DNA of 64,000 nucleotides, from the NCBI RefSeq assembly GCF_003002815.1, contig NZ_PVTF01000004.1, positions 248,001-312,000 on the forward strand, given 5' to 3'. The DNA comes from Umezawaea tangerina (GTDB taxonomy: Bacteria > Actinomycetota > Actinomycetes > Mycobacteriales > Pseudonocardiaceae). Below are positions 1 through 64,000 of the stretch, piece by piece. Numbering within the stretch: the first letter of the stretch is position 1; every line of letters begins with the position of its first letter. The notes beneath the pieces are model-generated. The model saw only the letters and a program-made list of their open reading frames with translations. It did not search any database and had not been told where the DNA came from. Both the position numbers and the translations under genes were made by a program.

Positions 1-733
1 CCAAATAGACGCCGCTTCTGGTGCTTTCGATGTATACCACGTCGGGATCGAGCCGCTCGGGGAAGCTCAGGATGACGAACGGACCGTCCATCGCCGCGTG
101 ACCGCCGGAGGTGAAGGGGACCACCTGGAGGGTGACGTTGGGCAGCGCGCCGACTTCCAGCAACCGCCGGACCTGCGCCCGCAGCACCTCGGCCCCACCC
201 ACGAGCCGCCGCAGCGCGGCCTCGTCGATGACCACGTCGAGCCGCAGCGGGTCCTCCTCGTGCAGCAGCGCCTGGCGGGCGTTGCGCAGCGCGACCCGCC
301 GGTCCACCTCACCGGGTGACGCCTCCGGCGTCACCTCGCCGATGAGCGCCCGCGTGTACTCCTCGCACTGCAGCAGTCCGGGGATCATCAGCCCCTGGTA
401 GGTCCGCACCGACTCCGCGTCCGCCTCGAACCCGATGTACCGACCGGGCGCGATGTCGCCGTACTCGTCCCACCAGCCCTTGCGCCGCGCTTCCCGCGCC
501 AGCTGGACCAGCTCTTCGAGCAGGGCCTCGTCCGCCCCGTACGCGGCGAGCATGTCCCGCACGTCACGCGGCGTCACCCCCACCCGTCCGGTCTCGATCC
601 GGCTGATCTTCGACGCCGAGCACTCCAGCCGCTCCCCGACCTCCTCGATCGTCAGACCAGCGACTTCCCGCAACCTCCGCAGCTCTTGGACAAGCCGCCG
701 CTTGCGCAACGTCGGGCTGCTGCCCCGTGCCAT
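1..733 (-). CDS. XRE-family regulator with DUF5753-like C-terminal domain (3' end off the window)
   Basis: Transcription factor, 244 codons visible, with the C-terminus beyond the window edge. The N-terminus (about residues 10-70) is a Cro/CI-type helix-turn-helix (LRRLREVAGLTIEEVGERL followed by SASKISRIETGR). The rest resembles the DUF5753 ligand/sensor domain paired with such HTHs in actinomycetes (motifs YQGLMIPGLLQCEEYTRA, LQVVPF, GPFVIL). Start chosen at the ATG at 733, preceded by AGGAGG about 8 nt upstream. It is divergent from two small genes, with two short palindromes in the shared promoter region. In Streptomyces such regulators often pair with small DUF397 proteins; the small neighbours here are not obviously DUF397. 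The family assignment is secure and the target is inferred. Confidence 0.88.
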   Translation of the reverse strand, partial: MARGSSPTLRKRRLVQELRRLREVAGLTIEEVGERLECSASKISRIETGRVGVTPRDVRDMLAAYGADEALLEELVQLAREARRKGWWDEYGDIAPGRYIGFEADAESVRTYQGLMIPGLLQCEEYTRALIGEVTPEASPGEVDRRVALRNARQALLHEEDPLRLDVVIDEAALRRLVGGAEVLRAQVRRLLEVGALPNVTLQVVPFTSGGHAAMDGPFVILSFPERLDPDVVYIESTRSGVYL

Positions 734-756
734 CTCCTGGTACCTCCTGGGTCATG

Positions 757-823
757 CACAGTCTGTGACCCCAGCACAACCAAGCAAAGAGACGTCATCC
801 ATTCGTGTACTGCAACTTGCAGT
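757..823. promoter_or_regulatory. Divergent promoter region with two palindromes
   Basis: Between the XRE gene and the small + strand genes lie a perfect 5-1-5 palindrome CACAG-T-CTGTG (757-767) and a perfect 7-1-7 palindrome ACTGCAA-C-TTGCAGT (809-823). Size and position suit operators for the adjacent regulator. Binding is inferred. Confidence 0.5.
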
Positions 824-891
824 TCGCCGCCCACCGGTCGCACGCTGCTGGGGTCACGCTCCACCGACACCCGAAGCCGGAGGTCCTCACC

Positions 892-966
892 ATGAGCAGC
901 GCCGCGGGACGACGCGAATCCGTCGCCTGGAGGATTCCCGCCACCGACCTGGCCGGGGAGCGCTGA
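892..966 (+). CDS. Small peptide gene (24 aa)
   Basis: ATG ORF preceded by GGAGGT with 7-8 nt spacing and ending 2 nt before the next gene's ATG, so the pair is probably cotranscribed and translationally coupled. The product is basic to amphipathic (MSSAAGRRESVAWRIPATDL and a short tail). No family recognised. The good ribosome site and tight spacing are the only support; it could be an untranslated leader. Confidence 0.45.
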   Translation: MSSAAGRRESVAWRIPATDLAGER

Positions 967-968
967 CC

Positions 969-1295
969 ATGTCCGTCACCGTCTTCAGCCAACTCGACAA
1001 GTCCTTGCACGAGCACCTGGCCACGGTCAGCCAGCTCGCCGCCCACGGCGACGACCACTCCGCCGCCGAACTGGCCCGCGCCGAGCTCCCCCGCCTGGTC
1101 GCCACCGTCAAGGCCCTCCTCGACGAACACCAACCCGACGAACACGGCCGCTGCCCCACCTGCCGCACCCGCTGGTGGAGCCGCCGCCTCCCCGCCCCCT
1201 GCCGCGCCTACCTCAGCGCCCAGCTCTGCCTCACCGTCGCAGGCGAACAATCCTCCGGCGGCGGCACCCACCGCCACCTACGCCGCGTCGGCTGA
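969..1295 (+). CDS. Small zinc-ribbon-like hypothetical protein
   Basis: 108 aa product, function unknown. Residues 1-55 are predicted helical and acidic (MSVTVFSQLDKSLHEHLATV onward). Residues about 61-66 carry a CPTCR pair, and further cysteines follow (PCRAYLSAQLC), compatible with a small metal-binding knuckle. The start at 969 has GGGGAG upstream; longer in-frame ORF sequence upstream lacks a ribosome site and overlaps the XRE promoter. It lies downstream of the 24-aa ORF and divergent from the XRE regulator, suggesting a regulator-partner module. Function inferred only from location. Confidence 0.65.
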   Translation: MSVTVFSQLDKSLHEHLATVSQLAAHGDDHSAAELARAELPRLVATVKALLDEHQPDEHGRCPTCRTRWWSRRLPAPCRAYLSAQLCLTVAGEQSSGGGTHRHLRRVG

Positions 1296-1367
1296 CAAAG
1301 CCAAAGCCAAAAGCCCGCACCCACCCCACACCCCACAATCCAGCCGCTCCGACCCTTCGGACGGCCA

Positions 1368-1412
1368 GATCGCACCGGACCGGCCCCTTCCCCGACCCGG
1401 CCCGGTGCGATC
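1368..1412 (+). terminator. Hairpin downstream of the zinc-ribbon gene
   Basis: Arms GATCGCACCGG (1368-1378) and CCGGTGCGATC (1402-1412) pair perfectly over 11 bp, 73 nt after the stop codon. There is no U-tract, as is usual for actinomycete terminators. Confidence 0.5.
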
Positions 1413-1468
1413 ACCAAACCAACAACCCAACAAAACCCACCCACCCCAACACACGGCGAGGACACCAG

Positions 1469-1781
1469 TCAGGCGCAGCCTGATCCCCACCCGGCGCAGC
1501 CGCCACCTCGCATCCGGCGCGGAGCGCCCCACCGCTTCGTCCGCAGCGCAGCAAGGATGCCCTGTCGGCGCCAGCCGATGCCCTGTCCGACGGCGAAGCC
1601 CAGGATGCTTGGTCCAACGGCGAAGCCGAGGATGCCCTGTCCGACGCGCAGCGAGGATGCCCTGTCGGCGAAGCCGATGCCCTGTCAGGCGCAGCCTGAT
1701 GCCCTGTCCGACGCGCAGCGAGGATGCCTTGTCGGCGAAGCCGATGCCCTGTCGGACGTAGTCCGATGCTGGCGTAGCCAG
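1469..1781 (+). repeat. GNA mini-hairpin array, element copy 1
   Basis: Tandem run of tiny inverted repeats joined by spacers such as GATGCCCTGTC. Examples of stem-loop-stem: TCAGGC-GCA-GCCTGA, GGCGC-GGA-GCGCC, CGGC-GAA-GCCG, TCGGC-GAA-GCCGA, TCGGAC-GTA-GTCCGA, and terminal CTGGC-GTA-GCCAG. Stems differ but remain complementary and loops keep the GNA form. It lies downstream of the + strand gene ending at 1295. The stretch 1296-2410 has no convincing gene. Confidence 0.8.
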
Positions 1782-1812
1782 ACTTACCCCTGCACCCCGA
1801 TCCGAAGCCATC

Positions 1813-1875
1813 TCTATGCTCGCCCAAGCTTGTCAAGATAGCTTCACCGTCTTGACAAGCTTGGGCGAGCATAGA
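1813..1875 (+). repeat. Large core hairpin, element copy 1
   Basis: Perfect 26-bp arms (1813-1838 and 1850-1875), 11-nt loop. The inner part is the family core (CTTGTCAAGA paired with TCTTGACAAG, closed by a T-G wobble) around loop AGCTTCACC. The outer arm (TCTATGCTCGCCCAAG) is unique to this copy. It is followed by the type A flank ACACTCGGCGAGCGG and a conserved CCTAAACCCGCGAGCCCAAC segment. Confidence 0.85.
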
Positions 1876-1982
1876 ACACTCGGCGAGCGGGGTGGAGGCA
1901 TGTTCCCTAAACCCGCGAGCCCAACGCCACCACAAGAAGCACCCCAAACCCCGGACCCCGCACAAGCGACCCGGCACCGACC

Positions 1983-2028
1983 GTGGCGGAACCGACCCCG
2001 ACCCCCCGACCGGGTTCGGTTCCGCCAC
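1983..2028. repeat. Hairpin in the gene-free stretch before sulP
   Basis: Perfect 13-bp arms GTGGCGGAACCGA (1983-1995) and TCGGTTCCGCCAC (2016-2028), 20-nt loop. Farther on, TGTGCCGACACG occurs twice (2201-2212 and 2218-2229), a possible regulatory direct repeat upstream of the SulP gene. No gene seen between 1876 and 2410. Confidence 0.5.
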
Positions 2029-2410
2029 GCCCTCCCCCCACAACCTCCATAACCCCCAGTGACCCCCCACTGATGATCGACACGTCCGGTTGAAACCCGT
2101 GTCGTCTGGGCCACATCTTCGTCCATCATGGACACGACGCGACCTCCCTTTCCACCAGCCCGCACCCCGGGCCGCCGGAAGGGGAAGTCCCGACGCGGGT
2201 TGTGCCGACACGTCCACTGTGCCGACACGGAGGTGCCTTGCGGCGACCCCCTACCACCGCGCCGAGGCCGAGTCCGCACTCGTCGCCTTCCGGCTGCGCC
2301 TCGTGCTGCCCTCAGCACGCCGCGCTCCTTCGACACCCCGCTAGACCCACCCCACCGACAACCCCGCGCCCCACCCGGCTCGGGCATGACAACGCACCCC
2401 GAAGGAAGAC

Positions 2411-4669
2411 ATGAACCGCCCCCGCTCCAACAAGTCCCACGCAGGCGAGCACACCACCGCGGGACCCCCGCTGCGCTTCCCGGGAACTCTCCGCTTCGAC
2501 CTGCCCGCTTCCTTCGTGCTGTTCCTCATCGCCGTCCCGCTGTCCCTCGGCGTGGCCGCGGCGACCGGGGCCCCGCTCATCTCCGGCCTCATCGCCTCGG
2601 TCGTCGGCGGCATCGTCGCCGGTCTCTTCGGCGGCACTCCGTTGCAGGTCAGCGGCGCGGCCACCGGTCTGATCGTGGTCACCGCCGGTCTGGTCATCAA
2701 GTTCGGCTGGGCGGCCACCGCCGCCATCACCCTCGCCGCGGGCTTCGTCCAGATCGTGCTGGGCGTGACGCGGGTGGCCCGCCTCGCGCTCTCCCTCTCG
2801 CCGGCCGTCGTGCACGGCATGCTCGCCGGTATCGGCATCAGCATCGCCCTGGGCCAGCTGGTGATCGTGCTGGGCGGCCACGCCCACCCCACGACGTTGG
2901 AGAACCTCTCCGAGCTGCCCGCCGAGCTGCACGGCTCGCACTTCGGCTCGGTGGTCGTCGGCGCCGTCGCGGTGGCCGTGATGCTGATGTGGCAACGGAT
3001 CCCGCGCTCCGCACTGGTCCCGGCACCGCTCGCCGCCGTGCTGGCCGCGACCCTGACGTCCATCGCGCTGCGCGTCGACGTGTCCACAGTGGACCTCCCC
3101 GACGCGCCGCTCGCCGACATGGTCTTCCCCAAGGTGCCCCAGGGCAGCGTCGGAGCGGTCGCGCTGGCCGTGGTGTCCGTCGCGCTGGTCGCCAGCATGG
3201 AGTCCCTGCTGTCCGCCGTGGCGGTCGACAAGCTGCACGACGGCCCCCGCGCGAACCTGGACCGCGAGCTGGTCGCCCAGGGCGCGGCCAACGTCGTGTC
3301 CGGCGCGCTGGGCGGCCTCCCGGTGAGCGGCGGCATCATCCGCGGTTCCGCGAACGTCGCCGCGGGCGCCCGCACCCGCGCCTCCACCGTCCTGCACGGC
3401 GTCTGGGTCCTCGTCTTCGTGGTCGCGCTCGGCGGCCTGCTGGACCTCATCCCCCTCGCCGCCCTCGCGGGTGTGCTGCTCGTGGTGGGCCTGCGCCTGG
3501 TGAGCCGCGACCGCGTGCGCAAGCTGGCGCAGCACGGCGAGATCGCCCCCTACGTCGGCACCCTCGCCGGTGTCCTGGTGTTCGGGCTGGTCGAGGGCGT
3601 CCTCATCGGCATGGCGATCGCCGTCCTGAGGTCGTTGTACCGCCTGACGCACAGCACCGTGCGCGTCGACGAGGAGCCGGACGGCTGGCGCGTGTCGATC
3701 CGCGGCTCGCTGGTGTTCCTCGGTGTCGGCAGGCTCGTCCGCGAGCTGCGCCGCATCCCGCTCGGCAAGCGCGTCGTGCTGGAGCTGCACATCGACTTCA
3801 TGGACCACGCCGCGTTCGAGGCCGTCGACGACTGGCGCGCCGGCTACCAGCGGCTGGGCGGCCAGGTCGACGTGGACGAGGTGCACGACACCTGGTTCGG
3901 CAAGGCCATCGGCGGCAAGCCGGGCCTGCGCAAGACTCCCCCGTCGCCGCTCCCGCGCTGGTTCGCGCCGTGGTCGCACTGGCAGCGCACCCGTCCCGGT
4001 GACGCGCCCGGTGTCGTGCTGCCCACCCAGCGCGGCGACACCGACCCGATGATCCTCGGCATGCACGAGTTCGAGCGGAACTCCGCCCCGCTCGTCCGCC
4101 CGTTCCTCGCCGAGCTCGCCGCCCGCGGCCAACGCCCGAAGCAGCTGTTCATCACCTGCGCCGACTCCCGCGTGGTCCCCAACCTGATCACCAGCAGCGG
4201 CCCCGGCGACCTCTTCTGCGTCCGCAACATCGGCAACCTCGTGCCCGTGCACGGCACCGACGACTCCATGGGCGCCGCCATCGAGTACGCCGTCGAGGTG
4301 CTCGGCGTCTCCACCATCGCCGTCTGCGGCCACTCCCACTGCGGCGCGATGGGCGCGCTCGTCAACGGCTCCACCCGCCCCGGCACCGCCCTCAACTCCT
4401 GGCTGCACCACGCCGACCGCAGCCTCATCCGCTTCCACGAACCGAGCACGACGATCGACCGGGAGCTGCCGGTGGTCGAACGGCTCAGCGTCGCCAACGT
4501 CGCCCAGCAACTCGACAACCTGCTCACCCACCCGGCCGTCCGCGAAGCCGTGGCCTCGAACGCACTGCGCCTCACGGGCATGTACTTCGACATCTCCGCC
4601 GCCCGCGTCTACCTCGTCAACCCCGACCGCAACGCCCTCGAACCACTCCGCACCCCCGCGGGCCGCTAG
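2411..4669 (+). CDS. SulP-family anion transporter fused to beta-carbonic anhydrase
   Basis: 752 aa membrane protein. Residues about 22-410 are a SulP permease with many hydrophobic spans (FPGTLRFDLPASFVLFLIAV, then GGTPLQVSGAATGLIVV). Residues about 415-500 look like a STAS-like linker. Residues about 545-745 are a beta-carbonic anhydrase with zinc ligands Cys583 (CADSR), His641 and Cys644 (GHSHCGAMGAL). SulP members carry bicarbonate, sulfate or other anions; the fused anhydrase suggests bicarbonate uptake or HCO3-/CO2 interconversion at the membrane (inference). The ATG at 2411 has an AAGGA ribosome site 4-8 nt upstream. It stands alone after a 1.1 kb repeat-rich stretch. Confidence 0.93.
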   Translation: MNRPRSNKSHAGEHTTAGPPLRFPGTLRFDLPASFVLFLIAVPLSLGVAAATGAPLISGLIASVVGGIVAGLFGGTPLQVSGAATGLIVVTAGLVIKFGWAATAAITLAAGFVQIVLGVTRVARLALSLSPAVVHGMLAGIGISIALGQLVIVLGGHAHPTTLENLSELPAELHGSHFGSVVVGAVAVAVMLMWQRIPRSALVPAPLAAVLAATLTSIALRVDVSTVDLPDAPLADMVFPKVPQGSVGAVALAVVSVALVASMESLLSAVAVDKLHDGPRANLDRELVAQGAANVVSGALGGLPVSGGIIRGSANVAAGARTRASTVLHGVWVLVFVVALGGLLDLIPLAALAGVLLVVGLRLVSRDRVRKLAQHGEIAPYVGTLAGVLVFGLVEGVLIGMAIAVLRSLYRLTHSTVRVDEEPDGWRVSIRGSLVFLGVGRLVRELRRIPLGKRVVLELHIDFMDHAAFEAVDDWRAGYQRLGGQVDVDEVHDTWFGKAIGGKPGLRKTPPSPLPRWFAPWSHWQRTRPGDAPGVVLPTQRGDTDPMILGMHEFERNSAPLVRPFLAELAARGQRPKQLFITCADSRVVPNLITSSGPGDLFCVRNIGNLVPVHGTDDSMGAAIEYAVEVLGVSTIAVCGHSHCGAMGALVNGSTRPGTALNSWLHHADRSLIRFHEPSTTIDRELPVVERLSVANVAQQLDNLLTHPAVREAVASNALRLTGMYFDISAARVYLVNPDRNALEPLRTPAGR

Positions 4670-4683
4670 CCGACGCACCGGAA

Positions 4684-4739
4684 TTGTCGGACCCCCTGAG
4701 TACCGTGGATCTTCGGGGGGCCTTCACGACCGGGGGACC
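4684..4739 (-). repeat. Dispersed 55-nt repeat, copy a
   Basis: Read on the minus strand it runs from GTCCCCCGGTCGTGAAG to GGTACTCAGGGGGTCCGAC. Closely similar sequences occur at 6424-6476 and 7046-7100 on the plus strand. It sits between the convergent sulP and dacB genes. An internal CCCCCC/GGGGGT pairing is possible. Nature unknown. Confidence 0.6.
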
Positions 4740-4754
4740 TCTGGTCCCCATGAC

Positions 4755-4790
4755 AACGGGGGTCCCCCACGCGTGTGGGAGACCCCCGTT
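4755..4790. terminator. Bidirectional terminator hairpin
   Basis: AACGGGGGTC (4755-4764) pairs with GACCCCCGTT (4781-4790). The stem continues inward (CCCAC/GTGGG) after one mismatch, leaving a 4-nt loop. It lies between the convergent sulP and dacB genes and ends 18 nt from the dacB stop. Confidence 0.75.
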
Positions 4791-4807
4791 CGTTCGTCAA
4801 CCGCGCG

Positions 4808-6358
4808 TCAGCAGGCCTTCCGCCAGCTGCACTCCATGTCGTCCAGCCGGTTGCCCTTCTCCACGGGCGCGGGCTGCTGCCTCGCCTGGATCTTCGGCTG
4901 CGACTGCCCCGCCTTGTCCGAGGCCAGCCTGACTGCCACCGCGTCCTCGATGTCCTTCGGCGGCCCGGACACGAAGTTGTTCTGCAGCAACGAGAACACC
5001 AGCTTCCGCCCGTCCGCGTTGGTGACGTACCCCGACAGCGCGGTGACCCCGGTCATCGACCCGGTCTTCGCGTGCAGGTTGTTCGCCGCCGCCGTGCCGA
5101 TCATGCGGTTGCGCAGCGTGCCGCCCGCGATCCGGTCCTGCACGGCGGCGATCGGCAGCGCGTCGTACCACGGCTGGAACCACGACTTCGTCCGCGCCGC
5201 GCGCAGCACCGACACGAACAGGTCCGGCGACAGCAGGTCCATGCGGGACAGCCCCGAGCCGTCGAACAGGTTCATCGTCAACGGGTCCGCGCCCAGACCG
5301 GGCAGCCTCGCCTCCAGCTCCCGGATGCCCGCCGCCCAGCTGCCCTCGCCAGATGCCTTGCGCCCCATGGACTTGATGAGCATCTCGGCGTGCATGTTGT
5401 TGCTGAGCTTGAGGAACGTCACCAGCAGCTCGCGCAGCGGCATGGACTGGTGGTCCACCAGCACCTGCGCCGACGACGGCGTCTCCCGGAACTGCGTACC
5501 ACCGGTCACCGTGATCCCGTGGCTCTGCAACGACTTCCGGAACAACCCGGCCACCAGCGTCGTCGGGTCGTTCACCGAGATGTACTCCGTGTACGGCTGC
5601 CCGCCCACGGCCAGCGACCCGCCCACGCTCACCACGTTCGTGCCGTGCGTCCGGTGCACGAACACCCCGTCCGCACTTCCGGTAGTCGCCGTGTTGTTGA
5701 TCGTCAGGTCCAACGGCGGCGTCAACGTCACCACCGCCGGCTGCCCCTGCGCCCCAGGACTGACCTTCACCGCGACCGACCCCGCGTCGAAGTCGACGTC
5801 CGGCGCGATCGTCAACGCCGACGTCTGCGCACTGAAGTAGTACGGCTCGTCGTCCCACGCCCACCCGGTGCCCAACGGCACCGAGTCGAACCAGCTGTCA
5901 TCAGCGACCAGCGCCCCGCTGACCGTGCGAACACCAGTCGCCGCGAGCTTCGCCGCCAGGTCGTCGTAGTCGGCCGCCAACATCGTCGGATCACCAGTCC
6001 CCCGCAGGAACAGGTCCCCGTTCAACACCGTCCCCTGCACAGCCGCGGTCGACCGCAACTGCGTACTCCACCGGTGATCGGCCCCAAGCGAGTCCAACGC
6101 AGCCGCCGACGTCACCAACTTCGCGTTCGACCCAGGCTGGAACCGACTCGACCCGGATCTCGTGTAGATCAACTCCCCGGTCTCGGCATCCTTGACGACC
6201 AACCCGACATTCGCCCCCGACAGGCGCGAGTCGGACAAAATTCGATCAAGGTCCGCCGCAAGCGGATTAGCATCCAACGCCGTCGCCCCGCCGGTGGACA
6301 AACCCAGCACGAGGGACAAGGACGCAAGCAGGGCAAGCAGTCGTGGCCAACGGATCAT
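4808..6358 (-). CDS. dacB: D-alanyl-D-alanine carboxypeptidase/endopeptidase (PBP4, peptidase S13)
   Basis: 516 aa exported penicillin-binding protein that trims or cleaves peptidoglycan peptides. A signal peptide covers residues 1-28 (IRWPRLLALLASLSLVLGL). Active-site motifs: SNAK with Ser77 and Lys80 (PGSNAKLVTS), SNN (LKLSNNMHAE), and KTG (LHAKTGSMTG). Length and motif spacing match the S13 family. ATG at 6358 chosen because it gives a clean signal peptide; an in-frame GTG at 6388 would add ten polar residues. No strong ribosome site is visible for either. Monocistronic, with a terminator hairpin downstream and repeat element copy 2 upstream. Confidence 0.93.
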   Translation of the reverse strand: MIRWPRLLALLASLSLVLGLSTGGATALDANPLAADLDRILSDSRLSGANVGLVVKDAETGELIYTRSGSSRFQPGSNAKLVTSAAALDSLGADHRWSTQLRSTAAVQGTVLNGDLFLRGTGDPTMLAADYDDLAAKLAATGVRTVSGALVADDSWFDSVPLGTGWAWDDEPYYFSAQTSALTIAPDVDFDAGSVAVKVSPGAQGQPAVVTLTPPLDLTINNTATTGSADGVFVHRTHGTNVVSVGGSLAVGGQPYTEYISVNDPTTLVAGLFRKSLQSHGITVTGGTQFRETPSSAQVLVDHQSMPLRELLVTFLKLSNNMHAEMLIKSMGRKASGEGSWAAGIRELEARLPGLGADPLTMNLFDGSGLSRMDLLSPDLFVSVLRAARTKSWFQPWYDALPIAAVQDRIAGGTLRNRMIGTAAANNLHAKTGSMTGVTALSGYVTNADGRKLVFSLLQNNFVSGPPKDIEDAVAVRLASDKAGQSQPKIQARQQPAPVEKGNRLDDMECSWRKAC

Positions 6359-6423
6359 CCGTCGATTCTGCACACCCCTACACCCCACACCTGTGAGGGG
6401 CCCTCATATACAGCCAAACCCAG

Positions 6424-6476
6424 GGTCCCCCAGCCGTGAAGACCCCCCGAAACCCAAGGTACTCAGGGGGTACGAC
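6424..6476 (+). repeat. Dispersed 55-nt repeat, copy b
   Basis: GGTCCCCCAGCCGTGAAGAC through GGTACTCAGGGGGTACGAC. It is on the same strand as copy c at 7046-7100, so the two bracket mini-hairpin element copy 2 as direct repeats about 620 nt apart. Confidence 0.6.
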
Positions 6477-6566
6477 ATTTTCGCGGACCACCCACACCCA
6501 CCCACCCCCCAGCAACAACAACCGACCGACCACAGCCCGACGGCAAGCCGAGCACAACACCCCATT

Positions 6567-6887
6567 GGGCGAAGCCCACCAACACGCATCCGACGCGAAG
6601 CGCCTCGGGCCTCATCGGCGCCAGCCGATGCCCTGCCGGGCGAAGCCCGACGCCCCACCCGACGCGCAGCGAGGATGCCCCGCCCGATGGCGAAGCCGAG
6701 CACAACACCCCGATGGGCGCAGCCCGCCAGCGCGCATCCGGCGCGGAGCGCCTGGGGCCTTATCGGCGCCCGCCGATGCCTGAGTCGGGCGAAGCCCGAT
6801 GCCCTGTCCGACGCGCAGCGAGGATGCCTTGTCCGACGGCGAAGCCGAGGATGCCTGAGTCGGCGAAGCCGATGCTGGCGTAGCCAG
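6567..6887 (+). repeat. GNA mini-hairpin array, element copy 2
   Basis: Includes GGGC-GAA-GCCC, CGC-GAA-GCG, CGGGC-GAA-GCCCG, GGGC-GCA-GCCC, GGCGC-GGA-GCGCC, TCGGC-GAA-GCCGA and terminal CTGGC-GTA-GCCAG, spaced by GATGCC(C/T)TGTCC-like linkers. This is the only copy not following a gene 3' end in the same direction: the gene behind it, dacB, points away. No gene seen from 6359 to about 7115. Confidence 0.8.
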
Positions 6888-6923
6888 ACCTACCCCGCAA
6901 CCCGATCCGAAGCCATCTCTGGG

Positions 6924-6974
6924 CTTGACGGAGCTTGTCAAGACAGCTCTACCGTCTTGACAAGCTCCGTCAAG
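6924..6974 (+). repeat. Large core hairpin, element copy 2
   Basis: Perfect 21-bp arms (6924-6944 and 6954-6974) with 9-nt loop AGCTCTACC. The conserved core is CTTGTCAAGAC/GTCTTGACAAG and the copy-specific outer arm is CTTGACGGAG. Followed by type A flank ACACTCGGTGAGCGG. Confidence 0.85.
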
Positions 6975-7045
6975 TCTAGAACACTCGGTGAGCGGGTTGC
7001 AGCCTCCCTAAACCCAACCCACGCCCCCGGACAGCACCACCCCAG

Positions 7046-7100
7046 GGTCCCCCCACCGAGAAAACCCCCCGAAACCCAACGTACTCACAGGGTCCGACAA
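7046..7100 (+). repeat. Dispersed 55-nt repeat, copy c
   Basis: GGTCCCCCCACCGAGAAAAC through GTACTCACAGGGTCCGAC. It ends about 15 nt before the apparent 5' end of the kinase gene, so it may supply leader sequence for it. Confidence 0.55.
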
Positions 7101-7115
7101 CCAAAGGCAACCACC

Positions 7116-7640
7116 ATCCACCCAACAAGATCATCCACCCCAACCCTCATCGAGTTCAGCGGCCTCCCCGGCACCGGCAAGTCGACCCTCTCCCGCCACC
7201 TAGCAACCCGCACCGGCGCCGTCCTCCTCCGCGTCGACGAGATCGAAGCGGCCATGCGCCGCAACGGCCTCACCCCCGACCAGACCGGTATCGCCGCCTA
7301 CAGCGTCGCCCACGACATCGCCGCGAGCCACCTCCGCCGAGGTCTGACCGTCATAGCCGACGCCGTCAACCCGGTCCCCGAAGCCCGCGCGGGCTGGCGC
7401 GACCTGGCCGTCGAGTGCGCCGCGGAGCACGTGGTCATCGAGGTCACCTGCCCGGACCCCGACATCCACCGCCGACGAGTCGAGGAGCGCGTCAGCGACC
7501 TCCCCGGCTGGACCTACCCCACCTGGGAGCAGATCCAACAACGCGACTACCGCCCGCGCACCGACGACCGCCTCGTCGTCGACACCACACACCCGGTGGA
7601 CGCCTGCCACGACGAGATCGCCCGGTACGTCGGCAGGTGA
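7116..7640 (+). CDS. P-loop kinase (AAA/zeta-toxin-like small-molecule kinase); start codon unclear
   Basis: About 175 aa predicted ATP-dependent kinase. A Walker A motif sits at the very N-terminus (LIEFSGLPGTGKSTLSRHLA). Later come a DEIEAAMR substrate-binding region, an Asp-containing second strand (VIADAVNP) and a C-terminal arginine-rich lid (DIHRRRVEERV). Substrate unknown. Oddity: there is no ATG, GTG, TTG or CTG in frame just before the Walker A motif, and the first in-frame ATG (about 7254) falls after the P-loop. The coordinate given is an ATC codon at 7116, preceded by AAAGG with 8-nt spacing, and is a guess. Frame upstream is open through the repeat array but reads it as low-complexity sequence. 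It may use a rare start, or the true start may have been lost. Confidence 0.7.
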   Translation: MHPTRSSTPTLIEFSGLPGTGKSTLSRHLATRTGAVLLRVDEIEAAMRRNGLTPDQTGIAAYSVAHDIAASHLRRGLTVIADAVNPVPEARAGWRDLAVECAAEHVVIEVTCPDPDIHRRRVEERVSDLPGWTYPTWEQIQQRDYRPRTDDRLVVDTTHPVDACHDEIARYVGR

Positions 7641-7668
7641 CCCGGTCCCCCGCGGCAGGGGGACCGGG
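7641..7668. terminator. Bidirectional terminator between kinase and gnd
   Basis: CCCGGTCCCCC (7641-7651) and GGGGGACCGGG (7658-7668) form an 11-bp stem with a 6-nt loop, placed exactly between two convergent stop codons. Confidence 0.8.
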
Positions 7669-7674
7669 AGTGGA

Positions 7675-9111
7675 TCACGCCTCGACCTGCGACCGATCAC
7701 CAGACCAGAGGGTGTGGAAGCTGCCCTCGGCGTCGGTGCGCCGGTAGGTGTGCGCGCCGAAGAAGTCGCGCAGGCCCTGGATCAGCGCCGCGGGCAGCCG
7801 CTCCGACCTCAGGCCGTCGTAGTACGCCAACGCCGACACGAACCCCGGCACCGGCACCCCGGCCTGGACGGCGCCGACGACAACCCGTCGCCACGCCGCC
7901 TCGGCGTTCTGCACGGCCTCGCGGAAGTAGTCGTCGACCAGCAGCGACGCCAGCTCGGGGCTGCCGTCGTAGGCCTCGCGGATCCGGTCGAGGAACCGCG
8001 CCCGGATGATGCACCCGCCGCGCCAGATCGTCGCCATGGCACCGAGGTCGAGGTCCCAGCCGTACTCCTTGCTGGCGGCCCGCATCTGGTCGAAGCCCTG
8101 CGCGTACGCGACGACCTTGGAGGCGTACAGCGCCTGGCGGACGTCGTCGACGAGACCGTCGGTCACGGTCTTGGAGACCTCGGCGGCACCGAACGCGTCG
8201 CGCACGGCCTTGCGCTGGTCGACGCGGCCGGACAGCGAGCGGGCGAACACGGCCTCGGCGATGCCGGTCACCGGCACACCCAGCTCCAACGCCTCCTGCA
8301 CGGTCCAGCGACCGGTGCCCTTCTGCTCCGCCTCGTCCGCGATGACCTCGACGAGCGCCTTGCCGCTAGTCGCGTCCACATGCGACAGGACCTCGGCGGT
8401 GATCTCGATGAGGTAGGACTCGAGGTCGCCCTCGTTCCACTCGCGGAACACGTCGGCGATCTCGGCGGGCGTCTTGCCGCCCGCGCGCAGCAGCAGGTCG
8501 TACGCCTCGGCGATGAGCTGCATGTCCGCGTACTCGATGCCGTTGTGGACCATCTTCACGAAGTGGCCCGCACCGTCCGGTCCCACGTGGACGCAGCACG
8601 GCGTGCCGTCCACGTTCGCAGCGATGCTCTCCAACACCGGGCCCAGGTGCGAGTAGGACTCCTTCGAACCACCCGGCATGATGCTGGGGCCGTTGAGCGC
8701 GCCCTCCTCACCACCGGAGATGCCCGCACCGACGAAGTGCAGCCCCTTCTCCCGCAACGCCGCCTCCCGACGACGCGTGTCGGCGTAGTGGGCGTTGCCG
8801 CCGTCGATCACCATGTCGCCCTCGTCGAGCAACGGCGTCAACTCGTCGATCACCGCGTCGGTGGGCGCACCCGCCTTGACCATGATGATGATCTGGCGCG
8901 GCTTCTGGAGACTCGCGACGAGCTCCTCCGCCGTCTCGGCCGGGACGAAGTCACCCTCGTGGCCGTGCTGTTCGATCAAGAGCTTGGTCCGGCTCGCGGA
9001 CCGGTTGTGGACGGCGACCCGGTGTCCGTGCCGGGCGAGGTTGCGGGCCAGGTTGCTGCCCATCACAGCTAGTCCGGTTACCGCGATCCGTGCCGTTGCC
9101 TCGGTTGTCAT
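7675..9111 (-). CDS. gnd: 6-phosphogluconate dehydrogenase, decarboxylating
   Basis: 478 aa cytosolic enzyme oxidising 6-phosphogluconate to ribulose 5-phosphate with NADPH release in the pentose phosphate pathway. The N-terminal Rossmann motif is GLAVMGSNLARN (residues about 12-23); the signature VGAGISGGEEGALNGPSIMP carries the substrate loop; KMVHNGIEYADM supplies catalytic Lys and Asn. Length is that of the long GndA class. Start set at the ATG at 9111, since upstream frame is low-complexity and lacks a better ribosome site (AGGCAGG lies upstream). Monocistronic, with repeat element copy 3 upstream. Confidence 0.97.
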   Translation of the reverse strand: MTTEATARIAVTGLAVMGSNLARNLARHGHRVAVHNRSASRTKLLIEQHGHEGDFVPAETAEELVASLQKPRQIIIMVKAGAPTDAVIDELTPLLDEGDMVIDGGNAHYADTRRREAALREKGLHFVGAGISGGEEGALNGPSIMPGGSKESYSHLGPVLESIAANVDGTPCCVHVGPDGAGHFVKMVHNGIEYADMQLIAEAYDLLLRAGGKTPAEIADVFREWNEGDLESYLIEITAEVLSHVDATSGKALVEVIADEAEQKGTGRWTVQEALELGVPVTGIAEAVFARSLSGRVDQRKAVRDAFGAAEVSKTVTDGLVDDVRQALYASKVVAYAQGFDQMRAASKEYGWDLDLGAMATIWRGGCIIRARFLDRIREAYDGSPELASLLVDDYFREAVQNAEAAWRRVVVGAVQAGVPVPGFVSALAYYDGLRSERLPAALIQGLRDFFGAHTYRRTDAEGSFHTLWSGDRSQVEA

Positions 9112-9271
9112 CTGCACAGCCTGCCTAAAAAACGGCCGTAGTGCGAGGGGACGAGTGTCATAGAGCTGTTGGGTGGTGGGAGACGTAGCGGGTTGGGGGG
9201 ATCGGTGAAGCCCAGTTCCCGGCCGTCCCACCTTCTGGGGAAGCCCAGCCCCCGGCGCGCGATTGTCTCAA

Positions 9272-9326
9272 TGCCCGATCTTGCTTGTCAAGACGATGGA
9301 GCTGTCTTGACAAGCAAGATCGGGCA
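9272..9326 (-). repeat. Large core hairpin, element copy 3
   Basis: Perfect 23-bp arms (9272-9294 and 9304-9326), 9-nt loop reading AGCTCCATC on the minus strand. Core CTTGTCAAGAC/GTCTTGACAAG; the outer arm TGCCCGATCTTG differs from other copies. It carries the type B flank (CAATCGCGCGCCGGGG on the minus strand). Confidence 0.85.
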
Positions 9327-9360
9327 GGAGGGCGCTGTGGATCGGGGGCAGAGGGGGAGT

Positions 9361-9534
9361 CTGGCTTCGCCAGCATCGAGCTGCGCTCGACTCGGACATC
9401 GGGCTTCGCCCGACAAGGCATCCTCGGCTGCGCCGTTGGACAAGGCATCCGCGCTTCGCGGCGGACAGGGCATCGGCTGGCGCCGACAAGGCCCCAGGCG
9501 CTCCGCGCCGGATGCGCGCTGGCGGGCTGCGCCC
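9361..9534 (-). repeat. GNA mini-hairpin array, element copy 3
   Basis: Read on the minus strand: GGGC-GCA-GCCC, GCGC-GGA-GCGC, CGC-GAA-GCG, CGGC-GCA-GCCG, CGGGC-GAA-GCCCG, TCGAGC-GCA-GCTCGA, and terminal CTGGC-GAA-GCCAG. It begins about 50 nt after the methyltransferase stop, on the same strand. Nothing else seen in 9112-9582. Confidence 0.8.
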
Positions 9535-9582
9535 ATCGTGGATGGGGTGGTGGGGTGGCAGTGGCTGTTGCTGTTGCTGTTG

Positions 9583-10227
9583 TCAGCGGCGGTCGAAGGC
9601 CCAGATGGAGACTTTGGATTCGTCGCCGCCGATCAGGGGGCGCCAGGCGGGGTGCATGGGGAGGGTGGTGGTGGTCAGGCGGCGGGGGGTGCGTTGTAGG
9701 GCGGTTAGCGGTAGGACGTCGGCGAGGGTGGTGCGGACCTCGTGGCAGCGGGCGTGGGTGAGGATGAGGCGGAGGCCGTCCAGGCCGTCGCGGCCGCCGC
9801 CCTCGTGCAGGTGCAGGAACTCGGGTTCGACGTCGGCGAGGAGTTCAGCGGGGCGTTGTGGGGGGTTGACGGCGAGCACGTCGGCGTCGAGCACGTCGAG
9901 CTGGGTGAAGTCGGCCTGCCACAACGAGAGGCGGTCGCGGGCTGGAGGGCCGAGCAGGCGTTCGACGTTGGTGGCGGTGTCGCGGAGCGCGTCCGGGTCG
10001 CGGTCGAGGGCGATGACGTGGCGGGCGCCCGCCGAGAGGGCGGCGATGGTGATGAGGCCGGCGCCGGAGCCTGCGTCGACCACGGAGCGGCCCCAGACGT
10101 CGCTCAGGGTGGACGCCAGCAAGGCGGAGAACTCGGACGGGCGGTGGACGTCGGGGCCCGCGGTCAGGCCGAGGCCGAAGAGGTACCAGGCGGTCCAGGT
10201 GGCGCCGGGGTGGGGGACGGTGGTCAC
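9583..10227 (-). CDS. Class I SAM-dependent methyltransferase
   Basis: 214 aa. Motif I is VVDAGSGAGLITIAA, followed by the acidic end of strand 2 (VIALDRDPDA). An NPP motif (LAVNPPQRP) is typical of enzymes methylating amide or amino nitrogen in proteins or RNA (PrmA/PrmC/RsmC-like), but the target cannot be fixed. The GTG start at 10227 overlaps the tesB stop by 4 nt (GTGA), implying translational coupling. Longer upstream frame is shadow of tesB. Confidence 0.8.
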   Translation of the reverse strand: MTTVPHPGATWTAWYLFGLGLTAGPDVHRPSEFSALLASTLSDVWGRSVVDAGSGAGLITIAALSAGARHVIALDRDPDALRDTATNVERLLGPPARDRLSLWQADFTQLDVLDADVLAVNPPQRPAELLADVEPEFLHLHEGGGRDGLDGLRLILTHARCHEVRTTLADVLPLTALQRTPRRLTTTTLPMHPAWRPLIGGDESKVSIWAFDRR

Positions 10228-11156
10228 GAGATGACGCGGAGCAGGCCCTCTTGGACCACGGTGGCGACGAGTCTGCCGTCCTGGGAGAAGAAGCGGCCGG
10301 TGGCGAGTCCGCGGGCGCCGGAGGCGCTGGGGGACGCGCAGTCGTACAGGAACCACTCGTCGGCGCGGAAGCGGCGGTGGAACCACATGGCGTGGTCGAG
10401 GCTGGCGCCGAGGACCTTGTCGGTGCCCCAGTAGACGCCGTGCTTGACCAGGATCGAGTCGAGCAGGGTCATGTCGGAGGCGTAGGCCAGGACGCAGACG
10501 TGCAGCAGGTCGTCGTCGCTGAGCTTGCCGTCGGCGCGCATCCACACCTGGCTGCGGGCCTCGCCGGGGCCGTCCTCGCGGGACTCCCAGGGCGGCTCGG
10601 TGACGTAGCGCACGTCGATCGGCCGGGGCAGCCGGGGGCGTTCGAGCTGGTCGAAGTACGTCTTCGACGCCTCGGCGTAGGTCGGCAGCGACTCCGGGTC
10701 CGGCACGTCGGGCATCGGCTCGGCGTGGTCCATGCCCGTCTCGTCCTTCTGGAACGACGCGGACAGCGAGAAGATCGCCTTGCCGTGCTGGATGCCGACG
10801 ACCCGCCTGGTCGTGAACGAGCGGCCGTCGCGGATGCGGTCGACCTCGTAGACGATCGGCACGGTCGGGTCGCCGCCGCGGATGAAGTACGAGTGCAGCG
10901 AGTGCACGTGCCGCTCCGGCGGCACCGTCCGGCCCGCCGCGACCAGCGCCTGCCCGGCGACCTGCCCGCCGAAGACCCGCACCGGGGACTCGGCGGGGCT
11001 CACCCCGCGGAAGATGTTCTCCTCGATGCGCTCGAGGTCGAGCAGCGCGACGAGGCGGTCGAGCACGGGCTGCCCGTGCGGGACCCCGTCGCTGTCCAAC
11101 GGAGCGTCCTGGGCCGCGGCGAATCGCGCGGCCGCGGCACGGGCAGCCTCTGTCAA
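10224..11156 (-). CDS. tesB: Acyl-CoA thioesterase II
   Basis: 310 aa double-hotdog enzyme hydrolysing acyl-CoA to free acid and CoA. The N-terminal hotdog shows VFGGQVAGQALVAAGRTV and LHSYFIRGGDPTVPI. The C-terminal hotdog includes SLDHAMWFHRRFRADEWFLY with the conserved Asp, and a later GRFFSQDGRLVATVVQEGL. Length matches TesB. It starts 9 nt downstream of the pyk stop region and overlaps the methyltransferase by 4 nt, so pyk-tesB-methyltransferase probably form one unit. Confidence 0.94.
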   Translation of the reverse strand: MTEAARAAAARFAAAQDAPLDSDGVPHGQPVLDRLVALLDLERIEENIFRGVSPAESPVRVFGGQVAGQALVAAGRTVPPERHVHSLHSYFIRGGDPTVPIVYEVDRIRDGRSFTTRRVVGIQHGKAIFSLSASFQKDETGMDHAEPMPDVPDPESLPTYAEASKTYFDQLERPRLPRPIDVRYVTEPPWESREDGPGEARSQVWMRADGKLSDDDLLHVCVLAYASDMTLLDSILVKHGVYWGTDKVLGASLDHAMWFHRRFRADEWFLYDCASPSASGARGLATGRFFSQDGRLVATVVQEGLLRVIS

Positions 11157-11165
11157 CGTGTACTC

Positions 11166-12590
11166 CTAGGCGTGGTCGTCCTCGCCCAGGCGGTGCACCC
11201 GGATGAGGTTCGTCGAGCCTACGGTTCCCGGCGGGGAGCCCGCGACCACGACCACCAAGTCACCGGCCTGGTAGCGGCCGATGTCGAGCATCGAGATGTC
11301 CACCTGGCGGACCATCTCGTCGGTGGACTCCACCCTCGGCACGAGGAACGTCTCGGTGCCCCACGTCAGCGACAGCTGCGCGCGCACCTCCTGCTCGGGC
11401 GTGAACGCGAGCAGCGGCAACGGGGTGTGCAGGCGGGCGAGCCGCCGCACGGTGTCACCGGACTGGGTGAAGGCGACCAGGGCCTTGGCGTTGAGGCGCT
11501 CGCCGATGTCGCGGGCCGCGTAGGAGATGACGCCGCGCTTGGTGCGCGGGACGTGCGTCAGCGGCGGCACGACGGTCGACTCGGTCTCGACGGCCACGAT
11601 GATGCGGCTCATCGTCTGCACGGACTCGATGGCGTAGCGGCCGACGCTGGTCTCACCGGAGAGCATGAGCGCGTCGGCGCCGTCCAGCACCGCGTTCGCG
11701 ACGTCGGACGTCTCGGCGCGGGTCGGGCGGGAGTTGGTGATCATCGAGTCGAGCATCTGGGTGGCCACGATGACCGGCTTGGCGTTCTCGCGGGCGATCT
11801 GGATCGCGCGCTTCTGCACCAGCGGCACGTGCTCCAGCGGCAGCTCCACGCCGAGGTCGCCGCGGGCGACCATGACGCCGTCGAAGGCCAGCACGATGGC
11901 CTCGAGGTTGTCCACGGCCTCGGGCTTCTCGATCTTCGCGATGACCGGGAGGCGCTTGGCGCCGACCCGGTCCATCACCTGGTGGACCAGGTCGATGTCG
12001 GCCGGGGAGCGGACGAAGGACAGCGCGATGAAGTCGACGCCCAGCGAGAGCGCGAACTCCAGGTCCTCGATGTCCTTCTCGGACATGGCGGGCACGGAGA
12101 CGTCCATGCCCGGCAGGGACAAGCCCTTGTTGTTGCTGACGGGACCGCCTTCGGTCACCTCGCAGACGACGTCCGGGCCCTCGACGTCGGTGACCACGAG
12201 GCCGACCTTGCCGTCGTCCACGAGCAGCCGGTCGCCGACCTTGGCGTCCTTGGCGAGTTCCTTGTAGGTGGTGGAGACCCGGTCGTGCGTTCCCGCGACG
12301 TCCTCGACGGTCACGCGCACGATGTCACCGGTGCGCCACTCGACGGGACCGGCGGCGAACCGGCCGAGACGGATCTTGGGGCCCTGCAGGTCCGCCAGGA
12401 TGCCCACCGCACGGCCCGACTCGTTCGCGGCGGCGCGAACGGTGTCGTAGACCTGCTTGTGGTCGGCATGGCTGCCGTGGCTGAAGTTCATCCTCGCCAC
12501 GTCCATACCGGCCGCTACGAGCTCGCGCACCTTCTCAGGGGACGAGGTAGCGGGGCCCATGGTACAGACGATCTTTGCGCGTCGACTCAC
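11166..12590 (-). CDS. pyk: Pyruvate kinase
   Basis: 474 aa glycolytic enzyme transferring phosphate from PEP to ADP. Signature sequences: RRAKIVCTMGPATSS at the N-terminus, the active-site segment LPVIAKIEKPEAVDN (catalytic Lys, Glu ligand), and MVARGDLGVELP for metal and PEP binding. The C-terminal allosteric domain is present, of normal length. ATG at 12590. First gene of the probable pyk-tesB-methyltransferase unit, divergent from the VanZ-like gene. Confidence 0.97.
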   Translation of the reverse strand: MSRRAKIVCTMGPATSSPEKVRELVAAGMDVARMNFSHGSHADHKQVYDTVRAAANESGRAVGILADLQGPKIRLGRFAAGPVEWRTGDIVRVTVEDVAGTHDRVSTTYKELAKDAKVGDRLLVDDGKVGLVVTDVEGPDVVCEVTEGGPVSNNKGLSLPGMDVSVPAMSEKDIEDLEFALSLGVDFIALSFVRSPADIDLVHQVMDRVGAKRLPVIAKIEKPEAVDNLEAIVLAFDGVMVARGDLGVELPLEHVPLVQKRAIQIARENAKPVIVATQMLDSMITNSRPTRAETSDVANAVLDGADALMLSGETSVGRYAIESVQTMSRIIVAVETESTVVPPLTHVPRTKRGVISYAARDIGERLNAKALVAFTQSGDTVRRLARLHTPLPLLAFTPEQEVRAQLSLTWGTETFLVPRVESTDEMVRQVDISMLDIGRYQAGDLVVVVAGSPPGTVGSTNLIRVHRLGEDDHA

Positions 12591-12697
12591 GTTGGGAGAG
12601 GATAGTCCCCTTTACTGGACCGATCCCGAACTACCCGTCGGTAAGTTCCGCGCAGGCACGATATTCAGGGGTAACACGGGGGTAATAGGGGGTTCGG

Positions 12698-13054
12698 TTG
12701 CGAAAACATCTTCCGTTCGTGGTCGCGATGTCGCTCAGCGTCATCGTTCTGTTCACCCCGGAGTCGGGTGTCCCGAGCTCGCCGCCGGGCACGGACAAGG
12801 TCGTCCACTGCCTGTTGTTCGCGCTTTTGGCCGTGACGGGACTGAGGGCCGCGGCCGGGTGGCCGCGGCCCCGCTGGGTCCTGCTCGCGCTGGTCGGTTA
12901 CGCGGGTCTGTCCGAGGTGCTGCAGGCGCTGATCACCCCGCTGCACCGCAGCGGCGACGTGCTCGACGCGCTGACCGACGTCGTCGGCATCGCGCTCGGG
13001 TGGGGTGTGGGCGCCCTGGTCGCGCGGCGGCTCAGCGCCAGGGCTTCTCGCTGA
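12698..13054 (+). CDS. VanZ-like small membrane protein
   Basis: 118 aa with three or four hydrophobic segments. It carries the family-like signature DKVVHCLLFALLAV and, later, EVLQALITPLHRSGDVLDAL, resembling the VanZ EXXQXXXXXRXXDXXD pattern. Members occur widely in actinomycetes with unclear function; a teicoplanin-resistance role is not implied. TTG start at 12698 chosen with AGGGGG 6-11 nt upstream. The last 23 nt overlap the convergent DUF2461 gene. Confidence 0.75.
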   Translation: MRKHLPFVVAMSLSVIVLFTPESGVPSSPPGTDKVVHCLLFALLAVTGLRAAAGWPRPRWVLLALVGYAGLSEVLQALITPLHRSGDVLDALTDVVGIALGWGVGALVARRLSARASR

Positions 13055-13685
13055 CGCCCACGTGGTCCACGCACCACTCGTTGAACGCCTTGAGCTCCCG
13101 CCACGCCTTGACCACGCGGGTGCCGCAGCCGGGCTCGTGGAGGGTGTCGTCGGGCGGCCACACCTTCGCCGCGTACAGCGTGCGGTGGCGCAGCAGCTCG
13201 ATGCGGGGGTGCTCGGGGGCGACGCCGCGCGGCTTGCTCTTGAGCCGGTCGCCGCGGATGTCCCACCCGGACTTCTCCAGCTTGGCGACGATCTTCTCCA
13301 GCTGCCCGCCGCGCCGGTCCTCGTCCACGGCCGTGCGGAACCGGGCGAGCTGGTCGGAGGCCATCGCGAACGAGCCGCCGCCGACCATCACGCCCTCGAC
13401 GCCGATCTGGACGTAGAAGGCGCCGCCGCCGCGGCCCTGTTCGACCACGCCGCCGCAGTGCGTCTTGTACGGGGTCTTGTCCTTGCTGAAGCGGACGTCG
13501 CGGAACGGCCGGAAGACCTTGCCGGGACCGAACTCGGGTTCGAGGTCGTTGAGCAGCACCAGCATCGGCGCCCGCACGTCCTCCTGGTAGGTGGACTTGT
13601 TCGCGTCCCAGTAGACCTTGGAGTTGTCGGCCTCGAGACCGTCGAAGAAGTCGATGGCGTGTTCGCCGAACCCGCTGAATTCCAC
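13032..13685 (-). CDS. DUF2461 family protein
   Basis: 217 aa cytosolic protein of the DUF2461 (TIGR02453) family, function unknown. Characteristic segments are FFDGLEADNSKVYWDANK, a central FRPFRDVRFSKDKTPYKTHC and AFYVQIGVEGVMVGGGSF. Start at ATG 13685. Convergent overlap with the VanZ-like gene. Confidence 0.88.
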   Translation of the reverse strand: MEFSGFGEHAIDFFDGLEADNSKVYWDANKSTYQEDVRAPMLVLLNDLEPEFGPGKVFRPFRDVRFSKDKTPYKTHCGGVVEQGRGGGAFYVQIGVEGVMVGGGSFAMASDQLARFRTAVDEDRRGGQLEKIVAKLEKSGWDIRGDRLKSKPRGVAPEHPRIELLRHRTLYAAKVWPPDDTLHEPGCGTRVVKAWRELKAFNEWCVDHVGVSEKPWR

Positions 13686-13728
13686 GCCGACAGCCTACGT
13701 TCCGCCCTTCGCCGCGGTGGTCGGGTGG

Positions 13729-14478
13729 TCAGCCGCCGACCTTGCCGAGGACGAAGTCCGCGGCGTCGTCGCGGTAGCGGTTCATGTAGCTCAGGTGCGT
13801 GATGGTGCTCACGCCGCTGTCGCAGAACGTGTCACCGGAGTCGCAGAAGGTCTGGATGCGGTCGGCGAACCCGGCGAGGACCTTCAGCTGGGCGCCGGAC
13901 CGGGGGAACCGGCCGTTGCGGGTCGAGGTGCCGACGTCGAAGGGCTGACCGACGACGTGGCGGGGGTCGCCGAACGTGGCGACGGCGGTCACGTGGCTCG
14001 CGACCGAGGCGGCCAGCGGCGGGGTCGCCGAGCCGAGCCCGACACCGCCTCCGCCGCCGAGGACGTCGAGCACCACGTGGGCGCCCTGGGAGTAGCCCGC
14101 CAGCACGATCTTCTGGTCCGGGCACTGCTGGACCTGGGCGGTGAGCTGCGACGTCAGCGCGCTGACGCCCTGGCCCGAGCTGCGGGCGTAGTCGGTGAGG
14201 GTGGCCGGGTAGTCGACCGACGCCCGGCTCACGGTCTGCTTGCTGGTGCCGACGACCCGGCTCACCATGGCGGCGGTGATGCCCTCGCCGGGGCGTTCGG
14301 TGGAGGCGCGGGCGGTGATGACGTGCACGGCGGCGCAGGCCGTGCCCGCGGGTGCCTTGACGGCGCTCGCCTGGTTGGACATCACGAAGACGGTGGCCGC
14401 GGTGATCCCGCTCGCGGTGACGACGGCGAGCAGCCCGAAGAGCCGGCGTCTCGGGCGGAGGGAATGGACAGCGCTCAT
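13729..14478 (-). CDS. Secreted cutinase-family serine esterase
   Basis: 249 aa alpha/beta hydrolase. Signal/anchor segment at residues 13-40 (LFGLLAVVTASGITAATVFV). The mature part starts with a cutinase-type strand (CAAVHVITARASTERPGEG), then the nucleophile elbow AGYSQGAH with Ser130, a TFGDPRH segment, and the acid and base in DTFCDSGVSTITHLSYM. It probably hydrolyses ester polymers or lipids outside the cell. ATG at 14478 with GGAG about 9 nt upstream. The promoter region contains a 19-nt direct repeat. Monocistronic. Confidence 0.88.
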   Translation of the reverse strand: MSAVHSLRPRRRLFGLLAVVTASGITAATVFVMSNQASAVKAPAGTACAAVHVITARASTERPGEGITAAMVSRVVGTSKQTVSRASVDYPATLTDYARSSGQGVSALTSQLTAQVQQCPDQKIVLAGYSQGAHVVLDVLGGGGGVGLGSATPPLAASVASHVTAVATFGDPRHVVGQPFDVGTSTRNGRFPRSGAQLKVLAGFADRIQTFCDSGDTFCDSGVSTITHLSYMNRYRDDAADFVLGKVGG

Positions 14479-14583
14479 TTCGGAACTCCGTTTCCGTGGT
14501 GGAGAAAAGCGGCTATAGAAACCCCCTGACTGTGCATACGGAACGGCACTACGCGCGGTTCACCGCCGAAAAGCAGAATACCC

Positions 14584-14632
14584 GGTCCTGGAATGACCGG
14601 TCTGGGAACGAACGGTCCTGGAATGACCGGTC
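14584..14632. repeat. 19-nt direct repeat upstream of cutinase
   Basis: GGTCCTGGAATGACCGGTC occurs at 14584-14602 and 14614-14632 (30-nt period, about three helical turns), each with the palindrome GACCGGTC. It lies about 105-155 nt upstream of the cutinase start, in a 324-nt stretch with no gene. Candidate activator or repressor site. Confidence 0.5.
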
Positions 14633-14802
14633 CAGGTGGCGGAATGCGTTTCCGCCGCTCACGGCTCCCATACCGCACGCACCGCGCACACCGCATCGGG
14701 TGTTCCACCAGTGGCGCGCGGAACCACCCGCCGAGAAGGAGACCGGTCGACCGGATTTCACCGACGTCCGCGAAATGGTGTCGAAATCACCGGGAGGAAT
14801 GG

Positions 14803-14842
14803 CGTCGTCCGGTCACGACCCCGTTGTCGTGACCGGACGACG
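14803..14842 (-). terminator. gltBD terminator hairpin
   Basis: Perfect 17-bp stem (14803-14819 with 14826-14842), 6-nt loop, starting 2 nt beyond the gltD stop codon. Confidence 0.85.
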
Positions 14843-14844
14843 GG

Positions 14845-16350
14845 TCACACGACGGCCAGCGGGATCAGGTTTGGGACCACCGGCGACGGCAGGTCCGACG
14901 AGCCGGTGAGGAAGCGGTCGACCGCGTTCGCCACCGACCGGCCCTCCGCGATCGCCCACACGACCAGGGAGGCGCCGCGGTGGGCGTCGCCGCAGACGAA
15001 CACGCCCGGCGCGGTGGTCTCCCAGTCGGAGCCGCACGAGATGGTGCCGCGCCGGGTGAGCGTGATGTCCAGGTCGTCCAGCAGCCGCATGTGCTCGACG
15101 CCCTCGAAGCCGATGGCCAGCAGCACCATGTCCGCGGGCAGGACCTCGACCTCCTCGGACATCGGCACGACCGCGCGGCGCCCCTCGGCGTCCTTCTCGA
15201 CCCGCACCTTGCGCAGCGCGATCTGCCGGACGTGGCCGTCGTCGTCGCCGATGAACCTCTCGACGGCGACGGCGAACTTCCGCTCGCCCGCCTCCTCGTG
15301 GGCGGCGTAGGTGCGCAGGATCCACGGCCACACCGGCCACGGCGAGCGCGAGTCGTCGCGCTGGGACGGCGGCATCGGGTACTGGTCGAGCTGGAGCACG
15401 GACGCCGCGCCCTCGCGGACCGCGGTGCCGTAGCAGTCGGCGCCGGTGTCGCCGCCGCCGATGATCACCACGTGCTTGCCCTCGGCGGACAGCGGTGACG
15501 GCCCGTCGCCCTCGACGGCCCGGTTCGCCGGGACCAGGTGGTCCATGGCGAGGTGGACGCCCGCGAGCTCGCGGCCGGGGGTGGTGGTGTCGTCGCGCCC
15601 GCGCAGGGCGCCGACGGCCAGGACCACGGCGTCGAACTTGGCGCGCAGCTGGTCCACGGTGAGGTCGACGCCGACCTCGACGCCGGTGACGAACTTGGTG
15701 CCCTCCTTGCGCAGCTGCGCCAGCCTGCGGTCGAGGACCTTCTTCTCCATCTTGAACTCGGGGATGCCGTAGCGGAGCAGGCCGCCGAGGCGGTCGTCGC
15801 GCTCGAACACCGTGACGTGGTGGCCCGCGCGGGTCAGCTGCTGGGCGGCGGCCAGACCGGCCGGTCCGGAGCCGACGACGGCGACCTTCTTGCCCGAGGA
15901 GACGGTGGACTGGCTGGCGTGCACCAGTCCCTGCTCCCAGGACACGTCGGCGATGGCCTGCTCGACCCGCTTGATCGCGACCGCTCCCCCGGCGTCCGGG
16001 GTGATCGCGAGCACGCACGCCGCCTCGCACGGGGCGGGGCACAGCCGACCGGTGAACTCCGGGAAGTTGTTGGTGGCGTGCAGGCGGTCCGACGCCAGCT
16101 CCCAGTCGCCGCGGCGGACCAGGTCGTTCCACTCCGGGATCAGGTTGCCCAGCGGGCAGCCCGCGGACCCGGAGTGGCAGAACGGGATGCCGCAGTCCAT
16201 GCAGCGCCCGGCCTGGGTGCGGACCTGCTTCTCGCGCACCTCGGGTTCGAGGTCGAGGTAGACCTCGCGCCAGTCCTCGACGCGCTCGGTCGTCGGCCGC
16301 TTCTTCGCGTCGGCGCGGTCGTTCTTCAGAAAACCGTGCGGGTCAGCCAC
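14845..16350 (-). CDS. gltD: Glutamate synthase small subunit (NADPH)
   Basis: 501 aa flavoprotein that passes electrons from NADPH to the large subunit of GOGAT. The N-terminal iron-sulfur region shows [20 protein letters not shown] and a second set CPAPCEAAC. The FAD-binding motif is [12 protein letters not shown] and the NADPH fold has [11 protein letters not shown]. The start overlaps the end of gltB by 8 nt. A strong hairpin follows the stop. Confidence 0.96.
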
Positions 16351-19300
16351 GGGAGGCCTCCATGATCGCCGTGTCGACGTCCCTGCCCTCCGCGCGGGCG
16401 AGCCTCATCGCTTCGAGCACGCGCTGGTAGTCGCGGGGCATCACCTTGGTGAACGCGGCGGAACGCCGGGGCCAGTCGCCGAGCAGCGAGGCGGCCACCG
16501 CCGAACCGGTGAGCTGGTGGTGCCGGGTGACGATCTCCTTGAGCCAGCGGAGGTCGTCGGGTGACGGGCGCTGGAGCTCGACCATCGCCTTGTTGACGTT
16601 GGCGGGGTCGAGGTCCAGCAGGTAGGCGATGCCGCCGGACATGCCCGCGGCGAGGTTGCGGCCGGTCGGGCCGAGCACCACCGCGCGGCCGCCGGTCATG
16701 TACTCGAACGCGTGGTCGCCCACGCCCTCGGACACGGCGATCGCGCCGGAGTTGCGGACGCAGAACCGCTCGCCGACCCGGCCGCGCAGGAACACCTCGC
16801 CCGAGGTCGCGCCGTAGCCGATCACGTTGCCCGCGATCACCTGCTGCTCGGCGGCGAACGCCGAGTCCTCGTGCGGGCGCACCACGATCCGGCCGCCGGA
16901 CAGGCCCTTGCCGACGTAGTCGTTGGCGTCGCCGACCATCTCCAGCGTGATGCCGGAGGGCAGGAACGCGCCGAGCGACTGGCCCGCGGACCCGGTGAGC
17001 CGGACGTGGATCGTGTCGTCGGGCAGGCCGTCGCCGCCGAAGCGGCGGGTGACCTCCGCACCGAGCAGCGTGCCGACGGTGCGGTTCACGTTGCGCACCG
17101 GCAGTTCCAGCCGCACCGGGATGGCGTCCTCCAGCGCGCCCTCGGCGAGCTGGAGCAGCGTGCGGTCCAGGGCGTGGTCGAGGCCGTGGTCCTGGTCGCG
17201 GACGCGGCGGCGCGCCGACGGGTACCGGGTCTCGGGCACCGCGAACACCGGCGACAGGTCGAGCCCGCTGGCCTTCCAGTGCTCCATGGCGGGTGCGGTG
17301 TCCAGCAGCTCGGCGTGGCCGACGGCCTCGTCGATCGTGCGGAAACCCAGTGCCGCCAGGTGTTCCCTGACCTCCTGCGCGACGAACTCGAAGAAGTTCA
17401 CCACGTGGTCGGCCTGTCCGGTGTAGCGGGCGCGCAGCACCGGGTTCTGGGTCGCGACGCCGACCGGGCAGGTGTCGAGGTGGCAGACGCGCATCATCAC
17501 GCAGCCGGCCACGATCAGCGGCGCGGTGGCGAAGCCGAACTCCTCGGCGCCGAGCAGCGCGGCCACCACGACGTCGCGGCCGGTGCGCAGCGCGCCGTCG
17601 ACCTGGACCGTGATGCGGTCGCGCAAACCGTTGAGCAGCAACGTCTGCTGCGTCTCGGCGAGCCCGATCTCCCACGGCGTGCCCGCGTGCTTGAGCGAGT
17701 TCAGCGGGGACGCGCCGGTGCCGCCGTCGTGGCCGGAGATCAGCACGACGTCCGCGTGCGCCTTCGCCACGCCCGTCGCGACCGTGCCCACGCCGATCTC
17801 GCTGACCAGCTTCACGTGCACGCGGGCCTGCTCGTTGGCGTTCTTCAGGTCGTGGATGAGCTGGGCGAGGTCCTCGATGGAGTAGATGTCGTGGTGCGGC
17901 GGCGGCGAGATGAGGCCGACGCCCGGCGTGGAGTGCCGAGTGCGCGCGATCCACGGGTACACCTTGTAGCCGGGCAGCTGCCCGCCCTCGCCGGGCTTCG
18001 CGCCCTGCGCCATCTTGATCTGGATGTCGGTGCCGTTGACCAGGTACTCGCTGGTCACGCCGAACCGGCCGGACGCGACCTGCTTGACCGCCGAGCGCCG
18101 CTGCGGGTCGTAGAGGCGCTCGCGGTCCTCGCCGCCCTCGCCGCTGTTGGACCGGCCGCCGAGCCGGTTCATCGCGATGGCCAGGGTCTCGTGCGCCTCG
18201 GCCGAGATGGAGCCGTAGGACATGGCGCCGGTGTTGAAGCGCTTGACGATCGAGGAGACCGGCTCGACCTCGTCGATCGGCACCGGGGTGCGGCCCTGCG
18301 TGAGCACCTCGAACAGGCCGCGCAGCGTGCCGCCCTCGCGGGCCAGCCGCTCGACCTCCTCGGTGTACTGCCGGTAGACCTCGGTCTTGCGGGTCTTCGT
18401 GGCGTGCTGGAGCAGGAACACCGTCTCCGGGGAGAACAGGTGCAGCTCGCCCTCGCGGCGGTAGGAGTACTCGCCGCCGACCTCCAGGCGCCGGTGCGAG
18501 CGGTCGGTCGGGTTGTCCGGGAACGCCCGGCGGTGCCGGATCGCGACCTCCTCGGCGAGCACGTCGAGGCCGACGCCGCCGAGCTTGGACACCGTGCCGG
18601 TGAAGTACTCGGCGAGCAGGTCGTGCGCCAGGCCCATGGCCTCGAAGACCTGCGCCGCGGTGTACGCGCCGACGGTGGAGATGCCCATCTTGGACATGAT
18701 CTTCAGGACGCCCTTGACCAGCGCACCCACGTACTGGCGCACGGCCTTGCGCGGCTCGATGCCGGTGATCGCGCCCTGGTTGACCAGGTCCTCGATCGTC
18801 TCGAACGCCAGGTACGGGTTGACCGCGGCGGCGCCGTAGCTCAGCAGCGTCGCGATGTGGTGCACCTCGCGGGCGTCACCGGTCTCGACGACGAGCGCGA
18901 CGCGCAGCCGCTCCTTGGTGCGCACCAGGTGGTGGTGCACGGCGGAGACCAGCAGCAGCGACGGGATCGGCGCCATCCGGTGGTCGGAGTCGCGGTCGGA
19001 CAGCACGAGCGTGCGGGCGCCGTTCGCGATGGCCTCCGACGCCTCGCGACGCACCCGCTCGACGGCCGCGGCGAGCGCGTCGCCACCACCGTCCACCTCG
19101 TACAGTCCGGACAGGACGGTGCAGGCGAACCCCGGCAGGTCGCCGTCGTCGTTGATGTGGATGAGCTTGGCCAGCTCGTCGTTGTCGATGACCGGGTAGT
19201 CGAGCTGGATGTGGCGGCAGGACACCGGGGACGGGTCCAGCAGGTTCTGCTCGGGTCCCATCACGCGCGACACCGACGTGACGATCTCCTCGCGGATCGC

Positions 19301-20887
19301 GTCCAGCGGCGGGTTCGTCACCTGGGCGAAGTTCTGCACGAAGTAGTCGTAGAGCAGCCGCGACCGCTTCGACAGCGCGGCGACGGGGGTGTCCGTGCCC
19401 ATCGAGCCCAGCGGTTCCATGCCCCCGACGGTCATGGGGGCGAGCAGGATGCGCAGCTCCTCCTCGGTGTAGCCGAAGGTGAGCTGGCGGCGCACGACGG
19501 ACTCGTGGCTCTGCACGACGTGCTCGCGGTCGGCGAGGTCGTCGAGCTGGAGCAGGCCCGCGTGCAGCCACTCGTCGTAGGGGTGGTCGTCGGCCAGGCC
19601 CGCCTTGATCTCGGCGTCGTCCACGATCCGACCGGCCTCGGTGTCCACCAGGAACATGCGGCCCGGCTGGAGGCGGCCCTTGGCCACGACCTCGCTCGGC
19701 GGCACGTCCAGCACACCGGTCTCGCTGGCCAGCACGACCCGGCCGTCGGCGGTCTGCCACCAGCGGGCCGGGCGCAGGCCGTTGCGGTCCAGGACCGCGC
19801 CGACCAGGGTGCCGTCGGTGAACGTGACGCAGGCGGGGCCGTCCCACGGCTCCATCAGGCTGGCGTGGAACTGGTAGAACGCCCGCTGCCGCGCGTTCAT
19901 CGAGGCGTGGTTCTCCCAGGCCTCGGGGATCATCATCATCACCGCGTGCGGCAGCGACCGGCCGCCCAGGTGCAGCAGCTCCAGGACCTCGTCCATCGAC
20001 GCCGAGTCCGACCCGTCGGGGTCGCAGATCGGGAACAGCCTGGTCAGGTCGCCGGGGATCAGGTCGGAGCGGAGCAGCGCCTCGCGGGCGCGCATCCGGT
20101 TCCGGTTGCCGCGCACGGTGTTGATCTCGCCGTTGTGCGCCACGTACCGGAACGGGTGCGCCAGCGGCCACGACGGGAACGTGTTGGTGGAGAAGCGGCT
20201 GTGCACCAGCGCGATGGCGGAGGCGAGCCGCTCGTCGCGCAGGTCCGGGAAGAACGCGGGCAGCTGCCCGGTCGTGAGCATGCCCTTGTAGACCAGGGTG
20301 CGCGCGGACAGCGACGGGAAGTACGTGCCGACGTTCGCGGCCGCGGTCTCGTGCTCGACCCTCTTGCGCAGGCCGAACGTCAACCGGTCCAGGGCGATGC
20401 CCTCGACGCCCGTGTCGTCGGCCGAAGCCACGAACAGCATCGCGAAGTGCGGGACCACCGACAGCGCGGTCGGGCCGACGTCGGCGGCCACCGGGTCGAC
20501 CGGCACGTCGCGCCAGCCCAGGACCTCCAGGCCCTCCTCGGCGGCGATCCGCTCGGCCGTCTCGACGGCCTTGGCGCGCTCGTCGACGTCCAGCGGCAGG
20601 AACGCGACCCCCGCCGCGTAGCTCCCGCGGGCGGGCAGCTCGAAGTCGACCACCGCGCGGAGGAACTCGTCCGGCAGCTGGAGCAGGATGCCCGCCCCGT
20701 CACCGCTGGTCGGCTCGGCGCCCGCGGCGCCCCGGTGCTCCAGGTTGGCCAACGCGGTGAGCGCGTCGTCCACGATCCCGTGCGAACGCCGACCCCTGAT
20801 GTCGGCCACCATCGCCACACCGCAGGCGTCACGCTCCGCAGTGGGGTCGTAGAGGCCCTGAGGGGCCGGGATGGCGGAGAAGATCAC
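16343..20887 (-). CDS. gltB: Glutamate synthase large subunit
   Basis: 1514 aa ammonia-assimilating enzyme converting glutamine plus 2-oxoglutarate to two glutamates. Order: class II amidotransferase from Cys22 ([20 protein letters not shown], after a 21-residue propeptide), a central domain, the FMN/alpha-subunit domain with the 3Fe-4S cysteines in [19 protein letters not shown], and the GXGXG domain. GTG at 20887 chosen because AAGGAGGT lies 7-8 nt upstream and it places Cys22 correctly; more upstream sequence is open but lacks homology. Overlaps gltD by 8 nt. Confidence 0.96.
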
Positions 20888-21379
20888 AGCGCAGACCTCC
20901 TTCGTCGTCCTGTGAAGAACGATGTCCTCGTGCTCAGACCTGGGATTACGGTCTCTGGGCACGGGACGACGGTGGCCCGCGTGTTGACGCGACCTTAACA
21001 GCCGCGAAACCTGGAATCACCCTCCGATGGGCGGTGTTGCTCATGATCGCGTAACGATTCGGGCTGTCGGAACGACAGTGGGCCCACACCTCGTGATCGG
21101 CTACGACCGGGCAGCATATCCGAGCCGAACCGACCCCGCGCGGCGATGAGAGCTTGCCGACACGAGGCACCCCACCGCTTCCCGCGCTCCCCCGCTGGTC
21201 GGACCCCGTCCGCCCTGGTTAGCGGGCGGTAACAGGACCAGTCGGTCCGGTGGTCACGCGGAGTCACCCACCCGTGCCGGAGCAACCCCCGAAACACGGA
21301 CCAGGACCGCCCGGAGGCGGCCCTGGCGTTTCGTGCAGTGTCGTTCGGCGTCGTTCGGTGTCGTGAGAGGAAGGCAGGC
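20888..21379. other. Gene-free stretch upstream of gltB
   Basis: No coding region recognised. It must hold the gltBD promoter. A TTCGGYGTCG-like direct repeat lies near 21341-21362, and an imperfect stem (CCAGGACCGCC with GGCGGCCCTGG) near 21301-21327. No confident operator for a nitrogen regulator was found by eye. Confidence 0.4.
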
Positions 21380-21421
21380 CCCGCCGGCGCGCGGCGTGGG
21401 TGGGGTGTGCGCGCCGGCGGG
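21380..21421 (-). terminator. dctA terminator hairpin
   Basis: CCCGCCGGCGCGC (21380-21392) and GCGCGCCGGCGGG (21409-21421): perfect 13-bp stem with a 16-nt loop, 18 nt past the dctA stop. Confidence 0.7.
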
Positions 21422-21438
21422 ACCCGCGGCCGGGTGGT

Positions 21439-22809
21439 CTAGTGGGCGCCCGCCGGGACGGTCTCGCGCTTCTCGTCCTCACCGGTGTGCTGCTGGTCGA
21501 TGAGGTGGTCGACGTCGACGAGCGACGGGTTGTCGAGCACCTCCCGCAGCCGGTCCCGGTCGAGCTGGTTCTGCCAGCGGGCGATCACGAGGGTGCCGAC
21601 ACCGTTGCCGATGACGTTCGTGATCGCTCGGGCCTCGGACATGAACCGGTCGATGCCGACGATGAGCGCGATGCCGACCGCGGGGATGGCGCTGTTCGCC
21701 TCGAACGCCTGGAGAGAGGCTGCGAGGGTGACCAGCCCGGCTCCCGTGACGCCCGCCGCGCCCTTGCTGGCGAGCAGCATGAACAGCAGCAGGCCGATCT
21801 GGGTGCCGATGCCGACGTCGGTGCCGGTGGCCTGAGCGATGAACAGCGCGCCCATGGTCAGGTAGATGCACGTGCCGTCGAGGTTGAACGAGTAGCCGGT
21901 CGGGATGGTCAGGCCGACCACGGACTTCTCCGCGCCCGCCGCCTCCAGCTTGACCAGCATGCGCGGCAGGACGGTCTCGCTGGAGGACGTGCCGAGCACG
22001 ATCAGCAGCTCGTCCTTGATGTAGCGCAGGAACTTCAGGATGTTGAACCCGGCGTAGTAGGCGACCCCGCCGAGCACCAGGAAGACGAACAGCACGCACG
22101 TGACGTAGAACGACCCCATCAGCCAGGCGAGCTTGCCGAGGATGCTGCCGCCGAACTTGCCGATCGTGTAGGCGATGCCGCCGAACGCGCCGATCGGCGC
22201 CGCGTACATGACGATCTTGATGACGCCGAACATGACCTTGGCGACCGTGTCCAGCGCGGACACGACCCTGGCGCCGCGGGAGCCCATGCCCGCCACCGCG
22301 ACGGCGACCAGGACGGCGACCACGAGGACCTGGATCAGCTGGCCGTCGGTGAACGCGCTGACGAACGACTTCGGCACCAGGCTCAGCACGAACCCGGTGA
22401 CACCGGTGTCCGAGCTGGACGCGTCCTGGAGGGTCTTCTCGGCGACGCTGTCCTTGATCGGGATGGAGGCGCCGTGGTGGCCGGGCTGGACGACGTTCAC
22501 GACGACCATGCCGATGACGAGGGCGACCAGCGTCATGGCGGTGAAGTAGAGGATCGTGCGCAGCGCGAGCCCACCGGCCTTGGCGAGGTTGCCGAGCCCG
22601 GCGATGCCCACGACGATCGTGCAGAAGATGGTCGGCGCGATGACGACCTTCACCAGCGCCACGAACAGGTCGGCGAGCCACTTCATGCCGCTGGCCTGCA
22701 CCGGGAACGCGTAGCCGACGACAACGCCGAGGACGATCGAGACCAGCACCCAGAAGTACAGGTGCCGGTAGAGCGGCTTGCGCGCCGCTGCGGGCGGACT
22801 GGCGGCCAC
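21439..22809 (-). CDS. dctA: C4-dicarboxylate/H+ (or Na+) symporter, DAACS family
   Basis: 456 aa integral membrane transporter for succinate, fumarate and malate. The first spans are YFWVLVSIVLGVVVGYAF and LFVALVKVVIAPTIFCTIVV. HP1 contains the serine-rich stretch VLGTSSSETVLPRM and TM7 carries the NLDGTCIYLTMGALF motif. Length is normal. Divergent from the TAXI lipoprotein gene and close to a two-component system, which may control it (inference). Start at ATG 22809. Confidence 0.93.
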   Translation of the reverse strand: MAASPPAAARKPLYRHLYFWVLVSIVLGVVVGYAFPVQASGMKWLADLFVALVKVVIAPTIFCTIVVGIAGLGNLAKAGGLALRTILYFTAMTLVALVIGMVVVNVVQPGHHGASIPIKDSVAEKTLQDASSSDTGVTGFVLSLVPKSFVSAFTDGQLIQVLVVAVLVAVAVAGMGSRGARVVSALDTVAKVMFGVIKIVMYAAPIGAFGGIAYTIGKFGGSILGKLAWLMGSFYVTCVLFVFLVLGGVAYYAGFNILKFLRYIKDELLIVLGTSSSETVLPRMLVKLEAAGAEKSVVGLTIPTGYSFNLDGTCIYLTMGALFIAQATGTDVGIGTQIGLLLFMLLASKGAAGVTGAGLVTLAASLQAFEANSAIPAVGIALIVGIDRFMSEARAITNVIGNGVGTLVIARWQNQLDRDRLREVLDNPSLVDVDHLIDQQHTGEDEKRETVPAGAH

Positions 22810-22963
22810 GTCGCCTCCAAAGGTGCGGTGGGGATGAGTTGGTTCGTGATCCTGGGCACAGGGCTCCCCCGCAACAAGCGAGCGGCCCGAAACTTCAGAT
22901 CCACCTGACGTAACAAGTCCGCCACGCGAGGTTCACCTGGACTTCCGGCGTACCCTCCGTCTC

Positions 22964-23887
22964 GTGTCGCTCAGCCGTCGCACCGTGCTGCTGGCCGCTC
23001 TCGCGGCGGGCGTCCCGGTGGCCGCGTGCTCCTCGACGGACACCCCGGAGCTCGCCGAGCTGGTCCTGGCCACCGGTCCGGACGGCGCCGTGTTCCGCGA
23101 GGTCGGCGCCGCGCTCGCGGCCGCGCTCGCCGACCAGCTCCCCGGTACCCACGTGGTCGCCCGGCCCAGCAGCGCGTCCGTGGAGAACCTGCGGCTGCTC
23201 AAGGGCGGCGAGGCCCAGCTCGGTTTGTCCTCTTTGGACTCGGTGGCCGACCTGCCCTCGTTGGACGGCATCAGCGCCATCGGCAGGCTCTACGACAGCT
23301 TCCTGCACCTGGTCGTGCCGGAGTCGTCGCCGATCAGGACGTTCACCGACCTCGCGGGCCGCCGCGTCTCCTTCGGCCCGGTCGAGTCCGGCACCGAGTT
23401 CACCGCCAAGCGGCTGTTCCAGCTGCTCGGGGTGCGGGCCGACGACGTCCGCATGGCCCACTCGGAGTCCGCGCAGCAGCTGCGGGCCGGGACGATCGAG
23501 GCGTTCCTCGCGCTCACCGGCATCCCCACCCCGGCGATCAGCGGGCTGGTCGGCGAGTTCCCGATCCGCCTGGTGCCGATGGCCGACCAGGCCATCGCCC
23601 TGGCCAACGCCTTCGAGGGCACCTACGTCCCGGTCACCATCCCCGCCACCACCTACGGCGACCTCGGCCCGTGCCAGACCGTGTCCGTCCCGAACCTGCT
23701 GCTGGCCACCACCTCGCTGGCCGACGACGTGGTGGAGGTGGTGACCAGGACCGTGTTCACCGAGTCCGAGCGCATCGCCGCGGGCCACCCGGAGGCCAGC
23801 CGGATCAACGTCCGCACCGGCATCGCCACCGGCGACGTACCGCTGCACCCCGGTGCCGAACGCTGGTTCAGGTCGGTCAAGCGCTAG
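22964..23887 (+). CDS. TAXI-type TRAP solute-binding lipoprotein
   Basis: 307 aa exported lipoprotein. Twin-arginine-like start (SLSRRTVLLAALAAGVPVAA) with lipobox Cys22. TAXI-family features include LVLATGPDGAVFREVGAALA, VRPSSASVENLRLL-like ligand loops, RRVSFGPVESGTEF and the tail LHPGAERWF. TAXI proteins bind carboxylates for TRAP transporters, but no TRAP permease genes are present. It sits between dctA and a sensor kinase/regulator pair, so it may present ligand to the kinase rather than feed a transporter. GTG start at 22964. Confidence 0.88.
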   Translation: MSLSRRTVLLAALAAGVPVAACSSTDTPELAELVLATGPDGAVFREVGAALAAALADQLPGTHVVARPSSASVENLRLLKGGEAQLGLSSLDSVADLPSLDGISAIGRLYDSFLHLVVPESSPIRTFTDLAGRRVSFGPVESGTEFTAKRLFQLLGVRADDVRMAHSESAQQLRAGTIEAFLALTGIPTPAISGLVGEFPIRLVPMADQAIALANAFEGTYVPVTIPATTYGDLGPCQTVSVPNLLLATTSLADDVVEVVTRTVFTESERIAAGHPEASRINVRTGIATGDVPLHPGAERWFRSVKR

Positions 23888-23907
23888 TGCGGTGACCCCG
23901 TTCCGGA

Positions 23908-24280
23908 CGTCCACGGGTACCTCGCCCGACGGCTCGCGGGCAGGCCGCCGACGACCTGGCGGCGGAGACGTTCCTGGACCGGGACGTGCTGCTGCTCGTC
24001 GCCTGGGAGGAGCTTGCCCACGATGAGGTCGCCGCGGCGCCGGTCATCCCGGTCGGGACCGTGCGGTCGCGGCTCGACCGCGCCCGTCGCAAGGTGCGGG
24101 TGGTGTTGGGCACGCCCTCGCCTACCCGCGAAGGGCTGCTAGTGGACATGCCCCCCGGTGGTCGTGGGCGCCGCTGTCGCGCCCTCCATCGCGGTCGACG
24201 CCGTGATCGCGCTCGGCGACTACGCACCGAACCGGCGGTGCGGATGTCCGTTGTGGACGAGCCGGGGCAGCGGCCTTGAG
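23908..24280 (+). pseudogene. Decayed ECF sigma-70 factor
   Basis: Remnant of an RNA polymerase sigma factor gene. A piece of region 2 (HGYLARRLAG, then AADDLAAETF in another frame) is followed directly by region 4 (DRDVLLLVAWEELAHDEVAA, IPVGTVRSRLDRARRKVRVV). The usual linker is deleted, and the frame changes between the first two pieces. A trailing stretch resembles the start of the partner gene often found after such sigma factors. No intact start. Lies between the TAXI gene and the 3' end of the sensor kinase. Confidence 0.75.
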
Positions 24281-24286
24281 CCGTGG

Positions 24287-25645
24287 TCACGCGCCCAGGC
24301 GGACCACGGCGTCCAGGCCGTGCGGTTCGACGGGGTCCAAGCGGAGCTCGCCGCCCGCCGAGGTGACCAGTTCGGCGCAGATGGACAGTCCGAGGCCGGT
24401 GCCCGCGGTGTTCTGGTGCTTGGTGGCGCGCCAGAAGCGGCGCAGGGCGTCGGCCCGGTCGTCGGTGCCCAGGCCGCTGCCGTCGTCGGTCACGTGCAGG
24501 TCGACCCACTCGGCCTCGGAGCGGGCCGAGATGGTGACGGAGGTGCCGCCGGAGAGCTTGACGGCGTTGCCGACCAGCTCGTCGAGCACGCTGCCGAGTC
24601 CGCCGGGCGGTGCCAGCGCGGACAGGCCGGTGGGCACGTCGACCCGCAGGACCATCCCGGCCTGCTCGGCCAGCGCCCGCCACGCGGGGACGTGCGTCGC
24701 GAGGAGCGCGTCCAGCTCGACCGGCTCGGCGGCGGAGGCGCTGTCGAGCCGGGTCGCGGCGAGCAGGGCGTCCAGCACGCGGCCCATCTCCTCGGCCTCG
24801 TCGACCGCGATCCGCTGCGCCTCCAGGCCTTCGCCGGACACGTGCGGGGCGAGGTTGTCCACGGCGAGCCGGAGGCTGGCCAGCGGGTTGCGCAACTGGT
24901 GCGAGGCGTCCGACACGAACGCCCGCTGGCGGCGCAGGGCACGGCCGACCACGTCGACCATGGTGTTGAACGACCGCGCCAGCCGCCGCAGCTCCGGCGG
25001 CCCGCCGACCTCGTCGGCCCGCGCGTCCAGCCTGCCGCCCGCGACGGCGGCCGTGGCCTCGTCCAGCCGCCGCACCGGGCGCAGCACCCACCGCGACATC
25101 GGCCACGCGACCAGCACCACACCCAGCATCGGGACCAGGCCGACCAGCCCGAGCAGCCCCCACTGCCGCAGCACCGACCCGCGCAGCCGGTCCGTGGGCG
25201 ACACCGTCACCACCGCGGCGACCACCTCGCTGTCCCGCCCTACCGGTTCCACCACGACCAGCGGCACGTCCTCCCACGGCCACACCGTCTGGTCGGTGTC
25301 ACCGCGGAACCCGCCGAACGCCGCCCGCAGCCCCGCCGCGATCGCGGGCGAGGTCAGCACGACGTCCGGCCGCGAGCTGGCGACGACCCGGTTGTCCGTG
25401 GCCACCAGCGCGACCTGCACCCCGTACAGCTCGTCGTACCGCTCCAGCTCACCGCGCAACGCGGTCAGCCTCCCCGACGCCAGCGCGTTCTCGGCGAGCG
25501 AGGCGAACCGGCTGGCGTCCCCCAGCCGGTCGAGGTAGGTCTGCTGCGTCTCCCGCTGCACGACCGCGAACGCCAACGGCACACCGAGCGCCGCCACCAG
25601 CGCGACCAGCAGCGGGACGATGAGGACCAGCAGACGCCGCAGCAT
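24287..25645 (-). CDS. Sensor histidine kinase
   Basis: 452 aa membrane sensor. TM1 at residues 4-24 (RLLVLIVPLLVALVAALGVP), an extracytoplasmic domain to about 155, TM2 near 160-180 (GLLGLVGLVPMLGVVLVAWP), then HAMP, the H-box FVSDASHQLRNPLASL (phospho-His), N-box (DELVGNAVK), and G-boxes DDGSGLG and GTGLGLSICAEL. Resembles TctE/QseC-type kinases. The ATG at 25645 overlaps the regulator's stop (TGATG, 1 nt), so the pair is coupled. The signal is probably a carboxylate, inferred from the TAXI protein and dctA nearby. Confidence 0.92.
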   Translation of the reverse strand: MLRRLLVLIVPLLVALVAALGVPLAFAVVQRETQQTYLDRLGDASRFASLAENALASGRLTALRGELERYDELYGVQVALVATDNRVVASSRPDVVLTSPAIAAGLRAAFGGFRGDTDQTVWPWEDVPLVVVEPVGRDSEVVAAVVTVSPTDRLRGSVLRQWGLLGLVGLVPMLGVVLVAWPMSRWVLRPVRRLDEATAAVAGGRLDARADEVGGPPELRRLARSFNTMVDVVGRALRRQRAFVSDASHQLRNPLASLRLAVDNLAPHVSGEGLEAQRIAVDEAEEMGRVLDALLAATRLDSASAAEPVELDALLATHVPAWRALAEQAGMVLRVDVPTGLSALAPPGGLGSVLDELVGNAVKLSGGTSVTISARSEAEWVDLHVTDDGSGLGTDDRADALRRFWRATKHQNTAGTGLGLSICAELVTSAGGELRLDPVEPHGLDAVVRLGA

Positions 25646-26310
25646 CAGGCCTCGGTCACCCGGTAGCCGACACCGCGGATCGTCTCGATGCGGACACCGT
25701 CGCCGAGCTTGCCGCGGAGAGCGGCGATGTGGGTGTCGAGGGTGCGGGACGGCGCTTCCCAGTGCGACTGCCACACCTGGTCGACGATCAGGTCCCGGCT
25801 GACCACGGCACCCGCCCGGCCGACGAGCAGGGCCAGCAGGTCGAACTCCTTGCGGGTCAAGGACAACGGGACGTCCCGCAGGGTGACGGTCCTGCTCGCC
25901 GCGTCGAGGACCAGCGGACCCAGCTCCAGGGACCGGGACGACTCGGAGGAGGCACGGGCGGTGCGGGTGCGCCGCAGGACGGCCTCTATGCGGGCGAGGA
26001 GCTCGGCGGTGCCGAACGGTTTGACGACGTAGTCGTCGGCACCCGCCCGCAACCCCAGGACGCGTTCGCGCTCCTCGCCGCGGGCGGTGACGGTGATGAC
26101 CGCGACGCCTTGCCGACGGCGCAGCTCACGCAGGACGTCGAGGCCGTCGGCATCGGGGAGGCCGAGGTCGAGGAGGACCACGTCGGCAGGGGGCGCCGCG
26201 AGGGCGGCGGCCGCGGTACCGACCCGGTGGACCTCGTAGCCGGCGTGCCGCAGGGCGGTGAGCAGGCCGCGGGCCACCCGGTCGTCATCTTCGACGACGA
26301 GGATGCGCAT
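25645..26310 (-). CDS. OmpR-family response regulator
   Basis: 221 aa. Receiver domain with acidic pocket EDDD (residues 7-10), phosphoacceptor Asp48 ([13 protein letters not shown]) and conserved Lys (VVKPFG). A C-terminal winged helix follows ([43 protein letters not shown]). Start ATG 26310. Upstream lies a tandem array of short palindromes that could hold its binding sites. Likely regulates dctA and/or the TAXI gene (inference). Confidence 0.93.
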
Positions 26311-26352
26311 GGCTGGTTCCTCAAACCCGGTATCGCTGATTCCTCGAACCCG

Positions 26353-26463
26353 GTGTCACTGCAGTGGACTACGGGGGTGTCGCTACAGCGGACTACGGGG
26401 GTGTCACTGCAGTGGACTACGGGGGTGTCGCTACAGCGGACTACGGGGTATCGCTGCAGCGGA
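26353..26463. repeat. Tandem 24-bp palindromic repeats upstream of the response regulator
   Basis: Four 24-bp units start at 26353, 26377, 26401 and 26425, alternating CACTGCAGTG and CGCTACAGCG centres, each followed by GACTACGGGG. A fifth degenerate unit (CGCTGCAGCG) follows at 26448, and a decayed half-unit lies at about 26330. The A-B-A-B order implies duplication of a 48-bp block. Located 45-155 nt upstream of the response regulator start. Confidence 0.75.
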
Positions 26464-26468
26464 CCCAG

Positions 26469-26588
26469 GTGCGGTCGGCTTGACTTGGGGCCCCTTTTTT
26501 GGGCTTCGTCGGGCGAAAAAGGGCAGGTGGTAGAGCCTGCCCGCCGACTCATTGTAAGCCCAAAAACCCCAAGTCAAGCCGACCGCAC
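26469..26588. repeat. Large inverted repeat (MITE-like or terminator structure)
   Basis: A 22-bp arm beginning GTGCGGTCGGCTTGAC (26469-26490) pairs perfectly with 26567-26588. After a 5-nt bulge, TTTTTGGGCTT pairs with AAGCCCAAAAA. Inside is a further stem GGGCAGG/CCTGCCC. There is no ORF. It could terminate lgt, but the length and nested layout also suit a non-autonomous mobile element. Confidence 0.65.
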
Positions 26589-26676
26589 TAGCGGACGAGC
26601 ACCGCTCGCTACCAGCTGGGCTGGGCCCTCGGCGCTCGCTTCCAGCGTCGTTGGCGGTTAGCTCGCTGCCGGTCTG

Positions 26677-27762
26677 CTATTCCGACTTTTCGGCCGAAGG
26701 CTTGTCGTCCGTGGCCTTGGTGGTCGGGGTGGTGTCGGGCTGGGGTTTGGTGTCGGGGACCGTGACGGTTTCGGGTTCGGTGGTGGTGGTGGTGGTGGTC
26801 GCAGCGGCCGAGTTGTCCGGATTGGTCTCGGTTTCGGGCTTGGTGGTGGAGTCCTGTTTTGGGGCGTCCAGGGCGGGGATGAGGGTGAGGTCTTCGCGGG
26901 GGCCCTTGGATTTGGCGAGGAAGAAGGCGATGACGGCGCCTAGGAAGACGGCGGCGGAGACGAGGACGTTGATGCGTTGGCCGAAGACGTGGGTGGCTTC
27001 GTCGGTGCGCATCAGTTCGATCCAGAAGCGGCCGGCGGTGTAGCCGGCGACGTAGAGGGCGAAGACGCGGCCGTGGCCGAGGCGGAACTTGCGGTCGGCC
27101 CAGACGATGAGGATGGCCACGCCGACGTTCCACAGCAGTTCGTAGAGGAACGTGGGGTGCACGATGTCGATCGGGGTGTGGTCGACCGCCACGCCCGCGA
27201 GGTCGTCCTTCAGGCCGGTGGCGGGGTCGACGCGTTCGTAGATCTCCAGGCCCCACGGCAGGGTGGTGGAACCGCCGTAGAGCTCCTGGTTGAAGTAGTT
27301 GCCGAGCCTGCCGATGGCCTGGGCCAGCACGATGCCGGGAGCGAGGGCGTCCGCCATGGCGGGCAGGGGGATGCCGCGGCGGCGGCAGGCGATCCACGCG
27401 CCGACCGCGCCGAGGGCGATGGCGCCCCAGATGCCGAGGCCGCCCTTCCAGATGGCCAGTGCCTCCAGCGGGTTCTTGCCCTCGCCGAAGTACTTCTGGT
27501 AGTCCGTCGCCACGTGGTAGAGGCGGCCGCCGACCAGGCCGAACGGCACCGCGAACACCGCGATGTCGGTGACCGCGCCCGCGGGCCCGCCGCGCGCGAC
27601 GAACCGGCGCTCACCCCACCAGATCGCCACGATGATGCCCACGATGATGCAGAGGGCGTAGGCACGGATGGGAATCGGGCCGATCTCCCAGACCCCCTGG
27701 GAGGGGCTCGGGATCGTCGCCAGGAACGCGCCGGACGCGTAGGTCGTCACCACGGCGACCAC
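26677..27762 (-). CDS. lgt: Prolipoprotein diacylglyceryl transferase
   Basis: 361 aa inner-membrane enzyme that transfers diacylglycerol to lipobox cysteines. Seven or so spans. Hallmark motifs: [12 protein letters not shown] and [20 protein letters not shown] (the conserved Arg/Asn/Glu region), then [11 protein letters not shown]. The last about 80 residues are a Thr/Pro/Glu-rich cytoplasmic tail with a run of seven threonines, a common actinobacterial extension. GTG at 27762 used; GTG at 27750 is an alternative. Separated from trpA by 273 nt with a hairpin. Confidence 0.94.
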
Positions 27763-27986
27763 CGTAGCCGGTGCTGTGTGGGCCCTGTGTTCCGTCCTCC
27801 CCGCAGTATCCGATCGTTATCGGGGACGGCCGGGGGCGCGGGGCGGCGGGTCGGTGTCGGGATCGGTCGGTCCATGCGTCCACTGTCCGCAGGACCACCG
27901 ACAATTCCGGGCCCTCGACCGCCCTCCCGGCGGACGTTCACCCGATCGAGAACCGGCGCCCGGACAAAAGACCAGGTCACGACAGC

Positions 27987-28024
27987 GGAACGGGCCGCCC
28001 GCGCGATGCGGAGCGGCCCGTTCC
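27987..28024 (-). terminator. trp operon terminator hairpin
   Basis: GGAACGGGCCGC (27987-27998) pairs with GCGGCCCGTTCC (28013-28024), 14-nt loop, 11 nt after the trpA stop. Confidence 0.75.
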
Positions 28025-28035
28025 GGGAAGAACCG

Positions 28036-28827
28036 TCAGGCGGGTGCCACGGCGCTGCGCACGCCGGTGGCGAGGTCTTCAGCCAAGGCGCGGACGGCGT
28101 CCGCGCCGTCCGCGGCGACGGTGACGAACGCGGAGCCGACGATGACGCCGTCGGCGAACGCGGCCAGCTCGGCGGCCTGGGCGCCCGAGCGGACGCCGAG
28201 ACCGACGCCGACGGGGATGTCGGTGTGCTCGCGCACCCGCGCGACCAGCTCGGGGGCCAGGTTCGACACCACGTCGCGGGCGCCGGTGACGCCCATGACC
28301 GAGGTGGCGTAGAGGAAGCCGCGCGAGGACCGCGAGGTGAGGTCGATGCGCTCCTCGCTGGAGGACGGCGCGACCAGGAAGACGCGGTCCAGGTCGTGGG
28401 CCTCGGAGGCGGCGATCCACTCCTCCGCCTCGTCCGGGACGAGGTCCGGCGTGATCAGCCCGAGGCCGCCTGCCGCGGCGAGGTCGCGGGCGAAGGCGTC
28501 GACGCCGTAGCGCAGGATCGGGTTCCAGTACGACATGACCATGGCCCGCCCGCCCGCGGCGGCGACGGACTCGACCACGCCGAACAGGTCGCGCACGCGG
28601 AACCCGCCGCGCAGGGCCTGCTCGGCGGCGACCTGGATGGTCGGGCCGTCCATGACCGGGTCGGAGAACGGCAGGCCGATCTCCAGGAGGTCGCAGCCGG
28701 AGTCGACCATGACGCGCAGCAGGTCCTTGGAGCCGTCCAGCGTCGGGTAGCCGGCGGGCAGGTAGCCGATCAGGGCCGCGCGGTTCTCGGCGCGGCACTG
28801 CTCGAACATCGGGGCGAGCCTGCTCAT
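28036..28827 (-). CDS. trpA: Tryptophan synthase alpha chain
   Basis: 263 aa TIM-barrel subunit cleaving indole-3-glycerol phosphate to indole. Signatures: [19 protein letters not shown] (catalytic Glu and Asp), [12 protein letters not shown], and the phosphate-binding GVTGAR and VGLGVRSG. The ATG at 28827 overlaps trpB's stop (ATGA). AAGGGGAA precedes it. Last gene of the trp unit. Confidence 0.96.
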
Positions 28828-30074
28828 CGGGATTCCCCTTCGACGCCGAGACCGAACCACTTGACGGCGGTGTCCATGTCCTTGTCCCCGCGGCCGGAGA
28901 GGTTGACCAGGATCACGGCCTCCTCGCCCAGCTCCTTGCCCAGCGCCATGGCACCCGCGAGCGCGTGCGAGGACTCGATCGCCGGGATGATGCCCTCGGT
29001 GCGCGAGAGCAGGGCAAACGCCTCCATCGCCTCGGCGTCGGTGACCGGCCGGTACTCGGCCCGCCCGAGGTCCTTGAGGTGCGCGTGCTCCGGGCCGACG
29101 CCGGGGTAGTCCAGGCCCGCCGAGATGGAGTGCGCCTCGTTGATCTGGCCGTCCTCGTCCTGCATCACGTAGGACATGGCGCCGTGCAGCGAACCGGGCG
29201 TGCCCATGGTGAGCGTGGCGCCGTGCCGGTCGGTGTCGATGCCGTCGCCACCGGGTTCGAGGCCGACCAGCCGCACGGACGGGTCGTCGATGAAGCCGTG
29301 GAAGATGCCGATCGCGTTCGAGCCGCCGCCGACGCACGCCGCGACGACGTCGGGCAGGCGGTCGATCTGCTCCAGGATCTGGGCGCGCGCCTCGATGCCG
29401 ATGATCCGGTGGAAGTCGCGCACCAGCACCGGGAACGGGTGCGGGCCCGCGGCGGTGCCGAGCAGGTAGTGCGTGTCGTCGACGTTGGCGACCCAGTCGC
29501 GCAGCGCCTCGTTGATCGCGTCCTTCAACGTCCGCGAGCCGGTCTTGACCGGGATGACCTCGGCGCCGAGCAGGCGCATGCGGGCCACGTTGAGCGCCTG
29601 GCGCTCGGTGTCCACCTCGCCCATGTAGACGACGCAGTCGAGGTCCATCAGCGCGCACGCGGTCGCGGTCGCGACGCCGTGCTGACCGGCACCGGTCTCC
29701 GCGATCACGCGCTTCTTGCCCATGCGCTTGGTGAGCAGCGCCTGGCCCAGCACGTTGTTGATCTTGTGCGAGCCGGTGTGGTTCAGGTCCTCGCGCTTGA
29801 GGAAGATCCGCGCGCCGCCCGCGTGCCGCGAGAACTTCTTGGCCTCGGTCAGCAGGGACGGACGACCCGCGTAGTCCTTGAGCAGCCGGGCGAACTCGGC
29901 GAGGAAGTCCGGGTCGATGCGCGCCTTCTCGTAGAAGGCCGCCAGCTCGTCCACGGCCGCGATGAGCGCTTCCGGCATGTACCGACCGCCCCAGCGGCCG
30001 AAGTGCCCCCGCTCGTCCGGGTCGTGCGGTGTGGGCGCGAGCTGTCCGCTCGCGCTCTGGCCGGCTGGCGACAT
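28824..30074 (-). CDS. trpB: Tryptophan synthase beta chain
   Basis: 416 aa PLP enzyme condensing indole with serine. PLP lysine in [15 protein letters not shown]; glutamate and loop in [13 protein letters not shown]; phosphate-binding [10 protein letters not shown]. The N-terminus is extended by about 20 polar residues before [13 protein letters not shown]. Overlaps trpA by 4 nt. Confidence 0.97.
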
Positions 30075-30090
30075 GCGCTCCTCCAGGGAT

Positions 30091-30900
30091 CTAGCGACTG
30101 GGCCGCGGGCACGCGGGGTGCGAGCCTGCGGTCACGAGCTTGTTGACGGCCACCTTCGGGTCGGGCGCGGTGACCAGGCCCTCGCCGACCAGGACCGCGT
30201 CCGCGCCGTGGCCCGCGTACGACATGAGGTCGCCGGGGCCGCGCACGCCGGACTCGGCGATCTTGATCGTCTCGAACGGGAGGCCGGGCGCGATGCGGCC
30301 GAACACGTCCCGGTCGATCTCGAGGGTGTGCAGGTTCCGGGCGTTGACGCCGATGACGCTCGCGCCCGCCTCCAGCGCGCGGTCGGCCTCCTCGGCCGTG
30401 TGCACCTCGACCAGCGCGGTCATGCCCAGCGACTCCACGCGGTCCATCAGCGCGATGAGCGCGTTCTGCTCCAGCGCCGCCACGATCAGCAGCACCAGGT
30501 CCGCGCCGTGCAGCCTGGCCTCGTGCACCTGGTACGGGCTGACGATGAAGTCCTTGCGCAGCATGGGGATCTTGACCGCGGCGCGCACGGCGTCGAAGTC
30601 CGCGAGCGACCCGCCGAAGCGGCGCTCCTCGGTCAGCACGCTGATCACGCTCGCGCCGCCGGCCTCGTAGGCCATGGCGAGGTCCGCGGGCTCCGGGATG
30701 GTCGCCAGGTCGCCCTTGGACGGGCTGCGCCGCTTGACCTCGGCGATGACGCCGACGGCCGGTGCGCGCAGGATGGACATCACGTCCTGCGGCGGCGCGA
30801 CCTTCGTGGTGCGCTCGCGCAGTTCGGGGAACGGCAGCGCCGCCTCGCGGACGGCGAGGTCCTCACGAACGCCTTCGATGATCGATTCGAGAACAGTCAC
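30091..30900 (-). CDS. trpC: Indole-3-glycerol phosphate synthase
   Basis: 269 aa TIM barrel converting CdRP to indole-3-glycerol phosphate. Motifs: [15 protein letters not shown] (catalytic Lys), [30 protein letters not shown], and [14 protein letters not shown] at 30900 chosen, with GAGGTG upstream. Its GTGA start junction overlaps a possible small upstream ORF. 16 nt before trpB. Confidence 0.95.
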
Positions 30901-31001
30901 CCGGACACCTCGCACTTGCTCGCCTGGCCGGTATTCGGTGCCTTGCTGCCAACTACCTCGGTCGCCGGTTCGCACACGTCACGATCCCCTTCCCGCCGCA
31001 T
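30897..31001 (-). CDS. Possible 34-aa ORF coupled to trpC
   Basis: ATG at 31001 to a TGA that overlaps the trpC GTG (GTGA). The peptide ([18 protein letters not shown] and a short tail) has no Trp residues and no recognised family. The HGxxPAAW protein often found here in actinomycetes was looked for and not seen. The overlap geometry is the only support. Confidence 0.25.
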
Positions 31002-31132
31002 GGATGCTAACCCCGTCGGACTATCCGACCGGCCACCGGGGTGGCGCGATCCGCCCTGCTCCACAGGGCACCCACGACTACGACGTGCGCGAACGTGCGG
31101 CACGGACGCGTCAGCACGTCGTCAGCCACGGG

Positions 31133-31630
31133 TCAGCTCCGTTCGGTGGGGTCGTCGCCGCGTTCGAGGGCGTGCCACAGGTCCTTGTCCGGGTTCGCGG
31201 ACCTCTTGGCCGCGGCGGGTGTCTGGTAGCTGCCTCCCAGCCTCGGCATGGTCTGGCCGCGCAGCAGGAGCAGCACTCCCGCCGCGAGCACCAGCACCGC
31301 CCCGAGCAGCGCCACCGCCTTCGGCAGCGGCGTTCCCCCGGTCGTGGCGGCCACCCAGCCCGCGCCGAGGCCCGCGGCCAGCACGACCGCGCCCAGCACC
31401 CGGCGCACCCAGCCGGACAGGGCGACCACGGCGGCGACCGCCGCCGCGCAGAGCACGGCCAGCGGCACCAGCTGCGGTGCCACGTCCGCGCCGGACCGCT
31501 CGACGGTGGTGGCGGCCGCGCCGGGGCGCTGCACCGCCTCGGTGGCCCAGGTCAGCCCGGAGGCCGCCCACAGCGCCAGCGCCCCCAGCAGGAGCAGGAG
31601 GACCACCATCCACAGTGGACGTCTAGACAC
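31133..31630 (-). CDS. Trp-region conserved membrane protein (TIGR02234 type)
   Basis: 165 aa with four hydrophobic segments ([78 protein letters not shown]). It has the cytoplasmic tail [15 protein letters not shown] and [13 protein letters not shown], typical of the tryptophan-associated membrane protein of actinobacteria, whose function is not established. The GTG start overlaps the trpE stop by 8 nt, so it belongs to the trp operon. Confidence 0.85.
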
Positions 31631-33170
31631 TCGTCGGACTCGCGGCAGGGGCCATCGTCTGGGCGGTGGCGATGGCGGCGAGGACGGCGCCCGCCTTGTT
31701 GAGGCACTCGTTGTCCTCGGACACCGGGTCGGAGTCGGCCACGATCCCGCCGCCCGCCTGCACGTACGCCACCCCGTCGCGCACCAGCGCGGTGCGGATG
31801 GCGATGGCCGTGTCGGCGTCACCGGCGAAGTCGAGGTAGCCGACGACACCGCCGTACAGGCCGCGCCGGGTCGGCTCCAGCTCCTCGATCAGCTCCATCG
31901 CGCGGGGCTTCGGCGCGCCGGAGAGCGTGCCCGCCGGGAAGCAGGCCGCGACCGCGTCGTAGGCCGTCCTGCCCTCGGCCAGCTCGCCGCTGACCGTGGA
32001 CACGATGTGCATGACGTGGCTGTACTTCTCCACCTTGAAGAAGTCGACGACCGTCACCGAGCCCGGCTTGCACACCCGACCCAGGTCGTTGCGGCCGAGG
32101 TCGACCAGCATCAGGTGCTCGGCGCGCTCCTTGTGGTCGGCGAGGAGGTCCTTCTGCAGCAGGGCGTCCTCCTCCTCGTCGACACCCCTCCACCGGGTGC
32201 CCGCGATCGGGTGGGTCGTCGCCTTGCCGTCGCGGACCGTCACCAGCGACTCGGGGCTGCACCCGACGATGTCGAAGCCCTCCAGCCGCAGCAGGTACAT
32301 GTACGGGCTGGGGTTCGTGGTGCGCAGCACGCGGTAGATGTCGAGCGGGTCGGCGTCCGTGCGCATCTCGAACCGCTGCGAGAGCACGACCTGGAACGCC
32401 TCGCCGGCGCGGATCGCGGCCTTGGCCTTCTCGATGACCGCGTGGTGCTCCTGCGGCGAGCGGCGGCGCAGGAACTCCGGCCGCTGCCGGGTGAACACGG
32501 CCACCGTGGGCGGGGTGGGGTTCTGCAGGTCGAGCGTCATCTGCTCCAGCCGCGCCACCGCGTCGTCGTACGCGGCGTCGATGTTCTGCGCCGAGTCGTC
32601 CCAGTTGATGGCGTTCGCGATGAGCGTGACGGTGCCCTCGTGGTGGTCCAGCGCGGCGAGGTCGGTGGCCAGCAGCATCACCAGCTCGGGGACCTTGAGG
32701 TCGTCCTCGGCGAGGGTGGGCAGCTTCTCCAGCCTGCGCACGGCGTCGTAGCCGATGTAGCCGACCATGCCGCCGGTGAGCGGGGGCATGCCGGGCAGCG
32801 GGTCGGTGCGCAGCACCTCGATGGTCTCGCGCAGCGCCTGCAACGGGTCGCCGCCCTCGGGCAGGCCGACCGGGCGGACGCCGGTCCAGTACGCCTCGCC
32901 GCCGGTGGCCGTCAGCGCGGCCGAGGAGCGCACGCCCACGAACGACCAGCGCGACCACGACCGGCCGTTCTCGGCGGACTCGAGCAGGAACGTGTTCGGC
33001 CGGTCCGCGGCGAGCTTGCGGTAGAGGCCGACCGGTGTCTCCGCGTCCGCGAGCAGCCGCCTGATGACCGGAATCACCCGGCGTTCGGCGGCGAGCTCGC
33101 GGAATTCATCTCGGGTGGGGCTGATTTCTCCCAGACCCGAGCCTGCACCGACTCCGATGACGCTGACCAT
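31623..33170 (-). CDS. trpE: Anthranilate synthase component I
   Basis: 515 aa chorismate-utilising enzyme making anthranilate with glutamine-derived ammonia. N-terminal tryptophan-feedback region includes [19 protein letters not shown]. The catalytic domain has [32 protein letters not shown] and the [14 protein letters not shown] signature. No trpG or trpD in the window, so the glutaminase partner and phosphoribosyl transferase lie elsewhere. First gene of trpE-TIGR02234-trpC-trpB-trpA; divergent from a TetR gene. Confidence 0.96.
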
Positions 33171-33256
33171 GGCCTCATTCTGCCGTGGAGACCTATAAAA
33201 CCCCTCTTTGGGCTCTATCGGGGTCCCGTAGGCACCGCCGGTTCGACCCGGCCGTA

Positions 33257-33303
33257 TTTCATCGTTTGTTGAAAATTAGCCCGATCGGCGTGATGATGGA
33301 GAC
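33257..33303 (+). promoter_or_regulatory. Promoter/operator of the TetR gene (leaderless)
   Basis: TTGAAA (33269-33274), 17-nt spacer, GATGAT (33292-33297) places transcription start at about the GTG at 33304. A dyad TTTCA-N8-TGAAA (33257-33274) overlaps the -35 and could be the regulator's own site. Confidence 0.5.
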
Positions 33304-33909
33304 GTGACCACAGCGAGCGAACCCAAGCGGCGCGGCAGGCGCGCCGGCGGCGCCGACACCAAGGCCGTCCTGCTCGACGCCGCGCGCGAGGTCTTCATCG
33401 AACGCGGGTACGAGGGTGCCACGGTCCGGGCGATCGCCGCGAAAGCGGGGGTCGACGCGGCGATGGTCAACCACTGGTACGGCAGCAAGGAGAACCTCTT
33501 CGCACAAGCCGTGCTGAAACTGCCGTTCGACCCCACCGAACTGGTGAAACGACTCCTGGACGGGCCACCGGAGGAAACCGGGGAACGGATCGTGCGCAAC
33601 TTCATCGGAGTGTGGGACGCGAGCGGCGGAGGACCCTTCGTGGCACTGCTGCGGAGCGTGACCAGCCACGACGGAGTGGCCACCATGATGCGGGAGTTCT
33701 TCCTGAACAACGTGTTCCGGAGGATCACCGAGAAACTGGTGGTGGACCAGGCGGAGCTGAGGGCGGCGCTGTGCGCGTCGCAGGTGGTGGGGATGGGGCT
33801 GACGCGGTACGTGGTGAGGTTCGAGCCGTTCGCTTCGGCGGACGTGGAGGTGGTGGTGGGGGCTGTGGGGCCGAACTTGCAGAGGTATTTGACGGGGAAG
33901 ATCGGGTAG
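33304..33909 (+). CDS. TetR-family regulator
   Basis: 201 aa. N-terminal helix-turn-helix at residues about 20-65 (LLDAAREVFIERGYEGATVR, AIAAKAGVDAAMVNHWYGSK, ENLFAQAV). The C-terminal ligand domain ends GLTRYVVRFEPFASADVEVV, of the type seen in AefR-like actinobacterial members. GTG start, apparently leaderless. Divergent from trpE with 133 nt between; whether it regulates trp is not known. Repeat element copy 4 follows. Confidence 0.87.
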   Translation: MTTASEPKRRGRRAGGADTKAVLLDAAREVFIERGYEGATVRAIAAKAGVDAAMVNHWYGSKENLFAQAVLKLPFDPTELVKRLLDGPPEETGERIVRNFIGVWDASGGGPFVALLRSVTSHDGVATMMREFFLNNVFRRITEKLVVDQAELRAALCASQVVGMGLTRYVVRFEPFASADVEVVVGAVGPNLQRYLTGKIG

Positions 33910-33982
33910 GGGTTGGTTGTGGGCTGTGCTGTGGGTTACGTGCGCGAAGCCCGGCCCCCGGCGCGCGATTGTCTCAATGCCC

Positions 33983-34027
33983 GATCTTCGTTGTCAAGAC
34001 GGTGAAGCTGTCTTGACAAGCAAGATC
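33983..34027 (-). repeat. Large core hairpin, element copy 4
   Basis: 18-nt arms (33983-34000 and 34010-34027) with two adjacent mismatches (CG against GC), loop AGCTTCACC on the minus strand, core intact in the right arm. Type B flank (GCGCGCGATTGTCTCAATG on +). The one visibly decayed copy. Confidence 0.75.
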
Positions 34028-34066
34028 AAGCAGGAGGGCGCTGTGGATCGGGGGCAGAGGGGGAGT

Positions 34067-34245
34067 CTGGCTTCGCCAGCATCAGGCTCCGCCTGACCAA
34101 GCATCCTCGCTACGCGTCGGACCAGGCATCGGCTGGCGCCGACAAGGCCCCAGGCGCTCCGCGCCGGATGCGCGCTGGCGGGCTTCGCCCAAAGGGGTCT
34201 TGGCGGGCTCGGCTGTGCCCAAAGGGGTCTTGGCGGGCTTCGCCC
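34067..34245 (-). repeat. GNA mini-hairpin array, element copy 4
   Basis: Minus-strand units include GGGC-GAA-GCCC, GCGC-GGA-GCGC, CGC-GTA-GCG, CAGGC-GGA-GCCTG and terminal CTGGC-GAA-GCCAG. The first unit touches the hisI stop codon, so the array reads as the hisI 3' untranslated region. AAAGGGGTCTTGGCGGGCT is duplicated near 34191-34239. Confidence 0.78.
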
Positions 34246-34587
34246 TTAGTCCTTGAGGAGGATGTCTGCGTCGAAGCAGGTGCGGTTGCCGGTGTGGCAG
34301 GCGGCGCCGGTTTGGTCGACTACGAGGAGGAGGGTGTCGCCGTCGCAGTCCAGGCGGACCTCGTGGACGTACTGGGTGTGGCCGGAGGTGTCGCCCTTGC
34401 GCCAGCGTTGTTGCCTGCTGCGGGAGAAGTAGGTGGCTTGGCGGGTGGTGAGGGTTTCGTGGAGGGCGGCGTCGTCCATCCACGCGACCATCAGGACCTC
34501 GCCCGTGCCGCGCTGCTGCGCGACCGCGCACACCAGTCCGTCGGCGGTCCGCTTGAGCCTGGACGCGATAGCGGGGTCGAGGGTCAC
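34246..34587 (-). CDS. hisI: Phosphoribosyl-AMP cyclohydrolase
   Basis: 113 aa, third step of histidine synthesis. Typical segments: [39 protein letters not shown], and zinc/metal region [20 protein letters not shown] plus GNRTC. No fused HisE domain. GTG at 34587 overlaps the preceding gene's TGA (GTGA). Last gene of hisF-doxX-hisI. Confidence 0.95.
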
Positions 34588-34982
34588 CGGGTTCCTTTTC
34601 GTTTCAGGTAGACGAGTGCTGGGTTGGTGTTGAGCAGGACGACGCCGTAGACGTGCGCGGCGGAGAGGACGCCCGCGATGACGCGGGCCCACACGGGGCC
34701 GGTGTTGAGGGTGGTGAGGAGGTGGAGGAGGGCCAGGAGGAGGAAGAGGATGACGGCGGTGATGCGGGACGGGCGGAAGCCGGTGATCAGGCCCGCGGCC
34801 ACGACCAGCTCCAGTGCCGCGACGACGAGGGGGAAGCGGAGCCAGCCGGAGTCGCCGTCGAGCTGCCAGCGCAGGACGCCGACCAGCAGGAACAACAAGG
34901 CGCCACCGGCGGCGACCACGGCCGCGATGAGGACCTCGGGTGGGATGGCGGAGCGGCCGGTGAGCTTGCGCAGGGAGTCCAT
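34584..34982 (-). CDS. Small four-TM membrane protein (DoxX-like)
   Basis: 132 aa with four predicted spans ([79 protein letters not shown]). Layout resembles DoxX/DUF-type small membrane proteins. Located between hisF and hisI with 1-nt (TGATG) and 4-nt (GTGA) overlaps, so it is cotranslated with histidine genes. Function unknown. Confidence 0.7.
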
Positions 34983-35755
34983 CAGCGGACCTCGACGCCC
35001 GCGGCGCGCAGGCCGTCCTTGACGTCGCCGATGCGCAGCTGTCCGAAGTGGAACACGCTGGCGGCCAGCACGGCGTCGGCGCCCGCCTCGACGGCGGGCG
35101 GGAAGTGGTCGACCGCGCCGGCGCCGCCGCTGGCGATGAGGGGGACGTCCACGACCTTGCGCACCAGGCGGAGCAGTTCGAGGTCGAAGCCGACCTTGGT
35201 GCCGTCGGCGTCCATGGAGTTGAGCAGGATCTCGCCTACTCCGAGCTCCTGCCCGCGCGCGGCCCACTCGACGGCGTCGATGCCGGTGCCCTTGCGGCCG
35301 CCGTGCGTGGTGACCTCGAAACCCGAAGGCGTGGGCCGTTCGCCCGCGGGGACGCGGCGGGCGTCGACAGACAGGACGATGCACTGGGCGCCGAACCGCT
35401 CGGAGAGCTCCCTGAGCAGTTCGGGCCGGACGATGGCGGCGGTGTTCACGCCGACCTTGTCCGCGCCGGCGCGCAGCAGCTTGTCGACGTCCTCCGGGCT
35501 GCGCACGCCACCGCCGACCGTGAGCGGGATGAACACCTGCTCGGCGGTGCGGCGCACGACGTCGAAGGTGGTCTCGCGGTCGGAGGAGGACGCCGTGACG
35601 TCGAGGAAGGTGAGCTCGTCGGCGCCCTCGGCGTCGTAGGCCCGAGCCAGCTCGACGGGATCACCCGCGTCGACGAGGTTGGTGAAGTTGACGCCCTTCA
35701 CCACCCGGCCGCGGTCGACGTCGAGACAGGGGATCACACGCACCGCGACGGACAT
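34982..35755 (-). CDS. hisF: Imidazole glycerol phosphate synthase cyclase subunit
   Basis: 257 aa TIM barrel that with HisH makes IGP and AICAR. Catalytic Asp in [18 protein letters not shown]; second Asp in [16 protein letters not shown]; phosphate loops [10 protein letters not shown] and [13 protein letters not shown]. First gene of hisF-doxX-hisI; its partner hisH is about 3 kb away. Confidence 0.96.
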
Positions 35756-35930
35756 GCGCCCAGCTTACGGACCACGCGACACCGGCGAGGACGTGCCTCG
35801 GACGTCGGCGGTCCGGCCGGATCGCCGGACGCGAAGACCAAGGCGCCGCAGTGCACGGCGATGACGGCCAAGGTGGCGGAGTTGGGCGCGGGACTGCTGG
35901 GCAGGTGGTCCGGCGCACTAAAGTCGGCCG

Positions 35931-36311
35931 ATGACCAGTGGACTTGGCGACGGCAAGTACCTGTTGTTGACGACCTACCGCAAGGACGGGCGTGCGGTGG
36001 CCACGCCCGTCTGGGTGGTGGCCGACGGCGATCGGCTGGCGGCGTGGAGCGCCACCGACAGCGGGAAGGTGAAGCGGATCCGGCGGGACGGGAAGGTCTC
36101 GATCGGGCCGTGCGACATCAGGGGCAACCCGACCGGCGAGTCGGTGCAGGCGCACGCCGAGCTGCTGGACGAGAGCGGCAGCGACCGGATCCGCGGGCTG
36201 ATCGCCAAGAAGTACGGCATCGCGGGGAGGCTGACGCTGCTCGGCAGCAGGCTGCGCCGGGGTCGGACGGGGTCCATCGGCATCTCGATCGTGCCGTCAA
36301 CCGGCGGTTGA
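35931..36311 (+). CDS. PPOX-class (F420-dependent type) flavin/deazaflavin oxidoreductase
   Basis: 126 aa split-barrel protein. Family features: GDGKYLLLTTYRKDGRAVAT, PVWVVADGDRLAAWSATDSG, KVKRIRRDGKVSIGPCDIRG. Length and the TxxKDGxxxxTPVW pattern fit the TIGR03666-like F420 group; the substrate is unknown. A TAAAGT hexamer at 35919-35924 puts transcription start at the ATG, so it is likely leaderless. A hairpin overlaps the stop codon. Confidence 0.85.
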   Translation: MTSGLGDGKYLLLTTYRKDGRAVATPVWVVADGDRLAAWSATDSGKVKRIRRDGKVSIGPCDIRGNPTGESVQAHAELLDESGSDRIRGLIAKKYGIAGRLTLLGSRLRRGRTGSIGISIVPSTGG

Positions 36312-36317
36312 CGGCAC
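36291..36317 (+). terminator. Terminator hairpin overlapping the PPOX stop
   Basis: GTGCCGTCAACC (36291-36302) and GGTTGACGGCAC (36306-36317) form a perfect 12-bp stem with a 3-nt loop. The right arm also contains the TTGACG -35 of the next promoter. Confidence 0.7.
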
Positions 36318-36343
36318 GAGAATCGTCAACCTACAATTGACGA
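36308..36343 (+). promoter_or_regulatory. Leaderless promoter with overlapping operator
   Basis: TTGACG (36308-36313), 18-nt spacer, TACAAT (36332-36337), predicted start at 36344, the A of ATG. A dyad CGTCAA-N7-TTGACG (36324-36342) overlaps the -10. Both elements are near-consensus and read directly from sequence; use is inferred. Confidence 0.7.
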
Positions 36344-37081
36344 ATGCTCACGTCACCGGTCCAGCTGACGGACCTCATCGTCGTCGTCGCGGCCGAGCAC
36401 AAGGCCGTGCTCGACCGGCTGTCGGCCGCCGTCGGGCTCAGCGCGCAGCTCGACGAGCTCGGCGACCACCTGATCGGGCACTTCGTCGACGAGGCGCGGC
36501 GGTCCGGGGCGTCGTGGACGGACATCGGCGAGAGCATCGGCGTGAGCAAGCAGGCGGCGCAGAAGCGGTTCGTGCCAAGGGAGTCGCCCGACGCCGAGGC
36601 GTTGAGCAAGCCGTCGTTCGACCGGTACACCGAGCGCGCGCGGCGGGTCGTCGTGCTGGCCCGCCACCACGCGCGGTTCAGCGAGCGGATCGGCACGGAG
36701 CACCTGCTGCTCGGCCTGCTCGACGAGTCGGGTGGGCTGGGGGCGAAGACGATCCACTACCTGGAGGCGTCGGAGGGCAGCACCCGGATGGCGTTGCTGC
36801 TCAAGCTGGACAGCACCAGCAGGCAGCCGTCCGAGCAGCAGCCGTTCACCACGCACTGCAAGAAGGCGCTGGAGCTGGCGGTGCGCGAGGCGCTACGGCT
36901 CGGGCACAACTTCGTGGGCACCGAGCACCTGCTGCTCGGCGTGCTGGCCGAAGGCGCCGGGACCGCGGCCGAGGTGCTCGCCGGGGCGGGGATCGCGCGG
37001 GAGGCCGCGGAGGCCCACGTCATCGGCGAGATCGACGCGGCCATCGGGCGGGCACGGCTTCGGTCGCTTCCGGGGACCTGA
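36344..37081 (+). CDS. Clp N-terminal-repeat protein with HTH-like head
   Basis: 245 aa without any ATPase domain. Residues 1-80 include GASWTDIGESIGVSKQAAQK, a helix-turn-helix-like stretch. Residues about 88-235 hold two Clp-N repeats, each with the GTEHLLLGLL signature (RIGTEHLLLGLLDES and FVGTEHLLLGVLAEG). Proteins of this kind are adaptors or regulators related to the substrate-binding end of ClpA/C. Here the HTH and promoter dyad suggest a DNA-binding protein whose Clp-N part senses partner or misfolded protein. Function inferred. Confidence 0.8.
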   Translation: MLTSPVQLTDLIVVVAAEHKAVLDRLSAAVGLSAQLDELGDHLIGHFVDEARRSGASWTDIGESIGVSKQAAQKRFVPRESPDAEALSKPSFDRYTERARRVVVLARHHARFSERIGTEHLLLGLLDESGGLGAKTIHYLEASEGSTRMALLLKLDSTSRQPSEQQPFTTHCKKALELAVREALRLGHNFVGTEHLLLGVLAEGAGTAAEVLAGAGIAREAAEAHVIGEIDAAIGRARLRSLPGT

Positions 37082-37394
37082 GCAGTCGCTCACGACGCTC
37101 TCCGATCCGGCTCGAACCAGTCGAAACCGCCCTGCGGGGCGTGCGGCCAGGACGGCGTGTCCGCGTCGGAAGCACCGCGGACCAGCGGTTCCAACCGCGG
37201 CGTGCGGCGCACGTCGACGCGGGGCGTGGGCATCTCTGAGCTGAGGAAGGACATGGACACACCGTGCCCAGGCACCCGCTAGGCGGGCATCATCCCGCGG
37301 TCTGGCTCGGGCACCAGCCCAAAGGATGACAACGAGCACCCGTCGGGGGTACTCGGACCGGACGGTCCGGTAGACCGCCCGGTCCTGAAAGGAC
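37082..37394. other. Gene-free stretch between the Clp-N gene and priA
   Basis: No plausible coding region on either strand. A short stem GGACCGGACGGTCC lies near 37354-37367. Otherwise nothing recognised apart from the hairpin that follows. Confidence 0.5.
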
Positions 37395-37445
37395 TAGGGC
37401 GTGTTTCCCGGATCCGTGTCCGCGGTAGCCGGGAAACACGCCCTA
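37395..37445. terminator. Terminator hairpin at the priA 3' end
   Basis: TAGGGCGTGTTTCCCGG (37395-37411) pairs over 17 bp with 37429-37445, 17-nt loop. The right arm overlaps the priA TAG stop. The CTAGGGCG ends look somewhat like insertion-element termini, but no element is present. Confidence 0.7.
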
Positions 37446-38177
37446 ACCCCGGACAGCGGCGAGGGCTTCGGGGAGGGTGAACGAGCCGGCGTAGAGCGCC
37501 TTGCCGATGATCGCGCCCTCGACGCCGTCGCGGGACAGCGCGGCCAGCGCGATGAGGTCGTCCACACTGGACACCCCGCCGGAGGCGATGACCGGTGCGT
37601 CGGTGCGGGCGCAGACCTCGCGCAGCAGCTCGACGTTCGGGCCCTGGAGCATGCCGTCCTTGCCGACGTCGGTCACGACGTAGCGGGTGCAGCCGTCGCG
37701 GTCCAGCCGCTCCAGCACCTCCCACAGGTCGCCGCCGTCGGTGGTCCAGCCGCGCGCGGCGACCCGGTGGCCGCGGTCGGTGATGCGCACGTCCAGGCCG
37801 ACCGCGACCTTCTCGCCGTGCTCCGCGACGACCTTGGCGCACCACGCCGGGTCCTCCAGCGCGGCCGTGCCCAGGTTGACCCTGGCGCAGCCGGTCGACA
37901 GGGCGTTGGCCAGCGACTCGTCGTCGCGGATGCCACCGGTCAGCTCGACGTTCACGTCCAGCTCGCCGACGACGCGCGCCAGCAGCTCGCGGTTGCTGCC
38001 GCGGCCGAACGCGGCGTCGAGGTCGACCAGGTGCACCCATTCGGCGCCGTCGCGCTGCCAGGCGAGCGCGGCCTCCAGCGGGTCGCCGTAGTTGGTCTCG
38101 GTACCGGCTTCGCCCTGGACGAGCCGGACGGCGAGGCCGTCGGCTACGTCGACGGCCGGGAGCAGCGTGAATGTCAC
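37443..38177 (-). CDS. priA: Bifunctional HisA/TrpF isomerase (PriA)
   Basis: 244 aa TIM barrel. In actinobacteria this enzyme isomerises both ProFAR (histidine) and PRA (tryptophan), and no separate trpF is seen near trp. Motifs: [20 protein letters not shown] (catalytic Asp11 position), [41 protein letters not shown]. 10 nt after hisH. Bifunctionality follows from family knowledge, not from a feature unique to this sequence. Confidence 0.93.
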
Positions 38178-38187
38178 GCCATTCAGC

Positions 38188-38820
38188 CTAGTTGAAGCTC
38201 TTCAGCCAGTTCTCCAGCAGGTGCGCGCCCGCGTCGCCCGACTTCTCCGGGTGGAACTGGGTCGCCCACAGGGCCCCGTTCTCCACCGCGGCCACGAAGT
38301 CGCTGCCGTGCTCGGCCCACGTCACCAGCGGCGGCTTGATCACGTCGGAGGGCTCCAGCACCCAGTCGCGCACGCCGTAGGAGTGCACGAAGTAGTAGCG
38401 GGTGTCGGCGGGGAGCCCGGCGAACAGCGCCGTGCCCCCCGGCGCGCGCACGGTGTTCCAGCCCATGTGCGGCACGATCGGCGCGTCCAGCCGCTCCACC
38501 GTGCCGGGCCACTCGCCGCAGCCCTCGGTGAGCACGCCGTGCTCGATGCCGCGGTCGAACAGGACCTGCATGCCCACGCACACGCCGATCACCGGGCGGC
38601 CGCCCGCGAGGCGTTCGCCGATCATCCGGCCGCCGCGGATGGCGTTGAGCTGCTCCATGCACGCCGCGTACGCGCCGACGCCGGGGACGAACAGGCCGTC
38701 CGCCTCGCGCACGGCGCGGTGGTCGGCGGTCACCTCCACCTCGGCGCCGACGCGCTGGAGGGCGCGCTCGACCGAGCGGAGGTTGCCGGATCCGTAGTCC
38801 AAGACGACGACGCGTGCCAC
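38188..38820 (-). CDS. hisH: Imidazole glycerol phosphate synthase glutaminase subunit
   Basis: 210 aa class I amidotransferase supplying ammonia to HisF. Nucleophile Cys in [12 protein letters not shown], catalytic His and Glu in [14 protein letters not shown]-terminal [15 protein letters not shown] at 38820. 9-10 nt gaps on both sides show it is cotranscribed with the unknown upstream gene and priA. Confidence 0.96.
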
Positions 38821-38829
38821 GTGACCAGG

Positions 38830-39342
38830 CTAGGCCAGGGGTGGTTCGGTCGGTGCCGCGCCCTGCGTGACCGGCACCACGGGCAGCAGCGTGTTGATCG
38901 GCAGGCCCGCCAGCCCGGTGCGCGTCGACGGCAGCCCGGCCACGTGCGCGTCCGCCCTGCCCTCCTCGACCAGCCCGACGACCTGCGTCACGTCCGCGGT
39001 CAGCTCGGCGTCGCCGCGTTCGCGCCGCTTGAGCCGCCACCACGCGACGGGTCCGGTGAGCCGCATCGCGGACAGCACCGACCCCCGGTAGGTCGTGCGG
39101 GTGCCGTCCGAGCCGACCTGCGTGCCACCGGCCCACCGCAGGACCAGCGCCGTGCCGCCGATCTCCCGGCACCGCTCGGCCAGCCGCACGGCGGACGGGA
39201 AACCGCCTTGGCGGGCGGGGAGGAGCACCGTGCCCGAGGTCACCGGGACGAGCGCGGCGGGCCCCGAGCCCTCCTTGTGCAGGGCCCGTTGCAGCGCGGC
39301 GGTGGGTGCTGCGGTCCAGATCAGGGTTCTCGGCACTCTCAC
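38830..39342 (-). CDS. Conserved-looking protein of unknown function in the transketolase-his unit
   Basis: 170 aa, soluble, function unrecognised. N-terminal RVPRTLIWTAAPTAALQRAL, middle LAERCREIGGTALVLRWAGG, a single WWRLKRRERGD turn, then a Pro-rich C-terminus. GTG at 39342. It lies 9 nt from both the transketolase C subunit gene and hisH, so it is certainly in this operon. Confidence 0.7.
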   Translation of the reverse strand: MRVPRTLIWTAAPTAALQRALHKEGSGPAALVPVTSGTVLLPARQGGFPSAVRLAERCREIGGTALVLRWAGGTQVGSDGTRTTYRGSVLSAMRLTGPVAWWRLKRRERGDAELTADVTQVVGLVEEGRADAHVAGLPSTRTGLAGLPINTLLPVVPVTQGAAPTEPPLA

Positions 39343-39351
39343 AGCACTAGA

Positions 39352-40248
39352 TCATGCCTGATTCCCGTGGTTGTACATCCGCCGCACGGCCGCCGAGATC
39401 CCGAGCACGTCGAGGTCGTGCGCGGAGTCGTGGTCCTCGGCCGTCCCGTAGGCGCGCAGCTCGGCTTCCCGTTGCACGCCAAGGGATCGCAGCCGGGACG
39501 GGACGTCGGTCAGCGCCTCGCTGACCAGGTGCGCCGAGGTCCCCTCCAGGTACGGCTCGACCAGCAGCACGTCCGCGCGGTCGGCCGCCCGCACCGCCCG
39601 CCGCAGCCCTTCGGCGTCGAACGGCCGGACCGTCGAGGCGTAGAGCACCGTCACGTCCACGCCCCGCGTGGCCTCCAGCACCCGGTCCAGCACCGGCCCG
39701 ACCGCCACGACCACCCCCGCCCGCCCCTCGCGCACCGCGGTGAACCCCTCCGCCACCGGGTACGCGCGCGCGTTGGTGCGCAAGGAAAGCCGCAGGTACA
39801 CCCGGTCATCCGCGGCGAGCGCTGCGCGCACCAGCGGCTCCACCTCGTCCGGGTGCCCCGGCACGTGCACGGTCCAGCCGGGCAGGGTGTCGAACAGCGC
39901 CACGTCGCCGGGTGCCTGGTGCGTCCGCCCCCACACCGGGTCGTCGTAGGAGGCCCCCACGCTCACCAGCACCCCGCCGACGTCCTGGTGGCCGAAGTCC
40001 AGCTTGATCTGCTCGAACGGCCGCTCCACCAGGAACGGCGCGTAGGTGTGCACCACCGGCCGCAGCCCGCTCAGCGCCAGTCCCCCGCCGACACCGACCA
40101 TGGCCTGCTCCCGGATGCCCACGTTGATCACCCGATCGGTGGTCGGGAAGACGTCCCGCGAGATCTCCGCCAGCACCACCACGACCCGCGGGTCGGTCGC
40201 CATCACCTCGGTGACCGTCCGCGCGAACACCTCCCGCATCGTGGTCAT
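39352..40248 (-). CDS. Transketolase, C-terminal subunit (split type)
   Basis: 298 aa with the pyrimidine-binding and C-terminal domains of transketolase. Key region: RVINVGIREQAMVGVGGGLA (catalytic Glu), VVHTYAPFLVERPFEQIKLD, and phosphate contacts around GRTHQAPGDVALFDTLPGW. Works with the N subunit encoded immediately upstream (1-nt TGATG overlap) in the non-oxidative pentose phosphate pathway. Split transketolases are known in actinomycetes, some serving secondary metabolism. Confidence 0.9.
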   Translation of the reverse strand: MTTMREVFARTVTEVMATDPRVVVVLAEISRDVFPTTDRVINVGIREQAMVGVGGGLALSGLRPVVHTYAPFLVERPFEQIKLDFGHQDVGGVLVSVGASYDDPVWGRTHQAPGDVALFDTLPGWTVHVPGHPDEVEPLVRAALAADDRVYLRLSLRTNARAYPVAEGFTAVREGRAGVVVAVGPVLDRVLEATRGVDVTVLYASTVRPFDAEGLRRAVRAADRADVLLVEPYLEGTSAHLVSEALTDVPSRLRSLGVQREAELRAYGTAEDHDSAHDLDVLGISAAVRRMYNHGNQA

Positions 40249-40928
40249 CACAGCACCTCCGCCACTACGACGAGCGGCGCGCCCACGTGCGGCAGGGTCA
40301 GCGCGTCGTGCAGCGCGTCCTGGTCCCGACCGTCCACAGTGGTCGCCTCCCAGCCCTCGACGGCGAACCGCGCCGCGATCCCGCCGGGCCAGCCGTGCGT
40401 GCCGGACCGGTTGTCCACGACCACGGTGGTCAGCCGCTCGATCCCGAGCCGACCGGCCAGCGCGATGGCCTCGTGGTTGCTGCCCTCGTCCAGCTCCGCG
40501 TCCCCGACCAGGACCACCACCCGCTGGTGCCCGCGCTGGATGTCCAGCCCCAGCGCCATCCCCACCGCGATCGGCAGCCCGTGGCCCAGCGACCCGCTGC
40601 TGATCTCCACACCGGGCACCAGGACCCGGTCGGGGTGCTGCCCCAGCGGCGAGTCCCACTTCGTCCAGCCGTCCAAAAGCGACGGTTCGACGAACCCCTT
40701 CGCCGCCAGCACCGCGTAGTACGCCATCGGCCCGTGCCCCTTGGACAGCAGGAACCTGTCCCGCCCCGGATCGTCGACCCGCTCCGGCGACACGTCCAGC
40801 ACCCGGTCGTAGAGCACCCACAGCACGTCCAGCGTCGACGCCGCCGCCCACTCGTGCTTCTCGTCCCCCGTCATCCTGGCGAACAACGCCGGGATGCCCG
40901 CGAACCCCGTCTCCCTCGTCGCTGTCAT
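40248..40928 (-). CDS. Transketolase, N-terminal subunit (split type)
   Basis: 226 aa TPP-binding half. KGHGPMAYYAVLAAKGF and GSLGHGLPIAVGMALG are typical; the diphosphate motif reads GDAELDEGSNHEA with VVVDN, so the usual second Gly of GDG is Ala. ATG at 40928 chosen over an in-frame ATG at 40943 because a SoxR-type promoter puts transcription start exactly there, giving a leaderless message. First gene of the run to hisH-priA. Confidence 0.88.
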   Translation of the reverse strand: MTATRETGFAGIPALFARMTGDEKHEWAAASTLDVLWVLYDRVLDVSPERVDDPGRDRFLLSKGHGPMAYYAVLAAKGFVEPSLLDGWTKWDSPLGQHPDRVLVPGVEISSGSLGHGLPIAVGMALGLDIQRGHQRVVVLVGDAELDEGSNHEAIALAGRLGIERLTTVVVDNRSGTHGWPGGIAARFAVEGWEATTVDGRDQDALHDALTLPHVGAPLVVVAEVL

Positions 40929-40965
40929 GCGACCACCATCCAACCTCGACCAAGGTGGAGGTCAA
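40928..40965 (-). promoter_or_regulatory. MerR/SoxR-architecture promoter of the transketolase-his unit
   Basis: On the minus strand: TTGACC (40965-40960), 19-nt spacer, GATGGT (40940-40935), predicted start at the ATG at 40928. The spacer holds the 18-bp dyad CCTCCACCTTGGTCGAGG (40961-40944; one mismatched pair), beginning at the CC of the -35 exactly as in the E. coli soxS promoter and keeping its CCTC...GAGG ends. On the + strand TAGGCT (40970-40975) could drive a leaderless soxR. Confidence 0.75.
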
Positions 40966-40981
40966 GACGTAGGCTGGGCGG

Positions 40982-41443
40982 GTGACGAAGTTACCGGAGA
41001 ACCTGACCATCGGGCAGGTGGCCGAGCGCAGCGGCGTACCGCACACCGCGCTGCGCTTCTACGAGGACCGCGGCCTGATCGCCTCGCACCGCACCAGCGG
41101 CAACCAGCGCAGGTACCCCCGGTCCGTCCTGCGCAGGCTCGCGTTCATCCGCACCGCGCAGCGGGTGGGCCTGAGCCTGGAGGACGTGCACGCCGCGCTC
41201 GCCACGCTGCCCGACGGGCGCACCCCGACGAAGGCCGACTGGAGCCGCCTGTCCCAGTCCTGGCAGGAGGAGCTGGACGCCCGCATCGACGCCCTGCACC
41301 GCCTGCGCGACCGCCTCACCTCCTGCATCGGCTGCGGCTGCCTCTCGCTGCGCAGCTGCTTCCTGCACAACTTCGACGACGCCCAGTCCGCCGACGGCCC
41401 CGGCGCCCCGAAGCTGAAAGCGGCCACCGAGGGCGGCACCTGA
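40982..41443 (+). CDS. soxR: Redox-sensitive regulator SoxR
   Basis: 153 aa MerR-family activator. N-terminal winged helix (LTIGQVAERSGVPHTALRFY, EDRGLIASHRTSGNQRRYPR), a dimerisation helix, and the [2Fe-2S] signature CIGCGCLSLRSC with Cys115, Cys118, Cys120 and Cys126. Divergent from the split transketolase genes with a SoxR-like operator between. In actinomycetes SoxR usually answers redox-active metabolites. GTG start. Confidence 0.95.
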   Translation: MTKLPENLTIGQVAERSGVPHTALRFYEDRGLIASHRTSGNQRRYPRSVLRRLAFIRTAQRVGLSLEDVHAALATLPDGRTPTKADWSRLSQSWQEELDARIDALHRLRDRLTSCIGCGCLSLRSCFLHNFDDAQSADGPGAPKLKAATEGGT

Positions 41444-41486
41444 ACTCGGTGGCGTGAACGGCACCGGTCGTGCTGAGCTGTGCCGC

Positions 41487-42020
41487 ATGCAAGAGAAGGA
41501 CATGATCCGCTTGTCCAAGCGGCTCTCCAAACGCCTCAGGCACTCGCCGGAGGCCATCGGCCTGCGCCTGGACCCCGAGGGCTGGGTCGGCGTCGACGAC
41601 CTGCTCGCCGCGCTCGGCGGCGGCGTCACCCGCGCGCAGCTCGACGAGGTCGTGGCCCGCAACGACAAGCAGCGGTTCACGATCGACGGCGACCGCATCC
41701 GGGCCAACCAGGGCCACAGCGTCCCGGTCGACCTGGGCCTACCGGTGAGCGAACCGCCACCGGTGCTCTACCACGGCACGGTGGGCAGCTCGCTGCCCGC
41801 CATCCACCGGGACGGCCTCAAGCCGATGAACCGCCACGACGTGCACCTCTCCCCGACGGTCGAGACCGCGCAACGGGTCGGGGCACGACGGGGCAAGCCG
41901 GTGGTGCTGACCGTCGACGCCGCCGCCATGCGCGCCGACGGCCACGAGTTCCGGGTCAGCGCGAACGGCGTGTGGCTGGTGCCGCACGTCCCACCGCGGT
42001 ACCTGTCCGAGCAGGGCTGA
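41487..42020 (+). CDS. kptA: RNA 2'-phosphotransferase (Tpt1/KptA)
   Basis: 177 aa enzyme that moves an RNA 2'-phosphate to NAD+ (in eukaryotes after tRNA splicing; bacterial role unknown). Signatures: RLSKRLSKRLRHSPEAIGLR (catalytic Arg region), VLYHGTVGSSLPAIHRDGL, DVHLSPTVETA, and the C-terminal FRVSANGVWLVPHVP. ATG 41487 used; 41502 also possible. Downstream of soxR on the same strand (43-nt gap). Confidence 0.92.
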   Translation: MQEKDMIRLSKRLSKRLRHSPEAIGLRLDPEGWVGVDDLLAALGGGVTRAQLDEVVARNDKQRFTIDGDRIRANQGHSVPVDLGLPVSEPPPVLYHGTVGSSLPAIHRDGLKPMNRHDVHLSPTVETAQRVGARRGKPVVLTVDAAAMRADGHEFRVSANGVWLVPHVPPRYLSEQG

Positions 42021-42021
42021 C

Positions 42022-42176
42022 CTACAGCAGCCAGGCCACCGCGCCGCCGACGGCGACCAGCGCCAGCACGCCCAGCACCGCCGCGACCGCCTTGGCCGTC
42101 TTCCAGGTGCTGTACACGCCGCCGAGCAGGAACCCGGCCAGCGCGAGCAGCCCGATCCCGACGTACTCCTTCGGCA

Positions 42177-42177
<1 letters not shown>
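42022..42177 (-). CDS. Small membrane protein in the his operon (51 aa)
   Basis: Reads MPKEYVGIGLLALAGFLLGG, VYSTWKTAKAVAAVLGVLAL, VAVGGAVAWLL: two hydrophobic helices around a short basic loop. The ATG overlaps the hisB stop (TAATG). Ends 1 nt from the convergent kptA stop. Function unknown; the spacing and hydrophobic design argue it is real. Confidence 0.65.
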
Positions 42178-45228
<3,051 letters not shown>

Positions 45229-45382
45229 GCCCCCAAGCCTAGGCGAAGGCGAATTCCGTCAACTGTCAGCCCGGTGCGGACCACCGCGAAGCCAGCGAAC
45301 GGCGCTATCAGGACAGATCGGGCGCAGTCACGCTGGAGCGGCACCACTCCGTCGCAAAACCCTGCTGATGATGGAGCCGCAC

Positions 45383-46669
45383 ATGTTCGCGAAACGACGT
45401 GGCCTGGTCGCCCTGGCGTCCTTGGCCCTGATAGCCACCGCCCTGCCCGGATCCGCCGAGCCGACGGCCGTCCGGGGCGAGCGGACCGTGTACGAGGTCA
45501 CCGCCGCCGACCCGGTGTCCCGCACCAAGGTCGCCGACACCGGTGTCGACGTGCTCGGCCTCGACGGTGACAAGCTCACCGTGATCGCCGAGAAGTCCCA
45601 GCTCCGGGCGCTGCGCGCGACCGGGCTCACGGTGAAGTCCAAGGGCGACGCCGACGCCCAGCTGGCCCGGCTCGGCACCGCCGACGTGGGCACGTTCGAC
45701 TTCCCGTCCGGCTACACCGGCTACCACAACTACGCCGAGACGACGGCCGAGCTCAACCAGACCGTCACCGACCACCCGAACCTCGTGAAGCTGTCGACGA
45801 TCGGCAACTCCTACCAGGGCCGGGCGCTGTACGCGATGAAGATCAGCAACAACCCGTCCGTCGACCAGGCGAAGCCGGAGGTGCTGTTCACCTGCAACCA
45901 GCACGCCCGCGAGCACCTGACCGTGGAGATGTGCCTGCACATCATCCAGCGGCTCACCGACGGCTACGCCACGAACACCGCGATCAAGGCGCTGGTGGAC
46001 AGCCGGGAGATCTGGGTCGTGCCGAGCGTGAACCCCGACGGCGCCGAGTACGACATCGCGGCGGGCACGCTGCGCGGGTGGCGCAAGAACCGGCAGCCGA
46101 ACTCGACGTCCACCGGCACCGACACCAACCGCAACTGGGGCTACCAGTGGGGCTGCTGCGGCGGCTCCAGCGGCACCGGGTCGAGCGAGACCTACCGCGG
46201 CACGAGCGCGTTCTCCGCGCCGGAGACCCAGCGGGTGCGCGACTTCGTCAACTCCCGCGTGGTCGGCGGTGTGCAGCAGATCAAGTCGCACATCGACTGG
46301 CACACCTACTCCGAGCTGATCCTGTGGCCCTACGGCTACACCTACAACGACACCGCGACGGGCCTCAACGCCGACCAGGCGAACGCGTTCGCGACGCTGG
46401 GCAGGCAGATGGCCGCGAAGAACGGCTACACGCCGCAGCAGTCCAGCGACCTCTACATCACCGACGGCGGCATCAACGACTGGATGTGGGCCACGCACAA
46501 GATCTGGAGCTACACCTTCGAGATGTACCCGAAGGACGGCAGCGGGCTGAACGGCTTCTACCCGCGCGACACCCAGATCGCGACGCAGACCACCCGCAAC
46601 GACACCGCGGTGGACCTGTTCCTGAGCTACTCCGACTGCGTGCCGCGGGTCATCGGCCAATCCTGCTGA
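45383..46669 (+). CDS. Secreted M14 zinc carboxypeptidase
   Basis: 428 aa exported metallopeptidase. Signal peptide residues 1-26 (FAKRRGLVALASLALIATAL). A propeptide precedes about residue 115. The catalytic domain has zinc ligands in CNQHAREHLTVE (His, Glu) and SHIDWHTYSE (His), substrate residues in TDTNRNWGYQW, and the catalytic Glu in YTFEMYPKDG. Resembles the Streptomyces carboxypeptidase T/SG group. ATG 45383 chosen because GGAG lies 7 nt upstream; ATG 45371 or 45368 would add a few residues. The 3' end overlaps the convergent aminotransferase by 20 nt. Confidence 0.93.
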   Translation: MFAKRRGLVALASLALIATALPGSAEPTAVRGERTVYEVTAADPVSRTKVADTGVDVLGLDGDKLTVIAEKSQLRALRATGLTVKSKGDADAQLARLGTADVGTFDFPSGYTGYHNYAETTAELNQTVTDHPNLVKLSTIGNSYQGRALYAMKISNNPSVDQAKPEVLFTCNQHAREHLTVEMCLHIIQRLTDGYATNTAIKALVDSREIWVVPSVNPDGAEYDIAAGTLRGWRKNRQPNSTSTGTDTNRNWGYQWGCCGGSSGTGSSETYRGTSAFSAPETQRVRDFVNSRVVGGVQQIKSHIDWHTYSELILWPYGYTYNDTATGLNADQANAFATLGRQMAAKNGYTPQQSSDLYITDGGINDWMWATHKIWSYTFEMYPKDGSGLNGFYPRDTQIATQTTRNDTAVDLFLSYSDCVPRVIGQSC

Positions 46670-47843
46670 CCGCGGCGATCGCCTGGTCGACCTGCTCGGG
46701 CGAGACGAAGTAGTGCGGGGACGCCCGCACCACCTCGTCGAGCCCGCGCCGGGTCATGTCGACCCTGGTGGAGGACAGCGAGCTGGTGGTCACGGTGATC
46801 TCCTGGCTCACCAGCCGCTGCTTCACCTCGGCCGCGGCGACCCCGTCGACGGTGAACGTGACCAGCCCGCACTGCCGTTCGCCGAGGTCGCGGACCCGCA
46901 CGCCGGGCAGGTCGGCCAGGCCCGCGCGCAAGCGCTTGGCGCGGTCGTCGACCTCGGCCGCGATGGCCTCCAGACCCAGGCCGAGCGCGTACCGGGCGGC
47001 CTCGACCAGCCCGAGCCTGGCCGCGATCGAGTTCTCCCACAGCTCGAACACCCGCGCGTCGTCGCGCAGCTCGTAGTCCGAGGCCGACGTCCACCGGCCG
47101 CTGTAGAGGTCGACCAGCCGGGGGCGCAGCCGCGGCAGGACCTCGCGGCGCACGGCCAGCACGCCGGTGCCGCGCGGTCCGCGCAGCCACTTGCGGCCGG
47201 TGCCGGACAGGACGTCCACGCCGAGGTCGTGCAGGCCGACCGGGAACTGGCCGAGCGACTGGCAGGCGTCCAGCATCACGAGCGCGCCGACCTCGTGCGC
47301 GGCGGCGGTGATGCCTGCGACCGGGTTCACCAGGCCGCCGTTGGTCGGCACGTGCACCACCGACACCAGCTTCACCCGCTCGTCGAGCAGTCCGCGAAGC
47401 GCGTCGAGGTCGACCTGGCCGTGCTCGTCCGACGGGATCGTCTCGACGGTCGCGCCGGTCTCCTCGGCGCGGCGCAGCAGCGGCACGGCGTTGCCCGCGT
47501 ACTCGACCTCGGTGATCAGCACCCGGTCGCCGTCGGCCAGCGGCACGGCGTCGAACGCGGTCAGCCAGGACCTCGTGGCGCTGTCGGTGAACGCGATCTC
47601 GTCCGGCGCGGCGCCGAGCAGCTCGGCGAACACGCCGTAGCCCGCCTCCAGGTCGTCGGCGCGCTCGTACGCGGCCCGGTAGCCGCCGATCTCCGCCTCG
47701 CGGCGCAGGTGGGCGAGCTGGACGTCCAGCACCGGCGTGGGCGGCAGCGACGAGCCCGCGCTGTCCAGGAAGATCCGGTCGACGGCGGCGGGCGTGTCGG
47801 CCCGCACGGCTTCGAAGGACTGCGCCCGATTCCCACTGGTCAC
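46650..47843 (-). CDS. Class V aminotransferase-fold PLP enzyme
   Basis: 397 aa. IFLDSAGSSLPP at the N-terminus, PLP-binding VMLDACQSLGQFPVGLHDLG and lysine in DVLSGTGRKWLRGPRGTG. Related to cysteine desulfurases, isopenicillin N epimerase and ergothioneine EgtE-type C-S lyases; the reaction cannot be told. GTG at 47843 overlaps the solute-binding protein stop (GTGA), so both are cotranslated. Confidence 0.87.
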   Translation of the reverse strand: MTSGNRAQSFEAVRADTPAAVDRIFLDSAGSSLPPTPVLDVQLAHLRREAEIGGYRAAYERADDLEAGYGVFAELLGAAPDEIAFTDSATRSWLTAFDAVPLADGDRVLITEVEYAGNAVPLLRRAEETGATVETIPSDEHGQVDLDALRGLLDERVKLVSVVHVPTNGGLVNPVAGITAAAHEVGALVMLDACQSLGQFPVGLHDLGVDVLSGTGRKWLRGPRGTGVLAVRREVLPRLRPRLVDLYSGRWTSASDYELRDDARVFELWENSIAARLGLVEAARYALGLGLEAIAAEVDDRAKRLRAGLADLPGVRVRDLGERQCGLVTFTVDGVAAAEVKQRLVSQEITVTTSSLSSTRVDMTRRGLDEVVRASPHYFVSPEQVDQAIAAVSRIGR

Positions 47844-49414
47844 TTCGGGGTCCACTTCTGCAGGTTCCACCAAGGCCCCCAGGAGAGGCCCCCGTGCACG
47901 GCGGGGTCGACGACCTGCTGGTAGCCGTTCCAGTTCTCGCGCACCACGTAGGTGTGCGCCACGAACGCGATCGTCACCAGTCCGGGCGCGGCCACGTAGG
48001 AGCGCTGGAACTGGAGGTAGGCGGCGGCGCGCTGGGCCGGGTCGAGCAGCTTGCGGCCCGCGTCCAGCGCCGCGTCCACGGCCGCGTCGGTGTACCCGCC
48101 GGGGTTGCCGTCGGCGCCGGTGTGCAGCGTCCGGTACAGGGCCTGGTCCGGGTCGAACGGGTCGCCGCCGCCGCCCAGCACGGCGTCCTGCGCGAGCCGC
48201 GGGACGATCGCCTCGCGGCTCAGCCCGGCGAGCTGCACGTCGACGCCGACCGCCTTCGCGTCGGCCACGAACGCCGTCGCCAGGTCGCTGCGGACCACGT
48301 CGCCGATCGGGTACATGAGGGTGAACGAGGCCCGCACGCCGTTGCGCGCGCGCAGCCCGTCCGCGCCGCGGACCCAGCCCGCCTGGTCGAGGGTGAACTC
48401 GGCGACGGCCTTGTCGTAGCGGAACACCGCGTCGGGGTCGACGAACTCCGGCAGCACCGCGGGCACGGGCGTGCTCGCGGACGTGCCCTTGCCCGCCAGC
48501 AGGTTGTCGATCATCCCCTGGCGGTTCACGGCGAGGTTCAGCGCGAGCCGCATCGCCGGGTCGCCGGTCACCGGGTTGCCCGTGGGCAGCGTGATCGCGC
48601 GCAGGTCCGCGGAGCTGTGGTCGAGCACGCGCAGGCCGTCGGCGGTGGCGAAGCCCGCGGCCAGCCTCGGCGGCAGCTCGGCGCCGTCGAACTCGCCCTT
48701 CTGCATCCGCTGCGCCCTGGTGTTGTCGTCGGGCACGAACACCACGGTCAGCTTCTTGATCCGGGGAGCGCCCTCCAGGTGCGCGGGGTTCGCCTCCAGG
48801 ACCATCTTGTCGCCCTTGGTCCACTCGGTCAGCTTGTACGGGCCGGTGCCGACCGGGGCGGTGTTCACCGGGCTGGCGGCCAGCGGCCCACCGGCAGCCA
48901 GCGCCTCGGAGGGCAGGATGCCGAGCACCAGCAGGTCCGGGAACGGCGCGTAGGGCTGGGAGAGGGTGAACCGGACGGTCCGCACGTCGAGCTGCTCGAC
49001 GCCGGTGAGCATCGCGAACTCCGGCCGCACCGTCGCCCCCGAGGCCGGGTCGAGCAGCGCCCGGTAGGTCGCCACGACGTCCTCGGGGCCGAACGTGCTG
49101 CCGTCGGTGAACTTCACGTCGTCGCGCAGCTCCACGGTCCAGGACAGGCCGTCCGCGGCGGGTTTCGGCGCCTTCGCGGCGAGCTGGGGCCGCAGCGTGC
49201 GGTCCGCGCGGTGCTCCACCAGACCGTCGAAGATCTTCGACACGCCCTCGGGCGCGTAGCCCAGCAACGGGTTCAGCGTGGTCGGTTCGACCGCGTCGGC
49301 GAGCACGATGGAGCTGTTGTCGTTCGTGCCCTCCGCACTGGGTGTGGTCGTGCCGGTGCACGCGGAGGCGGCGACGGCGGCCACGAGCAGAACAGGGGGC
49401 AACAGGAAGCGCAC
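47840..49414 (-). CDS. ABC transporter solute-binding lipoprotein, family 5 (peptide/nickel type)
   Basis: 524 aa lipoprotein. Lipobox ending at Cys19 (LLVAAVAASAC). Family 5 features: ADAVEPTTLNPLLGYA, WTVELRDDVKFTDGSTF, NTAPVGTGPYKLTEW, and MRLALNLAVNRQGMIDNLL. No permease or ATPase genes adjoin. Its partner is the class V PLP enzyme with a 4-nt overlap, which suggests a shared substrate (an amino-acid derivative or small peptide; inference). Confidence 0.93.
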   Translation of the reverse strand: MRFLLPPVLLVAAVAASACTGTTTPSAEGTNDNSSIVLADAVEPTTLNPLLGYAPEGVSKIFDGLVEHRADRTLRPQLAAKAPKPAADGLSWTVELRDDVKFTDGSTFGPEDVVATYRALLDPASGATVRPEFAMLTGVEQLDVRTVRFTLSQPYAPFPDLLVLGILPSEALAAGGPLAASPVNTAPVGTGPYKLTEWTKGDKMVLEANPAHLEGAPRIKKLTVVFVPDDNTRAQRMQKGEFDGAELPPRLAAGFATADGLRVLDHSSADLRAITLPTGNPVTGDPAMRLALNLAVNRQGMIDNLLAGKGTSASTPVPAVLPEFVDPDAVFRYDKAVAEFTLDQAGWVRGADGLRARNGVRASFTLMYPIGDVVRSDLATAFVADAKAVGVDVQLAGLSREAIVPRLAQDAVLGGGGDPFDPDQALYRTLHTGADGNPGGYTDAAVDAALDAGRKLLDPAQRAAAYLQFQRSYVAAPGLVTIAFVAHTYVVRENWNGYQQVVDPAVHGGLSWGPWWNLQKWTPK

Positions 49415-49448
49415 GACACCCGACCCTAGTCCGTGCGCTCCGGCACCG

Positions 49449-50120
49449 TCAGCCGATTGCGGCCGGGAGGGGGCGCACCGCGTACGCGCAGTCGATCGTG
49501 CGGCCGGTCGCGGGATCGCGCAGCTCCACCCGCCACTCCCGCGCGAACTGGTTCACGCCCTCGCGCATCGGGATGGTGCCCGACAGCAGCACCGTGCCGG
49601 GCCGCAGCAGGTCACGGGCCCGCAGCACCTCGACCCAGTACGCCGGGGCGAGCAGCTCCGCGAGCGTGCCGACCTGGATCTCCACGCCGTCGGCCCACGC
49701 GGTCAGCTCGATCCCGTCGAGCCGGTCGGCCACCTCGTCGAGCCGCCACGCCGCGCGCCCCAGCACGTCCGGCCCCGCCTGCTTGCTCCACGCCACGCCG
49801 TGCACCTCCAGCGCGCGGTCGGTGTGGTCGCAGGCGACCGTGAGCAGCAGGTCGTCCTCGGTCACCACGAGCGCCCACTCGGCCTCGCCGGACGTGCGGT
49901 CGTGCTGCACGGCCACCTCGTCGGTCTGCTGCGCGAGGTAGGGCGCGACCGGGTAGAGGCTCGGGGTCTCGCTCGGCGCGGGGACGCCCAGCTCGGCGAG
50001 CTCCCGCACGTGGGCGGCCACGTCCTCCTGGCTGCGCCCCGCGTAGCCGCCGTTGAGCAGGGTCGTCACGGTGACCGCCACACGGGCGCCGTCGGGCAGT
50101 TCGAAACGAAGAGTCGACAT
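49449..50120 (-). CDS. DUF2848 family protein (FAH-related)
   Basis: 223 aa. Shows GGYAGRSQEDVAAHVRELAE, PSLYPVAPYLAQQTDEVAVQ, HDRTSGEAEWALVV and PGTVLLSGTIPMREGVNQFA, as in DUF2848, a family distantly like fumarylacetoacetate hydrolases. ATG at 50120. Divergent from the MFS gene across 44 nt holding a TGTATACA site; probably part of the GntR cluster for catabolism of an amide or keto acid (inference). Confidence 0.85.
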   Translation of the reverse strand: MSTLRFELPDGARVAVTVTTLLNGGYAGRSQEDVAAHVRELAELGVPAPSETPSLYPVAPYLAQQTDEVAVQHDRTSGEAEWALVVTEDDLLLTVACDHTDRALEVHGVAWSKQAGPDVLGRAAWRLDEVADRLDGIELTAWADGVEIQVGTLAELLAPAYWVEVLRARDLLRPGTVLLSGTIPMREGVNQFAREWRVELRDPATGRTIDCAYAVRPLPAAIG

Positions 50121-50139
50121 GCCGCTCCTTGCGCATACG

Positions 50140-50153
50140 GGTTGTATACAGCC
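50140..50153. promoter_or_regulatory. Probable GntR operator 1
   Basis: GGTTGTATACAGCC, containing the perfect palindrome TGTATACA (50143-50150), lies between the DUF2848 and MFS starts. The core TGTATAC recurs between the gntR and nitrilase starts. Confidence 0.6.
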
Positions 50154-50164
50154 AGTATTACACG

Positions 50165-51496
50165 ATGCCGTCAACCACACCTCCCGATGTGCGCGGGCCC
50201 GCCCTGATCCGCGCGTTCGCCGCGTCGCTCTCCGGCACCGCGCTGGAGTGGTACGACTTCGCGATCTACAACGTGGCCGCCGCCGTGGTGCTCGGCCCGC
50301 TGTTCTTCCCCAGCTCCGAGCCGCTGACCGCGACGCTGCTGGCGTTCTCCACCTACGCCGTCGGGTACCTCTCGCGGCCGCTGGGCGGGTTCCTGTTCGG
50401 CAGGCTCGGCGACCAGCTCGGCCGCAAGCGCGTGCTGGTGACCACGCTGCTGATCACCGGCATCGCCACGATGCTGATCGGCCTGCTGCCCACGCACGCG
50501 GCCATCGGCGGGCTCGCCGGGGTGCTGCTGGTGGTGCTGCGCTTCGCGCAGGGCGTCGGGCTCGGCGGCGAGTGGGGCGGCGCGGTGCTGCTGTCCAGCG
50601 AGTACGGCGACCCGCGGCAGCGCGGGTTCTGGGCCTCGGCGGCGCAGATCGGACCGCCGGCGGGGAACCTGATGGCGAACGGCGTGCTGGCGCTGCTGGG
50701 CGTGCTGCTCAGCGACGAGCAGTTCCTGTCGTGGGGCTGGCGGGTCGCGTTCCTGCTGTCCGCGGTGCTCGTCGGGTTCGGCCTGTGGATCCGGCTGAAG
50801 CTGGAGGAGACGCCGGTGTTCAAGGCGATCCAGGAGCGCGGCGACCGGCCGGAGGCGCCGGTCGGCGAGGTGTTCCGGACCCAGCGCAGGCCGCTGGTCG
50901 CCGCCGTCCTGTGCCGCGTCGGGCCGGACGTGCTCTACGCGCTGTTCACCGTGTTCGTGCTGACCTACATCACCACCCGGCTCGGCCTGCCGCGCAACGC
51001 CGGGCTGACCGCGGTGCTCATCGCGTCGGGCTGCCAGCTGGTGCTGATGCCGTTGGCGGGCTGGCTGTCGGACCGGGTGAACCGGCGGGTCCTCTACGCC
51101 GGGGCGGCGGTCTGCGGCGCGATCTGGCCGTTCGTGTTCTTCCCGCTGGTCGACACCGGGTCGCGGTCGCTGCTGGTGCTGGGCGTCGTGGTCGGGCTCG
51201 CGTTCCACGCGTTCATGTACGGCCCGCAGGCGGCGTTCATCGCCGAGCAGTTCACGCCGCGGCTGCGCTACACCGGAAGCTCGCTGGCCTACACGCTCGC
51301 GGGCGTGATCGGCGGGGCCGTCGCGCCGCTGGTGTTCACCGCACTGCTGGCGGGGTTCGACACGTGGCTGCTGGTCGCGGTGTACGTCGCGGTCGCCTGC
51401 GCGGTCACGGTGACCGGCCTCTACCTGGGTCGCGACCCGGAGGTGGACGAGGTCGATCAGGCGCCGAGCAGCACCTTGAGCGTGGACTCCAGGTGA
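50165..51496 (+). CDS. MFS transporter (metabolite:H+ symporter type)
   Basis: 443 aa, 12 predicted spans. Starts SLSGTALEWYDFAIYNVAAA, the signature of the MHS/ShiA-like group. The loop 2-3 motif is RPLGGFLFGRLGDQLGRKRV, with a GLGGEWGGAVLLSSEY segment in span 4-5. Transports an organic acid or amine, identity unknown. ATG 50165. Last 40 nt overlap the convergent gntR. Confidence 0.9.
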   Translation: MPSTTPPDVRGPALIRAFAASLSGTALEWYDFAIYNVAAAVVLGPLFFPSSEPLTATLLAFSTYAVGYLSRPLGGFLFGRLGDQLGRKRVLVTTLLITGIATMLIGLLPTHAAIGGLAGVLLVVLRFAQGVGLGGEWGGAVLLSSEYGDPRQRGFWASAAQIGPPAGNLMANGVLALLGVLLSDEQFLSWGWRVAFLLSAVLVGFGLWIRLKLEETPVFKAIQERGDRPEAPVGEVFRTQRRPLVAAVLCRVGPDVLYALFTVFVLTYITTRLGLPRNAGLTAVLIASGCQLVLMPLAGWLSDRVNRRVLYAGAAVCGAIWPFVFFPLVDTGSRSLLVLGVVVGLAFHAFMYGPQAAFIAEQFTPRLRYTGSSLAYTLAGVIGGAVAPLVFTALLAGFDTWLLVAVYVAVACAVTVTGLYLGRDPEVDEVDQAPSSTLSVDSR

Positions 51497-52086
51497 GAGC
51501 TGATCGCCGCCGTGGCCGCCTCGACGTCCCCGGACTCGAGCGCGGCCACGATGGCCTCGTGCTCCAGCAGCACGGCGTCCTGCCTGCCCTCCGAGCGGTA
51601 CAGCGCCACCACACCGGCCCTGATCTGCCGGGCGCGCAGGCCCTCGTACACCTTGGTCAGCAGCTCGTTGCCGGTCGCCGCGACGAGCAGTGCGTGGAAC
51701 TGCCGGTCGACGTCGATGAAGTCCCGCGCGTCGGCCATGCCGCGCAGCCCGGTCTGCCGTTCGATCGCCGCGCGCATCTCCGCGACGGGCGCGGTGCCCG
51801 CCTTCAGGACGTGCTCGGCGGCGAACCTCTCGACCATGCCGCGCAGCTCCATGAGCTCGGCGACCTGGCGACCGGAGACCGGTGCCACGTAAGCACCCTT
51901 CTTGGGCACCAGCTGGACCATGTCCTCGGCCGCGAGCAGCAGCAGCGCCTCGCGGATGGGGGTGCGGGACACGCCGATCCGGTCGGCGACGTCCTGCTCG
52001 CTGATGAAGCGACCCTGCATCTCGGGGTCGGCCAGGATGGTGTCCTTGAGGAACTCGTAGGCCTTGTCGCGACCGGACACCTGCAT
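51457..52086 (-). CDS. GntR-family regulator, FCD (FadR-like) type
   Basis: 209 aa. N-terminal winged helix (GRFISEQDVADRIGVSRTPI, REALLLLAAEDMVQLVPKKG) and a C-terminal FCD ligand domain with metal-binding Asp and His residues (DFIDVDRQFHALLVAATGNE, ALYRSEGRQDAVLLEHEAIV). Divergent from the nitrilase gene with 30 nt between starts; likely represses this cluster through TGTATAC sites. Confidence 0.92.
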   Translation of the reverse strand: MQVSGRDKAYEFLKDTILADPEMQGRFISEQDVADRIGVSRTPIREALLLLAAEDMVQLVPKKGAYVAPVSGRQVAELMELRGMVERFAAEHVLKAGTAPVAEMRAAIERQTGLRGMADARDFIDVDRQFHALLVAATGNELLTKVYEGLRARQIRAGVVALYRSEGRQDAVLLEHEAIVAALESGDVEAATAAISSHLESTLKVLLGA

Positions 52087-52087
52087 A

Positions 52088-52102
52088 CTGTGTGTATACC
52101 AG
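52088..52102. promoter_or_regulatory. Probable GntR operator 2
   Basis: CTGTGTGTATACCAG between the gntR and nitrilase starts shares the TGTATAC core with the site at 50143. With only 30 nt between start codons, binding would block both promoters. Confidence 0.55.
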
Positions 52103-52116
52103 AGGAGGATCACGCC

Positions 52117-52896
52117 GTGCGCGTCGCTCTCAGCCAGATCAGCTCGTCCACCGACCCGTCCGCGAACCTGGAGCTCGTGCGCGACGGCGTCCGCCGGGGC
52201 GCCGCCGCCGGGGCGCGGGTCGTGCTGTTCCCGGAGGCAACCCAGTGCCGGTTCGGGGTGTCGCTCAAGCCCGTCGCCGAGCCGCTGGACGGGCCGTGGG
52301 CGACCGCCGTGCGCGAGGTCGCCGTGGAGCACGGCGTGGTCGTGGTGGCGGGGATGTTCACGCCGACGTCGGACGGGCGGGTGACCAACACGCTGCTCGT
52401 CACGGGCGCCGACGTGCACCTCGGCTACGACAAGATCCACCTGTTCGACGCCTTCGGCTTCCAGGAGTCGAGCACGGTCGCGCCGGGGGCGAAGCCGGTC
52501 ACCGTCGAGGTGGACGGCGTGACCCTCGGCATCGCCACCTGCTACGACATCCGCTTCCCCGAGCTGTTCCGGGCGCTGGCCGACGCGGGCGCCACGGCCG
52601 TGCTGCTCGGCGCGTCCTGGGGTTCGGGCCCCGGCAAGGTCGACCAGTGGGAGCTGCTGGTCCGCGCGCGGGCGTTGGACTGCACCTCGTGGGTGCTGGC
52701 GTGCGGCCAGGCCGACCCCGGCGACCTGGGGACCACGGCTCCGACGGGCGTCGGCCACAGCACCGTCGCCGACCCGCTCGGGACCGTCGTCGACAGCCTC
52801 GGCGCCGACCCCGGCCTGCTGGTGGTGGACATCGACGTGGAGGCGGTCGAGAACGCCCGCCGCACGTTGCCGGTGCTGGCGAACCGGCGGCTCTGA
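52117..52896 (+). CDS. Carbon-nitrogen hydrolase (nitrilase superfamily amidase)
   Basis: 259 aa. Catalytic triad Glu40 (VVLFPEATQ), Lys106 (GYDKIHLFDAFG) and Cys142 (GIATCYDIRFPELFRALAD). Similar to NIT/omega-amidase and deaminated-glutathione amidase branches; substrate uncertain. GTG at 52117 with AGGAGG 8-13 nt upstream. Adjacent DUF2848, MFS and GntR genes point to uptake and hydrolysis of an amide. Confidence 0.93.
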   Translation: MRVALSQISSSTDPSANLELVRDGVRRGAAAGARVVLFPEATQCRFGVSLKPVAEPLDGPWATAVREVAVEHGVVVVAGMFTPTSDGRVTNTLLVTGADVHLGYDKIHLFDAFGFQESSTVAPGAKPVTVEVDGVTLGIATCYDIRFPELFRALADAGATAVLLGASWGSGPGKVDQWELLVRARALDCTSWVLACGQADPGDLGTTAPTGVGHSTVADPLGTVVDSLGADPGLLVVDIDVEAVENARRTLPVLANRRL

Positions 52897-52993
52897 CGAC
52901 CGGCCCCCGCAGGACTGCGTGGGCGGGAACCAACCCGGTTGATCTCCTGTCGTAGCGGCGGAACACTTCTACCGCGACGAAGGGGGAGTCGAC

Positions 52994-53566
52994 GTGACGG
53001 ACTGGGACGAGTGGACGGCCGCGTGGAGATCGGCGACGCACCTCTACGCGCACCTGACGAAGGGCGGGGCACCGCAGCCGCTGTTCACGCCGGTGCGGCT
53101 GCAACCCGGCGAGACGTCGTTCTGCGACCTGACGGTGACGTACTCGCGGTACTACGGCATGGACGTGTCCTACCAGCAGAACAGCGGCTTCTTCGGGTCG
53201 CCGCTGTTCGTCGCCGCCGGGCTGGCCGCGAACGCGGTGGGCAACTCGGTGGCGCGCAACCGGGCGGAGGCGATGGCTGCGCCGCAGTGGCGCGAGCACT
53301 GCGCGGCGCGCACGGTCGTGACGGACCGGCGCACGCTGTGCTTCACCGGTCAGCAGTGGCTGGCGTTCGACCACGACGCGGTGGTCGAGTTCACCGCGGA
53401 CCCGCCGCGCGGGGTGTGCTTCCTGAACTTCTCGGCCGCGGAACCGCTGTGCCTGGCGGGGTTCAGCACGCCGTGGCTGTCGGTGCTGCTGTGCTACTTC
53501 CTCTACGGTGCCGACTCGCTCGGCAGGCTGCCGTACCTGGCCCCGCTCGCCTTGGGCCCGGTGTGA
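52994..53566 (+). CDS. Hypothetical protein
   Basis: 190 aa, unrecognised. Soluble N-terminal part (MTDWDEWTAAWRSATHLYAH) and a segment GETSFCDLTVTYSRYYGMDV. Hydrophobic stretches occur near residues 74-90 (SPLFVAAGLAANAVGNS) and at the C-terminus (PWLSVLLCYFLYGADSLG, LPYLAPLALGPV). GTG 52994 with AGGGGGAG upstream. Monocistronic, with a strong terminator. Confidence 0.7.
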   Translation: MTDWDEWTAAWRSATHLYAHLTKGGAPQPLFTPVRLQPGETSFCDLTVTYSRYYGMDVSYQQNSGFFGSPLFVAAGLAANAVGNSVARNRAEAMAAPQWREHCAARTVVTDRRTLCFTGQQWLAFDHDAVVEFTADPPRGVCFLNFSAAEPLCLAGFSTPWLSVLLCYFLYGADSLGRLPYLAPLALGPV

Positions 53567-53573
53567 TGAGCCC

Positions 53574-53611
53574 GGTGGTGGTGGCGCCGGTCGCCCGGCG
53601 CCACCACCACC
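53574..53611. terminator. Bidirectional terminator before nadC
   Basis: Perfect 17-bp stem GGTGGTGGTGGCGCCGG (53574-53590) with 53595-53611 and a TCGC loop, between two convergent stop codons. Confidence 0.88.
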
Positions 53612-53618
53612 CGTGCCG

Positions 53619-54578
53619 TCAGCGCAGGTCCATCCCCAGGTCCAGCGCCGGTGAGGAGTGCGTCAGGCCGCCGACCGCCAGGTAGTCGACGCCGGTCTCG
53701 GCGTAGGCGCGGGCGACCGGGAGCGTGAGACCACCGGACGCCTCGAGCTTGACCCCGTTGGCGCGGCGGACGGCCTCGGCGCACTGCTCGGGCGTGAAGT
53801 TGTCCAGCAGCACCAGTTCCGCGCCTTCGGCGACGGCCTCGTCGAGCTGGTCGAGGCTGTCCACCTCCACCTCGCACAGCAGGTGCGGGGCGTGGGCGCG
53901 GACCGCCGCCATCGCCGCTTTCACCGACCCCGCGGCGAGGACGTGGTTGTCCTTGATGAGGATCGCGTCGCCGAGCCCCATGCGGTGGTTGACGCCGCCG
54001 CCGCAGCGGACCGCGTACTTCTCCAGCAACCGCAGGCCGGGCAACGTCTTCCGGGAGTCGCGGACCCGCGCGCCGGTGCCCGCGACCGCGTCCACCCACG
54101 CCGCCGTGGCGGTCGCGATCCCGGACAGGTGGGTCAGGAAGTTCAACGCCGTGCGCTCGGCGGTGAGCAGGTCGCGCACCCGGCCGCGCACGACGAGCGC
54201 GGGCTCACCGGGAACGGCCTTCTCGCCGTCGGCACGCTGGGACAGGACCTCCACGTCGGCGCCGAACACCTCCAGCGCCACCGGGATCCCCGCCAGCACA
54301 CCGGGAGCGCGCGGGGTGAGCTCGGCGACCGCCACCGCGTCCGCGGGCACGGTGGCCTCGGTCGTGGCGTCCGGGCCGTACCGCAGGTCCTCCGCCAACG
54401 CCAACGCGATCGCCCGGCGGGCGTCGTCCAGGTCGAGGCCGCGTCCGATGCTCGACCCTGCAAGCAGATCTTCGTGTCCGATGCTCGACCCTGCAAGCAG
54501 ATCTTCGTGTCCGATGCTCGACCCTGCAAGCAGATCTTCGTGTCCAATGCTCGACCCTGCAAGCAGATCTTCGGTCAT
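53619..54578 (-). CDS. nadC: Quinolinate phosphoribosyltransferase with repeated N-terminus
   Basis: 319 aa enzyme forming nicotinate mononucleotide from quinolinate and PRPP. Standard NadC features: AEDLRYGPDATTEATVPADA, RTALNFLTHLSGIATATAAW, RDSRKTLPGLRLLEKYAVRC, GGGVNHRMGLGDAILIKDNH. Oddity: after Met-Thr the first 44 residues are four copies of EDLLAGSSIG(H/R), encoded by a 33-bp tandem repeat, making the protein longer than usual. The ATG at 54578 overlaps the nadB stop (ATGA). Confidence 0.95.
   Translation of the reverse strand: MTEDLLAGSSIGHEDLLAGSSIGHEDLLAGSSIGHEDLLAGSSIGRGLDLDDARRAIALALAEDLRYGPDATTEATVPADAVAVAELTPRAPGVLAGIPVALEVFGADVEVLSQRADGEKAVPGEPALVVRGRVRDLLTAERTALNFLTHLSGIATATAAWVDAVAGTGARVRDSRKTLPGLRLLEKYAVRCGGGVNHRMGLGDAILIKDNHVLAAGSVKAAMAAVRAHAPHLLCEVEVDSLDQLDEAVAEGAELVLLDNFTPEQCAEAVRRANGVKLEASGGLTLPVARAYAETGVDYLAVGGLTHSSPALDLGMDLR
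54443..54574. repeat. 33-bp x 4 tandem repeat inside nadC
   Basis: Units at 54443-54475, 54476-54508, 54509-54541 and 54542-54574. The first three are identical (one base aside at junctions) and the one nearest the start codon carries a synonymous Ile change. In frame, 11 codons each, immediately after the start codon. Looks like recent expansion. Confidence 0.92.
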
Positions 54579-56194
54579 GCTGCACCCCAAACCATCACGG
54601 GATCGGCGAGAACGGGTTGGCCGGTGGGCGTGAGCCGGACGGCCTGGGTCCGGTGCCAGCGGACCTCGTCGCGCACGGTGAAGTCCGTGCGCACGTGGCA
54701 GCCGCGGGACTCGGTGCGCTCGGCGGCGGCCGCGATGAGCGCCCGCGCGGCGAGCGTGAGCGCCGCGTCCTCCACCAGGCGCCGGGTGTCGAGCACCCGG
54801 TCCACAGTGGACAGGTCGAGCACCGAGCCGACGACCGCGAGGCCCTCGGCGTCCCGGCCGATGGCCGCGTACCGGCTCATGACCCGCTGCAACGAGTCGC
54901 GGTCGGCGACCGGGGCGATGGGCAGCACCGGTTCGAGAGCGGTCTTCGGGTCGGCGAGCAGGCCGAGCGCGAGGTCCGCCGCGACGGCCTCCGCCGCGCG
55001 GGTCCCCACGACCAGCCCCTCCAGCAAGCTGTTGGACGCCAACCGGTTCGCGCCGTGCAGACCGGTCCTGGCGACCTCGCCCGCCGCGTACAGCCCGGTG
55101 ATCGCGGTGCGCCCGTCCACGTCGGCCATCACGCCGCCGCAGGCGAAGTGCGCCGCCGGGGCGACCGGGATGGGGTCGCGCGCCGGGTCGATCCCCGCCG
55201 CGAGGCAGGCCGCGTGGACCGTCGGGAACCGGGTCGCCATCCGGTCGAGCTTGGTGGCGTCGAGGAACACGTGGTCGTCGATCCCACCGGGCTCGGTCGC
55301 CATGTGCCGGGTGATGGCCGCCGCGACGACGTCGCGGGGAGCCAGGTCCTCCAACGGGTGCACGCCCTTCATCACCCGCGCGCCGGTCGCGTCGACCAGC
55401 ACCGCCCCCTCGCCGCGCACCGCCTCGGTGACCAGCGGGCACCGGCCGCGCGCGCCGCGACCGGTGTAGAGGACGGTCGGGTGGAACTGGACGAACTCGA
55501 CGTCCGCCGCCATCGCGCCCGCCCGCATCGCCAGCGCCAGGCCGTCGCCGGTCGCGACCTCGGGGTTGGACGTCGCCTGGTAGAGCTGGCCCAGGCCGCC
55601 GCTGGCGAGCAGCACCGCGGGGGCGCCGATCGCGCCGGGCACGCCGTTGCCGTCGAGCACCAGCAGCCCGCAGACCACGCCGAGCGGGGTGCGCAGCGCG
55701 TCGACCGCGACGTGCTGCTCCAGCACCGGGAGCCTGCCGTCCGCGGTCGCCGCGAGCAGCGCCCGCTCGACCTCGGCGCCGGTCGCGTCACCGCCGGAGT
55801 GCACCACGCGGAACGCCGTGTGCCCGCCCTCGCGGGTGCGCGCCAGGTGGCCGTCGGGCTTGGCGTCGAAGACGGCGCCGCGCTCGCGCAGCCGTTCCAC
55901 CGCCGCCGGACCGCCGGAGATCACCGCCGTGACGGCGTCCTCGTCGCACAGACCGGCACCCGCGACGAGCGTGTCGCCGATGTGCGCGCCGACGGTGTCG
56001 CCCTCATCGTGCTCACCAGGCAGCACGACGGCCACGCCGCCCTGCGCCCAGCGCGTGTTGCCGTCCGGCCCGCTGGCCTTGGTGACGACGAGGACCCGCA
56101 GGCCCAGCTCGTGGGCGCGCAGCGCGGCCGTCAGCCCCGCCACGCCCGTGCCGACCACGACGAGGTCGGCACGGGCCTCCCAGCGGGGCCTCAC
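54575..56194 (-). CDS. nadB: L-aspartate oxidase
   Basis: 539 aa flavoenzyme oxidising aspartate to iminoaspartate. FAD motif [16 protein letters not shown]; active-site segments [58 protein letters not shown]; and [18 protein letters not shown] at 56194 overlaps the nadA stop (GTGA). Confidence 0.96.
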
Positions 56195-57210
56195 TCGCCG
56201 CCGCCGGGCTTGCCGATCTCGATCATCCGCTGCACCGACGCCTGCGCCCGCTTCGCGGTCTCCAGGTCGACGTGCACCTCGTCCAGGCCCTCGCGCAGGC
56301 AGCGCAGCAGGGCGGTGGGCGTGATCATCTTCATGTACCGGCACGACGCCCGGTCGTTCACCGCCCGGAAGTCGATCTCCGGCGCGGCCTTGCGCAGCTG
56401 GTGCAGCATGCCGATCTCGGTCGCCACCAGCACCGACTTCGCGGTCGTCCCGCGCGCGGCGGTGATCATGTCGCCGGTGGACAGGATGCGCACCTGGCTC
56501 GCGGGCACGATGCCCTCGCCCGCGAGGTAGAGCGCCGAGGTGGCGCAGCCGCACTCCGGGTGGATGAACAGGTCCGCCTCGGGGTCCTCGGCCGCGCGCG
56601 CGGCCAGCTCCGGACCGTTGATGCCCGCGTGCACGTGGCACTCGCCCGCCCAGATGTGCAGGTTCTCCCGACCCGTCTCGCGCTTCACGTGCGCGCCCAG
56701 GAACTGGTCGGGCAGGAACAGCACCTCGCGGTCCGCCGGGATCGAGGCGACCACGTCGACCGCGTTCGACGACGTGCAGCAGATGTCCGTCTCGGCCTTC
56801 ACCTCGGCGGTCGTGTTCACGTACGACACGACCACCGCGCCGGGGTGCTCGGCCTTCCAGGCGCGCAGCTGCTCACCGGTGATCGAGTCGGCCAGCGAGC
56901 AGCCCGCCCGCTCGTCGGGGATCAGCACGGTCTTCTGCGGGGCCAGGATCTTCGCCGTCTCCGCCATGAAGTGCACGCCGCAGAAGATGATCGTGGACGC
57001 GTCGCTGGCCGCGGCGATGCGGCTGAGCGCGAGCGAGTCGCCCGTGTGGTGGGCGATGTCCTGGATCTCGGGCAGCTGGTAGTTGTGCGCGAGGATGACC
57101 GCGTCGCGCTGACGTGCGAGCTCGAGCACCTCCGCGCGCCAGGACGCGTCGGCCTCGATGCCGTCGTACGCGCCGTCTGAGGTTCGCTCCACATATGCGG
57201 TAGCGACCAT
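56191..57210 (-). CDS. nadA: Quinolinate synthase
   Basis: 339 aa [4Fe-4S] enzyme condensing iminoaspartate with DHAP. Cluster cysteines in [28 protein letters not shown] and [14 protein letters not shown]; substrate residues [22 protein letters not shown] 57210 with GGAGG upstream. First gene of nadA-nadB-nadC, divergent from NrtR. Confidence 0.96.
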
Positions 57211-57235
57211 GGGGTCCTCCTCGCGACTCTCCGAG

Positions 57236-57258
57236 GTTTTCGCCTTTGGGTCGAAAAC
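57236..57258. promoter_or_regulatory. NrtR operator
   Basis: GTTTTCG (57236-57242), 9-nt spacer, CGAAAAC (57252-57258): perfect inverted repeat between the divergent nadA and nrtR starts, standing out as AT-rich in a GC-rich region. A TACTAT hexamer (57267-57272) could drive a leaderless nrtR from the GTG at 57279. Confidence 0.78.
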
Positions 57259-57278
57259 GTGGTCGATACTATCAGCCC

Positions 57279-57983
57279 GTGGGTCTCGCGGGACATGAGG
57301 TGTTGGCCGCAGTACTCCAGGTGAGAGCCGGATCACTCCAGGTCATGCTCTGGCAGCGCGCCCAGGAACCGCACGCCCACCGCTGGTCACTACCCGGCGG
57401 GGCGCTGGGCGACCGGGAGGACATCGAGGCCTCCATCAAGCGCCAGTTGGCGGAGAAGGTCGACGTCAGGCAGCTCTCCCACGTCGAGCAGCTGTCCGTC
57501 TTCAGCGCCCCCGACCGCGTCCCCGGCCCCCGTGTCGTCGCGACCGCTTTCCTGGGCCTGGTGCCTTCCGACATCGATCCCGAGATCCCCGCCGACACGG
57601 CCTGGTTCCCAGTGGATGGACTCCCCGAGACCGCGTTCGACCACCGTTCGATCATCCACAAGGCACGCCACCGGCTCGGCTCCAAGCTGTCGTACACCAA
57701 CCTCGGTTTCGCGCTGGCCCCGCCGGACTTCACCATCTCCGCCTTGCGCGAGCTCTACTCCGCGGCACTGGGCTACCGCGTCTCCGCCACCAACCTGCAA
57801 CGCGTGCTCTCCCGCCGCGGCCTGCTCGAACCCACCGGCGACACCTCTCCCCCCGGCCCCACCGGCGGCAGGCCCGCCGCGCTTTTCCGTTTCAGCGCAA
57901 GGGGAATCCTGGTGACCGACCAGTTCGCCGTCCTCCGCCCGCCGTCGGGCGGCCGTCCAGCAGGCGCGGGCGCCACGTCGTAA
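57279..57983 (+). CDS. nrtR: NrtR, Nudix-related regulator of NAD synthesis
   Basis: 234 aa. N-terminal Nudix-fold domain whose box reads [20 protein letters not shown], where the catalytic REUXEE glutamates are Gln and Lys, so hydrolysis is probably lost as in known NrtR proteins that bind ADP-ribose or NAD derivatives. The C-terminal winged helix includes [20 protein letters not shown] and [12 protein letters not shown]. Placement beside nadABC matches NrtR/NdnR loci in other actinobacteria. GTG at 57279; upstream TTG at 57246 would cross the operator. Confidence 0.92.
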
Positions 57984-57992
57984 CGTGGACGT

Positions 57993-58673
57993 GTGACCGA
58001 GACGCTCCCGCTCTTCCCGCTGGGCACCGTGCTGCTGCCCGGGGCGTCCTTGCCGCTGCACATCTTCGAGCCCCGCTACCGCCAGCTCACCGTCGACCTC
58101 GTCACCGGCGTCCTGCCCGACCGCCAGTTCGGCGTCGTGTCCATCCGCGAGGGCTGGGAGCTCGGCTCCGACAACGTCGGCTCGCTGCGCCAGATCGGCT
58201 GCACAGCCCTGTTGCGCGAGGCCCGCAGGCTCAACGACGGCCGCTTCGACATCGTCACCAAGGGCGAACGCCGCTTCAAACTGATCTCCGTCGACCACAA
58301 GGCCGCCCCGTACCTCGTCGGCGAGGTCGAATACCTCCCCGACACCCCCACCCCACCCCCCATCGCCGACGTCCTCCCCCTCATGGCCAAGTCCGCCCGC
58401 GCCGCCCACCAGCGCTACTGCGCCGCCGCCTGGCACCGCGAAGACTGGTCCGCCCCACCCGAGGAAACCACCCACGAACTCCTCTCATACCTGTTGGCAG
58501 GCGACTGCCTCCTAGCCCTCGAAGACAAACAACACCTCCTCGAAGAAACCTCCCCAGCCCGCCGCCTACGCCTCATCCGCCGCCTCCTCCACCTCGAAGC
58601 AGGCATCCTCGACGCCCTGCACGCCGTCCCGGTCCCCCTCTCGGAATTCGGCCACGCCTCCAACCCGAACTAA
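57993..58673 (+). CDS. LON peptidase substrate-binding-domain protein
   Basis: 226 aa with a PUA-like LON N-terminal domain (LPLFPLGTVLLPGASLPLHI, FEPRYRQL, QFGVVSIREGWELGSDN, GERRFKLISVD) and a helical C-terminus, but no protease or ATPase. Common in actinobacteria; function unknown. GTG at 57993, 9 nt after nrtR, so probably cotranscribed. Codon use in the last third shifts toward CTC/CTA/ACC runs. Confidence 0.88.
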   Translation: MTETLPLFPLGTVLLPGASLPLHIFEPRYRQLTVDLVTGVLPDRQFGVVSIREGWELGSDNVGSLRQIGCTALLREARRLNDGRFDIVTKGERRFKLISVDHKAAPYLVGEVEYLPDTPTPPPIADVLPLMAKSARAAHQRYCAAAWHREDWSAPPEETTHELLSYLLAGDCLLALEDKQHLLEETSPARRLRLIRRLLHLEAGILDALHAVPVPLSEFGHASNPN

Positions 58674-58714
58674 CCAGGCAAGCCCTTACATCCAACGCAC
58701 CAAGGACCCCAACC

Positions 58715-58870
58715 CGAAGCGCAGCGAGCCCGCCAGCGACCCATTGGGCGCAGCCCGCCAGCGCGCATCCGGCGCGGAGCGCCTGGGGCCTTGTCCGCCG
58801 CGCAGCAAGGATGCTCAGTCCGACGCGCAGCGAGGATGCCCTGTCCGTCGCGGAGCGTCGGATGCCCTCC
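58715..58870 (+). repeat. GNA mini-hairpin array, element copy 5
   Basis: Units include GGGC-GCA-GCCC, GCGC-GGA-GCGC, CGC-GCA-GCG and CGC-GGA-GCG. Follows the + strand LON-domain gene. Shortest and most degenerate of the arrays. No gene between 58674 and 59160. Confidence 0.7.
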
Positions 58871-58909
58871 CACCCATACTCCCCCCACGCACCCCGACGA
58901 GAAGCCACC

Positions 58910-58972
58910 TCTACAGCCGTCGAACCTTGTCAAGACAGATCCACCGTCTTGACAAGGTTCGACGGCTGTAGA
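58910..58972 (+). repeat. Large core hairpin, element copy 5
   Basis: Perfect 27-bp arms (58910-58936 and 58946-58972), loop AGATCCACC. Core plus the copy-specific outer arm TCTACAGCCGTCGAAC. Type A flank ACACTCGGCGACCGG and CCTGAACCCGCGAGCCCAAC follow. Confidence 0.85.
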
Positions 58973-59090
58973 ACACTCGGCGACCGGGGTGCCCCCCTCC
59001 CTGAACCCGCGAGCCCAACAACACCCAACGGCGCCCAGCGGACCCCCACCACCCCCCTCAACCGGAAACTTCCACCAATTGCCCCCTTGA

Positions 59091-59109
59091 AGGATTGTTC
59101 AACAATCCT
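59091..59109. promoter_or_regulatory. Palindromic operator upstream of the MFS gene
   Basis: AGGATTGTT-C-AACAATCCT, perfect 9-1-9 palindrome of the kind bound by FCD-type GntR regulators, 51 nt before the MFS start. No matching regulator gene lies next to it. Confidence 0.65.
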
Positions 59110-59160
59110 CTAACGTGTCCCTCACCACACCCACCGCTCACCACCCCCAGCGAGGTGCCC

Positions 59161-60438
59161 ATGAGCACGACACCCACCCAGCCCACGGCCGACACCGAAG
59201 ACACCACCCCAGGCCCCCTGGCCTGGTTCCGCACCCTCTCCCGCAACGGCAGACGAGCCTTCATCGGCGCTTTCGGCGGCTACGGCCTGGACTCCTACGA
59301 CTACTGGATCCTCCCCCTCAGCCTCGTCGCCATCTCCTCGTTCTTCGGCATCTCCAAGGGCCAGGCGGGTCTGCTCAACACCGCCACCCTCGTCCTCTCC
59401 GCTCTCGGCGGTGCGGCCGCGGGCGTCCTCGCCGACCGCGTGGGGCGGGTCAGGACGCTCCTCATCACCGTCATCACCTACGCCGTCTTCACCGTCCTGT
59501 GCGGTTTCGCCACCAGCTACGAGATGCTCCTGGTCTGCCGCGGCCTGCAGGGTCTCGGTTTCGGCGGCGAGTGGGCCGCGGGCGCGATCCTCGTTGCGGA
59601 GTACTCCAAGCCGCAGTACCGGGGTCGCGCGGTCGCCTTCATCCAGAGCGCCTGGGCTGTCGGCTGGGGTCTCGCGGTGGTCGTCTACACCGTCGTCTTC
59701 TCCTTGGCGGGCCCCGATTTCGCGTGGCGCGTCATGTTCTGGACCGGTGCGCTGCCCGCCGTCCTCGTCCTCTACGTCCGCCGCACCGTCCAGGACGCGC
59801 CCGGCACCGCCGAGCAGCGGCGGCAGAGCGGCGACAAGGGGTCGTTCCGGGCGATCTTCACCCACGGCCTCGGCCGCACCACGTTCTTCGCCGCCATGCT
59901 GGCGACCGGTGTCCAGGGCGGCTACTACACCCTCGCCACCTGGCTCCCGACCTACCTCAAGACCGAGCGCGGCCTGTCCGTCATCAACACCACGGGCTAC
60001 TACGCGTTCCTGATCTCCGGCGCCTTCATCGGCTACGTCTGCGGCGGGTTCATCACGGACCGGTTGGGGCGCAAGAAGACCTTCGCCCTCTTCGCCGTCC
60101 TGTCCGCGGTGCTGATCATGCTCTACACGCAGATCCCGGTGGGCGCGAACACCGCCGTGCTCTTCCTCGGCTTCCCGCTCGGCTTCTGCGCGTCGGCCAT
60201 CTTCAGCGGTTTCGGCTCGTTCCTGGCCGAGCTGTACCCGACGGCCGTGCGCGGCACCGGCCAGGGCTTCACCTACAACTTCGGCCGCGCCGTCGGGGCC
60301 CTGTTCCCGGCAGGTGTCGGGTTCATGGCCGAGAGCATGGGCGTCGGCGGCGCGATGGTCTTCGGCGCCGCCGCGTACGGGGTCGCCGTGCTGGCGCTGC
60401 TCGGCCTGCCGGAGACGTTGGGACGGGAGCTCACGTGA
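59161..60438 (+). CDS. MFS transporter
   Basis: 425 aa, 12 predicted spans. Short polar N-terminus, then [20 protein letters not shown]; loop motif [40 protein letters not shown]; second-half motif [14 protein letters not shown]. Resembles carboxylate transporters. ATG 59161 with GAGGTG upstream. Translationally coupled (GTGA) to the D-glutamate-cyclase-like gene, which hints at a pyroglutamate- or hydroxy-acid-related substrate. Confidence 0.9.
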
Positions 60439-61190
60439 CACCCGAGGAGGTCAGGGCCCGCGCGAGCGGGCCCACCGCGGGTCTGGCGACCGGGTTCGCG
60501 CAGGCCAACCTGATCGCGGTGCCCGCGGACTGGGCGTACGACGTGCTGCTGTTCACCCAGCGCAACCCGAAACCGTGCCCCGTGCTGGACGTGACGGACG
60601 CCGGCGACCCGCGCACGGTCCTGGCGCCGGGCGCGGACCTGCGAACCGACCTGCCGCGCTACCGGGTGTGGCACGACGGCGTCCTGACCGACGAGCCGAC
60701 CGACGTGGCGGCGCTCTGGCGCGACGACCTCGTGGCGTTCCTGATCGGGTGCAGCTTCACGTTCGAGGGCGCGCTGACCGCGGCGGGCGTGCCGCTGCGG
60801 CACGTCGAGCAGGGCCGCAACGTGTCGATGTACGCGACGGACCGCGAGTGCCGCCCGGCGGGCCGGGTGCACGGGCCCATGGTGGTCTCGATGCGCTGGA
60901 TCCCCGCCGCGCAGGTCGAGACCGCGGCCCGCGTCAGCGGCCTGATGCCCGCCGTGCACGGCGCCCCCGTGCACGCGGGCGACCCGGCCGCGCTCGGCAT
61001 CGCCGACCTGGCGGCACCGGACTTCGGCGATCCGGTCGAGGCCGCCGAGGGCGACGTGCCGGTGTTCTGGGCGTGCGGGGTGACGCCGCAGGCCGCGCTG
61101 ATGGCGTCCCGGCCGCCGTTCGCGATCACCCACGCGCCCGGCCACATGTTCGTGACCGACGTGCCCGACGACGAGTACCGCGCGGGGTAG
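60435..61190 (+). CDS. D-glutamate cyclase-like protein (DUF1445 family)
   Basis: 251 aa of the family once called putative hydro-lyase. Characteristic: [74 protein letters not shown] and [13 protein letters not shown]. One mammalian member cyclises D-glutamate to 5-oxo-D-proline; substrate here inferred only from family. GTG at 60435 overlaps the MFS stop. Confidence 0.9.
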
Positions 61191-61249
61191 ACCAGCCGGT
61201 TCACCCCGACGGGCGGGTACCGGGTGGTCCGGACCCCCGCCGCAGACGA

Positions 61250-61274
61250 ATAAGGCAAGAAGGTTGCCTAATTA
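61250..61274. promoter_or_regulatory. Inverted repeat upstream of chitosanase
   Basis: AATAAGGCAA (61250-61259), GAAGG, TTGCCTAATT (61265-61274): 10-5-10 dyad with one mismatch, AT-rich, 120 nt before the chitosanase start. Candidate operator of a chitosan-responsive repressor (inference). Confidence 0.55.
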
Positions 61275-61393
61275 GGGGTCCCCGGATACGGTGACCGCCA
61301 CCACCGCGGTCCCTCCCGCGGTGCACCGCTCCGAAGATGCAGACACCAGCCGCCGCAGCCGTGTGTCCCATCCCCTGTTCCGCGGAGGTTCTC

Positions 61394-62245
61394 GTGTTGA
61401 ACTCAGGCAGGCTCCTGCGCCTGGCCGCCGTCACGACCATGTCGGTCGCACTCGTCTCCACCGGTGCCACCACGGCCGCGCTCGCCCGACCCATGGCCGC
61501 GGACGGCGCGAAAGCCGCCGACGTGCGCGTCCAGGCCGTCGACCTGAACGACCCGGTCAAGAAGGACATCGCCATGCAGCTGGTGTCGAGCGCGGAGAAC
61601 TCCTCGCTCGACTGGAGGGCCCAGTTCGGCTACATCGAGGACATCGACGACGGCCGCGGCTACACCGGCGGCATCATCGGGTTCTGCTCCGGAACCCACG
61701 ACATGCTCGAACTGGTCGAGGCCTACACGGCCACGTCCCCCAACAACGTGCTGGCGAAGTACCTGCCCGCCCTGCGGGAGGTGGACGGGTCGGATTCGCA
61801 CGAGGGGTTGGATCCGAACTTCACCAAGGACTGGAAGACCGCCGCCAAGGACCAGGCGTTCAAGAACGCCCAGGAATCCGAACGCGACCGCGTGTACTTC
61901 AACCCGGCCGTGTCACGGGCCAAGTCGGACGGCGTCCGGACGCTCGGCCAGTTCATCTACTACGACGCGATCGTGATGCACGGCGACGGGAACGACGGGA
62001 CCAGCTTCGGGGGGATCCGGAAGCGGGCGCTGACGAAGGCCAAGCCGCCATCGCAGGGCGGGACGGAGACGGCCTGGCTGAACGCGTTCCTGGACGCGCG
62101 GAAGTGGGCGATGCAGCAGGAGGAAGCGCACTCGGACACGAGCCGGGTGGACACGGCGCAGAGGGTGTTCCTGAACGCGGGGAACTTCGACCTGAACACG
62201 CCGCTGAGGTGGAAGGTGTACGGGGATAGTTTTGAGATCAGCTAG
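61394..62245 (+). CDS. csn: Secreted chitosanase, GH46
   Basis: 283 aa exported glycoside hydrolase cleaving chitosan. Signal peptide residues 1-31. Catalytic Glu68 (QLVSSAENSSLDWRAQFGYI) and Asp86 (EDIDDGRGYTGGIIGF) align with Glu22 and Asp40 of Streptomyces N174 chitosanase; FCSGTHDMLELV follows. GTG at 61394 chosen with GGAGG 7 nt upstream; TTG 61397 is an alternative. Monocistronic. Confidence 0.95.
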   Translation: MLNSGRLLRLAAVTTMSVALVSTGATTAALARPMAADGAKAADVRVQAVDLNDPVKKDIAMQLVSSAENSSLDWRAQFGYIEDIDDGRGYTGGIIGFCSGTHDMLELVEAYTATSPNNVLAKYLPALREVDGSDSHEGLDPNFTKDWKTAAKDQAFKNAQESERDRVYFNPAVSRAKSDGVRTLGQFIYYDAIVMHGDGNDGTSFGGIRKRALTKAKPPSQGGTETAWLNAFLDARKWAMQQEEAHSDTSRVDTAQRVFLNAGNFDLNTPLRWKVYGDSFEIS

Positions 62246-62306
62246 GGGTTGATGCTGGTGGGGGACAGCGAAGCCCAGCCCCCGCAGCGCGATTGTCTCA
62301 ATGCTT

Positions 62307-62353
62307 CACCCCCGCTTGTCAAGACGGTAAAGCTGCCTTGACAAGCGGGGGTG
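62307..62353 (-). repeat. Large core hairpin, element copy 6
   Basis: 17-bp perfect arms (62307-62323 and 62337-62353), extended by two inner positions with one A-C mismatch; loop AGCTTTACC on the minus strand; outer arm CACCCCCG. Type B flank (GCGCGATTGTCTCAATG on +). Confidence 0.8.
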
Positions 62354-62391
62354 GGGCAGGAGGGCGCTGTTTATCGGGGGCGGGAGGGGAT

Positions 62392-62697
62392 CTGGCTTCG
62401 CCAGCATCGGACTACGTCCGACTCAAGCATCGGGCTCCGCCCGACCAGGCATCCTCGGCTTCGCCGTCGGACCAGGCATCCTTGCTGCGCGGCGGACAAG
62501 GCCCCAGGCGCTCCGCGCCGGATGCGCGCTGGCGGGCTGCGCCCATCGTGAGGATCCTCGGCTTCGCCATCGGACAGGGCATCCTCGCTGCGCGTCGGAC
62601 AAAGCATCCTGGGCTTCGCCATCGGACGAGGCATCCGAGCTTCGCCGGACAAAGCTGGCGGGCGCTCCGCGCCGGGTGCGAGGTGGCGGCTGCGCCG
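62392..62697 (-). repeat. GNA mini-hairpin array, element copy 6
   Basis: Minus-strand units include CGGC-GCA-GCCG, GGCGC-GGA-GCGCC, GGGC-GCA-GCCC, CGGC-GAA-GCCG, CGGGC-GGA-GCCCG, CGGAC-GTA-GTCCG and terminal CTGGC-GAA-GCCAG. Begins about 39 nt after the stop of the minus-strand membrane protein gene. Nothing else seen in 62246-62735. Confidence 0.8.
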
Positions 62698-62735
62698 GTC
62701 CTGGAGCCTTGGTCTTGCCCTTGCTCTTGCCCTTG

Positions 62736-63335
62736 TCAGCCTAGGCGGCGGCCTAGGTCGTCCAGGCCGTTCCAGGCGGCTAGGCAGCCGTAGGCGAGGG
62801 CGGTGGCGAGGGGCCAGGCGACTGCGCCCCAGGTGGTTTCCAGGACGGGGGCGGTCATGATCATGTCGCCGATGGTGAGCTGGGTGGTGGTGGCGTAGTG
62901 GTCGGCGGCCATGCCGACGCCGGTTTTCTGGCCCAGGTAGGCGGCCAGGGCTGAGCCGGCTACGGCGGCGAGCATGATGACGGGGCCGCGGCGTTCGCGG
63001 AGCATCCAGACGGCGATGCCGGTGAGCAGGCCGGCGGCCAGGCCCAGGAGGACGAAGATCATGAGGTCGTCCAGGCGGTGGTAGCTCTCGCCGCCGACGG
63101 GGATGAGCTCGGCGCCGTCCTGGACGACCTTGTTCTGGCCGGGTGCCAGTCGGGACCAGAGCCAGCCGAAGGGGATGGCCAGGGCGGACAGGGCGCCGAG
63201 CAGGCAGAGGGCGGGGAGGAGGTCGCGTTTGACGACGACCTTCGGGCGTGGTGGGCGGTAGTCGTAGACCCACTCGGGTAGGACGGGTGGGACGCGGACC
63301 GGGACGGCCCTGTCCTCCACCGGTTGTTCCGCCAC
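62736..63335 (-). CDS. DUF2567-like membrane protein
   Basis: 199 aa. Cytoplasmic Pro-rich start, then four hydrophobic spans (DLLPALCLLGALSALAIPFG; LDDLMIFVLLGLAAGLLTGI; GPVIMLAAVAGSALAAYLGQ; TWGAVAWPLATALAYGCLAA). Resembles the DUF2567 proteins located beside bioB-bsaP in mycobacteria and relatives; function unknown. GTG 63335 with AGGAGG upstream. Confidence 0.75.
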   Translation of the reverse strand: MAEQPVEDRAVPVRVPPVLPEWVYDYRPPRPKVVVKRDLLPALCLLGALSALAIPFGWLWSRLAPGQNKVVQDGAELIPVGGESYHRLDDLMIFVLLGLAAGLLTGIAVWMLRERRGPVIMLAAVAGSALAAYLGQKTGVGMAADHYATTTQLTIGDMIMTAPVLETTWGAVAWPLATALAYGCLAAWNGLDDLGRRLG

Positions 63336-63372
63336 CCGCGACCTCCTCGTTGCCTGCGCTCCGGCCGCGAGA

Positions 63373-63570
63373 TTACCGCGCCGAGGTGATCTCACCGTGT
63401 CGACTGCACCGCGCCGTCCACCCGGCCGGGGTCACCTGGACCACCATCCGCCTCGCGCACTCGGCGCAGTACCGCGGCGGGTCGAGCACGGCGAGCCTGC
63501 GGGTGCAGACCTCGTGGTCGCCCTCCGCGGGCTTGCCGCAGTAGGAGCAGTAGGCCACGTCGACCTTCAC
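63373..63570 (-). CDS. bsaP: Biotin synthase auxiliary protein
   Basis: 65 aa Cys-rich protein ([32 protein letters not shown]), matching the mycobacterial BsaP that supports BioB, probably by aiding its iron-sulfur cluster. GTG at 63570 overlaps the bioB stop (GTGA), the conserved arrangement. Confidence 0.88.
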
Positions 63571-64000
63571 AGCGTCTGGCTGAGCGCCTTGATGGGCATG
63601 CTCAGCTCGTCCAGCATCTCCAGGTCCTGCACGGCCGGGCGGCCGAGGTTGGTGAGGTAGTTGCCGACGATGATCGCGTTGATGCCGCCGAGCATGCCCT
63701 GCTTGGCGCCGAGGTCGCCGAAGGTCAGCTCGCGCCCGCCCGCGAAGCGCAGGATGGTGCGGGGCAGCGCCAGCCGGAACGCCGCGACGGCGCGCAGCGC
63801 GTCGGGGCCCTCCACGACCGGGTAGTCCTCGTACGGGGTGCCGGGGTTGGGGATGAGGAAGTTCAGCGGGACCTCGTCGGGCTCCAGCGACGCGAGCTGG
63901 ACGGCGAACTCGGCGCGCTGGGCGAGCGACTCGCCCATGCCGATGATGCCGCCGCAGCACACCTCCATGCCGGCGTCGCGGATCATCCGCAGGGTGTCCC
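63567..64000 (-). CDS. bioB: Biotin synthase (5' end beyond the window)
   Basis: Radical-SAM enzyme inserting sulfur into dethiobiotin; only the C-terminal 144 codons are present. Diagnostic BioB segments: [39 protein letters not shown] and [16 protein letters not shown]. The SAM-cluster CxxxCxxC lies outside the window. Confidence 0.94.

Follow-up and report, generated by a model that had tools for sequence, protein, structure and literature searches.

Solitary hairpins dispersed in the Umezawaea tangerina chromosome as possible relatives of an sso-like hairpin of RepSA-type AICEs

What kind of structure is repeated six times, each time beside an array of mini-hairpins, within 64 kb of the chromosome of the soil actinomycete Umezawaea tangerina? 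The preliminary description of this stretch (64,000 nucleotides, positions 248,001 to 312,000 of contig NZ_PVTF01000004.1; hereafter the window) had proposed a conserved core dyad of 11 bp around a 9-nt loop, extended by outer arms that differ between copies and yet pair perfectly in four of six. A search with the 11+9+11 dyad returned six matches in the window, at the places described, against none in 100 shuffles, and 12 of 12 half-core occurrences (≤1 mismatch) were part of these six dyads; the described hairpins are thus confirmed. Some details of the description need adjustment: the cores at 1829, 33990 and 62315 each differ from the quoted dyad by one mismatch, the arms with mismatches are those at 33983 and 62307, and G.T pairs occur near the stem base of the hairpin at 6924. 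Folded as DNA, each of the six hairpins has a z of -4.3 to -11.0. Hairpins and arrays are arranged as follows (array ends are approximate).

1472..1780, plus strand: mini-hairpins of the GCGNAGC type in an array on the 5' side of element 1 (13 motif hits)
1793..1894, plus strand: hairpin element 1, subtype A, given from closing stem to closing stem, tip 1829-1859
6568..6885, plus strand: array of mini-hairpins (12 motif hits) on the 5' side of element 2
6898..6999, plus strand: hairpin element 2, subtype A, tip 6934-6964, variable stem with G.T pairs close to its base
9247..9351, minus strand: hairpin element 3, subtype B, tip 9284-9314
9365..9540, minus strand: array of mini-hairpins (7 motif hits) on the 5' side of element 3
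33953..34056, minus strand: hairpin element 4, subtype B, tip 33990-34020
34070..34250, minus strand: array of mini-hairpins (6 motif hits) on the 5' side of element 4
58719..58860, plus strand: array of mini-hairpins (6 motif hits) on the 5' side of element 5
58890..58991, plus strand: hairpin element 5, subtype A, tip 58926-58956
62278..62382, minus strand: hairpin element 6, subtype B, tip 62315-62345, two arm mismatches
62395..62703, minus strand: array of mini-hairpins (13 motif hits) on the 5' side of element 6

A seventh motif hit, at 34521, is set apart from the array of element 4.

The complete element is an imperfect hairpin of ~100 nt, composed of a closing stem, an asymmetric internal loop (AGC on the 5' side, ACAMT on the 3' side), a variable stem and a near-invariant tip; the outer stem and the internal loop lie beyond the part noticed initially. 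Among 55 sequences, drawn from three or more genera, 19 of the 30 predicted pairs covary. Together with the near-invariant tip and the loop, this supports the earlier view of a recognised structure. The kinds of structure then offered (protein site, structured RNA, recombination or transposition end) fared less well, as they omit what is now the best lead; the tests made gave no link to a transposase, and an RNA still has some probability.

The hairpins are far from confined to the window, which makes the case stronger than the description had put it. The genome-wide search for the core dyad that had been proposed as a check found 176 sites in this genome (≤3 mismatches), compared to 0 for a reversed-pattern control. 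A first-round set of 107 distinct elements (102 from this genome and 5 from one sister species) contained 33 and 32 distinct arm pairs in the two subtypes, with means of 12.6 and 12.5 Watson-Crick pairs of 13, the per-subtype counts being slightly off since three subtype B elements (L017, L071 and L084) were labelled A. Re-dealt arms gave only 6.8 pairs of 13 (maximum 8.6 in 500 shuffles). Unpaired arms in other genomic copies, or a core standing without its complement, had been named as observations that would count against the structure; the arms of other copies do pair, and no half-core in the window stands alone. Across four genomes, Watson-Crick pairs fill 1712 of 1750 stem cells (15 G.T, 7 A.C, 16 other), with 125 distinct arm pairs among 180 copies.

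Orthologous loci, whose comparison was also suggested at the outset, showed filled and empty sites between sister species; no target-site duplication could be found or defined for the hairpin copies. Copies are kept between species while their arms are rewritten, and in 18 orthologous pairs the flanks are 89% identical and the arms differ at 6.0 of 12 positions. Element 4 sits between two convergent genes; in two sister species without the element these genes, judged by eye, overlap. The left arm of element 4 matches one arm haplotype, its right arm another. Among 140 dispersed copies scored in a sister genome there is no strand preference about dnaA (34+/36- and 33+/37-), and thus no sign of fork-linked use of, or insertion into, single-stranded DNA; they show no lagging-strand preference either, and a replichore bias hinted at by a smaller set of copies is absent from the fuller one. 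We also rejected the idea that arms are copied from, or aimed at, local flanks: in three genomes the best match to a copy's own flanks was no better than to other flanks, and in genome G001 it was only marginally higher (9.45 versus 9.29 of 13). A viral origin was likewise rejected, one pattern for the exact ancestral tip being found in 0 viral contigs, and a plasmid search gave no match for the window's element or for one Amycolatopsis hairpin.

The best lead comes from relatives present in low copy number. A covariance model of the element matches 80 of 297 Pseudonocardiaceae genomes, which belong to 16 of the 46 genera, weak matches possibly being unrelated hairpins. The low-copy relatives (~100–140 nt, one to three hairpins per genome) lie in loci with the genes of AICEs, the integrative and conjugative elements by which actinomycetes carry rolling-circle replicating DNA: among 20 loci picked by their hairpin, the rolling-circle initiator RepSA was found in 12, a TraB/FtsK translocase in 13 and a small conserved gene in 16, as counted by tblastn with query proteins drawn from that same locus set. 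Of these 20, three lacked all six probed genes, and in one more an integrase match (8e-10) was the only hit. RepSA corresponds to PF20199 (5.8e-100) and the integrases to PF00589. The hairpin was present in only 5 of 20 loci picked by RepSA. In 17 of 17 loci with both (12 hairpin-picked and 5 RepSA-picked), RepSA lies 6.5–12.2 kb downstream on the hairpin's strand. Two properties expected of an sso (single-strand origin, the site of second-strand priming), carriage by a rolling-circle element and a fixed orientation to rep, are therefore seen in the low-copy hairpins; the former does not hold for the dispersed copies of the window. Further to that, 15 of 33 left flanks, compared with a library of 16 tRNA calls, contain a tRNA 3' part 0.12–0.21 kb from the hairpin (a stretch of 27–43 nt, reaching to within 2 nt of the tRNA 3' end), among them the AICEs of this genome (L424) and of the sister genome (L430).

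These loci are not uniform. The AICE of this genome has a tip unlike that of the dispersed copies and so is not their direct parent. Three members of the low-copy set (L345, L348 and L361) have perfect arms like those of dispersed copies, and another, L374, looks unrelated. Plasmids of other actinobacteria also carry a similar tip, which on two plasmids lies ~0.8 kb before mobC/relaxase; the Gulosibacter plasmid hairpin reads, by eye, TTGACG-N16-TAACGT, and the best fold of the region on a 1,579-bp plasmid lacks the simple hairpin. The homology of the window hairpins, in sequence and structure, to the AICE hairpin beside the attachment site is the best lead.

Wobble pairing in the low-copy set is strand-specific. 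All 35 elements together have 373 Watson-Crick, 86 G.T, 5 A.C and 26 other pairs (332, 74, 5 and 23 for 31 distinct arm pairs). The excess of G.T over A.C indicates that one particular strand folds, as expected of an sso, with the caveats that the loci are related to each other and that an RNA of that strand would fit equally well. The 3' arm has the layout TTGAC-N17-19-NANNNT, as in a single-stranded DNA promoter. Among dispersed 3' arms, NAYAMT follows TTGACA at 17–19 nt in 237 of 241, against 1 of 241 on the mirror side; in the low-copy set, whose members are kin, a TTGAC-like motif is followed by NANNNT at this distance in 31 of 34, with varying middle letters. The first -10 position is T in 0 of 237 dispersed and 0 of 31 low-copy hexamers, compared to TANNNT in Streptomyces. 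These promoter counts are descriptions and not tests, because the -10 motif came from prior inspection of the conserved loop and the patterns used to collect the 241 dispersed copies already contained TTGACA.

We give an about even chance to the reading that the window hairpins are solitary, dispersed relatives of an sso-like hairpin of RepSA-type AICEs. It builds on demonstrated features, namely homology in sequence and structure, nearness to a tRNA 3' part in 15 of 33 loci, fixed repSA orientation, strand-specific wobble in the low-copy hairpins, and, in dispersed copies, a near-invariant tip with diverse, almost perfectly paired arms; sso activity and the route of dispersal are the conjectural parts. 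In the AICE, the displaced (repSA-sense) strand would fold into the hairpin, and host RNA polymerase would read it as a promoter: the 3' arm would supply TTGAC as the -35 box close to the tip, the stem would act as a 17–19-nt spacer of irrelevant sequence, and a -10-like NANNNT would stay unpaired. A short RNA could then prime second-strand synthesis, making the hairpin an sso. Solitary copies may have spread through chromosomes, settling often between convergent genes; template switching, rewriting one arm from the other, and gene conversion, swapping whole hairpins between copies, would explain why stems drift as near-perfect palindromes.

Known sso and the Frpo of the F plasmid fold into RNA polymerase promoters, and an sso still worked when its sequence was replaced and its structure kept (PMC4595007, PMC9849209). 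As described there and in PMC5714925, the sso of rolling-circle plasmids and ICEBs1, and Frpo, resemble the AICE hairpin in being imperfect hairpins of fixed orientation on rolling-circle or ssDNA-transferring elements, in which structure counts beside or above sequence and folding forms the promoter boxes. Unlike them, the candidate here has no T at the first -10 position and occurs in up to ~176 dispersed chromosomal copies with near-perfect, diverse stems. Many low-copy loci share RepSA (12 of 20), TraB/FtsK-like and integrase genes and the tRNA 3' part (15 of 33 flanks) with AICEs of the pSAM2/RepSA kind, for which no description of such a hairpin was found in the literature searched, PMC3218068 among it. 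Template-switch mutation, which keeps hairpins paired (PMC8794818), is alike in its paired changes and few wobble intermediates; here such changes concern a single dispersed family and were observed between orthologous loci.

The dispersed copies might instead be a non-autonomous mobile repeat (MITE- or REP-like) whose enzyme reads the tip and internal loop, the likeness to an sso reflecting ancestry only. We consider this somewhat less likely than not: copy number is high, distribution patchy, sites are filled or empty between sister species, the tip is near-invariant and few copies are in divergent intergenic positions (4 of 102 in this genome), but the Y1 (HUH) transposase PF01797 was found in 0 of 8 genomes, 5 of them with an exact-tip element (5 of 14 control genomes gave a match), no gene recurs beside the copies (of 1046 neighbouring ORFs, no more than 4 cluster together), target-site duplications were not found, and copies at orthologous loci are shared by species yet carry rewritten arms. 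REP, BIME and REPIN repeats are dispersed intergenic palindromes with RAYT transposases. The elements here are likewise dispersed and palindromic, with arrays, but are ~100-nt structures with a variable stem, and assignment to REP/RAYT was rejected on the lack of a Y1 transposase in the eight genomes. Integron attC sites, another analogy, are recognised by R'/R'' boxes and an integron integrase. A plain palindrome bound by protein as double-stranded DNA is highly improbable: the element is palindromic and near-invariant at the tip, but a double-stranded site needs no sequence-independent pairing of a 13-bp stem and an outer stem.

Two RNA readings also have to be weighed. In one, the element acts between convergent genes as an RNA hairpin at the 3' ends of both, either a terminator or a stability element, and transcription of both strands would tolerate only Watson-Crick pairs. 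In its favour, 63 of 102 copies have a convergent setting, compared to 41 of 167 background gene pairs, G.T pairs are almost missing from the dispersed copies, and folding is strong. We consider this unlikely, as a terminator has no need of a fixed tip or asymmetric loop, no conserved T run immediately following the stem is visible by eye among 64 aligned copies, the low-copy relatives have a one-strand wobble bias, and Amycolatopsis copies are convergent in 20 of 45 and divergent in 7 of 45 cases. It also seems doubtful that the hairpin of AICEs works as a regulatory or non-coding structured RNA and not as a single-stranded DNA origin. The wobble bias would suit it, but no Rfam family exceeds the threshold at the element: Rfam 15 gave 0 matches in the window, only miRNA-type matches below the gathering score at the element in 9 loci, and, in 20 low-copy loci at E ≤ 0.1, nothing at the element and only a tmRNA elsewhere. 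The tRNA 3' neighbour, promoter-like 3' arm and plasmid relatives of the tip better fit a role in replication.

A numerous, unexplained chromosomal repeat is thus tied to a candidate AICE replication element, of which we found no description in the literature searched, and the AICE hairpins may be the place where copying of single-stranded DNA starts. The family is also a natural experiment on paired-stem change, with conserved, wobble-rich arms in the low-copy loci and near-perfect, fast-changing arms in chromosomes. It is quite unlikely, though conceivable, that the dispersed hairpins are domesticated single-stranded DNA promoters, folding at any site where chromosomal DNA is exposed as a single strand (at collapsed forks, during gap repair or on incoming DNA) and recruiting RNA polymerase to prime or transcribe; a mobile-element origin would then have become a genome-wide host priming system, its stems rewritten by palindrome correction. 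If the sso reading is true, the second-strand origin of an AICE group becomes testable, and the chromosomal copies would pose the question of chromosome-wide priming on single-stranded DNA.

The preliminary description had placed six conserved hairpin tips, or cores, in the window, and all six dyads were recovered where it had put them, against a chance expectation of 0. Every half-core in the window belongs to a dyad and none (0) stands alone. Across the 10.68 Mb of the source genome we found 176 dyad sites at ≤3 mismatches, and the reversed pattern gave 0. A first-round reading of 107 distinct elements (102 from this genome and 5 from a sister species) divides them into two subtypes, which differ in frame and have one plan in common. 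Outermost is the closing stem (CACCCCG/CGGGGTG or GCCCCC/GGGGGC); a short inner stem follows, then the asymmetric loop, the variable stem and last a 10-bp tip bearing a 9-nt loop. In 27 copies of subtype A the named structure is paired in 97.3% of cells, a value which falls to 30–41% when the partner is slid by 1 to 3 columns, and two-sided changes occupy 120 cells vs 33 in shuffles. Covariation reaches the closing stem as well: of the 24 cells readable for one of its pairs, 3 have A-T in place of C-G.

The tip TGTCAAGGC-ATCTTTCCC-GCCTTGACA recurs outside this genome in cores gathered with tip patterns that allowed at most 2 or 3 mismatches: in the sister species Umezawaea endophytica (G001; stems 20/20, loops 19/20 of the cores read) and G002 (stems 21/28), in Actinokineospora sp. 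NBRC 105648 (stems 21/21, loops 16/21) and, among the matches listed, in at least 7 named Amycolatopsis species. In the source genome the tip is a compensated variant, with A-T in place of G-C in 108/111 cores, and its loop varies. Its dispersed loops vary mostly between C and T on one strand (AGC-Y-Y-Y-A-Y-C), and the loop of U. endophytica is near-fixed. A tip survey of the family was positive in 5/200 genomes. The covariance model R1, made from 55 elements, matched 80/297 family genomes and 16/46 genera at E ≤ 1e-5, a cut-off at which weak matches can be unrelated hairpins, as one of them (locus L374) appears to be. The exact tip was found in 0 viral contigs. We found no description of the hairpin in the open-access literature on actinobacterial repeats, ssDNA promoters, single-strand origins (sso), AICEs and MITEs, a scope outside which most subscription papers fall.

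Every hairpin in the window adjoins an array of GCGNAGC-type mini-hairpins. GCGNAGC sequences form very stable DNA mini-hairpins, and Streptomyces telomeres bear loops of this type. In 264 kb of the source genome the array's anchor motif lies ≤350 bp from 10/10 cores, and 12/12 anchors adjoin a core. The anchor accompanies only 3/7 cores in the region read from G002 and 0/2 in that from U. endophytica, and the array thus looks like a separate, lineage-specific companion of the hairpin.

Other repeats and features were met on the way. A second palindromic family has a constant outer stem, GGCCGATTTGACTTGGGG/CCCCAAGTNAAATCGGCC, and variable inner arms, complementary by eye; at least 6 copies occur in 200 kb of U. 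endophytica, 2 in 200 kb of G002 and 0 in 264 kb of the source genome.

Other repeats and features
U. endophytica C6:150001-350000 (loci L118-L127 joined), 79239, 123870, 137053, 149369, 153975, 181035: second palindromic family
G002 C1, near 3542339 (L133) and 3637549 (L137): second palindromic family
Window 37391-37433: hairpin GGGCGTGTTTCCCGG...CCGGGAAACACGCCC, recurring at several sites in the source genome and more in G002
Window 54443-54573: four repeats of a 33-bp unit, 98% identity
Window 26352-26464: 24/48-bp tandem repeat, about five units, variants alternating
Source-genome locus L077, 320-387 (-): match to ASdes sRNA (RF01781), 78.7 bits vs gathering score 40

According to a simple purpose-made gene finder, dispersed copies in the source genome lie between convergent genes in 63/102 cases and between divergent ones in 4/102, against a background of 41/167 and 32/167 adjacent gene pairs, respectively, in its 264-kb region. 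The convergent bias is weaker elsewhere (G002 11/23, U. endophytica 7/19, Actinokineospora 10/18, Amycolatopsis 20/45, the last with 7/45 divergent). Filled and empty sites exist between the sister species: neither sister has an element at the window 33983 site, and there the flanking convergent genes overlap (read by eye); the source-genome site C4:185278 is empty in G002, and one G002 copy is missing from the source genome. No exact ends or target duplications were definable in this comparison at 88–93% identity, and among 140 copies scored in the complete sister genome there was no strand preference about dnaA (5.50 Mb; 34+/36-, 33+/37-). At the G002 intergenic site orthologous to window 9272, by eye, a gene appears to replace the hairpin:

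L132 about 2833-4149 (G002 C1:3522833-3524149): TnpB-type IS605-like gene

Dispersed arms change in pairs. Over 14 positions outside the 9-bp tip in four genomes, the first of them always T-A, there are 1712 Watson-Crick pairs, 15 G.T, 7 A.C and 16 others, and 180 copies contain 125 distinct arm pairs. Seven Amycolatopsis species (60 copies, duplicates kept; 12 positions) give 695, 5, 5 and 15. Among 18 orthologous pairs, some with an element in common, flanks are 89% identical, arms differ on average at 6.0/12 positions, and both arms are perfect in 14/18. Template switching (PMC8794818) keeps hairpins paired by paired change with few intermediates, and the pattern seen here is compatible with such switching plus conversion. 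Half-swapped copies (window 33990 and loci L110 and L256) are what ectopic conversion would leave; arms match their own flanks no better than other flanks. The paired change could also result from selection to keep the pairing on both strands.

Low-copy hairpins form another group. Of the genomes with few matches, 29/30 have one to three; most of them have imperfect arms that are alike across genera (GCCGGTGGTGCCG-like). Twenty such loci were fetched because of the hairpin, integrase and tRNA signs having already been seen in a few; they contain RepSA (12), a TraB/FtsK-like translocase (13) and a small conserved gene without an assigned family (16), with RepSA, FtsK and integrase identified by Pfam. 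All three are lacking in 4/20, one of which has an integrase match (8e-10). In 17/17 loci with RepSA, five of them picked by RepSA, the gene is on the same strand as the hairpin and 6.5–12.2 kb downstream of it. The reverse search found the hairpin in only 5/20 RepSA loci from 9 genomes, two of these loci running into contig ends. In 15/33 left flanks, probably a lower bound with a tRNA library of 16 ARAGORN calls, a tRNA 3' stretch (27–43 nt, 90–100% identity; Lys, Gly, Met or Arg) lies 0.12–0.21 kb from the hairpin and reaches to ≤2 nt from the tRNA 3' end; the AICEs of the source genome and of G002 are among them. AICEs usually have a tRNA-gene 3' end at an attachment site (PMC3218068), and the low-copy hairpin thus often adjoins an AICE attachment site. 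The AICE of the source genome has a tip of its own, unlike the dispersed one, and the dispersed family is therefore not its recent offspring.

Matches to a 30–57-nt stretch of the low-copy tip also occur in 9 plasmid records from other actinobacteria, including a 1,579-bp Curtobacterium plasmid.

Tip matches ~0.8 kb before mobC/relaxase
L402 4001-4053: Gulosibacter pARLON1
L445 2501-2530: Cutibacterium acnes pTZC1

On both, the match lies in an unannotated stretch between a recombinase gene and mobC/relaxase, with one hypothetical gene between. In the folds of the Gulosibacter and Pseudonocardia regions GTCAAGGG pairs with CCCTTGAC, a pairing absent from the best fold of the Curtobacterium plasmid; R1 run on three plasmid regions matched Gulosibacter only (E 0.001).

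All 35 low-copy elements read contain 373 Watson-Crick pairs, 86 G.T, 5 A.C and 26 others; the 31 distinct arm pairs give G.T 74 and A.C 5, and three loci with quite different arms (L375, L435, L442) 8 and 0, all plain counts over related loci rather than independent trials. A G.T pair read on the opposite strand is A.C, and G.T greatly exceeds A.C, so the low-copy hairpin is kept as a single strand of repSA-sense polarity, with which ssDNA and RNA are equally compatible. This is the strand we take to be displaced in rolling-circle replication.

Read from tip to base, the dispersed 3' arm has TTGACA, 17–19 nt of stem and NAYAMT in 237/241 copies, TTGACA being part of the patterns that collected them, and the mirror side has this arrangement in 1/241. 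In 31/34 low-copy elements a TTGAC-like motif is followed 17–19 nt on by NANNNT (variously CACGAT, CATGCT, GACGCT or AAGGAT), an arrangement expected by chance in about 7% per element when the 3' side is shuffled. The layout is, by analogy, that of a folded ssDNA promoter, the way in which Frpo and many sso work (PMC9849209, PMC4595007); an sso with its sequence replaced and its fold kept still worked (PMC4595007). Against such a promoter, position 1 of the -10-like hexamer is never T in the 237 and 31 copies counted, unlike the Streptomyces TANNNT (PMC4895711), and the -10 motif had initially been taken from the conserved loop. An ssDNA promoter would explain a stem that stays paired but is unconstrained in sequence, together with a fixed tip and loop: the stem would be the promoter spacer, in which only pairing need be kept. 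The 3' arm would serve as the non-template strand with its -10 region unpaired, and RNA begun at the base would use as its template the part of the strand lying 5' of the hairpin, which is what second-strand priming requires.
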